Origin: Hydractinia symbiolongicarpus | Taxonomy: Eukaryota; Cnidaria; Hydrozoa; Anthoathecata; Hydractiniidae | NCBI RefSeq assembly: GCF_029227915.1 | Contig: NC_079878.1 | Location: 14,942,001 to 15,006,000 of the forward strand | Length of the DNA stretch: 64,000 bases | Direction: 5' to 3' | In this document: positions 1 to 64,000 of the stretch, one piece after another | How positions within the stretch are numbered: position 1 is the stretch's first letter | How the letters are laid out: every line of letters begins with the position of its first letter | Made by a program: the position numbers and the translations under genes | The notes under the pieces: generated by a model | Told to the model about the DNA's origin: nothing | The model's database searches: none | The model's input: only the letters and a program-made list of their open reading frames with translations

Positions 1-22
1 TTTTAATAACCTGCTGTATTGT

Positions 23-2969
23 GTGGACTGGAGTCTTGTTTTAGAGAACAATAATACTGATAAAGCTTATGAAATCTTTCTTCAAATATTTCAACAACAA
101 TATGATCATGCATTCCCAGAACAAACAAAATTTGTTAAAATTAAAACTTTGTTAAACCCTTGGTTAACCAAAGGTTTGTTAAAATCATCTACAGAAGAGT
201 CTCCATAACTCGAACGGCCAGGGGGAAAAGGAAACCGTTCGAGTTAAGGAGACGTTCGAGTAGTAGAGGTTTTCAAGTTTTTTCAAAATTTTTCCCTTAT
301 CTGCCTACCAGATGAACAAAAACAGTATATTAAGTACGTAGTCTTACTTATTGGGGGTTCTGGGTTGATGAAATACAAAAACAGAGCGTTTTAGTTGCTT
401 TTTGCTCAAATTTTTGAAAAAAATCAGTTATAATTGATTGTTTACAAGTATCATCATAATCTCGTTTGATGTTTTTATTTAAGTCCTTTAGGGAAGCCAA
501 CATTTCTTCCCCAAATTTCGAAAAAACGCTTTGGAGCAGTTCCTTTTTCAAGCTCTTTGAGGGTATTGTATTTTATTTTACAGGACTTGTTATCGGCTCT
601 AGTTCTTTTTGACCCTGCCACAGACGCCCTTGTCAGATTGTTATGAAATTCTGTTTTTGAAAGTTGGTTGTGAAAGCGTTGTCGTTCGAAACACAACAAA
701 ACATTCGAATCATGCATTCGAACAATATAAGGCCCACAACACACGTAAACATTAAAATATGAAAATGATAAAGAGTTAAATGATCAGGAAAACTTATCAA
801 TTTTTTTCAAAATGCCACAAAATTCGAGTTATGGAGTCAAAAACCTTCAAGGGACAAAATAATCTGTTCGACTTAAGGGAACATTCGAGTTATGGAGGTT
901 CGAGTAGTAGAGGTTTTTTTATAAGAGTTTATTAGGAAACTTTCACGGTGCCAACGAATTCGTTCGAGTTAAGGAGACGTTCGAGTAATAGAGGTTCGAG
1001 TTATGGAGACTCTACTGTATAAAGAAACAGCGCTTGCATGAAAAGTTTTTGAAAGGCAGAACTCTTGAGAATGAAAATAAATATAAACATTATAAACATT
1101 TGTTTGAAAGTATTAAGAGGCGCTCCAAGAAATTTTATTATAGTGGTCTGAATAAACATAAAAACGATGCGAAGAAAACTTGGAGTATAATCAATAAAGT
1201 AATAGGTAAAACAAAATTAAGCAAAGAAAAAATTCCAAAAAAGGTTGAATATTGATGGAAATAAAATCGAGAACAAGTGTCTAATAGCTGAGGAGCTTAA
1301 TGATTTTTTGTAAAAGTGGGTTCAAATCTTGCATCTCAGATGGAACCTAGCAATTTGAGTTTTAAATCCTTTCTCACTATTAATAACGCACAAGTGGAAA
1401 ATAACGAACTAAGTGAAAATGAATTATTCAAAGCGATCGACTCACTACAATCAAATAAAAGTCCAGGTTTTGATGACGTAAATAGTAACGTTGTTAAGCA
1501 AACAAAAAATGATATAAAATTCCACTAATGAATATATTTAACCTTTCCCTGCTGCAAGGATATTTTCCTGAAAAACTTAAAATTGCAAGAGTTCTACCAG
1601 TATATAAAACAGGCGAAATGACTTATGTATCTAATTATAGACCAATATCAGTTCATCCATGTTTCTCAAAAATACTAGAACGCATAATGTACAATAGATT
1701 TTACTCTTTTTTAACTGCTAATAATATTTTATACAACAATCAATTTGGCTTTCAAGCAGGTCATTCTACTGATCATGCAATAGTTAAACTTGTTAATGAA
1801 ATATCAAAAGCGTTTGACGAAAACAAGTACGTGCTAGGAATTTTTATAGATCTAAGCAAAGCATTTGACACTGTAGATCACAAAATTCTACTAGAAAAAC
1901 TCAAAAACTATGGTATCAACAACTCCAACATTCGGTGGTTTGAAACTTATTTATCCAATAGAAAACAATACATTTCCTTTGACGGTGGAAGTAAAAATTA
2001 CAAAACAATCATCTGTGGAGTTCCACAAGTTTCCATATTAGGACCACTCTTATTCCTTATATATGTAAATGATTTAAACAAAGCTTCGAATATTTTACAT
2101 TCAATTTTATTTGCAGATGATACAAATCTGTTTTATGCTCATAAAGGTATAAAAACATTATTTCGCAGAGTCAATAATGAACTCTCTAAGCTGGCAGAAT
2201 GGTTTAAGGCAAACAGACTGTCCCTAAATATTTCTAAAACAAATTACACACTTTTTCACAGGCAAAATAAAAAAGATGATATGCCATTGAGGTTTCCTGA
2301 TTTATCTGTTAATAATATAAGTATAAAAAGACCACAATCCATGAAATTTTTAGGAGTTATTCTTGATGAAAATCTTTTTTGGAGAGAACATATAAATATT
2401 TTAGAAGAAAAGGTCGCAAAGAATATTGGCATCCTATTTAAAGCAAAATTTTTTCTAGATCAGAATTGTTTAAAAAACATTCTTCAAAATATCCTTCTTT
2501 CATTCACTGCTATCTAAATCATGCAAATATTGCGTGGTGCAACAACAACGCTACAAAATTGACAAAATTACAAAATAAACAAAAACATGCAATCAGAATT
2601 ATTTTAAATGTTGACAGGTACACTCACTCCAGAGAGTTATTAAAAAAGCTCAGTGTACTGAATGTATACCAACTAAACATTTATCAAACCCTTATTTTTA
2701 TGTTGAAGCTTGAAAACAATATGTTACCAAGAGTATTTAATATTATGTTTTAGAAGATACAACAAAAATATTCATCCAGATTTTCAATTAACAGTTTTTT
2801 TCAACCTAGGATTAATTATACAATCACAAAGTTCTCTATAACTAGCAGAGGACCTAAATTGTGGAATACATTTCTTGGTAACGACATGAAAACTATTACA
2901 TCACTTAACGAATTCAAACATAAACTAAAGCATAAACTATTGACTACTGACAATCTATACTTATTTTAG
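23..2969 (+). pseudogene. Broken non-LTR retrotransposon (LINE) ORF2, reverse transcriptase, jockey/CR1-like
   Basis: The ORF2 protein of this LINE would nick DNA and reverse-transcribe the element RNA; only the part after the endonuclease is in the window. A 23-208 segment (NPWLTKGLLKSS) continues at 1020 after an inserted MITE. The RT core is open at 1528-2517: LPVYKTGE, NYRPISVHPCFSKILER, FGFQAGHSTDHA, IDLSKAFDTVDH, then GVPQVSILGPLLFLIYVNDL (the usual GVPQG is GVPQV here), then the catalytic FADDTNLF. The C-terminal part follows in other frames (NHANIAWCNN at about 2520; GPKLWNTF at about 2850) and ends with a stop at 2967-2969. Frameshifts lie near 1250-1316, 1525, 2510 and 2750, so it cannot be active. 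The clade assignment is inference; the family call is firm. Confidence 0.88.
192..1017. mobile_element. Pogo-like MITE with TA target duplication, inside the LINE
   Basis: The ends are inverted repeats: CAGAAGAGTCTCCATAACTC at the left and its near-complement ending GGAGACTCTACTG at the right, both followed inward by TCGAAC motifs that recur within the element (near 230, 860 and 960-990). TA occurs on both sides (190-191 and 1018-1019), as expected for Tc1/mariner/pogo elements. Nothing inside looks like a transposase; two short minus-strand open frames (348-744) are unrecognised and probably chance. Dropping 192-1017 and one TA rejoins the LINE reading frame, which fixes the borders. Confidence 0.85.
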
Positions 2970-3160
2970 AACACACGACAGTTACAACGTACGACACATA
3001 TAACACAACTCCTCATCATCTTCTATGCTAACATTTTATAAAGGTTGGGGGCTTGGTGATAAGGCTATTATAGCCTTCTTCTCGCTCCTGCCATTTTTTA
3101 CCTCTCTAGCTAATATTTTCAGCATATGTAATCCTATCTTTAGATTATACGATATAATAG
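2970..3160 (+). other. LINE 3' untranslated tail
   Basis: Non-coding sequence after the LINE stop, including a GC-richer stretch (GGTTGGGGGCTTGGTGATAA at about 3043) of the kind often found at LINE 3' ends. No clear poly-A or microsatellite end was seen, so the right limit is approximate. Confidence 0.5.
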
Positions 3161-3576
3161 CTTAAGATTTGTATTTTATTCTTACGGAAAACTGTAAATT
3201 CTTCAACTTCAAAGAAAAAAAAAAGAACGCGTGGAAGGAAGTTGCTGAGACGTTGTATTTCGTGGAGAATGGTGATTATTTTCTTAATTTTCTTATTTTC
3301 GACAAATGTTTTTATACATGGAACTCCTTCCCTCGCTTAATATATATCTGTACATGGAGTGGCCATGGAGAGAATTTTGGATAGATGACTAAGTAGATTA
3401 AAATAGGAAGGTACCAAAAACAACAACAAAAAAGAATTAACTTCTTTTTTAGGAAAAGCTGCAAGAAAACGCTATCAAAAAAAAGACGCTTGAATTCAAA
3501 AAGTCTAGCCGTTCTGAAACAAGTTCGACCGCCGTTGAAAAAGCCCAAACTGAATACGAAAAATACAGATTTTTTC

Positions 3577-3806
3577 ATTGATACAGTATTACGGCCAATA
3601 CGGTATGAAAAAGACAATGATTGTTGACTCTCTCCAGTCGCTAAAAAACGCAGTGTAACAGAAAGACGTTCTCCCGCTGAAATCGGCTCGCGAAAATTGG
3701 TTCTTTTCTTCGTTATCTGATCTTCAACTAGAGATAGAAAATGTTCAAAGCGTGCTGGGGTTATTCGATGATAACGAAAAAATAACTCATCGTCCTTCAT
3801 CAACTC
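3577..3806 (-). pseudogene. Harbinger (PIF) transposase remnant, HARBI1-like N-terminal exon
   Basis: A single exon-like piece. An acceptor (TTTTTCAG) precedes residues ELMKDDELFFRYHRI, then ERLSVTLRFLATGESQQSLS and SYRIGRNTVS, which is the hallmark N-terminal region of PIF/Harbinger DDE nucleases and of HARBI1. After NTVS the similarity stops, and no DDE catalytic part was found in the window. The start is set by the splice acceptor rather than by a methionine. It is a fragment of a transposon or a dead domesticated copy; the family call is sound, the borders approximate. Confidence 0.72.
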
Positions 3807-3969
3807 CTGAAAAAGTGTATAAAAAGTTCCATGGAGTGCCCTTTGAAGGAAAATATTCGCCGCATAAAATCTTCTTTTTTTTTGTTTTTTTGTTTTTCAC
3901 TCTCGATTTTCACAAACAACTTTTCATGAACATATAAAGTTTTAGATTGTACTTCAAGTGAGAACAGTA

Positions 3970-4545
3970 TTGCATAAACGCAATTATACGCACTTATACG
4001 TCCAGTGAGGACATTGATGCGTATAAGTGTGTTTAAAATGTTAAACGCAATTATACGCACTTATACGTACAATGAGGACATTGATGCGTATAAGTGCGTT
4101 TAAAATGTTAAACGCAATTATACGCACTTATACGTCCAGTGAGGACATTGATGCGTATAAGTGTGTTTAAAATGTTAAACGCAATTATACGCACTTATAC
4201 GTCCAGTGAGGACATTGATGCGTATAAGTGTGTTTAAAATGTTAAACGCAATTATACGCACTTATACGTCCAGTGAGGACATTGATGCGTATAAGTGTGT
4301 TTAAAATGTTAAACGCAATTATACGCACTTATACGTCCAGTGAGGACATTGATGCGTATAAGTGTGTTTAAAATGTTAAACGCAATTATACGCACTTATA
4401 CGTCCAGTGAGGACATTGATGCGTATAAGTGTGTTTAAAATGTTAAACGCAATTATACGCACTTATACGTCCAGTGAGGACATTGATGCGTATAAGCGCG
4501 TTTATAATGTTAAACGAAATTATACGCACTTATACGCCCAGTGGG
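3970..4545. repeat. 67-bp tandem minisatellite, about 8.5 copies
   Basis: The motif TTAAACGCAATTATACGCAC recurs at 4041, 4108, 4175 and onward every 67 bases. Each unit carries inverted halves (ACGCACTTATAC and GTATAAGTGTGT), so each can fold as a hairpin. Units are nearly identical, with a few C/T and G/A changes; the first and last units diverge most. The open frames through it come only from the repetition. Confidence 0.93.
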
Positions 4546-4589
4546 GACCAAGCTTAAGGTTTCTATATTTAAAATCATGTTCAAAGAGT

Positions 4590-4850
4590 GTGAAAAAGTG
4601 TACATTCTTATCCCAGGATGAAAATATTATTGTGTTTACACGTGTTTTTTTTTTTATTTCATCCCGGGATGAAATAATTAGAGTGTTTACATGCATTTTT
4701 TTTATCTTATTCCGTGATAAGATTTCATCCCTGTTTTTAGGACAGGGATGAACTTATCCCGCCTGAAATGTGTAAAAGTTGTGAGGATTTTCAGCAGACA
4801 CAGGGGTGAACTCGTCCCGGGACGAGATTTTACGTGTAAACAGCCCCCAA
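4590..4850. repeat. Cluster of perfect palindromes centred on TCCCGGGA, probable MITE
   Basis: ATTTCATCCCGGGATGAAAT at 4656-4675 and CTCGTCCCGGGACGAG at 4811-4826 are perfect palindromes. Between them lie a near-palindrome (ATCTTATTCCGTGATAAGAT) and a hairpin of CATCCCTG with CAGGGATG. GTGTTTACA and TGTAAAC copies flank the blocks in both orientations. This looks like a small non-autonomous DNA transposon, but no clear target duplication was found. Confidence 0.5.
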
Positions 4851-7800
4851 ATGATTGATAAATAGCTACAAAGGTAAAAGAACTCACTTTTTATATCGAA
4901 AGGCTAAAAGAAATAACTAATTTACCTCCAAGCTTAAAAACACAAATTATATTAGGAACATTTGCCTTAAAAGGTAAAAAGTGAAAACTCAGTTGTGGGC
5001 AAGGGTGAATTTTGAAGTCTGGGGCAGACTGCGACACCGACTTCAGTTATACTAGCTTTAAAAGGTTACCAATGTAAAAACATTTGATTTCTTCATAAAA
5101 ACATATTAAACTAGCGATTAATTCATTCAGGATTGCTTACAAACACAAACAATTATCGGAAATTTCAAACTTATTTTTGAAGATAGCTTAACGAATTTTT
5201 GAACTGGTTCCAATGATTTAGAGGACTAATGTTTTGTGAAATTAGTCCCCCTTATTACCGTTTTGCGAATCCATATCTTTTGCGAAAAAGTTTAAATTCA
5301 ACTCCCAGTCCTACATACGCACGCCAATAAAAACATATCTACAAGAAAAACAGACGCTGAAGGTGCTGCCCATATAATCGCTTTTGACTGCCAAAAATGT
5401 CATTTAAACAAAAAAAGGTAGATACAACTCGATGAAAATATTTTGGATCGAAGGGGCATAAAGTTGCACCAAATGCTTGACCTAATGATCGCTCGAACAT
5501 AACATCGTGCAACTCTCTAATAATGTTTGCTTTTGTGACAACGATCAAAACAAGATGTTCATATTCGTCAGATTCGGATTATTGCTGAAAAGCGCGGAAA
5601 AACGGAAGAAATAAGTAAATTAGATTATTTATTAAGCGCTTCATTAAGTTATTTTACAGAAAAGTAAGATCGAAGAATATTAACAGAATTAGGGATTCCC
5701 AAAAAAACCCTGCAAATAGGTAAATGCAATGGAATTAACAACTTCACATAAAATACCCCCCAAAAAATAAAAATATTAACATAGTAGTTACACAGAACTT
5801 CATGTCCCAAGGAAGTTAACGTGTTTTTTTTGTAAACAAATAAACAGTCCGTTACTGAAGTACCTCTTGTTGTAATTTAGAGATAACGTAAATTTACTTC
5901 ATACTAGCTGTGTAATTTTGAACAAACTTATTTCATCACGTCTTTTTTTCTCGGAAAATAAAAATGGTACCTATCTGCCTACCATATCACTCGAGCGGCC
6001 ATGTTCGATAGGACGCCTCCCTATTTAATAATATATTTAAAATATTTAATAAGCATCTTCTTTGAAAAAGCGTCTCCTTTCAAAGAATTTGAGAATAAAT
6101 ACGATATATATAGGTTGTCGGAATTTTTTGAGTAATTAAAATTCTCTTAAACTGTGCTGGTTAAACTTAGTCTGATTTAGAGAGTAAAAAAACTATCTGT
6201 ATGTTTACCGTGAATCTAGCTTCATTCGAAATGAAAGATGGCAGAACAGCTGCAGTCTGATCACATTACATGTTTTCCAATAATCTAATCGCGTAATTTC
6301 GTTTTCTAAGTAAAAAAATCTACGTTACGTAAATAAAGTTAGCATACCTTTAGACTGATAATAATTACTTGACAAAGTATAATGCATGATGCACACTGCT
6401 TTAGAAGTTTATTATGAAATAAACTTAAAAGTTTATTTTGTCACGAGTAAGGATGTTATTCACAACATCTCCGATTCCTTCGATAAACTTCACACCCTCC
6501 GTTTCCGATGTGGACGACGAACAATCGTGGATGATATATTCCACTTTTTATTTCACAGCCCAGGATAATCGCAATGTGTATAGCTTCCATTAATTTTTAA
6601 CAATTTGTATACACAATTTTAACAAGTGCGTCAAAGCGGATATTTTATTAACTTATACATTCTGCGAAATCCACCGCACGCTTTTAAATTGTAAAATTTG
6701 CAAATAATCCAGGTGGTAGAAAAAATACATCCTCGAGGACGCACGCTTACATTTAGACATAAACATCTAAACACATTTTTCATACCAACAACAAAACTAA
6801 ACTTGTACGCTTCAAATACATTAGTGCGTCTAAACACATGATTATTTGTCCGGCTTAAAGGCGCGTAATCGCCCTTATCGAAAAAAATTAACACATTTTT
6901 TGATTTATTTTGAAGTCTAGGACAAGTTATGACTTTCCTAAAAATTTACAGATCTAAAAGTTACTAGAACTGGAAATAATGGTACTTAAATTTCTTAAGT
7001 TTACAGCCGCTATATTTGACGATTTCCTTAATCACTAATTCCCGGCTAAGAAGCGAGCCGCCGCAAAATAATCGTTTTCAGTCATAGGTAAACAGACGGC
7101 CTATTATGAGTACTATAACGGAGTTTGCTGAATTATTTTGAAATCAATAAATCAGAGGCAAAACAAAACAACAAAAAGGAATCGTAGGTATATCTCTTCG
7201 CCTTATAATCACTAAGTATGATAATTAATGTTTATCACGCGCTCTTCCGTTTATTAAAATCTATAGCCAGATTTATTGCATAATTTTTGCCAAAGATAGT
7301 TAAAAAACTATGGAGAAAAACAATTTTAAAACGTAAAAGGTAAATTCCGAAAACAAAAATACAGACAATATTTTCTCCATAAGAAAGCAACTAACTGTTT
7401 GAACAAAGAAGCTTCGTCAAAATGTAAGGCAAAAGCGAGGCGAAGCTGTCTTCGTAAACAACTTCAAGAGGTAGCTGATCGCAATTTTATTGATATACTT
7501 ATGAAAAGCATTACGATGGAAATGGAGCTACACATGTTCTCCCGCATTGATTGAATTTTGGGTGATGCACGTGGTCGATTTTGCCGTGCGTGTTTATGAT
7601 CGGGTGAATCGTGAAATAAATTGCAATGGCAGCCCTAACCCTAACACGGAGACAAAATTAGGGTTTGCTATTTCAGTTAAACATTTAAACATGTTTTGAT
7701 CTTCAGTTTTCAATAAAATTTTCAGGATACTGTTTTTTTATCTGTATCTTTCGGTTTTACTATAAAATAGGCACCTCAAAAAATTTGCCAATAAGGTGAT

Positions 7801-9088
7801 TACGCGCCTTCAAAAAAAAAAAAAAAAAAAAGGAGGAGGCTGATTCAATTTTAACTACGAATAATTGGGCGGGGTAGAAAGAAAACTATGGATATTTCTA
7901 CATTCTCTATTCCACAAGGGTAAAGTTTTCAAAACATTTATACAATTTTTAAAGTTTAAATTCATCTTTTTAACACGCGCTAAAAAGGTTTGAAGTGCTG
8001 GAGTTCTTGTCGCCTTTTTCTCATCAAGCCAAAAAGTGGTTCAAACGACAATATTATTATTTCGTGGTTACCAACTGAAACGTAAAAAGAAAACAGAAGT
8101 TACCAACACTAAAAATAAAACAACCAGACAACACTTTTTTATAATAACCGGAAAATTAGGCTTCAATCTGAGGTGTTCTTATTCGGCTTGAAATTTCGTA
8201 CATTAAAATTTAAATTAAAAAAATTTGCGGTTTGAAATAACAAGAATACATAAGTTTTCTTTTGCTTGATGTGTTTTTTTAAGAAAGCGAGAAACCATAA
8301 AGTTTCAGCCATTGTTCTTATTTGTTTTTTGCCGTTTCCGGCGTCATTGTCCAAACTATTTCGTTGATATAACAATCTATCGTCGATATAACAATCTATT
8401 GTCGATATAACAATCAACGATGTTCTCCTCGTCTCAATAATTTTATTGAATTATCATTAAGGGCTGGTTTCTATTCTTTACCATTAGTCTACCTCACGCG
8501 CACTTTTGTGAAAAAGCACTTCCATGTTGCGACATCAGCTTTACTAAAAAAACTGGTAGTTCGTGGAGAAATCCACAGGTTCACCCGTCTTTTATAGAAA
8601 TATTTTTATCGCACACAAAGTACAATAATTATTTGTCATCCTGGGCGCCTATTACTATGAAGTTTTGTGATATTTTATGGGCGCTTTAGGATTAAAATGT
8701 GTGTTTTGTTTACCATTCAATAATGTAAAAAGACCTAGTTGAAATATTCTACATTTTTACGGTACTAATATTGCTGACATCAGCAAAACTATGACAGTGT
8801 TATCATCTTTTTAGCTGACGAATGTTTTGTTGTATCAACATGAAAAATTTTTTTGTTACAGATTTTTAAACCCCACATCAGGTTTTTATCTATTTAATGT
8901 ACGAGTGCTTCCCTCACAAGTAATAAACAGACTACACAAAATATGAAATATAATGACTTACGAAATATGAAAAGACGGCTCTGTGAATGTTTGTTTTTCT
9001 CAGAACTAAAAGAAAATGATAAAAGAGCTATTTCATTAAAGCCTTAGTAAAGTTAAATACCGGTGCAAAATTTGGATTAAACCCTTAC
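4851..9088. other. Non-coding stretch, no recognised gene
   Basis: AT-rich DNA with only short, unconvincing open frames. The 3' exons of gene E should lie here on the minus strand if that gene is intact, but no further zinc-finger exon was recognised. A 57-bp tandem repeat (8363-8419) and an A-run at about 7812-7831 are the only visible structures. Confidence 0.5.
8363..8419. repeat. Three tandem 19-bp repeats
   Basis: Unit GTCGATATAACAATCTATT, three copies at 8363, 8382 and 8401 with small changes. The outer ends (CGTTGAT and ATCAACG) are complementary, so the whole block can fold back on itself. Confidence 0.85.
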
Positions 9089-10107
9089 CTGTTTAGGATA
9101 GTTCGGGTAGTCACCAAAATAAGGCATATCACCCATTAACGGTGGGAGTGGTGGACATTCACCGCCCATAAGAGGTGGTGGCGGCAACATTCTTGGCGGT
9201 GGATAGTTAAAGTCCATTGGCGGCGGATAATTTAAACCCATTGGCGGACGATCTCTCTCTCTAGGATAAAATCGTTGCGTTAAATATACAGAGAAGATTA
9301 GAGGACAAGCCAATTCTTAAGTCACATTAATTTTACGAACTTGCGAGATTTTGTAATAGTTAAGGTGCTTAAACAATTTGGTCGTGTTTGGTCATTGCTC
9401 ATAACGGCCAAACGGTACCAACTGGTCAATAAAATGAACCGGTAGGCCACCAATTTTGCATTTTGCAGATGAACCGGACAGGTAAACAACATTTAACCAC
9501 CATTCAGCCAGGGATGGAGGCGAATTCCATAGACATGAGCATTACTTAGGATGTAAACAGAACAGGGGGTAAAATCCCCTCGTTAAAACCAAGGTTAGAA
9601 GTTTACTTTATCAAGAATAACCGTGCCAATTGTCGACACGAACTAGCCCGATTTCTCTATGTTTCGGTTTTTACCCGAAAATTAAAACACATCGGATTTC
9701 CGGGCGATTTCCGCCATTAAAAATCCGTAAAAAACTGAGAGATATGTTAAAAAACTTCACTCATCCACTATTTATTTTAACTGGACGTCGAAAGTCGTCC
9801 GAAAATTGAAAAAGAACTGGTTCAAAATTAGATTAATATCATATATCGATAGTGTTAATGGCATAAAATTTTGAAGATTAAACAACAATTACGGCGCCAA
9901 CAACAAACAAAATGCAGCATACAACATTAAATTCCATTAAATTTACTTACTGAAAGGGACGGACTGGGCGACGACGGTCAAACATATCGTCATGGAATGC
10001 GCGTTTCGGAGTATGCGGATTAAAACTATCGTCGGTCTCACCGGGACGCCTCCAACTCAATGATACGTCGTCTGGTGAAGCGAGGGGGCGTTTCGCCCTT
10101 CTCATTT
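9089..10107 (-). CDS. Gene E, 5' part: Arg/Pro-rich start of a zinc-finger-cluster paralogue
   Basis: Two exons. Exon 1 (10107-9951) follows an acceptor (GTATCAG), has ATG at 10105-10103, and reads MRRAKRPLASPDD, SWRRPGETDD, DMFDRRRPVRPF, ending at a GTAAGT donor in phase 2. Exon 2 (9260-9089) begins after CCTAG with the matching one-base remainder, is Pro/Gly/Met-rich (PPPRMLPPPPLMGGE) and ends CAG|GTAAGG in phase 0. The layout resembles the start of gene B: a 5'UTR intron, an ATG close after the acceptor, and WRRPEND against WRRPGETDD. I infer a fourth member of the zinc-finger cluster. No zinc finger from it is visible in the window, so its function is open. It lies about 1.4 kb downstream of the end of gene D, on the same strand. 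Confidence 0.62.
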
Positions 10108-11474
10108 CTGATACAGAGAACAAGAAAGTGGAAGAAAGGTGATTTTGGAAATTGATAAAAAGAATTCACAAATTGACAAATCCTCTGTTTTCAGGATTGG
10201 GATTACGAAAACTAAACTTGGGCCAGCCACTGGTTATTTTCAAAATTTTATATTTTGGAAGTCTACATGCTTTTTAGACTGATACTTGAGAAAAAGCAAG
10301 AAGTGCTCTGAAATGAGGATTGTGAGAAAACTTAAAATAGGAAGAAATATAAAATGTATATGAAATGTTTCGACCTGTGCTGAAAGATCTACGATCAGAC
10401 CGGCTTAAATATATCAGCTTAAATAAAACGCGGTATTAGCGCAGGAAAGTTTCCTTAAAAAAATACTGATTTAATATAGAAACAACAATCATGAACAGAA
10501 TATAATGAAACAGAATAGTTTAGTTACCACATCAGTTGTTTCTATATTGTAGTTGCGCATTTCACTTGTCAATGATCACAGTGGACTTAAACCGGATTTC
10601 CACTTAAAGGGAGTAGGGGTGAGGTTGGGGATGAGGGGGGGGGGGGGGGCGGAGTTAACACATTTCCAGTATGCTATAATTTCACAGTGATGTTTGATAT
10701 GTCCACAGTCTGTTTCTTTTACAGTATACTATATTGCAATCACTGGTAATATTCAAAAAGCACAGTATCAATATAGTCAACCTTTTTCCAAATGCAAACT
10801 GAAAAGTTGCTGATGTCGTCCCTTCTCCATTTCTAAATTTAAGAACATGCCAAATTTTGAAAGTCAGCATAATTCCAGCTCAGGCTCAGACTTACAACCC
10901 GGGCTAAAAGTTCCAGCTCCTTATATTAAAAAACAAAATTTCAAACAAGCTTACAAGGCTGGAACTTTTTCCATGTAAATGAAAATTAACATCTTTCAAC
11001 ATAACCAGATAAGATAACTAGATTTTTCATTCTAGCTAAAAATTTCTATGTAATTGACCCCTAACATTAATGCTGCAATTCTTTTTTAAATAAGATAGAA
11101 CAGTTCTTCCGTTTCATACTTTATTCACCTGCATGTTGCTGAAGGCCACAAGTCTTTCTGTAAAATCGCAATGCATATGTGCGTGTGTCAGTGAGCAATC
11201 TTTTCATCTAAAAAAGATTATTTCAAAACTAAGATAATATTTCGGAAAAAAAACAACTTAGAAGTCTGTTCCTTGTGTATGCATAAAAACAACACATTGA
11301 TTCAAGCAAATTAAAAAGAACGTCGTAAGTCCGAATGCACTGTTGTAATAAAGCAAAAAATTTCTGCCATACAAAATGAACTTAAAAGTCTCCTCACTAT
11401 GTACAAAACACAACAACAATTTAATCCCAGTTAAATAAACCAAAAACATCTGCTTCAACCAAAATGCAACGTTT
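10108..11474. other. Interval between genes D and E
   Basis: No coding exon recognised. It holds a G15 run at 10635-10649 and a possible poly-A signal for gene D at 11120-11125 (minus-strand AATAAA). If gene D continues past its 11517 donor, its next exon should be here, but none matched gene B's equivalent. Confidence 0.45.
11120..11125 (-). promoter_or_regulatory. Possible poly-A signal of gene D
   Basis: AATAAA on the minus strand, about 350 bases past the in-frame stop at 11475. Position fits, but such hexamers are common in AT-rich DNA. Confidence 0.3.
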
Positions 11475-14400
11475 TTATGATACACGATTTTCAGTACGGA
11501 ATGAAACACCACGTACCATCAAATGGCGAGGTGTCTGTTTGTGTCTTTCAAGACCTTCGTTTGAACCAGTGTGAAAATGACATGTCACACACCAGCTATC
11601 ATCATAATCCAACTGTGATTGCTGAAACATATAAAGATTAAAGAAATGTTGCCACACAAAACACCTAGCCTTTCTAACATTCTTCCTCCCCCTGCATGGA
11701 CTCTATTAACTTCCTCCCCCTGCATGGACTCTATTATAAACTATTTTAAGAGAACTCACCATATGTTTGCTTGTTTGCTTATGTTCTTCAAGCAACTCAG
11801 CTTTATCGAACGAAATGAAATTACAACATTGACAACTGTGAGGCGTGGTAGGTTTCGGCCAATGGACGTCCATTATGTTTTCATATGCTGCCCACACGAA
11901 ATCGTCTTCACTCATAGTCAATGGGTCGAGGCCAAGAAATATTTCTTCGGTGATGGGAATTGTCCTGCGCGACTGTGCTTTTCTTACTTGGTCTTGTTCA
12001 GTCTGAAGTAAAAAGCGTGGCAACTACACTGTTCAGTACTACTACTACTTTCTCAGGCATGAAGAGTTAACTTTAAACATAAAAAAGTGGCTAGAGTATA
12101 AAAAACATAAAAGCGAAGATAACATACCTCAGACGTGTATATCTCAATACCTGATGATTCCGCTATTAAAGCCTCATCACTCAAAACATGATTCTATAAA
12201 AAAAACCAGAAAATAAAATGGTAGAGTGCCTTTGTTACATTTGATATATTTAGCGCCTTATTTGCTACCATTTTAGCACTCCATCAAAGTCCATCGAAAA
12301 TTACTTTTTATCTGGCAATCATGCTGTAATTTTTGTTCAAATGCAATCGTAGGTATACAAGTTTAACGAAAAACACACCTTTTTAGAGATCGATCTGTAT
12401 CTTTCTTAACTTAAAGGAGATTTTCCTATGATTTGAGCTTGACTCCTGTTTAAAACACAAATTGCTATTTCATCAAGAGCCCTGTTGATTCATAAATTTA
12501 ATTTGTCGATTTTTTCATCACAAGTTAGGTGTTAAAAGTCTTATGTTTCTTAGAAAAAGATATAGCCACATCACCATAACAATGCCAAGAGAAAAAGTCT
12601 TACCGGCTTACTTCTGCATGAGTACCATTCCAACCCTAACACCTTTAACGTATCATAAATTTTTCGAATCTAAAATTATTTGTGAGAAAAGTGTACTCGT
12701 GTGAAGCTTTTAATGAGAAAAGTTCACATGCGTGAAGGCTTTATTGACAATAGGCTTTTCTTCTGACGATATTTGTTACCATTTTATTTGCAAAAATTAG
12801 TGCCAGTAAAAAGTGAAATTACTATAAGCGTATACATCATCTAATTACTCTCCACTCGAATTGGAGCCTGTCTTGGGGCGGAAATTTTATAAGCGCCCTT
12901 TAAGTACACACACTTAAAAAACTCCTGCCACCTCCGCCTTAAGAAACAAGCGCTGATACTTTTACTTCTATAATTCGAATTTCTGCGACATACTTTTTTC
13001 TTAACGAGGAGTAGGGAAGTAGAAGAATAAAAAAGTTTGTTCTAGCTTTCATTTTCTTAAATTATTTATTAAAAAAGCATACCTATTGCCTATGAATTAT
13101 TCTCTAATTGAACAATTTTTACTTCACCCTATTCTAACTCAAATAATTAAAGTTGATTATTCCAGCACAACGCTTCAAAGACGCCATCCTCTCGACTGGG
13201 CAAAGAATTTAGTTTCAAACGTCACCAGTTGACTTTATCCGACTTAACTTTCAATCATAAAAAAATTATCTTATCATAAAAAAGTATCACATAAGTCTGG
13301 AGTTATTATTTAACGAAAAGTATGGTTTTAGAAAACACTGATTATCACAATGGCCACAGAGACATAATGTTTTGTTTGTCAAATAGTAATAAAATCTTAA
13401 GTTATGTGACAGCAACCACTTCACCGATTCAACGGTAGATAACAACTGCACATTTGCATGAATTCTTATACTAGGTGGGCAAATTTCAAATTTCAAAAAA
13501 AAACAAAAAACGATGACGTCATAAAGTTAATACATACCTCCTTATGGCGGTTAGTTTTTAAATGTGCAGTAATCTCGTCTTTTGTGTAAAAAAATTCATC
13601 ACAACCGTTACAATTGAAGGCTCTACCAGTCCGCAACGACGCTGGTTTCTAAAAAAAGCAGTGCGAAAATAATTAAACAATTTAAAACAATTGTCATCAC
13701 CTACAATATGTTCCTTTAATACGCACCAGGCTATTAGTTCCTGTTGAAGCGACCACCGCCAAATTGTGAGTGTGGTTCAAATTAGTAAAAGGGGCATGGT
13801 CACATTTTTTTATATTTATGTAGAATCTTTGAGGTGGCTGTTGTTTTGACTATTTCTAACAAATGGGCACACAAATGGACTTGGCCAGTACTACGTTACA
13901 GCTGGAAGGCTGCAAAAGTTTTACTTTTACCATAACTACAGGATTTTTTTTATAAGCAACTTAGAATTTTAGTCACATTACAAGTTGCTTGTTTTTTGGC
14001 TAATATTTAGATCTAAAGTTGCTTATGGTTGCGTAATTTACTTCGATTTTTAGTGTTTCTATAAGGAAAGGGAATATACGAAAAGAATCGAGTCGAGTTC
14101 AGTTGCTTATAAAAAAAATTGTGCAATGTGTAGACAAGTTGACAACGTGGAATATGTGTCCAAATTATGGAGCAATAAGTGTCACGTCTCAGAATGATCC
14201 AAAAAACTGAGGAAACAAGGTATGCTGACTTCAGCAAACATAATGCCTGTTTACGATTTAAAAACTAAAAAAATAATCTAACAACCCGCTGTACACATTA
14301 GCAACTACACTCAGTCACCTTCAGATTGGGTGTCATGCAGATGGAAAAGAAGTTTTTAAACACTCGCTTGTTTTTTTTAACTAATTTTTAAGGATATTTA

Positions 14401-15661
14401 GAAGAATTTAGGAGAATTTTAACGTTTTTTTTAGAGAATTAGGATATGTATAGGATAGCTGATGGAGAATATAAATATTTTGGACCTTATTTCACAGAAG
14501 AAAATCCATAATAAAAATTGTTTCACAATTAGATGTTTGTAAAACTTAAAAGATTAGCAATTTTAGGAGATTAGCAATTTTCACAAAAAACAGAAAATTT
14601 TAAGATTTTTGAAGATTATTTAGGCGGTTTCATTGCAGAATAATTTTTGGGAGTTGCGGGACTTCCTGTTCCGCTATATTATGTGGGATTGCAGACCTAT
14701 ATTCGAGGTTCGATATTTCAAAGCAAACTTTATGAGCTATGGTTATACTTACCTTCTTTGAATGCTTTTTAGCAAATGCAAAGTTCTTCCAGGAGAAGTA
14801 ATATTGAAATCGTGATTGCTCTTCAGACAGTGCAAGAACGTCACTTATTGAGTGACAGGTTTCGAAAAACTGATAAAAAACAAAACATATAAAATATATG
14901 CAAGCAGCAATAACATAGAACCATCCATTCTACACACATAGATATTATGGAAAACTATTGTCAAAAACTCCTTAAAAAATAGAAATACCATAAACTGCCG
15001 ATAACTCTAACCTCCAAGGGAGCAAGAAAATAGTTCGAGTTATCTTCTGTGCTTGAGACTCCGTACAAGATGCTTATAAAAAAGGGTCAAAGATGCTTAG
15101 AAAGGTATGACAGAAGCTGCAGAGGGGTGAGAATAAAAACTCTGTTAATTTTTATAAATTGGGCAAAAATTTAGAAGGCCTAAAAATTAACGAAGTCAAG
15201 TCCAACTTGAAGCATTTACTTACATACTTCTTCATCACACTAACAGCACATGGTTGTAAATAGAAATAACCTTTCGCTATATCTTCTTCATTGACTGGTG
15301 GACGAGGTTTGTTCCGATGTCCATTCGATGCAGCTTGTTGTTTTGCTGGTGTGTTAGCAACATTTTCTGATTTAACATTTTCTTGAGGGAGTGGGACATT
15401 TCCTGTTTGTTCCGTATTTGATGTACTTCCTGTTTGTTTCAAACCCGATGTGTCTCCTGTTTTTGTTGGTGCATTTATCGTTTGTTGTGCGCCTGGTACA
15501 CCACTTGTCTTTGATGACGTAGCTACTGAAGTTTGCTGTTGCGGAACAGCCTGCAAACTTGCAGCATATTGTTGTTGCCAGACAACATATTGTTGAGGAT
15601 TTTTCATCCAGTAGTTTTTAATGTCGTCGTTAGTTAGCTGTTTTTCGTCCGTGGTATTCAT
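11475..15661 (-). CDS. Gene D: matrin/U1-type C2H2 zinc-finger protein
   Basis: Six exons, all joined in phase 0: 15661-15224, 14869-14753, 13648-13538, 12193-12128, 12002-11760 and 11621-11475. The start MNTTDEKQLTNDD is followed by a Gln/Thr/Ser-rich, probably disordered region. Exon 2 holds RFQYYFSWKNFAFAKKHSKK. Zinc fingers of the form C-x2-C-x12-H-x5-H are CNGCDEFF..HLKTNRH (exon 3), CQCCNFIS..HKQTSKH (exon 5) and CVTCHFHT..HKQTPRH (exon 6). Such fingers usually bind double-stranded RNA or structured nucleic acid in the nucleus (family knowledge). Exon 6 either ends at the stop at 11475-11477 after a short tail, or is cut at 11517 by ATG|GTACGT, which would give 105 nt, the size of the matching exon in genes A and B. 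Exon order matches gene B, so it is a tandem paralogue. The Helitron array begins only 413 bp upstream of the start codon. Confidence 0.78.
11682..11736. repeat. 28-bp tandem duplication in a gene D intron
   Basis: CTTCCTCCCCCTGCATGGAC and the bases after it occur at 11682 and again at 11710, between exons 5 and 6. The duplicated block is pyrimidine-rich and lies on the acceptor side of a 138-base intron. Confidence 0.85.
12194..13537 (-). other. Gene D intron 3
   Basis: Intron between the first zinc-finger exon and the small exon at 12193. Gene B has an extra 66-nt exon at this point (58394-58459); no counterpart was recognised here. Confidence 0.6.
13649..14752 (-). other. Gene D intron 2
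   Basis: Non-coding, GT/AG-bounded. No repeat or gene was recognised. Confidence 0.6.
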
Positions 15662-16074
15662 TTTTTATTTTAACATACAATCTAAAATGAAACATACTGA
15701 TGTTAACCTTGACAACAACTACGGATACTGGCAAATATCCTGCATAATTACAGAATTAAAAGTAACCAACCTTCCAACCTTCTCTCAATAGTGCTAGTTT
15801 TAAACCATATCAAAATATATTGCAATAAATGATTCTTTTCTTTTCTTAAAATTAAACCTTAAACGTCTAACAAGCAATTCTAACTACAAGAAATCACAAA
15901 ACCATTTCAAATCTTCCATTTTTACATTTAGAGGGAAATCATAAGAAAACAAGGAAAGGTTTCTCAGCAACTTTTTCTTAGCTGACAATAAATTATAACA
16001 AGAGATAATAACACTTTACATAACACTTTTGATCAATTGATACTGCATTGACAAGAAATAAATTCAAAATAACA
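15662..16074 (-). promoter_or_regulatory. Upstream region of gene D
   Basis: The 413 bases between gene D's start codon and the Helitron array. A TTTTAG acceptor-like site lies about 25 bases before the ATG, so a 5'UTR intron is possible. No specific promoter element could be identified. If the array arrived late, much of gene D's original promoter has been moved 21 kb away. Confidence 0.4.
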
Positions 16075-16118
16075 TCTCTTTAATAATACCTGTGAATTTT
16101 TCCACGGGCAACGACTGG
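16075..16118 (+). mobile_element. Helitron unit 1, 44-bp minimal remnant
   Basis: Holds little more than the 5' end (TCTCTTTAATAATACC) joined straight to the short-unit 3' hairpin and CAACGACTGG. It marks the left edge of the array. Confidence 0.7.
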
Positions 16119-16290
16119 TCTATATTATAATACTCGTAAACGGCGTCCCGTAACGGAAACAAGAAATTTTTAAAATGCGCACGAATATCAAAGGCGATAT
16201 ATTTTTATCCACTTTGTTGCCACGGGTAAATTTAAAGGACGAGTGAACGCGACGGGCGACCCTGTGGATTTTTCCACAGGTTAACGACTA
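16119..16290 (+). mobile_element. Helitron unit 2, short non-autonomous
   Basis: Starts TCTATATTATAATACTCG and ends at a GTGGATTTTTCCAC hairpin and GACTA; the final G and the next unit's first bases appear lost. A near copy lies at 26015-26186. Confidence 0.72.
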
Positions 16291-16425
16291 TATTATAATG
16301 CCCGTATACATCTGTATGTCTGTCTGTCACCCAAAATAGTAGCTTGGCTTCGCAATACCGGGAAGCACGTAACGCGGTATAAAAAGGACGGGCGAACCCG
16401 TGGATTTTCCACGGGCTAATGACTA
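16291..16425 (+). mobile_element. Helitron unit 3, short non-autonomous
   Basis: Starts TATTATAATGCCCG (5' bases missing) and ends at the CCCGTGG-type hairpin and GACTA. With unit 2 it forms a block repeated at 26015-26321. Confidence 0.7.
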
Positions 16426-18742
16426 TCTCTTTAATAATAGCCGTATTTTGTCTGTCTCTGCGCAACATGGCGGAGCAAGTAGCGAGAGACACACGGAAAA
16501 TCCCCCCGACCCTCCAGCTTCATTTCGGTTCAACGGCAGACCCCGTTTTTACCGGCTTCGTTTTCCCGCGCTCTGTTAAATTGGGCAGCTGTCAATTTTT
16601 ATAAAAATAATAACCAATCAGCTAGCGCCATAAAATTAATTCTATTGTTATTATATTTGCCGCGATTATTATCGGATTGGCACTTTCAAAATTCTGATAG
16701 CCTCCGTTTTAATGAAAATGCATCAGTATCTTGAATAGGATCCGGAGCAAGACGATTGTTGTGAAGGAAAGTTTCGTAACTATATTTCTTGCTTTTTATA
16801 CCTACTTCTTAGAATAGAAGGCCTTTTTGATACACAGTCTTTTTTAAAACTATTACTACTGTTTTGTTTCTTTACATTTCTTTGTAGTTTCCTTAATATT
16901 ACCTAGCTAGCTAGCTAATCATACAAAAATACATCACTATTTCTAAAGTGTTGTACCTAGCTAGCTATAACTTTTTTTATTTCATACTGCCTACTAGGGA
17001 AACATGAATCTCAACGACTTTCATTTGTTGGAGCATGACTATGCTAATGCACCCCCACAAAATCCTATATTTAATATGAACCTCAACAATCATGTCCCTG
17101 TTCTTCATTTGTTTGAGCATAACTATGCTAATGCACCACCTCAAAATGCTAATTTAAATGCGGATCTCAATAATATTGCCCATCGACTTCCTCGATTGCA
17201 AAATGATGTTGATGTTGCTGGTGCACAAAGGAGGGCTGAGCATGCTTTACGTGAAAGGGCAAGGGCGGCCAATTTAACTTATGAACAAGCTCAACAACGT
17301 AGGGAGCAAGATGCAGTATGGCACAACCAAAGACGTGCTAATGAAAATGTTCATGAAGCTAATGCTCGCCAACAGGTAGATGCACAACGTCATCGTGCGA
17401 ATAGAGAAAATGAATTACCGCAGCAAGCAGCAGTAAGGCGTAGGGCAGAATTATTGCGTCATCGAGCTAGGGTTCCACGTTTCTTAAATTTAGCCAGAAT
17501 TAACAATGTCCTCCTACACATTCTGCAGGTGAGTTTAATACTGTATGTGAGCATTGTGGAGCTATCAAATTTAATAATGAAAATCATTTTAAGTGTTGTC
17601 ACAATGGCAAAGTGGCCCTGCCTGCTATATTACAATTTCCTGCTGAAATACGTGAATTGTTAAGCAACAACTCTGCCCAAGCTAAACAGTTTCGTAAGTA
17701 TATCAGAGTATACAATAATGCATTTAGTTTTGCTTCTTTGTCAGCAAACATTCCACCACCACCAGGTCATGGACCCCCCTGTTTTAGAATATGTGGTCAA
17801 TTATTTCACAGGTATGGTGCTTTATTACCTGCTCAGAATGAAGTACCTAATTTTAGCCAATTGTATATTGTAGAGGCTGCAGCTGCCTGCGTATTGAGAA
17901 TCCGACACATGCTCATTGTAATCGTGAAACAATGCAGATAATTCAAGATGTTCTTAACAGGGATTCTCCATATGCTGCAGCTTATAGAAATATGGCTGAA
18001 GTGGAACGTGAAGAAACAGCCAGAGCAGCAGCAGAAAACAGACAGCCTTCCGTTGTAAGTATGGTAATGCGCGAGGGTAATGATCGCAGAAGGTATAATG
18101 CACCCTTGCATCAGGAAGTTGCTGCCATCTTTGTTGGTAATGATGGAGCACCTCCTGCTGCAAGAGATATTGTTGTTTATCCACGTAATCAACCTTTGCG
18201 GCAAATCCCTCATATATCATGCAATATTGATCCTATGATGTATCCTATTTTATTTCCACGTGGTGACCTTGGTTGGGACCAAAACATGGCCCACGTCAGG
18301 GAGCATGCAACTGGAGTAAGAAATAGGCTAACCCAGTTGGAATATTATATTTACCGCATTGCTATTAGGTGAGAATTTTCTGCCCTTCATCTAGCAGGCA
18401 AATTGTTTCAGCAATTTTTAGTAGATGCATATGTTGAAAGTTGAAGGCCAACGGCTTGCATTTATTAGACGAAATCAAAATCAGCTTCGAGCAGAGTCCT
18501 ACCAAGGACTTCTGGATTACCTCCAAAATGCTGCAGATCAACGTAACTTACAGACAGGTAATGTTGTTGTCTTGCCTTCTACCTTTTCCGGCTCACCCCG
18601 CAACATGCATCAGTTGTATCTTGATGCAATGGCATTGGTTTCAAAAAAAGGTAAGCCAGATTTGTTCTTGACTTTTACATGCAATCCAAAATGGCCAGAA
18701 ATTGTTACTAATTTGTTACCTGGTCAATCTGCTTTCTGCTTG
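16426..18742 (+). mobile_element. Helitron unit 4, 5' part of a Rep-encoding Helitron, 3' end lost
   Basis: Begins TCTCTTTAATAATAGCCG and shares about 130 bases of 5' sequence (CAACATGGCGGAGCAAGTAG and on) with the long non-autonomous units at 26322, 27785 and 32704. A broken Rep coding region fills 17004-18730. The unit stops where the next unit's TCTCT begins at 18743, with no 3' hairpin, so the rest of Rep, the helicase and the 3' end are missing. Confidence 0.78.
17004..18738 (+). pseudogene. Helitron Rep/helicase N-terminal region (Helitron-like N domain), frameshifted
   Basis: In an intact element this protein nicks and transfers Helitron DNA by rolling-circle replication. Visible parts: MNLNDFHLLEHDYANAPPQN, with an 87-bp internal duplication that repeats ANAPPQN; an Arg/Ala/Gln-rich stretch; CEHCGAIKFNNENHFKCCHNG (Cys/His knuckle); FRICGQLFHRYGALLP; LNRDSPYAAAYRNM; STFSGSPRNMHQLYLDAMAL; and PDLFLTFTCNPKWPEI, the classic Helitron motif. 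Frames change at about 17515, 17890 and 18370-18430. The HUH nuclease motif and helicase normally follow FTCNPKWPEI but are absent, because the sequence ends at the next unit. It is inactive. Confidence 0.87.
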
Positions 18743-20021
18743 TCTCTTTAATAATAGCCGTATTCTGTCTGTGTGTCCGCGAGAGCCGCGTCCTGTAACG
18801 GAAACACGAAATTTTTAAAATACGCACCAATATCAAATGCGATATATTTTTATTGACTTTGTTTTGACCGCTCGCGCGTGGAACACCAATCACAACGCCT
18901 GATTCTTTAAAAAAAAAACAAGATTCTCGCGACCAGAAAGAATCCAAGTTCTTCGCGGAACGAAGGCCATTTTGATAATGGTCGTGTTTGTGGTCAGTGT
19001 GTGAGGTTTGTAGGCCTGTTTGACTTTTTTATCTTCTAAAAGCCTTATATATTTGTAATATTTGTTTTCTGTTTGTTTTCAATGTTAGGATAAATATATT
19101 GTCACGTTTTTTAGCCACGTACAGATCTTAAACGCACCAGTTTTAGGATGTTTGGCTAGGAACGAAGATTAGCTAGCTATAGCTACTAGCTAGCTAGAGC
19201 CTCACTTATTGCTATTCTGTATGGTATAAGAGCTTTTTATCCTAGCCAACATTTATTTTTATGTTGAGGCTGTGGCTATTTAGCTAGCTCCTTAAAAAGT
19301 GAAAGTATAAAAATGCAGTTTGGCTACAACAATATTCTTAAGCAATATATAATTTTTATGCTAAATGCAGTTAGCTAGCTAGGTATAGCTACATATTTTA
19401 TTATTTTTCTGCAAACTTTTTCTGCAAATGAAATGGCTGAGCGATTGTTTTGGCTGGACGAGTAACGACAGGCTGTTCCCTGTGTTTTTATTTAAACCGA
19501 AGTTGCAATGAACATTTTTGGAAAAGGGTAATACGCCTTATGCGCCTGTTCAACTGTGTTTAACTGTACTAAGCGGTTAGCCCAGTGTTAAAAACATACT
19601 GTTTTTTGTAAAAGGCTGTTACGCCTATGGGCATGTGCAACACCGTTTACCTGTATATACTAAGGTCAGCCCACCACTGTGACAATTAATTTTTAAAATT
19701 TCTTGGGAATCACGCCTGGACTAACCCCTCAGCCCTGTGTCTGCGAGAAAGTTTTTTTCAAAAGGGTATTATTCCTATACGCTGTACAACACGGTTTAAC
19801 TGTGAAAGTTTTTTTTTGAAAAATATGTTACAGTCGCACACTATAATGGTGCATGCGCTTCAAATGATTAACGACATACTGTATACCTGTACTAAAGCGC
19901 TCCACCTGATCGTGTGGGACAGTTTACGGCTCTTATTAAGCGCTCCACAGAGTGTTCAATGCCGGATCACACCTTTACTTGTGGCTTAACCCGGCGTTTC
20001 GACGCCGGGTTTCCCGGCTAG
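18743..20021 (+). mobile_element. Helitron unit 5, long non-autonomous (1279 bp)
   Basis: Starts TCTCTTTAATAATAGCCG and ends with the CCCGGCG hairpin and CCCGGCTAG. No protein gene. It is nearly identical by eye to unit 6, so the two are a recent tandem duplication with a 1279-bp period. A GCTAGCTA tract lies near 19170-19200. Confidence 0.85.
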
Positions 20022-21259
20022 TCTCTTTAATAATAGCCGTATTCTGTCTGTGTGTCCGCGAGAGCCGCGTCCCGTAACGGAAACACGAAATTTTTAAAAT
20101 ACGCACCAATATCAAATGCGATATATTTTTATTGACTTTGTTTTGACCGCTCGCGCGTGGAACACCATTCACAACGCCTGATTCTTTAAAAAAAAAACAA
20201 GATTTTCGCGACCAGAAAGAATCCAAGATCTTCGCGGAACGAAGGCCATTTTGATAATGGTCGTGTTTGTGGTCAGTGTGTGAGGTTTGTAGGCCTGTTT
20301 GACTTTTTTATCTTCTAAAAGCCTTATATATTTGTAATATTTGTTTTCTGTTTGTTTTCAATGTTAGGATAAATATATTGTCACGTTTTTTAGCCACGTA
20401 CAGATCTTAAACGCACCAGTTTTAGGATGTTTGGCTAGGAACGAAGATTAGCTAGCTATAGCTACTAGCTAGCTAGAGCCTCACTTATTGCTATTCTGTA
20501 TGGTATAAGAGCTTTTTATCCTAGCCAACATTTATTTTTATGTTGAGGCTGTGGCTATTTAGCTAGCTCCTTAAAAAGTGAAAGTATAAAAATGCAGTTT
20601 GGCTACAACAATATTCTTAAGCAATATATAATTTTTATGCTAAATGCAGTTAGCTAGCTAGGTATAGCTACATATTTTATTATTTTTCTGCAAACTTTTT
20701 CTGCAAATGAAATGGCTGAGCGATTGTTTTGGCTGGACGAGTAACGACAGGCTGTTCCCTGTGTTTTTATTTAAACCGAAGTTGCAATGAACATTTTTGG
20801 AAAAGGGTAATACGCCTTATGCGCCTGTTCAACTGTGTTTAACTGTACTAAGCGGTTAGCCCAGTGTTAAAAACAGACTGTTTTTTGTAAAAGGCTGTTA
20901 CGCCTATGGGCATGTGCAACACCGTTTACCTGTATATACTAAGGTCAGCCCACCACTGTGACAATTAATTTTTAAACTTTCTTGGGAATCACGCCTGGAC
21001 TAACCCCTCAGCCCTGTGTCTGCGAGAAAGTTTTTTTCAAAAGGGTATTATTCCTATACGCTGTACAACACGGTTTAACTGTGAAAGTTTTTTTTTGAAA
21101 AATATGTTACAGTCGCACACTATAATGGTGTATGCGCTTCAAATGATTAACGACATACTGTATACCTGTACTAAAGTGCTCCACCTGATCGTGTGGGACA
21201 GTTTACTGCTCTTATTAAGCGCTCCACAGAGTGTTCAATGCCGGATCACACCTTTACTT

Positions 21260-21495
21260 TACAAAATTAGACAAATGAAATGAAGTTTAATTAAAATAAT
21301 AATTTAGCTCTGATCTAAGTATTCAAGTGAGATTCGGCTTCCGTAAATTTCCTGCTTTAAAGACCCATTGTGAAGGCCAAAATAGTGAATAATAGTGCTA
21401 AAGGTGTTAGGGGAGTGGTGGTGGGCACTTGAATACTTAGATCAGAGCTAAATTATTATTTTAATTAAACTTCATTTCATTTGTCTAATTTTGTA
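21260..21495. repeat. Long inverted repeat (hairpin) at the DIRS left end
   Basis: About 72-base arms (21260-21331 and 21424-21495), beginning ACAAAATTAGACAAATGAAA and its complement, around a spacer of about 90 bases. The inner part of the left arm (GAGATTCGGCTTCCGTAAAT) matches the element's right end in reverse, as in the split repeats of DIRS elements. Confidence 0.85.
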
Positions 21496-21721
21496 AATAA
21501 TAATTTAGCCTCTGATCGTAAGTATTCAAATGAGATTTCAAAGCCACCTATTTTGGATTCAACAAACAGTTTAGGAAAAACTGGGCAAGGACCAGTATAT
21601 GATTAAACAGAACTACATATTTATGGTTTGTCTGTTATGACTCCTGGCAATGCCACATTGTACCATAACGGTACATGTCTATTACATATATATATACAAA
21701 ATCTAACGCAAGCAAATGTGT

Positions 21722-22527
21722 TCATAAACATTTAAGAAGTTCGTTCCCAAAGTTCTTGCTTATGGGCAATTTGTAATGTTTTGCAAACGTGCTAGTGCCT
21801 CTCCAGCCTGCCGCCTTTGCGATTGTCTTCATAGGTACGCCTATGTTCTCTGCCTTGCTGGTAGACGCACTTCTTGTAGAATGGGTGCTGAACGTCTTAA
21901 TATCGATGCCAGCCAAGCCTAAGAAAGTTTTAACGTACTTTGCAATGGTGGTGATTCCGATAGGTTTATGGGGATATGCATAGGAGAGAAGTAGTTCCCT
22001 TGGTTGGTTTTCGAGGTTCTCTCGTATAAGGTCTGTCCTCCTCAGGTATTCATCTAGGCAGTGGACTATACATATCCGGTTATCGAGGTGGTACTTCTCG
22101 AATTGCAGAGGTTCCTGATGTTTGCCTGGTTTTGTTGTCTTCATGATTGTAGAGATGTAGAAAGTGTACATATCTGAAGATCGATGAAAAAGTTAACCTT
22201 TAGGGCACCTATTGTCTGGGCTCTCTGGCCACTCAGGAGGCACAACAAGGTGGCTAGTTTTTTCGTTAGTAACTCTAACTCCAGGTGCTGGTTACCAGGC
22301 AAGGTTGTCATATAGTTTAATATTACATCAGGGTCATATATCACAGTGTGTTTTGGTAGGGAAGGACGTAGCTTGAAAACTCCCTTGATAAGTCTGCTAA
22401 CGTCCTCGTTCTTACCAAAGCTTGTTCCTGCATCCTTTGGTAATACAGCTGACAGGGCTGACCTTGCCGCTGCGATGTAACCATAACTTGCCTTTTCTAC
22501 GTGGAAAAGGAAAGCAAGGAAGTCCAT
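21722..22527 (-). pseudogene. DIRS tyrosine recombinase, one frameshift
   Basis: This enzyme would insert the DNA copy by strand exchange through a covalent tyrosine intermediate. The N-terminal part (22527-22141) holds ARSALSAVLPKDAGTSFGK and LLSGQRAQTIGAL, with the first catalytic Arg. The C-terminal part (22171-21722) holds STHSTRSASTSKA (H-x-x-R box), AAGWRGTSTFAKHY with the nucleophile Tyr, and a natural stop. All R-H-R-Y residues are present. The halves are in different frames, broken at about 22150-22170. Such elements sometimes move with helper proteins. Confidence 0.88.
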
Positions 22528-22573
22528 ACCTTGTTTATGACTAGCCCCATAAGGTTCTGGGATTTTTTCACTT

Positions 22574-23377
22574 TTACAAAACTTCAGCCATTTCCTTAAA
22601 TAGTTCAGAATCCCCTGTGAACCATGGTTGGTTAGGCCAGTCCGGAACTACCAGGATACCTACTGCCTTATCACTATGGATCTTTTGAATTACCTGGGGA
22701 AGGCAGGCGAAGGGTGGAAAGGCATAAAACGAGATATTGTGCCAATCCTCAGTAAACGAGTTTACTCCGATGCAGTTGGGATCAGGTCGATATGAGAAGA
22801 AGGCAGGTAACTGCGTGTTTATTCTACTCGCGAAGAGGTCTGTTTCTGGACGGAAGTCCAGTTCGTTCAGCGCATAGCGGAATGTTGATTTGTTTAACAT
22901 CCATTCTGTTCTTGTCTCCTGTTGTCGCGACTCTCTGTCTGCTTCTACGTTAAGAATGCCAGGGAGATGTGTAGCGACTATCCAATTATTTTTGCTTATT
23001 GCCCATTCCCAAATGCTATGTGTAATCTTATCCATTGGGATAGATTTTACGCCACCCATTTTGTTTACACAGGCTACTGCTGAAGTGTTATCCATCTTTA
23101 GCAATATGTTAGTGTTTGCAGTATGGTTGCAAAGAGCCTGTAGTCCAAAGAATGCTGCCATTAGTTCTAGGACATTTATGTGGTGTTCCTGCTCCAGAGA
23201 TGAAAACTCACCCCCTGTGTGGGTTTGTGTCATTGACGCTCCCCAACCTCTTGTTGAGGCATCCGTGGATATAATGATCTGAGGGTTGCCGCGAACTATT
23301 GGGGCTATGCTACCCCATAAATTATTCTTCCACCAAGATATGTCACCCATGGCAGTAGGGGTTAATGTGATCTGCAC
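22574..23377 (-). CDS. DIRS RNase H domain and downstream domain
   Basis: RNase H would remove the RNA strand after reverse transcription. IIISTDASTRGWGAS (first Asp), then LEQEHHINVLELMAAFFGLQ (Glu), LLKMDNTSAVACVNKMGG (Asp) and NVEADRESR (last Asp) give a complete catalytic set. After it comes DLFASRINTQLPAFFSYRPD, AFPPFACLPQVIQKI and ILVVPDWPNQPWF, a conserved tail found in DIRS polyproteins. It belongs to the RT protein upstream but is one frame off after a long A-run, so the first Met at 23377 is probably not the true start. Confidence 0.85.
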   Translation of the reverse strand: MQITLTPTAMGDISWWKNNLWGSIAPIVRGNPQIIISTDASTRGWGASMTQTHTGGEFSSLEQEHHINVLELMAAFFGLQALCNHTANTNILLKMDNTSAVACVNKMGGVKSIPMDKITHSIWEWAISKNNWIVATHLPGILNVEADRESRQQETRTEWMLNKSTFRYALNELDFRPETDLFASRINTQLPAFFSYRPDPNCIGVNSFTEDWHNISFYAFPPFACLPQVIQKIHSDKAVGILVVPDWPNQPWFTGDSELFKEMAEVL

Positions 23378-23378
23378 A

Positions 23379-24412
23379 TCAAAGTTGCCGGCGCTCTTTT
23401 TTTTTTTTTTTTAAGGACTCAATTTTTAGTCTTTCGGTAGATCTGTAGTAGAGTCTACCGTGTGGTACCCCAATAAGGCTGCTGGTAAACTTACCAATTA
23501 ATCGCGCTAGAGTTCTTATTGTTATCTTCTCTCTCTGTGTCACTGCTTGACACAGATCGATTATGGCTGCCTTCTTTTTGGGGGTGAGAGCGACGGTCAT
23601 ATTTACTGTATCGATGATGAATCCAAGGAATTCCAAAACTTGTTTTGGTTCGAACTCGGATTTGTCTGGGTGGACCGTAAATCCCATTGAATCTAACAAA
23701 ACAACGGTTTTGTGTACGTTATTGCAGCACTGTTGTTTACTGACGTTCATAGTGATCAAGTCGTCAATGTAGTCAGCAATGGTGACCTGTTCCTTCCTTA
23801 ATTTAGATAAGGGTGGTTTCATTATCTTGGTGAATTTACGAGGTCCTTCTGTATAGCCAAAGGGGAGTACCAGGAACACGTATACCTTACCCTCAAGTTC
23901 GAATTTTAGGAGCTTCTGGCTTTCTTTGTGTATTGGTATGCTACAGTATGCATCCTTGATATCAAGTTTTGCCAGATACATGTCCTTTTGGATTAATCGA
24001 AGAATGGACGTTAAGGTTTGCATCTTAAACTTTCTTTTCTCAATGTGTACATTGAGTTTTTTGAGGTTTAGGATGAGCCTGAACCCACCGTCTGATTTCT
24101 CGGTGACGAATATGGGTGAGATAAAGTCGCCTGGTTCGCGACTGCTTAACCTTATTACACCTTTCCCCAAAAGGCTTTGTATTTCTTCGTCAATGAAGAG
24201 TTTCTTTTTTCTATCTAGGGGGTATGTCCGATATGGGGTTTGGGGCATCTCGTTTACTGGAATTTGCAAACCAGACACTGTCTGGAGGATCTCCCTATCG
24301 GTAGTTATGTCTTTCCACTGATCAAAATGAAACCTGAGAGAACCGGGTTTAAAATATTTGACTTTTGACCTTAGAAAAGCTTTTAGGGTCTCAGTATCGC
24401 TTACCTCAGGGA
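23379..24412 (-). pseudogene. DIRS reverse transcriptase
   Basis: Copies the element RNA into DNA. Motifs: FISPIFVTEKSDGGFRLILN, LNVHIEKRKFKMQTL, AKLDIKDAYCSIPI (first Asp), FLVLPFGYTEGPRKFTKIMK, IADYIDDLITM (catalytic DD) and EFEPKQVLEFLGFIID, ending in RLIGKFTSS. The frame is open without a Met from about 24412 (LRFHFDQWKDITTDREILQ), overlapping the gag end, so translation probably depends on frameshifting or re-initiation. A pure A-run (23395-23413 region) changes frame just before RNase H; the unit may be dead, or the run length may be a sequencing uncertainty. Confidence 0.88.
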
Positions 24413-25552
24413 TTAATTTTTCCTGTTGGTGTGCTTGGAAAAGTTGCTGTTGTGGCTGCGGTACGGTTTCTTTGACTGGGATTGCCCATTGTGGTAGTTG
24501 GCCCTCTTTTGGGGCTTGTAAGAGGGCCCTTTGTTTGATGAAGGCTCGAATCTTCTTTTTTGGCCTCTTTCCAGGAGTGATTTGAGCTGGTTCTCCTTTT
24601 TCAGCTTCTCAAGCCTTTCGCAGACGGAGGAACCAAACAGCCATTCGGAATCCTCTTCCACTTCTGTAGCTAAGGCTACGTACTCTTTTGCCAAGGAAGG
24701 CTTAATTAAGTCTCGCCTGACCTGATTTAGCAGCTGGGAGGTCTTACCAGCGAGGGTCATGGCGTCCTTAAGGTCGTTTAACGGACCCTTTGTGTCTGCG
24801 TTGGCATCACCGGATTTCTCCACCAACGTAGATGAAGCTTTCAGAAGCATAGCAACCGACGCTGAGTGCATGTTTTGGATGTCCTGCATCTTAACGTCAG
24901 TGGACCTGTGAAAATTGGAAAGTGTTTTCCAAATTTCGGTGTTTGTTCTCTTTGGGAGTAGAAAGTTGCAGTTTGATGGAATTGCTGCCGTTTCTAACTT
25001 CCGCTTGAGAACATCACCCTTGAGCCTTTTTTGCCAAAACACTTTGGCAGCACATGCCACTGATGACGTGACTTCTGGTCCAGAGGCCTTGCTGTCCTCT
25101 TCATAGTCATCAGTGGACTGTTGCCAGTACTCTTGGGCTGGCTCTTTGGTACCCTTTTTAGAATGCTCTGGTGCTTCGTCTTTGGAAGAAGGCGATTCTG
25201 AGCGCGTGGATCTAAACCAGAGGTTTGAACCAGTGATAGATATTCTTTCTTCCTCCTGTTGGGTACTGGATTTGCTAGCCAGAGTTCCATCTGGAACATT
25301 GGGGCTAGGATTAAGACTAGACCGGGTCCCCTCTGGGACAATAGGGTCTGTCAGGTGGCTAAGTCTTGCCATAAAGGTGTTCATGCTGGCCAGTGTGTCG
25401 TGTATTCGACTTAGTTCGGCCTTTTGTCGCTCGGATACGATGGATACGACTTGGTCTACGATACCTGTGCAGTCCACGGGGATAGGAACAGGGTGTTCGG
25501 GGTCCTGTAAGGTGAAGTCATGGTCGCTATTTTTGCTGTGCTGTGGGAGCAT
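24413..25552 (-). CDS. DIRS gag-like protein (379 aa)
   Basis: The first gene of the element, intact from MLPQHSKNSD to its stop. It is Ser/Glu/Lys-rich and hydrophilic in the middle (SESPSSKDEAPEHSKKG), with a conserved C-terminal part (LAKEYVALATEVEEDSEW, FGSSVCERLEKLKKENQLKS) and a basic tail (SKKPYRSHNSNFSKHTN) suited to RNA binding. No CCHC knuckle is seen. The position ahead of RT and the overlap with it support a structural gag role. Confidence 0.72.
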   Translation of the reverse strand: MLPQHSKNSDHDFTLQDPEHPVPIPVDCTGIVDQVVSIVSERQKAELSRIHDTLASMNTFMARLSHLTDPIVPEGTRSSLNPSPNVPDGTLASKSSTQQEEERISITGSNLWFRSTRSESPSSKDEAPEHSKKGTKEPAQEYWQQSTDDYEEDSKASGPEVTSSVACAAKVFWQKRLKGDVLKRKLETAAIPSNCNFLLPKRTNTEIWKTLSNFHRSTDVKMQDIQNMHSASVAMLLKASSTLVEKSGDANADTKGPLNDLKDAMTLAGKTSQLLNQVRRDLIKPSLAKEYVALATEVEEDSEWLFGSSVCERLEKLKKENQLKSLLERGQKRRFEPSSNKGPSYKPQKRANYHNGQSQSKKPYRSHNSNFSKHTNRKN

Positions 25553-25841
25553 GGGATCGTCGCTTTCTTGTTACATTATTCTTAAACCGAATAATTAGTA
25601 AAAAGAATACACACTAGAGGAATTATCCTAACCTAACACCAGCACTATAAACTCATTTAGTTTATATCACTTAGCTATGTATCAATACAAAAGATACCTA
25701 AACGTGTCTACTCGAGCACTTGGCACTTCGCGTCCGTTCACATTTGTTTACGAAATCGAAAGAGGAGATTTACGGAAGCCGAATCTCATTTGAATACTTA
25801 CGATCAGAGGCTAAATTATTATTGTGGCTTAACCCGGCTAG

Positions 25842-26014
25842 TCTCTTTAATAATACCCGTCGTCTGTCTGTCTCTGCGCGGACCCCCCGCTGAGTTACAC
25901 AATGATGTTACGGAAACACGAATATCAAATGCGATATACTTTTATTCGCTTTGTTGCGACGGGTAAATATAAAGGACGGGCGAACCCGTGAATTATTCCA
26001 CGGGCAACGACTGG
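25842..26014 (+). mobile_element. Helitron unit 7, 173-bp non-autonomous
   Basis: Starts TCTCTTTAATAATACCCG and contains GCGGACCCCCCGCTGAGTTA and TTACGGAAACACGAATATCA. It ends with the short-unit hairpin and CAACGACTGG. Confidence 0.83.
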
Positions 26015-26186
26015 TCTATATTATAATACTCGTAAACGGTGTCCCGTAACGGAAGCACGAAATTTTTAAAATGCGCACGAATATCAAAGGCGATATATTT
26101 TTATCCACTTTGTTGCGACGGGTAAATTTAAAGGACGAGTGAACGCGACGGGCGACCCCGTGGATTTTTCCACGGGTTAACGACTA
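26015..26186 (+). mobile_element. Helitron unit 8, near copy of unit 2
   Basis: TCTATATTATAATACTCG start and a TTAACGACTA end joined to TATTATAATG, repeating the same damaged junction as units 2/3. Confidence 0.78.
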
Positions 26187-26321
26187 TATTATAATGCCCG
26201 TATACATCTGTATGTCTGTCTGTCACGCAAAATGGTAGCTTGGCTTCGCAATACCGGGAAGCACGTAACGCGGTATAAAAACGACGGGCGAACCCGTGGA
26301 TTTTCCACGGCTAACGACTAG
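26187..26321 (+). mobile_element. Helitron unit 9, near copy of unit 3
   Basis: Matches 16291-16425 apart from a few base changes, and ends CTAACGACTAG before the next TCTCT. Confidence 0.78.
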
Positions 26322-27662
26322 TCTCTTTAATAATAGCCGTATTCCGTCTGTCTGTCTCTGCGCAACATGGCGGAGCAAGTAGCGAGACCCGCCGAAAATC
26401 CCCGCGGAATCGAATCCCCGGCAGACCCCGTTTTTTTACCGGCCTTGCTTTGCCGCTCATTGTAATAAACCAATCACGAGGCTCCATTTTCACTAATGAC
26501 CAATCCAAGTGCTTCGCGGCCTCAACATGCCGACGGGAGGAAACATGCTACCCCTAAGGCCATTTTGGTTTGGAAGTGATGGTGTGAAGTTTGTAGGTTT
26601 CCTTTCAATCCTCCTTATTTCTTCTGAGTACTTTTTATCCTATAGGATTATTTAGTTTGTTTTCACATGTTAAGGTGAATATTTCATCACATTTTCTTAA
26701 TCTTAAACAAACCAATTTTAAGTTTTTGGCTAGCTACACAACGTACATTTTGAGGCAGCTAGCTATAGCTATCTTTATTTATTCCTATTCTTTTAAAGTT
26801 TTTATTCAGTTTGGTATATTGTTCTTTATTTTTTTGTTGAAGTTGGGTCTACCTATCTAGCTCCTTTTAGCTCTACCTCAGGCTAAAAAGTGAAAGTAGC
26901 TAAATGCAGTTAGGCAGCTACCAATTTTATTACTGCTATGAAAGCTTATGCTGAAAAATAAAATTGCTGAGTATATATTTTTTTAACTGAACTTGATAAC
27001 GACAGGCGGTTTCCTGATTTTTTTTAAACTGAAGTCGCGATAAAGTTTTTTTAAAAATGGTGTTATGCCTATACTCATGTGCGACACAGTCTAGCTGTAC
27101 TAAGCGCTTAGTTCGGTGGTAACAACGGGCTGTTTCCTGTGTTTCTGTTTAACCGAAGTTGTGATAACGTTTTTTACAGAAAAAAAGTACACACTGTTTA
27201 CCTATACTAAGCGCTCAGCTTAACATTTTTTTGAACTTTTCCCGGGAACATTCCCTGAAAAATAAAGAAGGTTGGCCAGCTGCTTTCGCTATGACGGGGT
27301 AACATTGAATTGTAATCTGGGTTTTTATTTTACCTAAGTTGTTGAAAGTTATTTTTTGAATAGTATATTACACCGGAAACACCATAAAGTTGTGTGCACT
27401 TCACTTGATTTTCTACACACTATATGGCTGTACTAAAGCGCTTTACCTGAATGTGTGGCACAGTTGACGGTTCTTATTAATCACTCAATCTGGTGTTGCT
27501 GGGTAACACAGCTACTTGTGGCTTAACCCGGCGTTTCAACAGAGTGTATTCTGTGTTTTGTAAACCAAAGCTTCAATAGTTTTTTTGAAATAGTGTTCAA
27601 TGGCGGGTCACACCTTGACTTGTGGCTTACCCCGGCGTTTCAACGCCGGGTTTCCCGGCTAG
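26322..27662 (+). mobile_element. Helitron unit 10, long non-autonomous (1341 bp)
   Basis: The 5' end is shared with the Rep-bearing unit 4 (CAACATGGCGGAGCAAGTAG). The middle has degenerate repeats of about 120 bases. The 3' end is CCCGGCGTTTCAACGCCGGG plus TTTCCCGGCTAG. Confidence 0.85.
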
Positions 27663-27784
27663 TCTATAATAATAGCCGTCGTCTGTCTGTTCGTGCGTCT
27701 GTTTGTCTTTTTGTTACGGAAACACGAAATGCAATATTTAAAGGACGGGCGACCCCGTGGATTTTTCCGCGGGTTAACGTCTAG
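27663..27784 (+). mobile_element. Helitron unit 11, 122-bp non-autonomous
   Basis: TCTATAATAATAGCCGTC start, internal deletion compared with the 177-bp units, short-unit hairpin and AACGTCTAG end. Confidence 0.8.
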
Positions 27785-29706
27785 TCTCTATAATAATAGC
27801 CGTATTCCGTCTGTCTGTCTCTGCGCAACATGGCGGAGCGAGTAGCGAGACCCGCCGAAAATCCCCGCGGCCCTGCAGCTTTATTTCGAATCCCTGGCAG
27901 ACCCCGTTTTTTTACCGGCCTTGCTTTGCCGCTCATTGCAATAAACCAATCACAAGGCTCCATTTTCACTAATGACCAATCCAAGTGCTTCGCGGCCTCA
28001 ACATGTCGACGGGAGGAAACATGCTACCCCTACGAAGGCCATTTTGGTTTGGAAGTGATGGTGTGAAGTTTGTAGGTTTCCTTTCAATCCTCCTTATTTC
28101 TTATGAGTACTTTTTATCCTATAGGATTATTTAGTTTGTTTTCACATGTTAAGGTGAATATTTCATCACGTTTTCTAGCTACGTATAAATCTTAAACAAA
28201 CCAATTTTAAGTTTTTGGCTAGCTAGAAAACGTACATTTTAAGGCAGCTAGCTATAGCTAGCTTTATTTATTCCTATACTTTTAAAGTTTTTATTCAGTT
28301 TGGTATATTATTATTTATTTTTATGTTGAAGTTGGGTCTACCTAGCTAGCTCCTCTTTTAGCTACATCCTGCTAAAAAGTGAAAGTAGCCAAATGCAGTT
28401 TGGCTGCAAGTGAAAGTAGCCAAATGCAGTTTGGCTGCAACACAATTCTTAACAATTCTTATGCTAAATGCAGTTGGCAGCGGCCACTTTTATTACTGAT
28501 TTAAAAATTTATTATTCAAAATAAAGTTGCTGAGTAATTTTTTAAACTGAACCGGGTTAATGCCAGGCTGTTCACTGATTTCTTTCAAAACCGAAGCGAT
28601 AAGGATTTTTGGAAAATGGTATTACCCCTATGCTCATGTATGACACGATTCACCTGTTAAGCGCTCAGCCTGGTGTTAACGACGGGCTGTTTCCTGTGTT
28701 TTTATTTAAACCGTTGTGATAAATTTTATTTGGAAAATTTTATTACGCCTGTTACTCATGTATGACACAATTTACATGTTAAGTGCTCCGCCTGGTGTTA
28801 ATGACGTGCTTTTTCCGTGTTTTTATTTAATCCGTTGTGATAAAGTTTTTTTTACCTGCAATAAACATTCAACCTGGTGTTAACAACAGGGTGTTTTGTG
28901 TGTTTTTTATTTAAATTGAAGTTGCGATAAGTTTTTTTGGGAAAAGGCTATTATGGCTATAACGCATGTGTGACACCATATACCTGTACTAAGTGCTCAG
29001 TCCGGTGTCATGATTAATTTGTTAAGGTTTACTGAAACGTACTCCGCAAAATAAAATAATATTGACTATTTTCTTTTCTTATGACGGGGTAACAACAGGT
29101 TGTAAACTGTGTTTTTATTTTGGTTAAAGTTGCAGTAAAGTTATATATATACATATATTTTAAAAAGTACATTACAACCGAAACACTATAATGTTGTGTG
29201 AGCTTTACTCAATTCACGGCATATTCTGCATACCTGTACTAGAGCACTCAAATTATGGATTTTTATTAGTTTTTTTATGGGGTAACGACTGGATTTTTCC
29301 TGTGTTTTAAGTTAAACCGAAATTGCAGTAAAGTTTTTTATGAAAAGGGTATTATGCGTTCTCGGCCCACTGTCATGATTAAGTTTTGAACTTTTAAGGA
29401 AACTTATTCCGCAAAATAAAATAATATTGCCCGATTGTTTTTGCTATGGCGGAGTAACAACGGTTTGTAAACTGTTTTAATTCAGCTTTTGTTGCGGGAA
29501 ATTATTTTTTTTTAAATATCTTACAGTCGCAACACTGCAATGGTGTGTGCCCTCCACTTGATTTACGACATACTGCATACCCGTACTAAAGCGCTCCACC
29601 TCACCGGGTTGCACAGTTTGCGGTTCTTATTAAGCGCTCCTCAAGGCGTTCAACAACAGTTACTTGTGGCTTAACCCGGCGTCGAAACGCCGGGTCTCCC
29701 GGCTAG
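27785..29706 (+). mobile_element. Helitron unit 12, long non-autonomous (1922 bp)
   Basis: The longest element without coding sequence. Its 5' 280 bases match units 4, 10 and 19. It has a doubled AAGTAGCCAAATGCAGTTTG segment (28378-28440) and at least four degenerate repeats of about 120 bases (28540-29040). The 3' hairpin is CCCGGCGTCGAAACGCCGGG, then TCTCCCGGCTAG. Confidence 0.85.
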
Positions 29707-30592
29707 TCTCTATTATAATAGCCGTATTCCGTCTGTCTGTCTCTGCGCGGACCCCCCGCTGAGTTAGGAAATGATGTTACGGAAACACGAATATCAAATG
29801 CAATACATTTTTATCCACTTTGCCGCGACGAGTAAATATGAAGGACGGGCGAACCCGTCGATTTTTTCACGGGCAACGACTAGTCTCTTTAATAATAGCC
29901 GTATTCCGTCTGTCTGTCTCTGCGCGGACCCCCCGCTGAGTTAGAAAATCATGTTATGGAAACACGAATATCAAATGCGATATATTTTTATCCACTTTGT
30001 TGCGGCGGGTTAATATAAAGGACGGGCGATCCCGTGGATTTTTCCACGGTCAACGACTAGTCTCTATTATAATAGCCGTATTCCGTCTGTCTGTCTCTGC
30101 GCGGACCCCCCGCTGAGTTAGAAAATGATGTTACGGAAACACGAATATCAAATGCGATATATTTTTATCCATTTTGCCGCGACGAGTTAATATAAAGGAC
30201 GGGCGAACCCGTGGATTATTTCCCGGGTAACAACTAGTCTCTATTATAATAGCCGTATTCTGTCTGTCTGTCTCTGCGCGGACCCCCCGCTGAGTTATAA
30301 AATGATGTTACAGAAACACGAATATCAAATGCGATATATTTTTATCCACTTTGCCGCGACGGGTAAATTTAAAGGACGGGCGAACCCGTGGATTCTTCCA
30401 CGGGCTAACGACTAGTCTCTATAATAATAGCCGTATTCCGTCTGTCTGTCTCTGCGCTGACCCCCCGCTGAGTTAGAAAATAATGTTACGGAAACACGAA
30501 TATCAAATCCGATATATTTTTATCCACTTTGTTACGACGAGTAAATATAAAGGACGAGCGAACCCATGGATTTTTCCACGGGTAACGACTAT
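29707..30592 (+). mobile_element. Helitron units 13-17, five consecutive short units of about 177 bp
   Basis: Borders at 29707-29883, 29884-30060, 30061-30237, 30238-30415 and 30416-30592: lengths 177, 177, 177, 178 and 177. Each starts TCTCTWTWATAATAGCCG, contains GCGGACCCCCCGCTGAGTTA (GCGCTGACC in the last) and ends at a CCCGTGG-type hairpin plus CTAG; the last has lost the G. They differ from one another by scattered single-base changes. Confidence 0.9.
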
Positions 30593-30933
30593 TTATAATA
30601 ATATGCTTTATGAAAAATATTAGGGTACGATATTGGGTTAAAAACAATCAGTCCATAAAAACAGAAATAGAAAATAATAACCAGTCTGATTAGAAATTTT
30701 AATATTGTTATACAAAAAAGCGTGTAATAGATTTCAAATTAAATACAGCGAGTTGATTTACTTTGTCTATGCCTCATGTTGGCTGCTATAAAAATGGAAT
30801 GGCTGCTATAAAGATGGAAAATTTAAGACTTTAATGCACCCGGTCAATGACCAGGACGTTGTGTTTAGTATCTTGGTACTTTGCGCTCGCGAAGTGTTAA
30901 TCCATGCGAAAGAAGTGTCCGCTGTCAGACTAG
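30593..30933 (+). mobile_element. Atypical Helitron-array segment
   Basis: Starts with a decayed 5' end (TTTATAATAATATGC) and ends GTCAGACTAG before the next unit's TCTCT, but has no 3' hairpin and unique AT-rich content, with a doubled GGCTGCTATAAA (30780-30815). It could be a diverged unit or captured host DNA. Confidence 0.5.
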
Positions 30934-32703
30934 TCTCTATAATAATAGCCGTCGTCTGTCTGTCTGTTCAAAAGGGTTACCGATATTCCTTTGATCTTTC
31001 CGCGAATTTTTAGAAAACAGGGGGTTGTTTAATGGAAAACTTTATAATTAATTGAACTAAACTCAAGAAATTAATTTATTACCTTAATTAATTTAATTAC
31101 TTTAATTTATTGCCATAAGTAAGAAAAGTAAATTTAGTGATAAAAATGAATGCATTATTTTAATACGCCATTTTTAATAATAATTACCCCCGTGACCTCA
31201 ATCGCCGTTTTCGCTCAGAAGCTACAGAAAACAAATGGGACAGTTTACTGATAGTTTTACTGACTTTGTTTTGACCGCTCGCACATAATACACCAATCAA
31301 AACACTTGATTGTTTAAAAAACCAATCCAAGACTTTCGCGGCCTGGGCATGCCAACGAAGAAACATGAGGACCGAAACATGATGGCCATTTTTGTTTTTA
31401 AAGTAATGGTGGGTCAGTGCTGTTTGTAAGTCTGTTTCAATTTTTGTCTACTATAAGCTTTTTATTTTCGTAATATTGTTTTTTTGTATGTTCTAAAATG
31501 TTAATATAAATACATTGTCACGTTTTTAGTCACGTACAGATCTTAAACGCGCCAGTTTTTGATTTTTGGCTAGGAACGAAAATTTGTTTTTGGAAAAATT
31601 TTGGAGGCTAGCTAGCTAGAACCTTACTTATTACTATTCTGTATGGTATAACAGCTTTTATCCTTCCCACCATTTATTTTTGTGTTGAGACTGTAGCCAT
31701 TTAGCTAGCTCCTATCTTTGGCTAAAAAGTGAGAGTATAAAAATGCAGTTTGGCTACAACAATATTCTTAAACAAAAAGTGTTATACTAAATGCAGTTAG
31801 CTAGGTACCTACATCTGTTTTTATTTTTTCCTGAAAACTTTTTGTGCAAATAAAATGACTGACAGATTATTTTAGCTGAACCGGTAATGACAGACTGTTC
31901 CCTGTGTTTTCATTAAAACCGAAGTTGCAATGAAGTTTTTTTGGAAATGGGGTATTACGCCTATACGCCTGTTCAACTCTGTTTTACTATACTAAGCGGT
32001 TAGCCCAGGGTTAACAACATACTGTTGTTTTTGGTAAAGGCTGTTACGCTTATACGCATGTACAACATGGTTTTCCTGTACTAAGGGGTCAACCCAATGT
32101 GACAATTCATTTTTAAACTTTCTCGGTAATCACGTCTGTACGAATGTGCAACAATGTTTACTTGGACTAACCGCTCAGCCCTGTTGTGTTTTTTTAAACA
32201 GAGTCTATGAGAAAGTTTTTTCCAAAGGCGTATTATTCCTATACGCCTGTGCAACACGGTTTAACTGTAGTAAGCGCTTGGCCCAGTGTCACGATAAATT
32301 TTTTAACTTTCACAAGAACTTATTCTGCAAAATAAAATAATACTGACTGATTGTTTTTGCTATGATGGGGTACCGACTGTTGTTTGTAAACTGTGTTTTT
32401 ATTTCAGCTATCGTTGTGGGGAATGTTTTTTGAAAAATATGTTACAGTCGCAAGACTATAATGATGTATGCGCTTCACTTAATTTACGACATACTGTATA
32501 CCTGTACTAAAGTGCTCCACCTGGTCGTGTGGCACAGTTTACGGCTCTTATTAAGCGCTCCACAGAGTGTTCAACGTCAGGTCACACCTTGACTTTGGCC
32601 TACCCTGGCGTTTTGACACCGGGGTAAGCCAAATGCGACACGCGTTTAAGTGGTATAAAAAGGATGTGCGGACCCGTGGATTTTTCCACGGGCCATCGAC
32701 TAG
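30934..32703 (+). mobile_element. Helitron unit 18, long non-autonomous with two 3' hairpins
   Basis: TCTCTATAATAATAGCCGTC start, then AAAAGGGTTACCGATATTCC. The main body matches units 5/6. It reaches the long-unit 3' region (CTGGCGTTTTGACACCGGGG), then runs on through ATAAAAAGGATGTGCGG to the short-unit hairpin and CCATCGACTAG. It appears to have read through its own end into a neighbouring short unit's 3' end. Confidence 0.82.
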
Positions 32704-34271
32704 TCTCTATTATAATAGCCGTATTTTGTCTGTCTCTGCGCAACATGGCGGAGCAAGTAGCGAGACATACGGAAAATCCCCCCGGCCCTGTAGCTTTATT
32801 TCGAATCCCCGGCAGACCCCGTTTTTTTACCGGCCTTGCTTTGCCGCTCATTGTAATAAACCAATCACGAGGCTCCATTTTCACTAATGACCAATCCAAG
32901 TGCTTCGCGGCCTCAACATGCCGACGGGAGGAAACATGCTACCCCTACGAAGGCCATTTTGGTTTAGAAGTGATGGTGTGAAGTTTGTAGGTTTCCTTTC
33001 CATCCTCCTTATTTCTTCTGACTACTTTTTATCCTATAGGATTATTTAGTTTGTTTTCACATGTTAAGGTGAATATTTCTTCACGTTTTCTAGCTACGTA
33101 TAAATCTTAAATAAACCAATTTTAAGTTTTTGGCTAGCTACAAAACGTACATTTTGAGGCAGCTAGCTATAGCTAGCTTTATTTATTCCTATACTTTTAA
33201 AGTTTTTATTGAGTTTGGTATATTATTATTTATTTTTATGTTGAAGTTGGGTCTACCTAGCTAGCTCCTCTTTTAGCTACATCCTGCTAAATAGTGAAAG
33301 TAGCCAAATGCAGTTTGGCTGCAAGTGAAAGTAGCCAAATGCAGTTTGGCTGCAACACAATTCTTAACAATTCTTATGCTAAATGGAGTTGGCAGCGGCC
33401 ACTTTTATTACTGATTTAAAAATTTATTATGCAAAATAAAATTGCTGAGTAATTTTTTAAACTGAACCGGGTTAATGCCAGCAGGCTGTTCACTGATTTC
33501 TTTTAAAACCAAAGCGATAAGGATTTTTGGAAAATGGTATTACCCCTATGCTCATGTATGACACGATTCACCTGTTAAGCGCTCAGCCTGGTGTTAACGA
33601 CGGGCTGTTTCCTGTGTTTTTATTTAAACCGTTGTGATAAATTTTATTTGGAAAATTTTATTACGCCTGTTACTCATGTATGACACAATTTACATGTTAA
33701 GTGCTCATCCTGGTGTTAATTACGTGCTTTTTCCGTGTTTTTATTTAATCCGTTGTGATAAAGTTTTTTTACCTGCAATAAACATTCAACCTGGTGTTAA
33801 CAACAGGGTGTTTTGTGTGTTTTTTATTTAAATTGAAGTTGCGATAAGTTTTTTTGGGAAAAGGCTATTATGGCTATAACGCATGTGTGACACCATTTAC
33901 CTGTACTAAGTGCTCAGTCCGATGTCATGATTAATTTGTTAAGGTTTACTGAAACGTACTCCGCAAAATAAAATAAAATTGACCAATTGTTTTTCCTATG
34001 ACGGGGTAACGAATGGTTGTAAATTGTGTTTTTATTTTGGCTAAAGTTACAGTAGAGTTATATTTTCAAAAATACACTACAGCCGAAACACTATAGTGTT
34101 GTGTGCGCTTTACTTGATTAACGACATACTGCGTACCTGTACTAAAGCGCTCCACCTGACCGTGTAGTACAGTTTACGGCTCTTATTAAGCGCTCCACAT
34201 AGTGTTCAATGGCGGGTCACACCTTGACTTGTGGCTTACCCCGGCGTTTCGACGCCGGGTTTCCCGGCTAG
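32704..34271 (+). mobile_element. Helitron unit 19, long non-autonomous (1568 bp)
   Basis: Close to unit 12 over most of its length, including the doubled AGTAGCCAAATGCAGTTTGG, but shorter in the repeat region. Ends CCCGGCGTTTCGACGCCGGG plus TTTCCCGGCTAG. Confidence 0.86.
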
Positions 34272-34448
34272 TCTCTATTATAATAGCCGTATTCCGTCTG
34301 TCTGTCTCTGCGCGGACCCCCCGCTGAGTTAGAGAATGATGTTACGGAAACACGAATATCAAATGCGATATATTTTTATCCACTTTGTTACGACGGGTAA
34401 ATATAAAGGACGGGCGAACCCGTGGATTTTTCCACGGGCAACGACTAG
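34272..34448 (+). mobile_element. Helitron unit 20, 177-bp short unit
   Basis: Same layout and length as units 13-17, with the short-unit hairpin and CAACGACTAG. Confidence 0.88.
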
Positions 34449-35390
34449 TCTATATAATAATAGCCGTATTTTGTGTGTTCAAAAGGGTTACCGATATTCC
34501 TTTGATCTTTCCGCAAATTTTTAGAACCCAGGGGGTTGCTTAATTGGAAATCTTATAATTTATCAAAATAAATTACAGAAATTAATTTATTTCCTTACAT
34601 AATTTAATTAATTTAAATACGCCATTTTTAATAATAATTACCCCCGTGACTTCAATCGCCGTTTTCGCTCAGGAGCTACAGAAAACAAATGGGACAGTTT
34701 ACTGATAGTTTTACTGACTTTGTTTTAACCGCTCGCACATAGTACACCAATCAAAACGCTTGATTGTTTGAAAAACCAATCCAAGACTTTCGCGGCCTAG
34801 TAACGCCGACGAAGAAACATGAGGACCGAAACATGATGGCCATTTTAGTTTTTAGAAGAAGGTCAGTTCAGTGCTGTTTGTAAGTCTGTTTCACATTTTT
34901 GTCTTCTATAAGCTTTTTATTTTCGTAACATTGGTTCTTTGTATGTTCTAAAATGTTGTCATGTTTTTAGTCACGTACAGATCTTAAACGCACCAGTTTT
35001 AGGATTTTTGGCTAGGAACGAATATTCTTTAGCTAATAGCCTTACCTTTTTACTAATTTTGTTTGATATAGGAGGTTTTTCTCCAACCCAACATTTATTT
35101 TTATATCGAGGATGTAGCCACTTAGCTAGCTCATATATTTACCTTAAAAGTGAGAGTATAAAAATTCAGTTTGGCTATCAATATGGCAATATTCTCAGCG
35201 ATAAGTCTTATGCCAAATGCAGTTTAGCTAGGTGGCTACAACTTTAATTATTTTCCTTAAAACTTTTTTTGCAAATAAAATAGCTGAGCAATTGCTTTAG
35301 CTGGTGGGGTAACGACAGGCTGTTCCCTGTGTTGTCATTTTAACCGAAGTTAATAAAGTTTTTTTGGAGAAGGGGTACAGTTAAACATAG
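34449..35390 (+). mobile_element. Helitron unit 21, 5' part only
   Basis: TCTATATAATAATAGCCG start, then the same AAAAGGGTTACCGATATTCC and body as unit 18. Similarity is lost near 35390, and no 3' hairpin is present. Confidence 0.7.
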
Positions 35391-35740
35391 CAGATTGCAT
35401 GAAAGCAAGATAAATATTCCAGCGATACTTAATTTATATTCCGCTACGATTTTTTAAAAGAACTTCGTAGAAATGTGTAAACACAGCTAAGAGTGCTTCA
35501 ATTCTCAGCGGGCGGTGCGCATGCTTCGACTTCAGCGGTAGCGATGCATAAACGACTGGTCTGTGGCCTGCAAAATACGGGTTAAGACACGCACAACATG
35601 ATAAGAAGCAGGAAATTTCGTCGGGGAAAAAAAGAAGAATTAAGGCACGGGGGAGCGGGTAAGTGACGATATTCGGTCAGATCGCATGTCACTTTTGGTC
35701 GCACAAGCCGAAACCAATACACTCCTCTCCTCCGGGACGA
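35391..35740. other. Unmatched segment inside the Helitron array
   Basis: About 350 bases with no match to other units, somewhat more GC-rich (GCGGGCGGTGCGCATGCTTC). It contains CATAAACGACTGGTCTG, which resembles a decayed unit junction. Origin unknown. Confidence 0.4.
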
Positions 35741-37090
35741 GTGTAATTACCCCCGTGATCTGAATCGTCCATTCGGCTCGGTATCCACAGAAAACAAATA
35801 GGACACTTTTACTGACAGTTTTATTACTTTATTTTGACCGTTCCCGCGTAGTATACCAATCAAAACGCCTAATTCTTTGAAACACCAATCCAAGATTTTT
35901 GCGCCCTGGAGATGCCAACGAAGGAACATGATGACGAAGGCCATTTTGGTTTTGAAAGTGGTCGTGGCGAGTGCTGGGTTTGAAGGTCTGTTTGACTTTA
36001 TTTGTCTTCTAAAAGCTTTTTATTTTGTGATATTTGTTATCTTTATGTTCTTATAAATATATTTTCACGTTTTTTAGCCATCTTAAACGAGCCATCTTTC
36101 GAGGCGATTTTTGGCTAGGAACGAAGATTTTTTAGCATCATTCTACAGCCAGCTAGCTATAGCTACCCTTACTTATTACCATTCAGTTTGGTATAACAGC
36201 TTTTTAACATAACCAATATTTATTTTTATGTCGAAGTTGTGTTTATCTAGCTCTTCTTACCTACCTCTGGGTAAAAAGTGAATGCTAAATTAATGCAGTT
36301 AGGCAGCTACCACTTTTATTACTGTTATGAAAACTTATGCTGCAAAATAAAAAAGAGTATTTTTTTAACTGAACAGGATAACGGCTTTAACTTTCCTGAG
36401 TTTTTTTAAAAATGGTGTTACGCCTATACTCATGTGCGACACGGTTTACCTGTACTAAGCGCTTAGTACAGTGTTAACAACGGCTATTTCCTGTGTTTCT
36501 GTTTAACCGAAGTTGCAATAACGTTTTTTCCAGAAAAAGCTATTACACCTATATGGATAGGTCACATTGTTTACCTGTACTGAGCACTCAGCTTGGAGTA
36601 ACATTTCTTTTGAACTTTCACCGGGAACATTCTCCAAAAAATAAAATTCTGGTGTTTAACGCCGAGTATGCTATGAAGGGGTAACAACGGGTTGTAAACT
36701 GTGCTAAAAGGGTATATATTAAACAAAAACACATGTCCAACACGGTTTACCTGTACGAAGTGCTCAATTCAGTGTTAACGACGGGCTGTTTCCTGTGATT
36801 CTGTTAAACTGAAGTTGCGATAAAGTTTTTTTTTTTTGGAAAAAGGTATTACACCTAAATGAATGCGCGACATTGTTTACCTATGCTAAGGTAAACAATT
36901 TCAGGCTGCCCGGAGCAACATTCATTTTTGAACTTTCACCAACATATGCATACCTGTACTAAAGCGATCCATCTGATCGTGTGGCACAGTTTACGGCTCT
37001 TATTAAGCGCTCCACAGAGTGTTGAAAACTCCGAGTCACATCTTGACTTGTGGCTTACCCTGGCGTTTCGACGCCGGGTTTCCCGGCTAG
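35741..37090 (+). mobile_element. Helitron unit 22, 5'-truncated, right end of the array
   Basis: Begins inside the body (TAATTACCCCCGTGATCTGA, as in units 18 and 21) and ends CTGGCGTTTCGACGCCGGG, then TTTCCCGGCTAG at 37090. The next base is T, the host side of the A^T site. Confidence 0.8.
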
Positions 37091-37706
37091 TACAAACAAA
37101 TTATTCAAAAATAACTTATTGGTAATTAAACTACTAGAATCTATAAAAAGAAGCTAGACAATATTACAACACTAGTAAGAGGTTTAAATTATAGAACTAT
37201 AAATAGAAACAAGTGTATAACAAAAATTAATGTATTAAAAAGGTTTTTCTGCATGTTACAAGGGAAGACGTGACCTACACGGCCTTTACAAACATTTCAA
37301 GGAGCTTCAATATCAATGCGAAAACTGTAGACTCAGGAAAGAGGTAGTTGTGAACAAAATATTTTTTAAAGTTATCTAATTTAAAAAAAACGTTTGTTAT
37401 TCAAAACTTAGGTTTCAAGAGATAAAAGAAAGCACTGGTCTTTCTCGCTTTATTTTTTAAAGCCAGGAAAACAATAAAGGAAAGAAATGCTTTTAAAAGG
37501 GTATATCATGAAGTCTAGGTGAAATACGATCCTTGGGAATATAATTGATAGTATAAAACTTTATCAATCTATGTTTTATAAATACGTTATTCCAGTATTT
37601 CATATCTGGTCTTTCTTTCGAACGATAATAACACAACTCTTTGCTGTCATACTTGACTTGTTGAAGTAAGTATTGGTACTAAATGATTCAGATGGTTGGA
37701 GAGATA
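37091..37706 (-). other. 3' flank of gene B
   Basis: The 616 bases between the gene B stop and the array. It holds a minus-strand AATAAA at 37449-37454, a likely poly-A signal. Nothing else was recognised. Confidence 0.5.
37449..37454 (-). promoter_or_regulatory. Probable poly-A signal of gene B
   Basis: AATAAA on the minus strand, about 255 bases past the stop codon and before the Helitron array. Confidence 0.4.
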
Positions 37707-38783
37707 TTAACTGAAGAGACCAGCAAACTTGATTCGATGATCTTGTACATTTTGCTGATGCGTTTTTAACATTTTATGAGAAAGTACTTGTTGTTTATCC
37801 TCGATCGTTTCGTGGCACACAGTACACATAAAACCAGTAAGAGGGACGATGAATTCTGGAAAGGCGAAAAGAGGAAATATCTCTTCAAACCTATCTATAT
37901 AACGCAAAACCTATCCAGGCAAAAATTTTAGGAGTAAATGAAAGCAGACAGACAGACAAGATTACAAGACATAAAGTAAAAGCGACTTACTATCATCTGA
38001 ATCATCAACAATAGAAGTAGGTGATTCATCCTCTTTCTGGTGAACACCTATTTCAGATTTCTCTAAATCAAGCAGTTTATTCTTAAAGTTTTCTAACTCA
38101 TGCTCTAAGTCTCTATTGCGTTGTTTTATTTCAAGTAGTTGCGTTATTTGACTTTTACTAAAGTTATTTGCATTTGGAAGCTGTTCTGTAGAAGTTTCTG
38201 TATTTTCAGTGCATTTGTGCACATCTGTTTTCATGGTCACAGTATTTACCTCATTCTGTGTAATTAAAGACAAAACTGGCTCGCTATAGTTTTCTGTTTG
38301 TTTAACTTCATCCTCTTGAACCATGGTTTCTGTTACTTTTGCTTCGACTTGTCTTTTAAGACGTTCCTTAAATTCACAAGTATTAAGTTCAGTTTCTGAG
38401 ATGGAAATTGTTGAAAAGTCATTTTTGTTACTTATTTCTTTTGCATTGTTTTCATATCTTCGTATTTCTTCAGCAGTATCTCCTGAAACTACATCAATCA
38501 TATCATTAACACATTCTTTACCAGCTGTACTAGTCTGTTGATGTCCAAAAACCTGATGCGTAGTTTCTTTGCATGGCTCTTCTATAATAGTGTCTTGTTT
38601 AAACGGTGAAGTTATCGCCTTGTTTTGTTTATTAGGAGATATTCGTTCTGTATGTTGCTCACACAACATTTTCGGTTTCTTATCCTTTTCAAGCTGATTT
38701 TTATCTGATTTCTTCACGTCATCTTTGTGTGTATGCCAATAATTTGTTGCATGTATTTTCGTAACTTCCATTAGATGGTTAGC
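37707..38783 (-). CDS. Gene B, 3' exons: coiled acidic/Lys-rich region and last zinc finger
   Basis: Exon 38783-37991 begins after an AG (TATGAAG) in phase 0 with ANHLMEVTKIHATNYWHTHK, which aligns with LDKLFQDLKSEALTYWKEQ of gene A. It is long, polar and Lys/Glu/Thr-rich, and ends with a probable coiled coil (LLEIKQRNRDLEHELENFKN). The donor is GATA|GTAAGT, phase 1. The last exon, 37894-37707, supplies the two missing bases, reads RFEEIFPLFAFPEF and a matrin-type finger (FMCTVCHETIEDKQQVLSHK, then MLKTHQQN), and stops at 37707-37709. I join it to the exons at 56220-59967, because the phase and homology to gene A fit; the 17.4-kb intron between them contains the Polinton. Confidence 0.72.
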
Positions 38784-39133
38784 CTTCATAGAGAAAATTT
38801 AATTTAATTTAACCGATAGATAGGATATCTTAAAGATTTCTATGGAAACCAATAAATAAAAGTTTATTGATTGGTTCAAAAGATATTCAATTTTAGTTAA
38901 AGCAGAGAAGTTCCATGCTCCAAGTCTGCAAATAAAATCGTGAAGCTAGACTGCAAAAGGTTTTTAGAAAAAATGGAATAACTTTGGTTGAGAACACGTT
39001 TGTCAATTCAACTTATACGAACCTCTTTGTCCTGTTTGGGAGGTTCTAGAAAACCATTTAGAATTAACGGTGGCGTAATATTAACTTTTTTCTATATTCT
39101 TTTTTTGTGATGTAGAAATTTTTGTTCGCCATA
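38784..39133 (-). other. Gene B intron, part left of the Polinton
   Basis: Unique AT-rich sequence between the exon acceptor and the Polinton end. The Polinton flank reads CCATAA on this side and CCATTC on the other, a possible degraded 6-bp target duplication. Confidence 0.5.
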
Positions 39134-39560
39134 AGTAGCATGGATTGGGCGAATCGAAAAAACACTTTACAATTTCACTTGTAGCACAGAAGATTCTAGC
39201 GAGCATCCCACACACCAACTCCAGATGTTTTTCGGTGCTTTTCTGCTTAGCAGGCTCAGCTTCCCTGCTCCTAATACTCTATGCAGTTTGTGCTATACTA
39301 GGCATTAAGGAACATTTTTAAGGGTGAACTTTCAGAGGCCGTTCCAGCATTAGAACAACGCAATTAGGCAGAAAGACGGCCCACCTTCTCGCTGATCTGT
39401 GGCCTCACGGTCTGTCCATCGCAAAACAGTTATAATAAAGGTCTGACCTGATATTTATGCAAAACATTACTTGTGGTGCCACTCGTGGAATCGGAACGCA
39501 AAGTCACTCAAAAACATTTAAACACGCAAATACTCAATTCTTTTAAATTTTTAATATTTT
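39134..39560 (+). repeat. Polinton left terminal inverted repeat
   Basis: Complementary to 55540-55988, with shared blocks such as GTGACTTTGCGTTCCGA (reverse strand), CTGCTAAGCAGAAAAGCA, GCCTAATTGCGT and AATTGTAAAGTGTTTT. The arms differ by indels and point changes, showing age. Confidence 0.9.
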
Positions 39561-39715
39561 GCTATACGATTTTGTGTATTAAAAACGAGGAATTAAAAAA
39601 TAAAGCTATTCCGTGTTTATGAATAATTTATTACTTGAAAAACTATCAATAATAGAAACTTATTCATTTTTATTTCTATAATATTTTCAAATATCAACCG
39701 TAGAAGAGACGAAAT

Positions 39716-39970
39716 TTATTGAATAAACGAATAAGCAACGGGATACTTCAATTTTATGTACAAACATGAGTGTTTACTCTCTTTTAACCTCTTAATAATG
39801 CCATCCCAAGCCTCAACCACAACCACACTAGTCTTCTCGTCAATTATTTTAACATCTGAACGTTGATGATTATTAAAATAAAAAAGCATCTTTTGTTGTC
39901 GTCTAATATTTCTTAGTATTGCCGAATAAATCTGAGTTAACAACAACAAAGAATGTAATCTATCCAGCAA
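39716..39970 (-). pseudogene. Short unrecognised frame near the Polinton left end
   Basis: An 84-codon open frame (LHSLLLLTQIYSAILRNIRR; VVVVEAWDGIIKRLKESKHS; LYIKLKYPVAYSF) between the capsid pieces and the terminal repeat. It may be a capsid C-terminal part or a separate small gene; not recognised. Confidence 0.3.
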
Positions 39971-40111
39971 CGGTTATCTCCTCTTATCCAACCGTTCATC
40001 TGCAATAACGTCATCTACAATAAACAGCACCTAACAACCTCCCAGTTCCCTACTAAAAACCCAATAACTTCAAACAACCTATCACCAGGCTCAATCAAAA
40101 ATACACAATCA

Positions 40112-41093
40112 TCAGTCCACAACCACGTTCTTTCCACAAAGTCTTCCTTCCGCCCATTTCCATGCTCCTGCAAGCGACCACAAGCAATGTTTCTTCACCT
40201 CTTCACACTGATGATGACTTTTAAGACCCGAACTATACAATTGATTCGAATGACCCTCTACCGTCACACTCACCTTACTAATTATAGGATTATAAAAATT
40301 CTCACTACCATACCTATTTTCATACTCAAACAAAATCAATACCCTCTAACGATCTAGAGGGTATATTAAACCGAAATTCCAAACACTATCAGCCTTATCG
40401 ACAGCCACCGTCCTGTGTGTCAACACCCTGTTATACAAAACAGCAGTATCCGCATAATTCCTCCTAACCTCATTCGCCAAAGTCTTATCATTAACGTCAT
40501 GCTCCAAAGTTATTCCATCAATCGTATACGGAGCATTATTATCCATACTCGTAATAACACTCCCATAATCGTTAAACGTCAACTCGTAAGTCAACCTCTC
40601 CGATAATCCAGATTGATGGAAGGGCATAGTACCCTCAAGCAACTCAAAATCTAATAGAATACAAAATTTACCCACCCTTTGCACCCACCCTCAACTTTCT
40701 TAAATTCTCACTACAAATACCCAGGCGAATATTGCCTCCCCACTGTCCACTTGTCATCCACAAATCCTGCCAACACATCAACTTATCAAAATCATCAATA
40801 GACACAAGTTTATAGTACTCTATCTTAACGACAACTTGCTTAACAACCGCCCTACCCAAATAATTAACAACAGTTGTATCACCATCCATGATCTTAAGTT
40901 TAACATTGAACGAAAATCCCGACGTAACTGGAACAACAACACCATCACTAGACAAATTAGGAAATCTAAGTGTCAAAAGTTGATTCTGGTCAATTGTGCT
41001 CGGATCATTAGTGACTGATATATGGTGCATCAAGCCTTTAATTACACGTGGTCTTCTAATACTTCTTGTGAGCAATAACTTATTCCCATACAT
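40112..41093 (-). pseudogene. Polinton major capsid protein (double jelly-roll), frameshifted
   Basis: The family forms the icosahedral shell in related viruses. Three consecutive pieces in different frames: 41093-40668 (RRPRVIKGLMHHISVTNDP; LGRAVVKQVVVKIEYYKL; SIDDFDKLMCWQDLWMT), 40684-40346 (LLDFELLEGTMPFHQSGLSE; RLTYELTFNDYGSVI; VLYNRVLTHRTVAVDKADSV) and 40339-40112 (NFYNPIISKVSVTVEGHSNQ; LYSSGLKSHHQ). The order and motifs are those of Polinton capsid proteins. Breaks near 40680 and 40340 make it non-functional as it stands. The likely C-terminal part after 40112 was not recognised. Confidence 0.85.
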
Positions 41094-41095
41094 AT

Positions 41096-41589
41096 TTTAT
41101 TCACATAGGTGTTTTCCTAAAGTGCAAAACAACTTCAATAGGATAATTCGTGAAAGTTTTACCATCAACAATACTAACATTCGGAGAATGAATACACACC
41201 CACAACAACCTCTTATACAAAATATTTCTAGGTTCCATATTCACAACGCTTCAATACCGAATCGTCTTCCCACTGACATGCCAAATATATAAATCCCTAC
41301 ACTTAGCTCCATCAACTATATTATCACAACTATTTAACTCTTTCAATCTAAACGACAAAGATCTAAGGCCTTCAAAAGTATCAAGTTTCAAAATCATTTG
41401 CCTCAAATATTTAGGCATAACAACGTCATCACTAATACTAACCTTTCCATTTTGTTCGGTAAACGTATAAAACCCCGCCTTCAAAATCTTCTCTTTATCA
41501 CAAGACGAAACCATCTTGTCCACAAGAACATTATAAGACGAAGAAATAAAACTTGCACTAACCAACCCTACTAACAACACCAAACTCAC
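41096..41589 (-). pseudogene. Polinton small protein upstream of the capsid gene, possible minor capsid
   Basis: The main open piece is 41589-41251, with a hydrophobic start (VLLVGLVSASFISSSYNVLV) and then KAGFYTFTEQNGKVSISDDV, MPKYLRQMILKLDTFEG and LYIWHVSGKTIRY. Similar-looking coding sequence continues in other frames to about 41096 (NVSIVDGKTFTNYPIEVVLH). Its place next to the major capsid gene suggests a minor capsid (penton) role, but no motif proves that. Confidence 0.42.
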
Positions 41590-41599
41590 AAGTCTTACT

Positions 41600-43180
41600 A
41601 ATATCCGTAATCCTCATATACATTTACCTCCTCCACAAATAATATCCCAATAATCCAATCACACCAGCAACAAATGCGATCTCTCCAATCTTTTGTTTCT
41701 CATTAGGTACGTAATAGTCACTCAGTTTCGTCTCATTAAACTACAACAACCTAACCCCTAACCTGATAATCATCCCTGACCTTTCTATTCCTCCTCAATG
41801 TCTAATTACATCAATCCTCTGAGCCCTCTCCTTATTAATTATATCCAGTCTCTACAAAGTCTTATCATGTCTATTTCTCTCTTCATCAGTACCACCAAGC
41901 ATTCTAGCAATCACACCATCACCACTAAAAGCAGCAGCATTAACCACAGCAGAACCAACCATCATCGCTAGCACTCGCCATTTCCTTAGAACCAAAAACA
42001 ATCCAATCCCACAATCAACCGACAAAACCAATGCAGTCTTCTCTTCTTCATGTTCCTCGAGTGGTTTGCTTACTTCGGAAATATGATGGAATGGTTACTC
42101 TTAGATACACGTTTAGCAGGTACACGTTTAGTGGATACATGATTACTATTAACCTCAATATTAGTCTCCCCAATCCTCATAGTAGGCTCTGCAAGCTTAG
42201 TGCTATAATGCTAACCCTTATAGCCAAGCCTGACCAACATATCCAACGACAACATATTCGCTCCATAAGCCACGGGAAAATCAACTTAACTTCTGGCATA
42301 ATTCAACAAACTTTCATATCTACTAATATCACCATCAATATCAACGGCTCTTACAACGATAACCTCAAGTTTTTGAAGATACCCCCTCCGTGCTATCGGA
42401 TGAAAAATACTCCTCTTCACACCAATCTGACTAACGATCAACAAATAACGATATTCCATCACACTTTCAGAAATTAATGGCAAAGCTTTCTTATTAAACC
42501 CCTACTTCTATCAATTATCCACCTTGAATAAATAAATTATTCAACCAATCACCACTACCACTCCTATTCCAAATTTACCCGATCAAACATTATAATACTG
42601 AGAAAAACCACTTTCACCGGGTAACATCACCCGAAGAGTGTGTAATATCCTCCTGACATGATAATAAACATGAAACCTATAAACACCCTTTAACATCCCA
42701 CCACCTCTATGTTAATGATCGGTAGAAATACCTAAACACGTAAAAGCACGATAAATAGCAAACCCAAGTTGAACAGCCCAATAACCAAAATACTTAACAC
42801 TTCCCCACAACTTCAAATCCTCACTGCTTTCAATAAGGCCATTAGGATGACTGGTACGTGAAATATCGGAACTATAATGAGTACACACGTTGGAAAACAC
42901 GATATCAAAAAAGTCCGTTGACGTCACATACATCCGATGCTTATGTAGGTTCTATACACTTAACGGATAATCACCAATTCTATAATCCCTTCCTTTTTTC
43001 AATCAGATAACTTACACCTGGCCTAAACTTATAAATATTAATTTTGTTGTAATATATAATAAAACTATTCCACCCACACCAGCAAGCGTTGTCCTTAAAG
43101 GTAATTAACTCCTGTATGTACGGAGGTGTGGCACCCGATATCAGCAGCAAATATCTGAAAATCATAAGGCAGAACCACAT
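41600..43180 (-). pseudogene. Polinton minus-strand gene remnants, unassigned
   Basis: Several small frames: a conserved-looking piece at about 41800-41950 (AFSGDGVIARMLGGTDEERN), 42483-42286 (MPLISESVMEYRYLLIVSQI), 42933-42712 (LKLWGSVKYFGYWAVQLGFA) and 43180-42980 (ELITFKDNACWCGWN; INIYKFRPGVSYLIEKRKGL). The DEERNRHD segment resembles small Polinton proteins of other cnidarians from memory. None carries an ATPase or protease motif I can defend. Confidence 0.4.
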
Positions 43181-43189
43181 TTTTTCAAA

Positions 43190-45400
43190 ATTACCCAGAG
43201 TTCCTCAACGTTGTCCGTCATTTTGGCTAGCGCTGAAACTTGTGACTGAGACAGGGTTGGAAGCTCAGGGATCGTGGCTTGAAACTAAAGACATGCAAAG
43301 AAATGCCATGAATAGTACAAGGGAAGGAAGAGGAATTCTTAAGTAATTTTTTTTCATTGGATTTACAAGAATTTGAGGTACCCCACAATGAGAAGTAAAG
43401 AACAGAAACGCCTTTCCAATGTCTTATGATGACGGATGGTCACATCTGGATAATATTTATTTTGTGATTTTAAGCTACCTAGCCAGTACTATGCCAGCAC
43501 TCCAGGGCACATTTGTTATTAAATAATTATAAGTGATAAAGTACAAGAGCTAAATATATTACTTAAGTGTAGCTAGCTGCACAAAAGATTTTTCAAGGCA
43601 TTCTGTCATTTTAAATAAAAATAGCTAGGCAGTTATTTGGACCTCCCATAGCATTCAAGACTTGAGTATATAGCTAGTTAGGTATGCAAGACATTACATG
43701 TTGGTAAACATGTTTCCACGACAAACTGAAACCTATATTTCATAAATAAATTATGTAGATTTTCAGTTTTCTTTTATGAAATAACAAAATTTGGGAAAGT
43801 ATAGCCAGAAGTAATATTCGCTTGAAGTGGGAAGACCTACTCGTCAGGTTAAGACTTAGTAAAGTGTAAACTGTTTCACATGGAGGACACTTAGTGTAAT
43901 GTGTCACAAATCCAGTGGAGCACTTATAGCATTAAGAATATCTTTTTCATAAACCAACATTCACAGGACTAATGATAAAGATAAGCCTATTGTTACTTCT
44001 GCAAAGCAAATACAGTTGTTTAGCATTTTTCATTTTGCATAAAAATTTCCTGTGGATATTCAAAAATTAATTGTGAGTGGCAGCAGACTGGGCGATTAGT
44101 GCAAAGTAAACGTGTTGCAGATCCAGTTGGACAAAAAAATAACTTTCTAACCACTTTGTATTTATATGGCATAAAATTTAGATTATGTATTTAGCACTGT
44201 GCTTTAGAAGCACATTCCCACTTTCTCTGAGCTGGATAAGGTATTTGGTCCTAAACCTGGGACACATTTTATCTGTTTAAATTATTTATAAACCTGAAAA
44301 TCACTTAGAATGTTTTCTGTACACATGGCTTGTCAAAATTGATATGTTGTCAAAAAAAGTTTATCGGCGTCTCCAAAAATGGGCAAAATTAAGAACTCAG
44401 AAACTACGATAGTAGTAAAAAAAAATTTGGGGTTCATTTCATCAAACTGGTTTAAAAAAAGTAATACTAAGTTTCAAGTCATTATTTCAATTTTTACTGA
44501 AGTAATAGGACTTTTACTTAGTATAGTTTTAGCATAGTTTTTCAAACTGCTGACACCAAAATGACTGCAGGGAATAATCGGTTTGAAAATATTTATAATA
44601 TTTTAATAACAAACTTTTTCTCTTGATGTGTTTTTATTTTCCTGCAAAAGTTCTTGCATAGCTTATGTATTAACATTAGGATAAGAACGAAAAAGTTACT
44701 GTGAGACATGGGTTTTAAACTTAAAAATTTCCATCGAGAAATTTGAAAACTAATGAATGACAAAATCGCAAAAGTTTATCTTCAAATTTTTAATTTTTGT
44801 TAATGTAAAAGTAATCCACATGAAAAAAGTTTCTGATGCTTTTTATGAAGAAATCTTCCATATTAGCCATATGGGGTAACTTGATGAACAATGCATTTTC
44901 CTGCAGGTGTTCTAAAATATGTGTAGTATAATCTTAAAAAATGTGATGTAATTTTCCTCTTTAAGTTTTGACTTTTAACCCAGCTAAAAAGCTCATCCTT
45001 GTCCTTTCATGCTTAGTCTAGCTAGCTATAGCGAAAAAGTTTAATATTAAAACTTGACTTATTTTACTGAGTATTAAGTAATAAATGCTAGTTTAATCCT
45101 AAATGTAACTATAGTAGCTAAGCTACCTGTAAGAACAACATCAAACAACATCGAGGTTGTTCTCTTTTGTAAACAAACCCATTGGTATTTTTGTAATAAG
45201 TACCAAATTTTATGTGTTTATTTCATGCGCTTATGAGTGTAACCAAAGTGCCCTGTACGTACGTCCTAAAAATTTATGTCGTTGGCTCACTCTTTACGAA
45301 TGACACCCCGTAACAAAGGAAAACCATGCTTTGCTATTTACCGTAACTTATACCGAGATTTGGTTGTTATATATATCAGAATTAATTGTCTTTAAATGAT
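43190..45400. other. Non-coding 2.2-kb stretch inside the Polinton, probable nested insertion
   Basis: AT-rich and without coding potential, between two blocks of minus-strand Polinton genes. It contains GCTAGCTA-type runs (about 43568, 45018) like host non-coding DNA. Terminal repeats were not found, so the element type is unknown. Confidence 0.4.
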
Positions 45401-45411
45401 CAACAACAAAC

Positions 45412-46404
45412 TTTACGGTTATTTTTCCCAATAAGACCAGGAAGTACATCCAATGCCTTCTCCCCAAGTTTAGCCAACAACCTTGATAGAGATTTTATTT
45501 GTTTCTTCATCCATTCACCTGCACCCTTAAGCTCGGTTCCCAGTGTGGTTTAAGTGTGTTTTTAAGTATGTTTTAAATACGATTTTAAAGTTAAAGCATA
45601 ATGTGAACGTGTTCGTGTTTTAAATTTTTTGGCATAAAACCTGTTTAAACCACAGATAAAATAAAACCTTAGATCAAAAAATTTTGATATTGTGGTTTAA
45701 AGTTCAAAGGCGCCGACAAATGCCGAAGGAGTTTTCAACGATTTTAGGGCACATTTTGCGCATTTTCACGTTAAGACAAAAAACAGAATAAAAAATGGCA
45801 GAAAAAAAACTAAGTTTGGGACAGAAAGAGAATCTTAGCGAATATCCAGTGATTTTTGATAAATCACACAAAGGCTACCAAGAGAGAAACGCTACATGTT
45901 TTTGCTTTTAAAACACAGTGGGAATGCTCGGGTTTTATTTTAATTTTTAAAACACATTTAAAATCTTTTAGGTTTGATATTTAAACCCAAGTTAAACCAC
46001 AGTGGGAACCAAGCTTAACCACCACCACTACTACCACCAATATTATCACTACTACCACCAATATTATCACCACCACCACTAATACCACCCTCCACAGCCA
46101 ATATAATAGTACTAACTCTCACACCGATAGCTGTAAGTATAGAAGCAATAGTAACCCCCTGCCCCCTAGGCAACGTCTTTACCCTTTCCTTCAACGACAC
46201 ATCACCATTCATAAATTGCTTAAACGACTCCTTAATCTTCACAAACTCACTAGACAACTTACCCTTTAAGATTAAAATTTGTTCCTTACGCATACCAAAA
46301 TTTTCCTTCAGCTCCACAATCCTATCCTCAACTTTCTTCCTCTGCTTTACATATTCATCACTCAACTCATCACTCTCCCCAATAATAAAATCATTGTTTC
46401 TCAT
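45412..46404 (-). pseudogene. Polinton membrane-associated protein, split by a MITE
   Basis: The N-terminal part (46404-46015) has a charged, probably coiled region (KQRKKVEDRIVELKENFGMR), then a hydrophobic segment (GVTIASILTAIGVRVSTIIL) and Gly/Ser repeats. A 484-bp MITE (45531-46014) interrupts it, and the present stop is made by the TTAA target bases. Coding sequence of the same type resumes on the other side (about 45524-45412: GEWMKKQIKSLSRLLAKLGE, LDVLPGLIGKN). Polintons of other animals carry a protein of this layout; its role is unknown. Confidence 0.62.
45531..46014. mobile_element. PiggyBac-type MITE (484 bp) with TTAA duplication
   Basis: Ends GCTCGGTTCCCAGTGTGGTT and, in reverse, GCTTGGTTCCCACTGTGGTT, flanked by TTAA at 45527-45530 and 46015-46018. 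There is no transposase. A related right end (GGGGACCAAGC followed by TTAA) occurs at the edge of the minisatellite near 4543. Confidence 0.85.
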
Positions 46405-46419
46405 ACTCCTGATCCAAAT

Positions 46420-47123
46420 GAACCTTTGTCATATCATGTTTTGCTGTAGCAGTCTTCAATGCACCCCTAATATCCCGCAATGATTTATCGAGACCCACTA
46501 TCTTCCCAAACTCAAGTCTCTGTCCATCCTTATTAACTGTCTCGACCACTTCAACTTATCTACCTTTCAACCAACTCATTACCATCCAACTTCTCTAATT
46601 CACTGTTATTTGGCATTTTATTCGCTAACTCCTCCGACTCATGTTCTTCCAATAAGTATTGGTTCAATTTTTTCCTCGATTCAAACCACTTATCAACATC
46701 ATCGGATGGAAAGCCAGATTTCTTAATCGTCCTCTACCCAAACGTTCCAACAATGTTATCTCAGCTCTAAAAAGTTATCTTTTTGCTTTTACAAATTCTT
46801 AACAACACATAACGCAACTTACCCTCTTTCATCTTAAAAAGATCATAACGCTTCACAATGTGATCGGATGAACCCAACTCTTTCTCATATTCTTCATAAA
46901 GATCATCAACCTTAGTTCCTTTCAATTTAGTCCTTAAAGACAAACCTGAAGAACTCCCCTCGTTTATTTGTCCAGTATTAGTCTGTGTAGGATCACTATA
47001 AGAAGCTTGTTGGTGGAATGTATCATCAGTATTTTCATCATCATCAAAACCCACATAATCAACACCCTCTATATCTAAATCTGCCACCACTATTTCCTTA
47101 CAAATAAAAATTTGGGGGCCCAA
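46420..47123 (-). pseudogene. Polinton acidic protein remnant
   Basis: The open part 47123-46767 has LDIEGVDYVGFDDDENTDD, SSSGLSLRTKLKG and LYEEYEKELGSS. Further coding-like sequence runs on in other frames (DKWFESRKKLNQYLLEEHE at about 46680). It belongs to the usual Polinton set of small acidic proteins of unknown role; frames are broken near 46760. Confidence 0.5.
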
Positions 47124-47277
47124 GAAATCTATCCAAAACTTCCATCCGCTCCACCAGAAGAAGAAACCTCAATGCTGGTATCATAAATGGATACTATAGT
47201 GAATTAAAGACAACAAAGGAGAAGCTCCAGGATGAGTATAAAACATTGCAGGAGGTTGTCCATGGCATGTAATTATG

Positions 47278-47484
47278 TTAGTGGGGCCGAATGTATGAGT
47301 ACTTTGTTGGTGCAGGGTCATTGGCATCAGTACTAACAGTCATCGCCTTACCAGCATCTGTAGCATTCGGGTCCCTATCCATAGCCTTCGGCCTATCAAT
47401 CCTATCCAAATAAAAATTCATCAAAAGATGCCAAAATAGGATAAACAGATACTTCACCCTAATCGATAAACTGAAATCGTCCAT
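47278..47484 (-). pseudogene. Small Polinton frame, unrecognised
   Basis: A 68-codon frame with RIDRPKAMDRDPNATDAGKA and KYSYIRPH at its end. It sits tail-to-tail with the integrase gene. No function assigned. Confidence 0.35.
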
Positions 47485-47708
47485 TGTAATAATCGAGACT
47501 CCAATATCACAGGACGAAAATGGTAGTGAAGAGTTTAAGAAGATAAGGGATAAGTATATTAGGATTACCAGGGAAATAAATGAAGTAAGTATTAAGTCAA
47601 ATAACGATCAAATGAGGCTAATATTGGAAAAAATGGACAGCCCCGAACAACAATTATATTCTTCAGCATGATATAAGTGACATAATGACATAAGTTGTTT
47701 TTATATAA

Positions 47709-48581
47709 ATGGATAAGAAGTTAATAAGGGTTTATTATGGGGATGGTGGGTATTGGAAGGGTTTATCAGCAGTGGATAAGTTGGCGAGGGCAGCTGAACC
47801 AACATTCCAAATTCACTTACCCTGACCAAAGTACATACCAAGACCAAATTCATTATATGACTTATTCCTAAAACCAAACGAAATCTATCAAGCTGACCTC
47901 TTTTACCTTCCTCACGACAAATATTAACGAAGAACATACAAATACGCTCTGTGTGTTGTTGATGTTGCGTCCAGCAACCTACCAACTTACCTAAAAAACA
48001 GCAAAGAAGATGATGGCTGGATTCGAAAAGACTACACCATTAACGTACTCCTAATAATGGTGGATGAGGAAAGGAAATTTTACAGTGATGTTACAAAATC
48101 ATTCAGGAATCATTCCACATCCATCCAAAGAGGTGATCCAAAACAATACAGAAGTCAGGGTATTGTTGAAAGGTTTAATAGGACGTTAGCAGAGAGATTG
48201 TTTATTCATTAGTATAAGAAAGAGAAAATGGTGGAAGGGTTGTTGAATGGGTTGCTAGGTTGCAGGGTGTGGTTTGTGGTATTAATGAGGATAAGACTAT
48301 TGGAATGAGACCTGTTGGTGCGGTTAAGGTGGATAGTATTTATCAGGGTTTTTCATTGCTAAGGAATGATGGTGTAGTGTTGTTGGATGTGGGTACCTCT
48401 GTGACATATTTGTATGAAGCTGGTGAATTAGAGGGTGGTAGGAAAAGGGCAACGAATCCAAATTGCTCGGTGGATGTGTATAAGATTGTGAAAAGGTGTC
48501 ATTAGTGTCAATCAACCGACGTCGTATTATTTAAATGGAGTAAAGAGGTATTTTGTGAGGGAGAGATTGTTTGTCGTTTAG
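47709..48581 (+). pseudogene. Polinton retroviral-type integrase, broken
   Basis: Would join the element ends to the target. DKKLIRVYYGDGGYWKG is followed by KLARAAEPTFQIHLP, then PNEIYQADLFYLPHD with the first catalytic Asp, YKYALCVVDVASS with the second, and SQGIVERFNRTLAERLF with the catalytic Glu. The C-terminal part (YLYEAGELEGGRKRAT; YLNGVKRYFVRERLFVV) ends at the stop at 48579. In-frame stops and shifts occur at about 47820, 47925, 47990 and 48210. The D-D-E set is visible, so the family is certain; the gene is dead. Confidence 0.88.
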
Positions 48582-48615
48582 TTGTAACTAGCTGACAGTT
48601 GGTTACTTGTTTCGG

Positions 48616-48969
48616 ATGGAAGGTTTTGCCGATGTTTACGGTGGTGGTAGTGCGAAACGTGAAAGATTAATTGCCTGTGTTAATGGTGATGGTGCGAAGC
48701 AATATCTCCGGAAACATTATATAGAGGAACATATTAGTGCTTTGTCGGTAGATGATGCTGAGAAGATTCATTCGCAGTATGAGTGTAGATTGGGGGCTAC
48801 GATGGTAGAATCATTGGGGAAAACAATTATTAGCCTTTATTCAAGTGTTGTTTCAAATGCTTTTGATTTGGGTGATAGTGAGTTGGGTGATGATCTGGAA
48901 AATGATCCCTTTTTAAATGCAGCTTTCCATAGAGTTACGTGTGACTTGTACCTCAAAAACATTATCTAA
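48616..48969 (+). CDS. Polinton protein downstream of integrase
   Basis: MEGFADVYGGGSAKRERLIA, DGAKQYLRKHYIEEHISALS and MVESLGKTIISLYSSVVSNA, ending DLYLKNII. It is helical and polar, with no enzyme motif. A protein of similar layout follows the integrase in other cnidarian Polintons (recollection, not checked). The frame is open over 118 codons. Confidence 0.52.
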   Translation: MEGFADVYGGGSAKRERLIACVNGDGAKQYLRKHYIEEHISALSVDDAEKIHSQYECRLGATMVESLGKTIISLYSSVVSNAFDLGDSELGDDLENDPFLNAAFHRVTCDLYLKNII

Positions 48970-49069
48970 AAAAATCTTGGAAAGATAAATATGGAGACAG
49001 TAACGAAGAAAAAGAGAATCCAAAACTGACGAGTTTAATGGGAAAAGGAAGGATAAAATATTAAGGGTT

Positions 49070-49258
49070 GTGGAACATATTGAGAAAAGGGATGTAAAAT
49101 ATGAGAAGGATAATGGTTATCTTATTTATTTAGTTGGTGGTTTGGTTGTTTTATTGTGTGGGAGTGCTTGGTATTTCAGGAAGAGTAGTGATGTTGATGT
49201 GACGAAACCCGTTGTGGTGCAGGAGTCTACACATGAAAAATCCAATTTAGTGAACTAA
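49070..49258 (+). CDS. Small single-pass membrane protein of the Polinton
   Basis: About 60 codons, with a transmembrane segment (GYLIYLVGGLVVLLCGSAWY) followed by FRKSSDVDV. Charged residues precede it. It could be the C-terminal part of the gene before it after a frameshift. Role unknown. Confidence 0.45.
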   Translation: MEHIEKRDVKYEKDNGYLIYLVGGLVVLLCGSAWYFRKSSDVDVTKPVVVQESTHEKSNLVN

Positions 49259-50019
49259 GTATTGGTTATGCGATGTTACTGAAAGGTCTTCTTGACTCTG
49301 TCAATTAGTTAGGATTGTCGCTGTGTCTATGTTTACGTAGGAATTTCTTGTCAAGCAGAAGATTATTCCAGATAACGTGTAGATAATAAAATGTTGATTT
49401 ATTCTGGTCGTGTGGTTGTTGATCACGAGCATGATTTTGATGGGGTGTTGATGGATGAAATTAGGGTCAAGAAGTTATTTCTGATAACCCAACTCCTTTG
49501 AATAGTGAAGGTGTGTTGAGGATTATAAAGGATAACCCAACTCCTTTGAATACTGAGGGTGATTGAAAATTATCAGGGTATTTCATTGTTAATTAATTCA
49601 ACAATAAATACATATTAACATTTGAATATTTCAGTATTTCGGACTCCAAAATTTACTAAAATGCTGACGGTGCATGGTTTGATAACAGCTGATCTGAAAA
49701 AGAAAGTCGAAAAATGAGAAACAAGAATACAATTTTACCATAAACTGCATTAAAACCAGGTTGTTTAATTATTGTCTCTTTAACCTCTCTTTGCCTCTTT
49801 GATTTGAAAATGGAACATACAAATTAATGCCATGTGATGCACAAGGTATATTATATACATAAATATATGTATATAAATTTAATCAAGCTGGGTTTTAATA
49901 CCTTTGTTAAACAAGTAACATATTAAGCAGGCGATACATGATTTTGAAACCTGTTAGCAATACAGAATTTATTTTGTTGAAACCGACTTATTGAATTCAA
50001 CAAATTTGATTGTTTATTA

Positions 50020-50455
50020 CCGTAATGATCCGATTTAAGCGCCCAGCATTTGTTTAAGCGCCCCCTTGAATAAGCACCCAGGTAATTTCCTCAAAGTTCA
50101 ATAAGCGCCCCCCTCGAATAAGCACCCGCCTAATAAAAGGAGGCGCTTAATCGATGTTGAGAATGCTCAGTTTCCTGGTAACATTTTATCTGACAATGAG
50201 GAAGATGATATCGCTGTTGTATAAAAAGCAAAACTAAAAAACCCTAGAAAGACTAAACTTCATTTTGTTACATGTTTGTTTAGTTTTATTTTTCAGGAAA
50301 AAAAAAATTAAAATTACCGTTGCCTTTAATTTGTACAAAATTAGGAAACATTTATAAACGTCCAGTATTTTTTAGGCGCCTTCCTTGATTAAGCGCCAAG
50401 GCAAAAAATCCAAAAATTTAATAAGCGCCCAGGGCGCTTGTTCGGATCATTACGG
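50020..50455. mobile_element. 436-bp MITE with TA target duplication
   Basis: Inverted ends CCGTAATGATCCGATTTAAG and, in reverse, CCGTAATGATCCGAACAAGC, flanked by TA at 50018-50019 and 50456-50457. The inside repeats AAGCGCCC/GGGCGCTT many times near both ends. No transposase; probably Tc1/mariner-type. Confidence 0.82.
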
Positions 50456-50807
50456 TATCCTTTTTATATTCGAATACTTAAATTTGAATTTCTTTCAGGG
50501 AGTCACATTAGTTGCAATTTTTCATTCAACTGATTGGTCATTGTTTTGTTTGACAAATCAAAAAAGTTAAACATATCTAACTTCTGAAACTTCAAATTAA
50601 CAAATCAAATTTAACAAGTTGAAACAAAAAACGGTAAACACACAATAAATTTGCGGATTTGATAAATCTATGGTCCTTCTCGTGAGTTTTTTAAAAATCA
50701 AGTCTTTTCTAAGAAATCTTAGAAAAATATTTTGTGATACTTTGGGTGAGTTCAAAAAAGATTTTCAAGCAAATTAGGCACTCAAGTAGTAGTTAGCCGT
50801 TTTCAAT

Positions 50808-51113
50808 GGCACGGTAGCTTAATGGTTATAACTCTGGCATTTTGTGTGGGAGAACAGGATTCGATTCCCCTTGGCACAATTTCTGTCACATGGTTGGGTT
50901 AAACTAAGCCATGTGAGGAAAATTAGGAAGATGGCACACTGCGTTGGCTGTTGGATGTTGCAGGGAGTAGTCTGGTAGAGCGCAGACCCTAATTGGGTCT
51001 GTGTATCTCAAAATAAGCGTTAAATACTCTAGGACTCCTAATCTAAGCCATGGCCCCTCCTAGAAATAAAAGACAGGGTATATCCCTCGATATTTGTGAG
51101 GCTAGCCATTTAT
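50808..51113 (+). mobile_element. tRNA-headed SINE
   Basis: The first 70 bases form a tRNA-like head with an A box (TAGCTTAATGG, 50815-50825) and a B box (GGATTCGATTCCC, 50857-50869), the RNA polymerase III promoter of tRNA genes. The body follows (GGGAGTAGTCTGGTAGAGCG; CCTAATCTAAGCCATGGCCC; GGGTATATCCCTCGATATTT). It is not a functional tRNA, as the cloverleaf is imperfect. The 3' limit is approximate. Confidence 0.68.
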
Positions 51114-52039
51114 ATAAATATACAGATCATTTATTTATCTATGCAGAATAATTATATATACAGTGCGTGTCTAACTAGCCACTTATACCACTTGTACTTA
51201 TACAATAGATATTTTTTTACTTAAATTCCACACTTTTCTTCGTTATTGATCTTCCTTGTAGATCCACATAAAGTCGTGCTTCAATTAAAACCAAAAAAAG
51301 GAACAAGAAACGATTGTGCAAAAAAGTTATTAATCTAACTGTAGCCAGCAGTATGTCATATTATTAAACAACAACACTATACTGATTTCAAGAAAAAACA
51401 TTAAAAAGACCCAGTTAGCTGTAAAAAAACACAAAGAAGCTTGCATCGGCTAACTATATATTCTGTTACAAGCTAATCATCAGTCCACCCTGACTGTTCG
51501 GTGCAAGCAACAATAATCTTTGTCACGTTTTGACAACTTTCCTGCAAAAAAATAAAAAAATTCCTGTGTGAATATATACTTTTTATCTGATAGAAGTAGC
51601 CCTTTCTCCCCATAAGAATAGGAGTTGGGTGTCCAGCCATGGAAATATTACGCAAAGCAGGACACAGGTTTTTTGTTGCTGGCTCCTAAGAAAAAAAGGC
51701 ACTCTAATCAAAGCACTATGTAGCTAGTTAGCTTGATAGCTAAGTAACTTTACGACTATGAAAAGGGGTATGTCAGCACAAATCGAAAAAGGAGACCCAA
51801 GTCAGCACCAAAAAGAGATAGCTAGCTAGCCAGCACACTGTTCTCACTATATATATAATATAATTCTCACCTGATAAAATACAGGAAACTACGACCAACC
51901 AGACCAGCAAGGGGCGAACAACAAAATGTTAGCACTTTCAGTCATGGCCATACACAGAATGTTCTGGCCACACGAAGAGTACACAAACTCTGTTCAGATT
52001 GGTCATTAAATTGGCAAAGATTAAAGTGAAGCATCTTCA

Positions 52040-53152
52040 TTGGTTTTCGAGAAAATAGAAATTTTCAGAGGTTTTAGCCTGAACACAAACTTAGCAGTGT
52101 CCAGCCTAGCCGCGCTATCCCTATCTATCAATCTATCTTCTCAGGCGGTTTTAAAGATTCCGCCTTCGCTTATTATGAGGGATAACCCACCAAATCCAAA
52201 TATTAATCTTATGGTGAGTACCGTGAAAAGGTATTTAAGTCCTGAGATTATCCGTGCAGCCGTTAAAGATTATACCATAGAAAAGGAAGATGCTAGGTTA
52301 TTGATCAAGTTTATCGTTTCTCAGTATATTAATGGTATTGGTTTGTGGGTGCATTGTGGACATGGTTCGTGCATAGTTACAAAGGGTTATACTAAGTCTA
52401 TAAGTTATGTACGCAATATAAAAAAATATATTGAATTTGAAGCTAAGGGAGATTTGTCTAACTATATTGTGAAGGAGTATGACAAGGATCTTGGGAAACA
52501 CTCCATGCATTTTGATATTTTCCTGCCTACCTTTGAAAGTGCTGGAATTACCTCGATAGACATAATGCATCACGTAATAAAGTTTGTCTTGAGTCATCAT
52601 TGTATGATTTAACCAAAAGTGATATTACGATAACTGTTGTGTTTCATCATGATGTTCACTTTGCTTATGAGAAATTGCTACAGAAATATACCAAGGAAGG
52701 ATTTAAGGGGAAAGGTCCTTTTCTGCTTGCTTATATAACGCACCTGGATTTATATCACAAGAGAATGGTTTTTAGATATATGTAAGGCATGACAAACATA
52801 TAGTTTTTTTAGATTAAAGATTAAAGAATATGTCCATGATGAAGTGTTTTGACTGTTAGTTGTAAAGGTGAAAAGTCCATGTTTAATCTGTCTAATGAAT
52901 ACGTCTCAAGTGGTGTACCAATACTCACACCCAATGGGTTTAGTGAGATATAATCGGGGAGGGTTAAAACTTGGAGGAAGTCATCAATCTATACGAGTTA
53001 CTGATGGCAGAAAAAACCAGGGGTATATTACAACATTTCGTGGGGCTATATACAAAGTACTTATCTATCACAAGGTTCTTCCTGGTCATAATGGTGTGAT
53101 ATTACATAAAGAGTTACTGAAGAGATGGCTTATTGGTGATCTTGAGGCATAA
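52040..53152 (+). CDS. Unrecognised Polinton gene on the plus strand, probably frameshifted
   Basis: The longest intact-looking frame in the Polinton is 52040-52612 (190 codons): KIPPSLIMRDNPPNPNINLM, STVKRYLSPEIIRAAVKDYT, ARLLIKFIVSQYINGIGLWV, then HCGHGSCIV and FEAKGDLSNYIVKEYDKDLG. Coding-like sequence continues in another frame (52600-52785: SDITITVVFHHDVHFAYEKL; GKGPFLLAYITHLDLYHKRM) and in a third (to 53152: GAIYKVLIYHKVLPGHNGVI). It faces DNA polymerase B tail-to-tail. No integrase, ATPase, protease or capsid motif was recognised. The first 40 or so codons are Ser/Leu-rich and may lie upstream of the true start. Confidence 0.5.
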
Positions 53153-55070
53153 TAGCCATATTGTCGTTCCATGATAGGGCTATCTTGGTCACCGTTCCTG
53201 TAAAAATTTCATGTTTGTAGCTCCCGCTGATGTTCCTTTTCTGTCGGTTTTCTATTTCTTTATACCCATCACATGTTAGTCGGTCTCTGACAGTTTTTGT
53301 TACCCCCTTTGCCTTTTTCATTCCATTCCACCTAAAATGCATATACTTTGATCTTAAACCTATAAACCTTTTCGTTACTTTTCCACAACACTCTTCCTTC
53401 AACCTTCCTTACTTTTCTTTTTGTTTGTGTTAGCATGGTTAAGATGGTCTTTGTCGTAATTGGAGAGGTCCTAAAGGTGATTGTCTTCTTGTATATCTTG
53501 ATATCCGTCGTATGCCTGTATTTCGTAGCATAGGAAATCGGTGTCCATGAATAACAGTTTTTTTAGTGGAAGTTGTACATTAAGGACTTGGATATGTCTA
53601 CGATACATGTCGACATATACCGGTTTATTAAAGGTTGATTTGGTTTGGAGTAGGTGGATGGCAACAACGCTGAATATTGTTCGTTCAATGTAGTCAGGTT
53701 TTATTTGATAGGACTATGTTTACCCGGGTTCTTATGTTTTCCATTGTTTTACCGAATACAGAGTTAATTTGAAGAAATCTTTTTCGAATTCGTTGTTTGC
53801 TTTTGTTCTTGTGTATTTTAGTTTATGTACGGTGCCATCCAGGGTGATTGTTTAAATTTGATTCCTCGATGTATTTTCGTTAGTCTTAGTCCTAGCATTA
53901 TGTATTGCTCCAGGCTTTTGTAGTGGAGTATGTATTTTGTTTTAGACCATAGGTTTGGTACTAGTTTTTATTATTTTACTTTTAGTCTTTGTGGGGCTAG
54001 CGGGTAATCATTGTAGTCATCGTATAATTCTTGGGGTATTCTAAACCTTACCTCCAGCATACACCCCTCGTTCTTGCTGCTAAAGTTTATGTTATTTAGT
54101 TCCTGTTTGTTCATCCATTTAAATCCACCCGTTGGTAATGGCTGTGACATAGCCCATCCATACAAATTATTTTCGTCTAGGTACATTAGGTATTTTGATG
54201 GTTTCTCGGGGTCGCAGTTTTCGAGGTATTTATTGTTTGCTTTGAGTACCTGTTAGATTCATGAACACAACACCACGTATTGAATTTTCGAAAAACATCA
54301 ATATATCAACATCCGTTGGTAATGATAGTTTAATAGATGTCGATTTTATTAAGGCATCCCATGATAAGCAGGGTGCCGTGTAGTACCATAGTACCATGCT
54401 GGATCTAATTCGTTGTTTTCCATGCATACTTTTCGGAACTTCTCGAATACATGTTTTTATAATAATACATCTAATTTTAAATATAGGTCATGATATTAAC
54501 CCATATTATTGATGTTAAACGTTTCCCCTACTTCCTTTGCATGTTGATAGCTCTCTTTCGGTTATGTCGTTTTCATATAATTTACTGTAGAACTCTTTGA
54601 TGGGAAGTAATGACATCTCGTTGAATCTATCAAAGCTATCCATGTAATTGTAGGGGTAAACATCTTTCCTTTTTATTAGATCTAATCCCCACGATATAGG
54701 ATTGGTTGGTACTCTGTAGGACCTTCGGCATTGATGCAAAATTCACATGCCTTAAGATGTTAATACTTTGTTGTATATGATTATCTTTATTAAACTCCTG
54801 CTCTGATTCAATCTTTTGTGTGATAGATTCAAAGTTGGCAAATATCACGTAAGGTAGTCGCTTTGATCTATTGAAATTAGAAAACTATCAACCGTGATGG
54901 CACCTTTTTCTTTGCATGTTACGATGTGTTTTTTGTATGTGGATTCTAGTTGCAAGAGGTTCATGCAATGTTTACATATGAATTTTGTGGTGCCGTGTTT
55001 ATTTATCTGCGAAAATACTAGCTAAAACATTTATCGTCGATGTTATTAACGTTTACTATATCCATTGTTT
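53130..55070 (-). pseudogene. Polinton DNA polymerase B, multiply broken
   Basis: Protein-primed family B polymerase that would copy the element. In order: a Cys/His finger (FICKHCMNLLQLESTYKKHI, about 54990); FANFESITQKIESEQEF, the exonuclease start; WGLDLIKRKDVYPYNYMDSF; YLDENNLYGWAMSQPLPTGG (motif A region, 54186); YPLAPQRLKVK; LGLRLTKIHRGIKFKQSPWM (about 53850); MDTDFLCYEIQAYD (motif C, about 53530); and a C-terminal part (FIGLRSKYMHFRWNGMKKAK; KGVTKTVRDRLTCDGYKEIE). Stops and shifts occur between almost every block. Identity is clear; function is lost. Confidence 0.9.
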
Positions 55071-55539
55071 TTTAGTTTTTGGGGTAGATAAATATCAGTC
55101 AATCCACTTAATACATTATACAACCTGATCCATTAGAATCGCCTAGTTTTTTTAAACTTTCTAATATTTGACGTACTTATTCCTAAAAATATATCATCAA
55201 ATTGACTATCATTCAAATACTTTATCTTTGATGCTCGAAGATAATGTTTGTCGTATTTGTAATTACCTGTGCTTGGGTGTCACAATGTGGGCTACTGTAT
55301 GTTCATATTTTATAACTTTACGTAAGCCTCTTTACACATCCTTATATAACGTTGTCCTTATATAACATCCTTATATTGACATTGAGACCTTCGGTAGCAT
55401 AAAAATTGTAGGCTTTTACTGCGTTCCCTGTTGCTGTTTCTACCAATCTCGGTTCTGAGTTGTCTGATGCATATTCAATATAGGTAAGCAGTGAGGGTGA
55501 ATCCAAAACCATTAGAATTGTGAGTGAGTGTTGTGTAAC

Positions 55540-55988
55540 AAAATTAAAAATTTCAAAAAATTGTGTATTTGCGTGTATGTTTTTGGGTGACTTTGCGTTC
55601 CGAGTACACAGGTTGCACCACCTATATATAAATATCAATCGTTATCGTGAGGCCACGGATAAGTGGCCTTATGGTTTGCCTAATTGCGTGGTCGTAATGC
55701 TGGAACTGCCTCTGAAAGTTCGCACTTTAAAAGGTGTGTTTATTAATGCCTAGTACAACACAAACTGCTAAGCAGAAAAGCATCAAAAAACATCTGGGAG
55801 TTTGAATCAAAGGCTCCATGTGGGATACTCGCAGTTTATTCAAAAAAACCTCTGGACTTAAAACTACAACAAAAACATCAAGAATAAGGAGGAGCGAGAT
55901 AATTCCAGAATCTTCTCAGGTGCGCTAGAATCAGCTGTGCTGGAAGCCAAATTGTAAAGTGTTTTCAATTCGTCCAATCCATACTACT
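55540..55988 (-). repeat. Polinton right terminal inverted repeat
   Basis: Mirror of 39134-39560. It runs from about AAATTAAAAATTTC to CCAATCCATACTACT. Slightly longer than the left arm because of small insertions. Confidence 0.9.
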
Positions 55989-56219
55989 CCATTCTCTTTT
56001 ATAGTCAATATTTTGAGAAACAGTAATATTTTAACACTAGTTTATGTAAGGTAGCATTTAATATCGCAAGTTTTTTTTACAAAAAATAATGTTTTAAGAT
56101 CCTTTTTAAAAATGTTTTTAGTTTGGTGTTCGTAGTTTATAAAATTTCAACTTTTTCTAAATTATGATTACAATCAACCCAAATTTCAAGATTGCTAATT
56201 ATAAAAGTTCAGCCCATAC
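55989..56219 (-). other. Gene B intron, part right of the Polinton
   Basis: Unique sequence between the Polinton end and the 56220 donor. With 38784-39133 it gives an original intron of about 580 bases. Confidence 0.6.
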
Positions 56220-59200
56220 CTGTTCGTGTTGTGGCGTTCTTAAATGTTTCGCCATTCCACGTGCATCCCCACAATGCAATTGACAAGAAATACAAAAAGC
56301 CTCTTGATAATGTCGTTCAAACTCCTATAAAAAATAAATAAGTTACAAATAAAATTATGAATGCTAAATGGTAGACAGCACTTAATTGAAAATTTGAGCC
56401 AAATGGGGGTTTAGTTGCAATCACTAAAAGCTCTTGCATGTACACCATAAAATTTACCGTTAATTACCTACTTACTTGCTACTCCATTACAACTCCTCAC
56501 ACTAGCATTTTTTTAGCGTCTGTACATTTTACTGACTTTACCAAAAGCATTTACAAATAATAAATAACCATGTTCAATTTAAAATATAAATAAGGAGATT
56601 CTGAGCATCAATTTTTAACTTATCAAGTTGAATAATATTCCTCCAAAAAATAATTTTAGAAATTAGGATAAAATCCAGCAAAACCTAGAGACATAGATTT
56701 TGTCAAATAGGACAAAGACATTGAGGTTTACATCTATACCAATCTTAAGGACTTAAATTTCTTTTAGTTTATAAGAGAGAGCTATCAAGTAATCTAAAAA
56801 GTTTCTAAAAACAGTTAACTTGTCTTACCAAGTGCTTTTATATGACTTGGTATAAATGGAGTTTGGTTGAAAGTAATGCATATAATTAGAGAAGGCAGTA
56901 TTAAAAACAGCAACAACAAACAGAATTACTCACTAAATGTCTAGCAGATTTTCTATGGCGTTCTAGTAATTCATTGGTAGCAAACTCAGAGTAGTTACAA
57001 GACCGGCAAAAATATGGTGATTTGGGCTGTGGCCATATACTTTTCATTTGTTTTTCATATGCCTTCAAAACAAAATTCTCTAACGTGAAGTTAGAAGCAT
57101 CCACATCTTTAAAAATTTCATCCAAGGGTTGTTTGTCCTGACAAAACAAAACACAAAAGTAAAAGAAGTAGGTGTTTAAAACCTTTTATTTAAATGAAAT
57201 AAAAAACGATTGTGTGTTGCATACACACACAAAATTTTTAACTAAATGAGGACATATACAATTTATTTAAGAAACGTCATGATATGTTAATATGTTGTTT
57301 CTGAAGTCGTAGTCTAACTTAGGAGGTTGCTAAGTAAAGAAGAAGTGTTCAAGAAAAAGGATGTGAGGTCTGAAGGTTGCTGAATAAGCTGGTTAATTTT
57401 CGACCTAATTTACACCTTTTTATATAAATAAAACATGTAACTTGTATGGCTACTGATCCACTACATATATTGTTGCAAGAACTTTGTTGAACCAGCCTGA
57501 ATGTTTCTTAACTTTAAAGCATATTTTCTGAATATTTGCAAGTTCCTAAAAGAGTCAAACCCTTGTTTTATGTCCCTAAAATTCTTTTCAGTAAGAACCC
57601 TGTCAATCAATCACTTAAAATTGTAAAAACAATTTAAGTGTAAGTAAAAACATCGTGTTTCTTTAGTAAAGTTACACAAGTTATGTACTCTTGTACAGCA
57701 CTTAGCAACCAAGTTGAATTAACTTTGTTTCACTCTTCCATAAACGAACAGGACCTAAATTCTTGATTTAGTGATTATATAGTATTATGCACACAACTGA
57801 AATAGGGGATGAGTTAACTTCATACAAAGCAGTATACAGAAATTTCCAACCTCAATTTTGATCACAACGCCAGCTTTTTCAGCTATCCGCGTAGATTCCT
57901 TTAAAGTATGGTGCTATAAAATAGAAGATGCCTCATACAGCAGTAAAAACTGATATCTTAAGTATTGTCATAAAAAATTCTGGATAGTTGTTTTCATAAT
58001 ATAGCTGTAGTCACAGTTAGCTTGTCAATTAAGATAAGGAAATTAATAATAAAAGAAATTTATAACATAATGAAATACCTAGATATTTAAATAAATCTGA
58101 AAGATGGGAGAATGCAATTTGCTTTGCATAAGAAGACCTACAATTTTGACTCTTGTTAGGGCCCATGCCCTGCTTACGGATAAGGTTCTCATTTTTCCCA
58201 ATTATCTCTTTTTATTATACTTTATTCTTTCATTTTTGTTGTTGTGAATTTCATTTGTCTAAACTTTTTGAGTTACATGAGTTGGAGATAAAAATCTTAA
58301 ATCTTACCGACCTTATGCAAAACTGAAAGATAACAAAGTGATAAAGAAACTTAAACTTGAAAAAAAGTCTTGCTAAAAATAGAGAATACATACTATATTC
58401 TTTTTATATTCAAACCAGTCTTTTGCAAATTCTTGAAGCTTGATAAAAATAGCATTTATCTAAAAAATTTTGAAGTTGAAATGAAGCTGATGATGCAACG
58501 TGATGACCAACTAAAAACATTTGAAATTACCCGTTGATGAAGCATTGTTTTCAAATGAATGTCATAAATTTGTTTGTCTGTAAAATACACATCACATACT
58601 AAACAACAGTTTCGACAACTTTCAATTGGACGATTCTAAAAAACAAGTTAACAAAGAAATTGATTCATTAAAACAAAAGGTTTAAAAAGGTAACAGAATT
58701 GTGACACACAAAAAAGTATAAAAACACAGATAAGTTTAGCACAAATCTGTTCTGTGCATTGGAAAACTACAATTTTAAATAAAATTCTAACATCTAAGCA
58801 TTTGAAATTGTTGTAAAATGCTACTTACACTAATATGAGACAGGAATATTGTAGAACATAAATACGGTATAGAAATTACAGTGTCAAAAAAAATTTTTAA
58901 AGTAAAGGCTCAGTGTGTTCATTTACAAATTCAATAAAGGGGAGGCTTTGTGGTACATTTTTCAAAAAGTTTACAGATTACAAAATAAGCTGCAACACTT
59001 TTTTCTCCAAAACATCATTAACTCTAAATGACAAAGTAAACCATTTTAATTGGGCATTGAAAGGTGTGGATCGATAGTTTAAAATTCCTGTTATCAAGTG
59101 AAAAATGGTTTTCATCTATTTTTCTATGAATAAGAGGAATACTTTCTGAGAATAGATTCAGCTTTTAATTAAAATGGAGTTAATGCATAAATATACTTTA

Positions 59201-59967
59201 GCAGAATACATTTCAGCATAAGTGATTCCTTTTGTTTTCAAGTTATACTGGTATCTTGCATTAAATCTGCAAACTTCATCAACCAGGAAGGATGCCTGTC
59301 CATGCAGATGTACCTACAAATAATCACACTGTGAGTAACATGACAAACAGTAACATTGTTAAAACATAGCATTTCAATTAGGGAATGTTTGGCGACTAAA
59401 TGAATACACTCACTGCATATACAAAATTTATTTTAAAGTTTTAGATAGAGTTTTTGTCTGAGATAAACATATCCAAAGAGAAACAAATTGCATTATATTT
59501 TTTCATAGTAATTGGAAAAAACATGTTAGTTTTTTAGACAATAATCCAGCGTGAAGTAGTTCAACTAGTACCTCCCTTTTGAATTCAGCAATTAATTGTG
59601 GATTCATAAAACACACAAATTCTTCATCACTAAAAAATGTTTTCTCCGCTTCAAGTTTCAACTTTTTTTGTTTCTCCTCCTCTTCAAGAGAGCGTCTTTT
59701 TCGTATTTGCTGCAATCTGTTAATTGAATTTATACCAGAGTAGGAATTAACTTCCCCATTTCTGTAGGGCAAAGGTCTCTTAGGAATATCTCTATTAGAA
59801 ACATGAGGGTTTAAATATGGTAAATCATGGTTGAATACAGCAAAGTCTCTTCTTTTGACTGAAGCACAAGCTTGTCTAAAATCATTTTCTGGTCTTCTCC
59901 ATTGTGGACGAGGTGCAGATCCATATTGAGGAGTCACAGGGGGTGAGAAAAATGGCCTTCTGGACAT
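56220..59967 (-). CDS. Gene B, 5' exons: matrin/U1-type zinc-finger protein
   Basis: Seven exons, all phase 0: 59967-59572, 59313-59197, 58635-58531, 58459-58394, 57913-57851, 57137-56934 and 56324-56220. The start MSRRPFFSPPVTPQYG lies 9 bases after an acceptor-like AG, so a 5'UTR intron is likely. Exon 1 is basic and ends with RRSLEEEEKQKKLKLEAEK. Exon 2 (39 codons) has RYQYNLKTKGITYAEMYSAK. Fingers of the form C-x2-C-x12-H: CLVCDVYF..HLKTMLH, CRSCNYSE..HRKSARH and CISCQLHCGDARGMAKH. Family members bind structured RNA or DNA in nuclei; no orthologue name can be given. The last exon ends CAG|GTATGG and should join 38783 across the Polinton. The 66-nt exon 4 is not seen in gene D and is the least certain. 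Confidence 0.82.
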
Positions 59968-61078
59968 ATTGATTTCCTTTTACAGAGAAAAATATTTTTT
60001 AACAGACAGTAACAAAATCAATTAAAATTTTTAATTCAACAGCCCATACTAAGAATGCCAAGAAAATTTTTTGTAAAGTGCAACACAACGGGTGGCTATT
60101 GAAAAAAAATTTACTACTATCATATAAAAAATTTACTACTTTTTACCTAAAAGCACCTGCACACCACTATCTATTAAATGTGAGAACACTGGCAGTCAAT
60201 TAACATAGCATAAAGATTCAGTAGAGGAAATGATAATTCCTTTAAGACAGTCAGAAAAAATATTTAAGCTTAGTAATAAATACTAAAATATAACTAAATA
60301 ATACACCTTTACAGTACAAATTTTCCTTTTTAGTCAAATAAACACCATGAGCATAAATAAAATAAGAAACAAAACAAAACTGTATGAAAATTTCAGGTTT
60401 TACACTGCTAAAATATTAACGCTATATAAAAATATACTACTCAATACAGAACTATAAAACTATAATGTGTACCTACTGTCTTTAAGTGTGAATTGATTTG
60501 AAAATTTTGAAGTAAATAGATAACACAAAACTGGCGAAATATTGTATAGCTACTGTTTTACTCACAGGTATGCAACAAAACATGTTAAAACATGTTGAAA
60601 ATTATTTATTGTTATAAATCAATAAGATCCTAACAAAATATAACACATGAAATATGCCAAATTTAAATAAATATTTATATCGGAACTTATATTTATAGTT
60701 AGCTGGGCTTATATAAAGAAAATATAGAATAACACAGAAAAAATTATATAAAATAAACATAATAACAACTAACACCAATATCATTTTCTGTTTTGTTAAG
60801 AAGATAGTATGCTAATTGACACCCACAGTGGGTAAGTGGATTTGGTTGAGGGTAGAAGTTTACATTCAAATGCTAAAGAAGACACTTTAAAAGAACAGGT
60901 TTATGGTTAAAAATGGCCAACAACAGGAGAATGGTAGCAAAGTATAGAAATTAAAATCAACTATGGAGAAAACATTATTTGTAATTCATAATCTGAAACT
61001 TTATTAAAATATCCGTTCCTGAAGTAACATATATACAAATACATAACAGACTTCTAAAGTAATTTTCAATCTATACAT
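59968..61078. other. Interval between genes A and B
   Basis: AT-rich, with no gene recognised. It should hold the gene A 3'UTR and the gene B promoter and first non-coding exon. A minus-strand AATAAA at 61000-61005 probably ends gene A. Confidence 0.55.
61000..61005 (-). promoter_or_regulatory. Probable poly-A signal of gene A
   Basis: AATAAA on the minus strand, 74 bases past the gene A stop codon. Confidence 0.5.
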
Positions 61079-63645
61079 TTAGAATGGACGGTACATTCTG
61101 CAATACAATTGTTGAGCATTTGGTTCCATATACTGGTACGGGTTATTCCATGTCATATTTCCTCTTGTCTCATCAAACCTACTATAATCTTCGGTATAGT
61201 TATTATAGTGATTATAATTAATGGAAACTGTTTGTTCATACATGTTCCAAGTATATGGCATATAGCTTTGGTAATAGTTGTTAGAACCATAATCACCATA
61301 ATAATCGATGTTGGCATTACTCTTAGGATAAGGTTGGTACCGGTGAGGATACTTATCTTTATGCTTTTGAATTAGGGACCTAAAAGATTAAACTATTACA
61401 ACAATTTAGAACACAATAAAGCCACAATAAAGCTATTTCAACGCATAAACAACGCCTTGGTCTACTTAAAACAAACAGCATCATTTTAATGTTGCACACA
61501 GGTATCATATTTAATCTATTATTCCAACTTCTGTTATTCCAGCCTCTTTAGTAATTCTGCCTTTTTGTTACTGATTGAAAAGATATTTTTGCCTCTCCAA
61601 TAATCCCGAATGTATATTTCCAGTTCATACCATACCCACATTCTGCAATATTTAATATATATTGCAATATATTGCAATATAAGCATGAGTAAACTCTTCT
61701 CTTTAAATACAAGTTTATAAAAACTTCAAATAAATAATCTAAAAGATGAATTTTTAATTGCACTGAACAGATTTGTGCTACACCTATTTGTCTTTATGCT
61801 TTTACACTTTATACTTTTGCCCCTCAAAAACCTGCCGTTATTAGATTGAATTAAAGTAAATACGATAGTGAATTGCATTTCACTGAATTTTAACAGTGCA
61901 AAATATAACAGTGGGAAGTTATTAATGTAATTAATTGTAGTAATGTTAATTATGTAAAAGACATGTGAAGGACGTTAACACACAGGATGATCATGTCGAT
62001 CATGTTTTGTAAACACTTACTTCATTCTTGACTTTTGCTTTGTTTTTCTTTGAGTTTGAGCCTCCACACTTTTTGGAGCACTGCTCATCTTGCTGGTCTT
62101 GCTTGTCTTTTTAATTTGTTGGCTTATTGTAGAGACGACATTTGGAACTGTTTTCTCCACTTTATCTTTTATATTTTCAGGCTTGCCTGGTTTCTTTTCT
62201 TTACTTTGTTTGTCTATTGCAGAGACTACTTTTAAAACTGATTTCTTAGCTTCTATTTTTTGAATTTCAGATTTAACCAGCTTGTCACTTTCTTTAATTT
62301 GCTGGTTCACAACAGCGACTACTTTTGGAACCAGTTTTTTAGCTTTTTCTTTTTGAACTTCTAGCTTGGCCAGGAGTTGCTCAGGTTTGGCCAGGAGTTG
62401 CTCAGGTTTGGCCTGCTTGTTATTTCCTTTAATTTGTTGGTTTATCATAGAAACTATGGCTGGGACTGGCTTTTTCACGTTTGCTTTCTCAATTTGAAGC
62501 TCTTTACCTAAACAAATTTGATCGAATTATTTAGTATTTACTTACCCTTTTTTAGTAAAACACACAGGGCTTTTAGAAAATCAGTGTCAGAAAACCCTGA
62601 TGAGGTGTATAATATCTCTTAAAAATAACTATTCTACAAAGGTAAAAAGCAATCTGATATTTTTCCTTTTTTTTGGGAATGAAATGAGTGTTCTTAAGGC
62701 AGTTTTTCCAAACTTGCTGTGGCTCGTCAATACAACCTTTTAATCTTCTTAAGTAATGAAAATATCAGGTTTTTCAAAATTTGGTATGCAACTTTGAAGT
62801 TCTTTTATTTGTTAAATATTTAATAATAATTAAGAACGTTTGCTAGCTTACTAGTGTAATTACTTCTGCATCATATATTAACAATTTTAACTAATAACAT
62901 GGCATCCAATGGTAAAAACTTCAGGAAAAATATATAATAGTTCAATATTCTTTGTCAAATTGTCAACCTATCACTGACCATTATTGGCATGATTTAATCC
63001 TAAATATCTTTTTTTAACAAATCACTCCCTTTTGTGTAAGCCTCATGAAAAAGGTCTATTTTGTGCAACACTACAATTCACACATTCAGCACATACAACC
63101 TTAGCATAAAGAACTTAATAACAATTCATATTTCATTAATCAGAATCATTAGCTTCATTTATATCAAAATACACTGTGACAATCTAAATAACGGTGAAAA
63201 CCATACCAGTTCTTTCGGTAGTTGTATTTTTGAATTTACTTTTAGGATTGATCCTGGAACTTTTACTTTCTTTTTTGCATACGTGAAGGGATTTGGTAGG
63301 CTGATTATCAATAGTGTCATTTTGTTTAATTTTGATGGAACAAACAGAAGTTATTTTTTGAACATTCTCTATTTCAACATTGTGAAACTGTTGTTGTTGC
63401 TGCTCTTTCCAATATGTTAAAGCTTCACTTTTAAGATCTTGAAATAGTTTGTCAAGCTAAAAAGCAAATATTTCCTCAAATAAATTAACAATTCCTTCCC
63501 TTCATGAATATACACATATACTGCTAAATAGCCCACTTACCAACTTATGTTTGGGTTGTTTTCTGTGCTCCGCTATGCCTTTGGCGTCAACACAATGAAG
63601 TTGGCAAGCCAAACAGAATGATAGACTGTAACTTTTTTCAAGAAT
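61079..63645 (-). CDS. Gene A, 3' part: zinc-finger protein with repeated Lys-rich region
   Basis: Four exons visible; the gene starts beyond the right edge. 63645-63541 (105 nt) is a matrin-type finger (CLACQLHCVDAKGIAEHRKQ, then PKH). 63456-63207 has LDKLFQDLKSEALTYWKEQ and a Gln run, and ends in phase 1. 62507-62021 holds four degenerate repeats of a motif like VPKVVAVVNQQIK, plus a doubled KPEQLLA, Lys-rich throughout. 61379-61079 is Tyr/Asn-rich (YNHYNNYTEDYSRF) with the stop at 61079-61081. Phases fit at every junction (0, 1/2, 2/1). The zinc-finger exon is the same length as and most like gene B's exon at 56324. The tail differs from gene B, which ends in another finger. Confidence 0.8.
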
Positions 63646-64000
63646 CTAAGAACAAAGCAAATTTGTGCTGAAAAGATATAGTTAGATAGTGGTACTGTCA
63701 TTTCTCTAATTTAATGCGTCCACTAATTTTTACACACTCTTTCACTAATTTGTTTTTCCTCTAACTTAATGAAACTAAAGTTGGGTTTACCTCTAATTAG
63801 AGTGCAAACCAGATAACTTAGGGGGCATGTTTTGTTACTTTCTTTTTTTCCCTTTATTTTTAGTGATCTATGATAAAAGGTAAAATAGCCTTACATATTC
63901 ATTGTTTACTTAATAAAATGCCACAAGCAGCTGTATTAATTTTTCGAAACAAGATAATTTATTTTCACTAATTATTAGTGTGACCCTCCGAAAATAATTA
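63646..64000 (-). other. Gene A intron, right edge of the window
   Basis: No exon recognised; AT-rich. Confidence 0.5.

What the first reader, a model, noticed from the sequence alone, without database searches (positions are those of the whole stretch)
16075..37090. A 21-kb head-to-tail Helitron array occupying one A^T site
About 22 Helitron units in the same orientation are joined CTAG|TCTC with no host DNA between them, and the array as a whole lies between A (16074) and T (37091). This suggests growth from one insertion, by rolling-circle read-through, repeated insertion at the CTAG|T junction, or unequal exchange. Short Helitron-related tandem arrays are known; one this long with mixed unit types would be informative.
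Basis: partly seen in the sequence, partly recalled or inferred. Interest (0 to 1): 0.82.

Follow-up and report, generated by a model that had tools for sequence, protein, structure and literature searches.

The report
Helitrons stacked at one site
A 21-kb stretch of this genome is a pile of jumping genes (Helitrons) lined up end to end in one direction, apparently because new copies tend to land against the end of copies already there, and over a thousand such joins are found across the genome.

Summary
The array is real. Between A (16074) and T (37091) lie 17 clear Helitron starts, all on +; 14 of 16 internal ones follow CTAG. Degenerate borders raise the total to 22 segments. One unit carries 341 bp of captured host DNA; a retroelement sits inside another. 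Genome-wide, 1061 starts follow CTAG and 1312 follow A; about 0.03 head-to-tail pairs are expected by chance. Most neighbours tested are not closest relatives. Unit 30416-30933 has a donor on another contig: its dead 3' end was bypassed and host DNA carried along to the next CTAG. So the array probably grew mainly by repeated separate insertions against existing Helitron ends. Host A plus the element's first T recreate the A^T target, so growth on the 5' side is likely, but this polarity is inferred from little. One pair (18743/20022) looks like a local duplication. The empty site could not be tested. Head-to-tail Helitrons are known; the length, mixture and genome-wide scale are what is new here.

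The parts
16075..16425 (+). Composite Helitron C1: remnant 16075-16118, sub-units 16119-16288 and 16289-16425, with dead internal ends (CTGG, CTA); its own last end reads CTA
   Evidence: same sub-units as 25842-26321 at 96.5 and 97.1%
16426..18742 (+). 5' part of a protein-coding Helitron with broken Rep reading-frame pieces; cut off inside the Rep gene, 8-nt filler TCTGCTTG, then directly TCTC of the next unit
   Evidence: PF14214 E=9.2e-30; 19 genomic places match its last 600 bases up to base 592 and stop there
18743..20021 (+). H-type unit (H1), 1279 bp, 3' hairpin type A and CTAG
20022..25841 (+). H-type unit (H2), interrupted by a retroelement; 3' hairpin partly deleted
   Evidence: 99.27% to H1 over 1238 bp
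21260..25832 (-). Inserted DIRS-like retroelement (reverse transcriptase and tyrosine recombinase ORFs); boundaries approximate
   Evidence: PF00078 1.9e-21, PF00589 6e-7, breakpoints
25842..26321 (+). Composite unit C2: 177-type + 171-bp + 137-bp segments with dead internal ends CTGG and CTA
26322..27662 (+). M-type unit, type A hairpin, CTAG
27663..27784 (+). 122-bp unit, start TCTATAATAATAG, type B hairpin, CTAG
27785..29706 (+). M-type unit, 1922 bp; a unit in L012 is 97.9% identical over its full length
29707..30415 (+). Four 177/178-bp units in a row (29707, 29884, 30061, 30238), each with type B hairpin and CTAG
30416..30933 (+). 177-type unit with dead end CTAT plus captured host DNA, ending at a new CTAG
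   Evidence: Donor locus L038 on contig C10, 509 of 518 columns identical
30593..30933 (+). Captured host repeat DNA (341 bp); no 3' hairpin
   Evidence: 41 matches genome-wide including itself, 40 of 139 candidates scored; fold z-score +1.04
30934..32703 (+). X-type unit, type B end
32704..34271 (+). M-type unit, 1568 bp, type A end
   Evidence: 94.55% to 27785 over 1468 bp
34272..34448 (+). 177-type unit, closest to the 177-type majority sequence (2 differences)
34449..37090 (+). X-type unit (start TCTATATAAT) with an internally repeated body; type A end CTAG next to host T at 37091
16074..16074 (.). Host A on the left of the array
37091..37091 (.). Host T on the right of the array

Best explanation
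This is a nest of canonical Helitrons (5'-TC, 3' hairpin + CTAG, A^T site). It grew mainly by repeated, separate transpositions, each new element landing exactly against the end of one already there. Shown: exact end-to-end joins, mixed unit types, closer relatives at other loci for most units that could be tested, and one unit that came from a known donor locus by bypassing its dead 3' end. Inferred: growth is mostly on the 5' (left) side, because host A plus the first T of TCTC recreate the preferred A^T target, so a canonical insertion there gives CTAG|TCTC and keeps the outer A and T. Also inferred: the frequency of such joins means Helitron ends attract insertion, perhaps through transposase bound to them. 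Side processes: composites with dead internal ends probably move as one unit, and the 18743/20022 pair may be a local duplication.
For: Junctions and outer A/T. 1061 exact CTAG-preceded starts, 1312 A-preceded, 32 CTBG-preceded genome-wide; rough chance expectation 0.03 pairs. In the five-unit 177-bp run neighbours are no more alike than shuffled orders (0.9 of orders as good or better). 7 of 7 window 177-type units have a match among 21 outside unit records (some from overlapping loci) that is closer than their best array mate. M unit 27785 is 97.9% to the L012 M unit, yet the 177 units that follow each are only 90.3% alike, so M|177 probably arose twice. In two other H|H pairs (L053, L054; the only ones fetched) the members are 24 and 35 substitutions apart, while L053b is 13 from L050 and L054a is 11 from L051. 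Donor L038 for 30416-30933; its left neighbour is 89.8% to array unit 30238, so only the second unit plus flank was copied. For polarity: unit 30416, which ends in CTAG without a hairpin, has a neighbour on its right. Helraiser inserts at AT in all but 46 of 1,751 mapped cases, with TT, AC and AA the most prominent others (PMC4778049, passages).
Against: H1 and H2 share one substitution and lack a stretch present in all 43 other long matches listed, as local duplication predicts (but only 40 of 3549 candidates were scored, and H2 is 3 substitutions from L047 and 6 from H1). L023 holds the same start and join twice, 1625 bp apart, 98.5% over the 198 bp compared: a local duplication. L011 has three 124-bp units whose neighbours are 96.8 and 91.9% alike, not compared with outside copies. 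Junction counts include copies multiplied by segmental duplication and by composites moving as one. Divergence from majority sequence is not ordered along the array in either direction, though at least in one case it is inherited from the donor. The L038 dimer has T, not A, on its left, and about 33 host bp seem missing there. The truncated unit 16426 has an end-joining scar, so it says little about polarity. The empty site and the dispersal of the composite could not be tested.
Confidence: 0.72

Rival explanations
1. Repeated insertion, but on the 3' side or at internal joins: new elements enter at CTAG^T (a G^T target) because the 3' hairpin or CTAG is recognised.
For: Gives the same joins; Du et al. 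2008 left this open for a maize pair in which some lines hold only the left element (PMC2267711, passages).
Against: G^T is not among the prominent alternative Helraiser targets. Unit 30416, without a 3' hairpin, has a neighbour on its right.
Confidence: 0.25
2. Rolling-circle read-through or multimeric circles insert several linked units in one event.
For: Helraiser makes head-to-tail circles. The composite 25842-26321 recurs at 16075-16425 with the same dead internal ends. L016, L018 and L020 look like copies of one composite. Arrays in bat and silkworm are attributed to bypassed termination (PMC4067079, passage).
Against: Many neighbours differ in type, and most units tested have closer relatives elsewhere. 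13 of 17 units end in hairpin plus CTAG (my reading), unlike plant arrays with many 5' ends and one 3' end (PMC12628747, passage).
Confidence: 0.12
3. Unequal exchange or local tandem duplication, as in satellite DNA.
For: H1/H2 99.27% with a shared missing stretch; the 1625-bp repeat in L023.
Against: No neighbour effect in the 177 run; M|177 blocks not co-inherited; 27785 is closer to L012 than to 32704.
Confidence: 0.08
4. Assembly artefact: scattered repeats wrongly joined.
For: Repeats are hard to assemble; contig C1 shows repeated spacing of places 3.6-3.7 Mb apart.
Against: 1061 such joins over the genome, a dimer inside a recognisable host repeat, no N in the window; most units differ enough from neighbours to be told apart. 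No reads were seen.
Confidence: 0.04

Closest known systems
[quoted passage not shown] 2008, PMC2267711; passages read)
   Same: CTAG directly joined to TC, unlike elements side by side, read as consecutive insertion; both the G^T and the A^T model were already proposed there
   Different: Two elements there; here 17 clear starts in one array and 1061 joins genome-wide
Helraiser/Helibat of Myotis (PMC4778049, PMC5876387; passages read)
   Same: TC start, hairpin, CTAG, A^T insertion, bypass of the 3' end with capture of flanking DNA
   Different: Reconstructed element in cell culture; here donor and product of one bypass are both natural loci
Tandem arrays in Myotis and Bombyx, and bat and maize Helitrons directly next to one another (cited in PMC4067079, passage; primary papers not seen)
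   Same: Helitrons in tandem
   Different: The cited cause for the arrays is bypassed termination; here most neighbours tested look like separate insertions
Centromeric Helitron arrays of plants (Xiong et al. 2016, as described in PMC12628747; primary paper not seen)
   Same: Tandem head-to-tail organisation
   Different: There many arrays have multiple 5' ends and one 3' end and units are truncated; here 13 of 17 units have their own hairpin and CTAG
Maize Helitrons with pseudo 3' termini (PMC3288121, passages read)
   Same: Internal 3' ends without intact CTAG, proposed to derive from nested elements
   Different: There described within single elements; here such a composite sits twice in one array

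Membership tests
Canonical Helitron (Helitron1) | 5'-TC terminus | tested here: met
   17 starts
Canonical Helitron (Helitron1) | 3' hairpin followed by CTAG (CTRR) | tested here: met
   One type A end z=-2.41, one type B end z=-3.91; CTAG before 14 of 16 internal clean starts. Not met by units 16426 and 30416 (no hairpin) and damaged in 20022 and 16075
Canonical Helitron (Helitron1) | Insertion between A and T without target duplication | tested here: met
   A 16074 / T 37091; 1312 A-preceded starts; of five H copies with an exact start, L048, L050, L051, L052 follow A and L047 follows CTAG. No empty site seen
Canonical Helitron (Helitron1) | Rep (HUH) and helicase coded by the autonomous partner | tested here: inconclusive
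   Broken Rep pieces with Helitron_like_N in 16426-18742, cut off early. 19 other places match 587-592 bases at 82-99%; their helicase part was not looked at
Rolling-circle array of truncated Helitrons (plant centromere type) | Many 5' ends with a single 3' end | tested here: not met
   13 of 17 units end in hairpin plus CTAG (my reading)
Tandem duplication / satellite array | Neighbouring units are closest relatives | tested here: not met
   exceptions H1/H2 and, in another locus, L023

The most novel reading that the evidence does not exclude
This Helitron family inserts preferentially at its own resident termini, so resident copies act as landing pads: about 44% of the intact starts counted (1061 of 2405 preceded by A, CTAG or CTBG; starts with other bases in front not counted, copied joins not removed) directly follow another element's CTAG. 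The site would be self-renewing, since each insertion at A^TCTC restores A^TCTC, and would confine part of the family to nests.
Probability: 0.5. Interest if true: 0.72.

Novelty: new member of a known kind. Interest (0 to 1): 0.52.

Why it matters
How Helitron tandem arrays arise (bypassed termination, circles, or consecutive insertion) was left open for a two-element maize case in 2008. A genome with over a thousand exact joins, arrays of distinguishable units, and a donor-and-product pair for 3' bypass makes that question testable with statistics instead of single cases. If ends attract insertion, it would be a self-targeting habit for a eukaryotic rolling-circle transposon.

Tried and rejected
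Age order from divergence to the majority sequence: not monotonic along the array, then dropped, because unit 30416 has 9 differences from the 177 majority but only 1 in that part from its donor, so such differences can be inherited.

CTTG as a natural premature end (as seen for Helraiser): weakened. Two genomic copies read on with other sequence at that point (L055, L057; the continuation of a third fetched piece, L056, was not shown), and the window has an 8-nt filler repeating the preceding bases. It looks like an end-joining scar that abuts an exact TCTC. Genome-wide CTBG joins: 32, of which 15 CTTG, 12 CTGG, 5 CTCG, not a clear excess of CTTG.

Block duplication of M|177 (27785+29707 versus 32704+34272): disfavoured by L012.

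Short global alignments with many gaps were not used: random 144-mers reach 76% on average and 90.1% at most with that aligner.

Exact-pattern scans of viral contigs and genome contigs: 0 matches. PDB searches of two flank ORFs: nothing below E=0.29. Species not identified.

Full report
What is there. The window is G000:C4:14942001-15006000 of a 480.9-Mb genome in 76 contigs. From 16075 to 37090 lie Helitron units all in one direction: 17 starts on + and none on - at up to 5 mismatches to the 20-base start. Of the 16 internal starts, 14 follow CTAG (12 as CTAG|TCTC, two as CTAG|TCTA); 16426 follows ACTA and 18743 follows CTTG. Four degenerate unit borders (CTGG|TCTA at 16119 and 26015; CTA|TATTATAAT near 16289 and 26185) and the border of captured DNA at 30593 bring the segments to 22. 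The outer bases are A at 16074 and T at 37091.

Unit types. By sequence there are 177-bp units; M units (26322, 27785, 32704), whose 5' ends resemble the Rep-bearing unit 16426; H units (18743, 20022); X units (30934, 34449); a 122-bp unit; and a composite (the letters are mine). Two 3' hairpin types, both before CTAG, fold better than shuffles in the one example of each tested (z -2.41 and -3.91). By my reading, 13 of 17 units end in a hairpin plus CTAG. Unit 16426 carries broken pieces of a Rep gene (PF14214, E=9.2e-30). Nineteen other genomic places match its last 600 bases up to base 592 and stop there (40 of 81 candidates scored); two copies read there continue with different sequence, and the window has an 8-nt filler. 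About 21260-25832 is a retroelement with reverse transcriptase and tyrosine recombinase ORFs on the minus strand; I call it DIRS-like from general knowledge of that gene combination.

Genome-wide scale. The exact 22-base join occurs 514 + 547 = 1061 times, the backward control 0 times. Starts with A in front: 688 + 624 = 1312. CTBG in front: 32. Starts with other bases in front were not counted. If 2405 insertions chose AT sites at random, about 0.03 head-to-tail pairs would be expected, using this window's AT frequency. The number of independent events is below 1061, because segmental duplications and composites copy joins. The 100 listed joins (contig C1 and part of C2, about 9% of the total) form 78 clusters: 62 of one join, 11 of two, 4 of three, 1 of four. 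The window holds 11 joins of the exact pattern, so it is an outlier among those listed; larger arrays elsewhere are not excluded.

A donor found. The 341 bp after the 177-type unit at 30416 match 41 genomic stretches (40 of 139 candidates scored): itself, one at 98% (L038, contig C10), and 39 at 70-85%. In L038 the same unit with the same dead end (CTAT) is followed by the same 341 bp, and host repeat sequence continues past the CTAG where the array copy stops. All six other copies of that host repeat that were fetched align on both sides of the L038 dimer, one of them (L044) only weakly upstream. The array copy 30416-30933 and the donor agree in 509 of 518 columns. So a Helitron started at its own TC, passed its dead end, stopped at the next CTAG, and the product sits in the array directly before the TCTC of 30934. 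The donor is itself a dimer, but its left unit is only 89.8% to the array's left neighbour 30238, so the copied stretch began at the inner TC. The donor dimer has T rather than A on its left and seems to lack about 33 bp of host sequence there.

Most neighbours tested are not sisters. In the five-unit 177-bp run, mean neighbour difference is 15.25 against 14.4 for all orders. For all seven 177-type units the best of 21 outside unit records (some overlapping loci counted twice) is closer than the best array mate. The M unit in L012 is 97.9% to 27785, but the following 177 units are 90.3% alike. In a 12-unit H tree, the tandem pairs at L053 and L054 are not sisters (24 and 35 substitutions apart; L053b is 13 from L050, support 81/95; L054a is 11 from L051, support 97/98). 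These were the only two other H pairs fetched.

Results the other way. H1/H2 in the window differ by 6 substitutions, share one change (support 96/91), and lack a stretch present in all 43 other long matches listed; only 40 of 3549 candidates were scored, and H2 is 3 substitutions from L047, so two insertions from one deletion-bearing source are also possible. Among 20 junction loci read on C1 (L009-L028, the first listed), L023 repeats the same start and join 1625 bp apart, a local duplication, and L011 has 124-bp neighbours 96.8 and 91.9% alike that were not compared with outside copies.

Composites. 25842-26321 recurs at 16075-16425 with both dead internal ends, at 96.5 and 97.1% over the two sub-units; the first segment of the left copy has lost most of its middle. 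The 5' ends of the next units (16426, 26322) look less alike than 26322 and 27785 do (97.7%), but these comparisons carry many gaps and weigh little. The composite probably moves as one element; whether it is dispersed could not be searched.

Mechanism. Repeated separate insertion explains the exact joins, the mixed types and the outside relatives. Where insertion happens is inferred. On the left end, host A and the element's T form A^T, the target of nearly all Helraiser insertions (all but 46 of 1,751; PMC4778049, passages). Insertion there gives CTAG|TCTC and renews the site. Du et al. 2008 already set out this model and the alternative G^T model for a maize pair (PMC2267711, passages). One unit without a 3' hairpin inside the array (30416) fits the 5'-side model better; the other candidate (16426) carries a repair scar and says little. 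An attraction of insertions to resident ends is needed to explain the frequency; its cause (bound transposase, local hopping) is speculation.

Known context. Tandem Helitron arrays are reported for bat and silkworm and adjacent elements for bat and maize (PMC4067079, passage); plant arrays with many 5' ends and one 3' end are described in a review (PMC12628747, passage); pseudo 3' termini in maize (PMC3288121, passages); one three-copy tandem in a fungus (PMC5148889, passages). Seven paper searches were answered; their listings and the passages read showed no array like this one, but two papers looked up were not held and the primary bat, silkworm and plant-array papers were not seen. I make no claim that it is the longest.

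Limits. No reads, other individuals or species were available; the empty site was not tested; the genome tool answered 6 of 58 calls; sampled loci are the first listed, not a random sample.

Noticed in passing
21260-25832: Retroelement with reverse transcriptase and tyrosine recombinase (Phage_integrase) ORFs, minus strand, inside H unit 20022; the unit's 3' hairpin next to it is partly lost.
   Followed up: partly
40001-50000: Strong strand asymmetry (GC skew -0.483 at 40001-42000, -0.284 at 46001-48000, +0.365 at 48001-50000). Seven ORFs tested between 40349 and 52609 reach no curated Pfam cut-off, and two have no PDB match below E 0.29.
   Followed up: partly
3975-4548: 67-bp tandem repeat, 8.6 copies at 97%, which also matches itself in inverted orientation at about 68-70%.
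   Followed up: no
1513-2517: Open reading frame with a reverse transcriptase domain (PF00078, 8.2e-33).
   Followed up: no
Genome contig C1 (G000), not in the window: Several Helitron places recur at offsets of 3.6-3.7 Mb (for example 12756711/16380677 and 13837327/17520722), which suggests a large duplication or haplotype copies in the assembly.
   Followed up: no
34449-37090: The last unit holds two diverged copies of the X-type body in one element (34635-35033 and 35744-36136, 75.7%); the start and end scans found no boundary between them.
   Followed up: no
L016, L018, L020: Three loci with the same layout (CTAC|TCTA start, then a CTAG join 1378-1433 bp later; the second join 92 bp on is seen in L016 and L018), apparently dispersed copies of one composite Helitron.
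   Followed up: no
L023 3517-5340: A start and a CTAG join recur 1625 bp apart in tandem: a local duplication within a Helitron locus.
   Followed up: no
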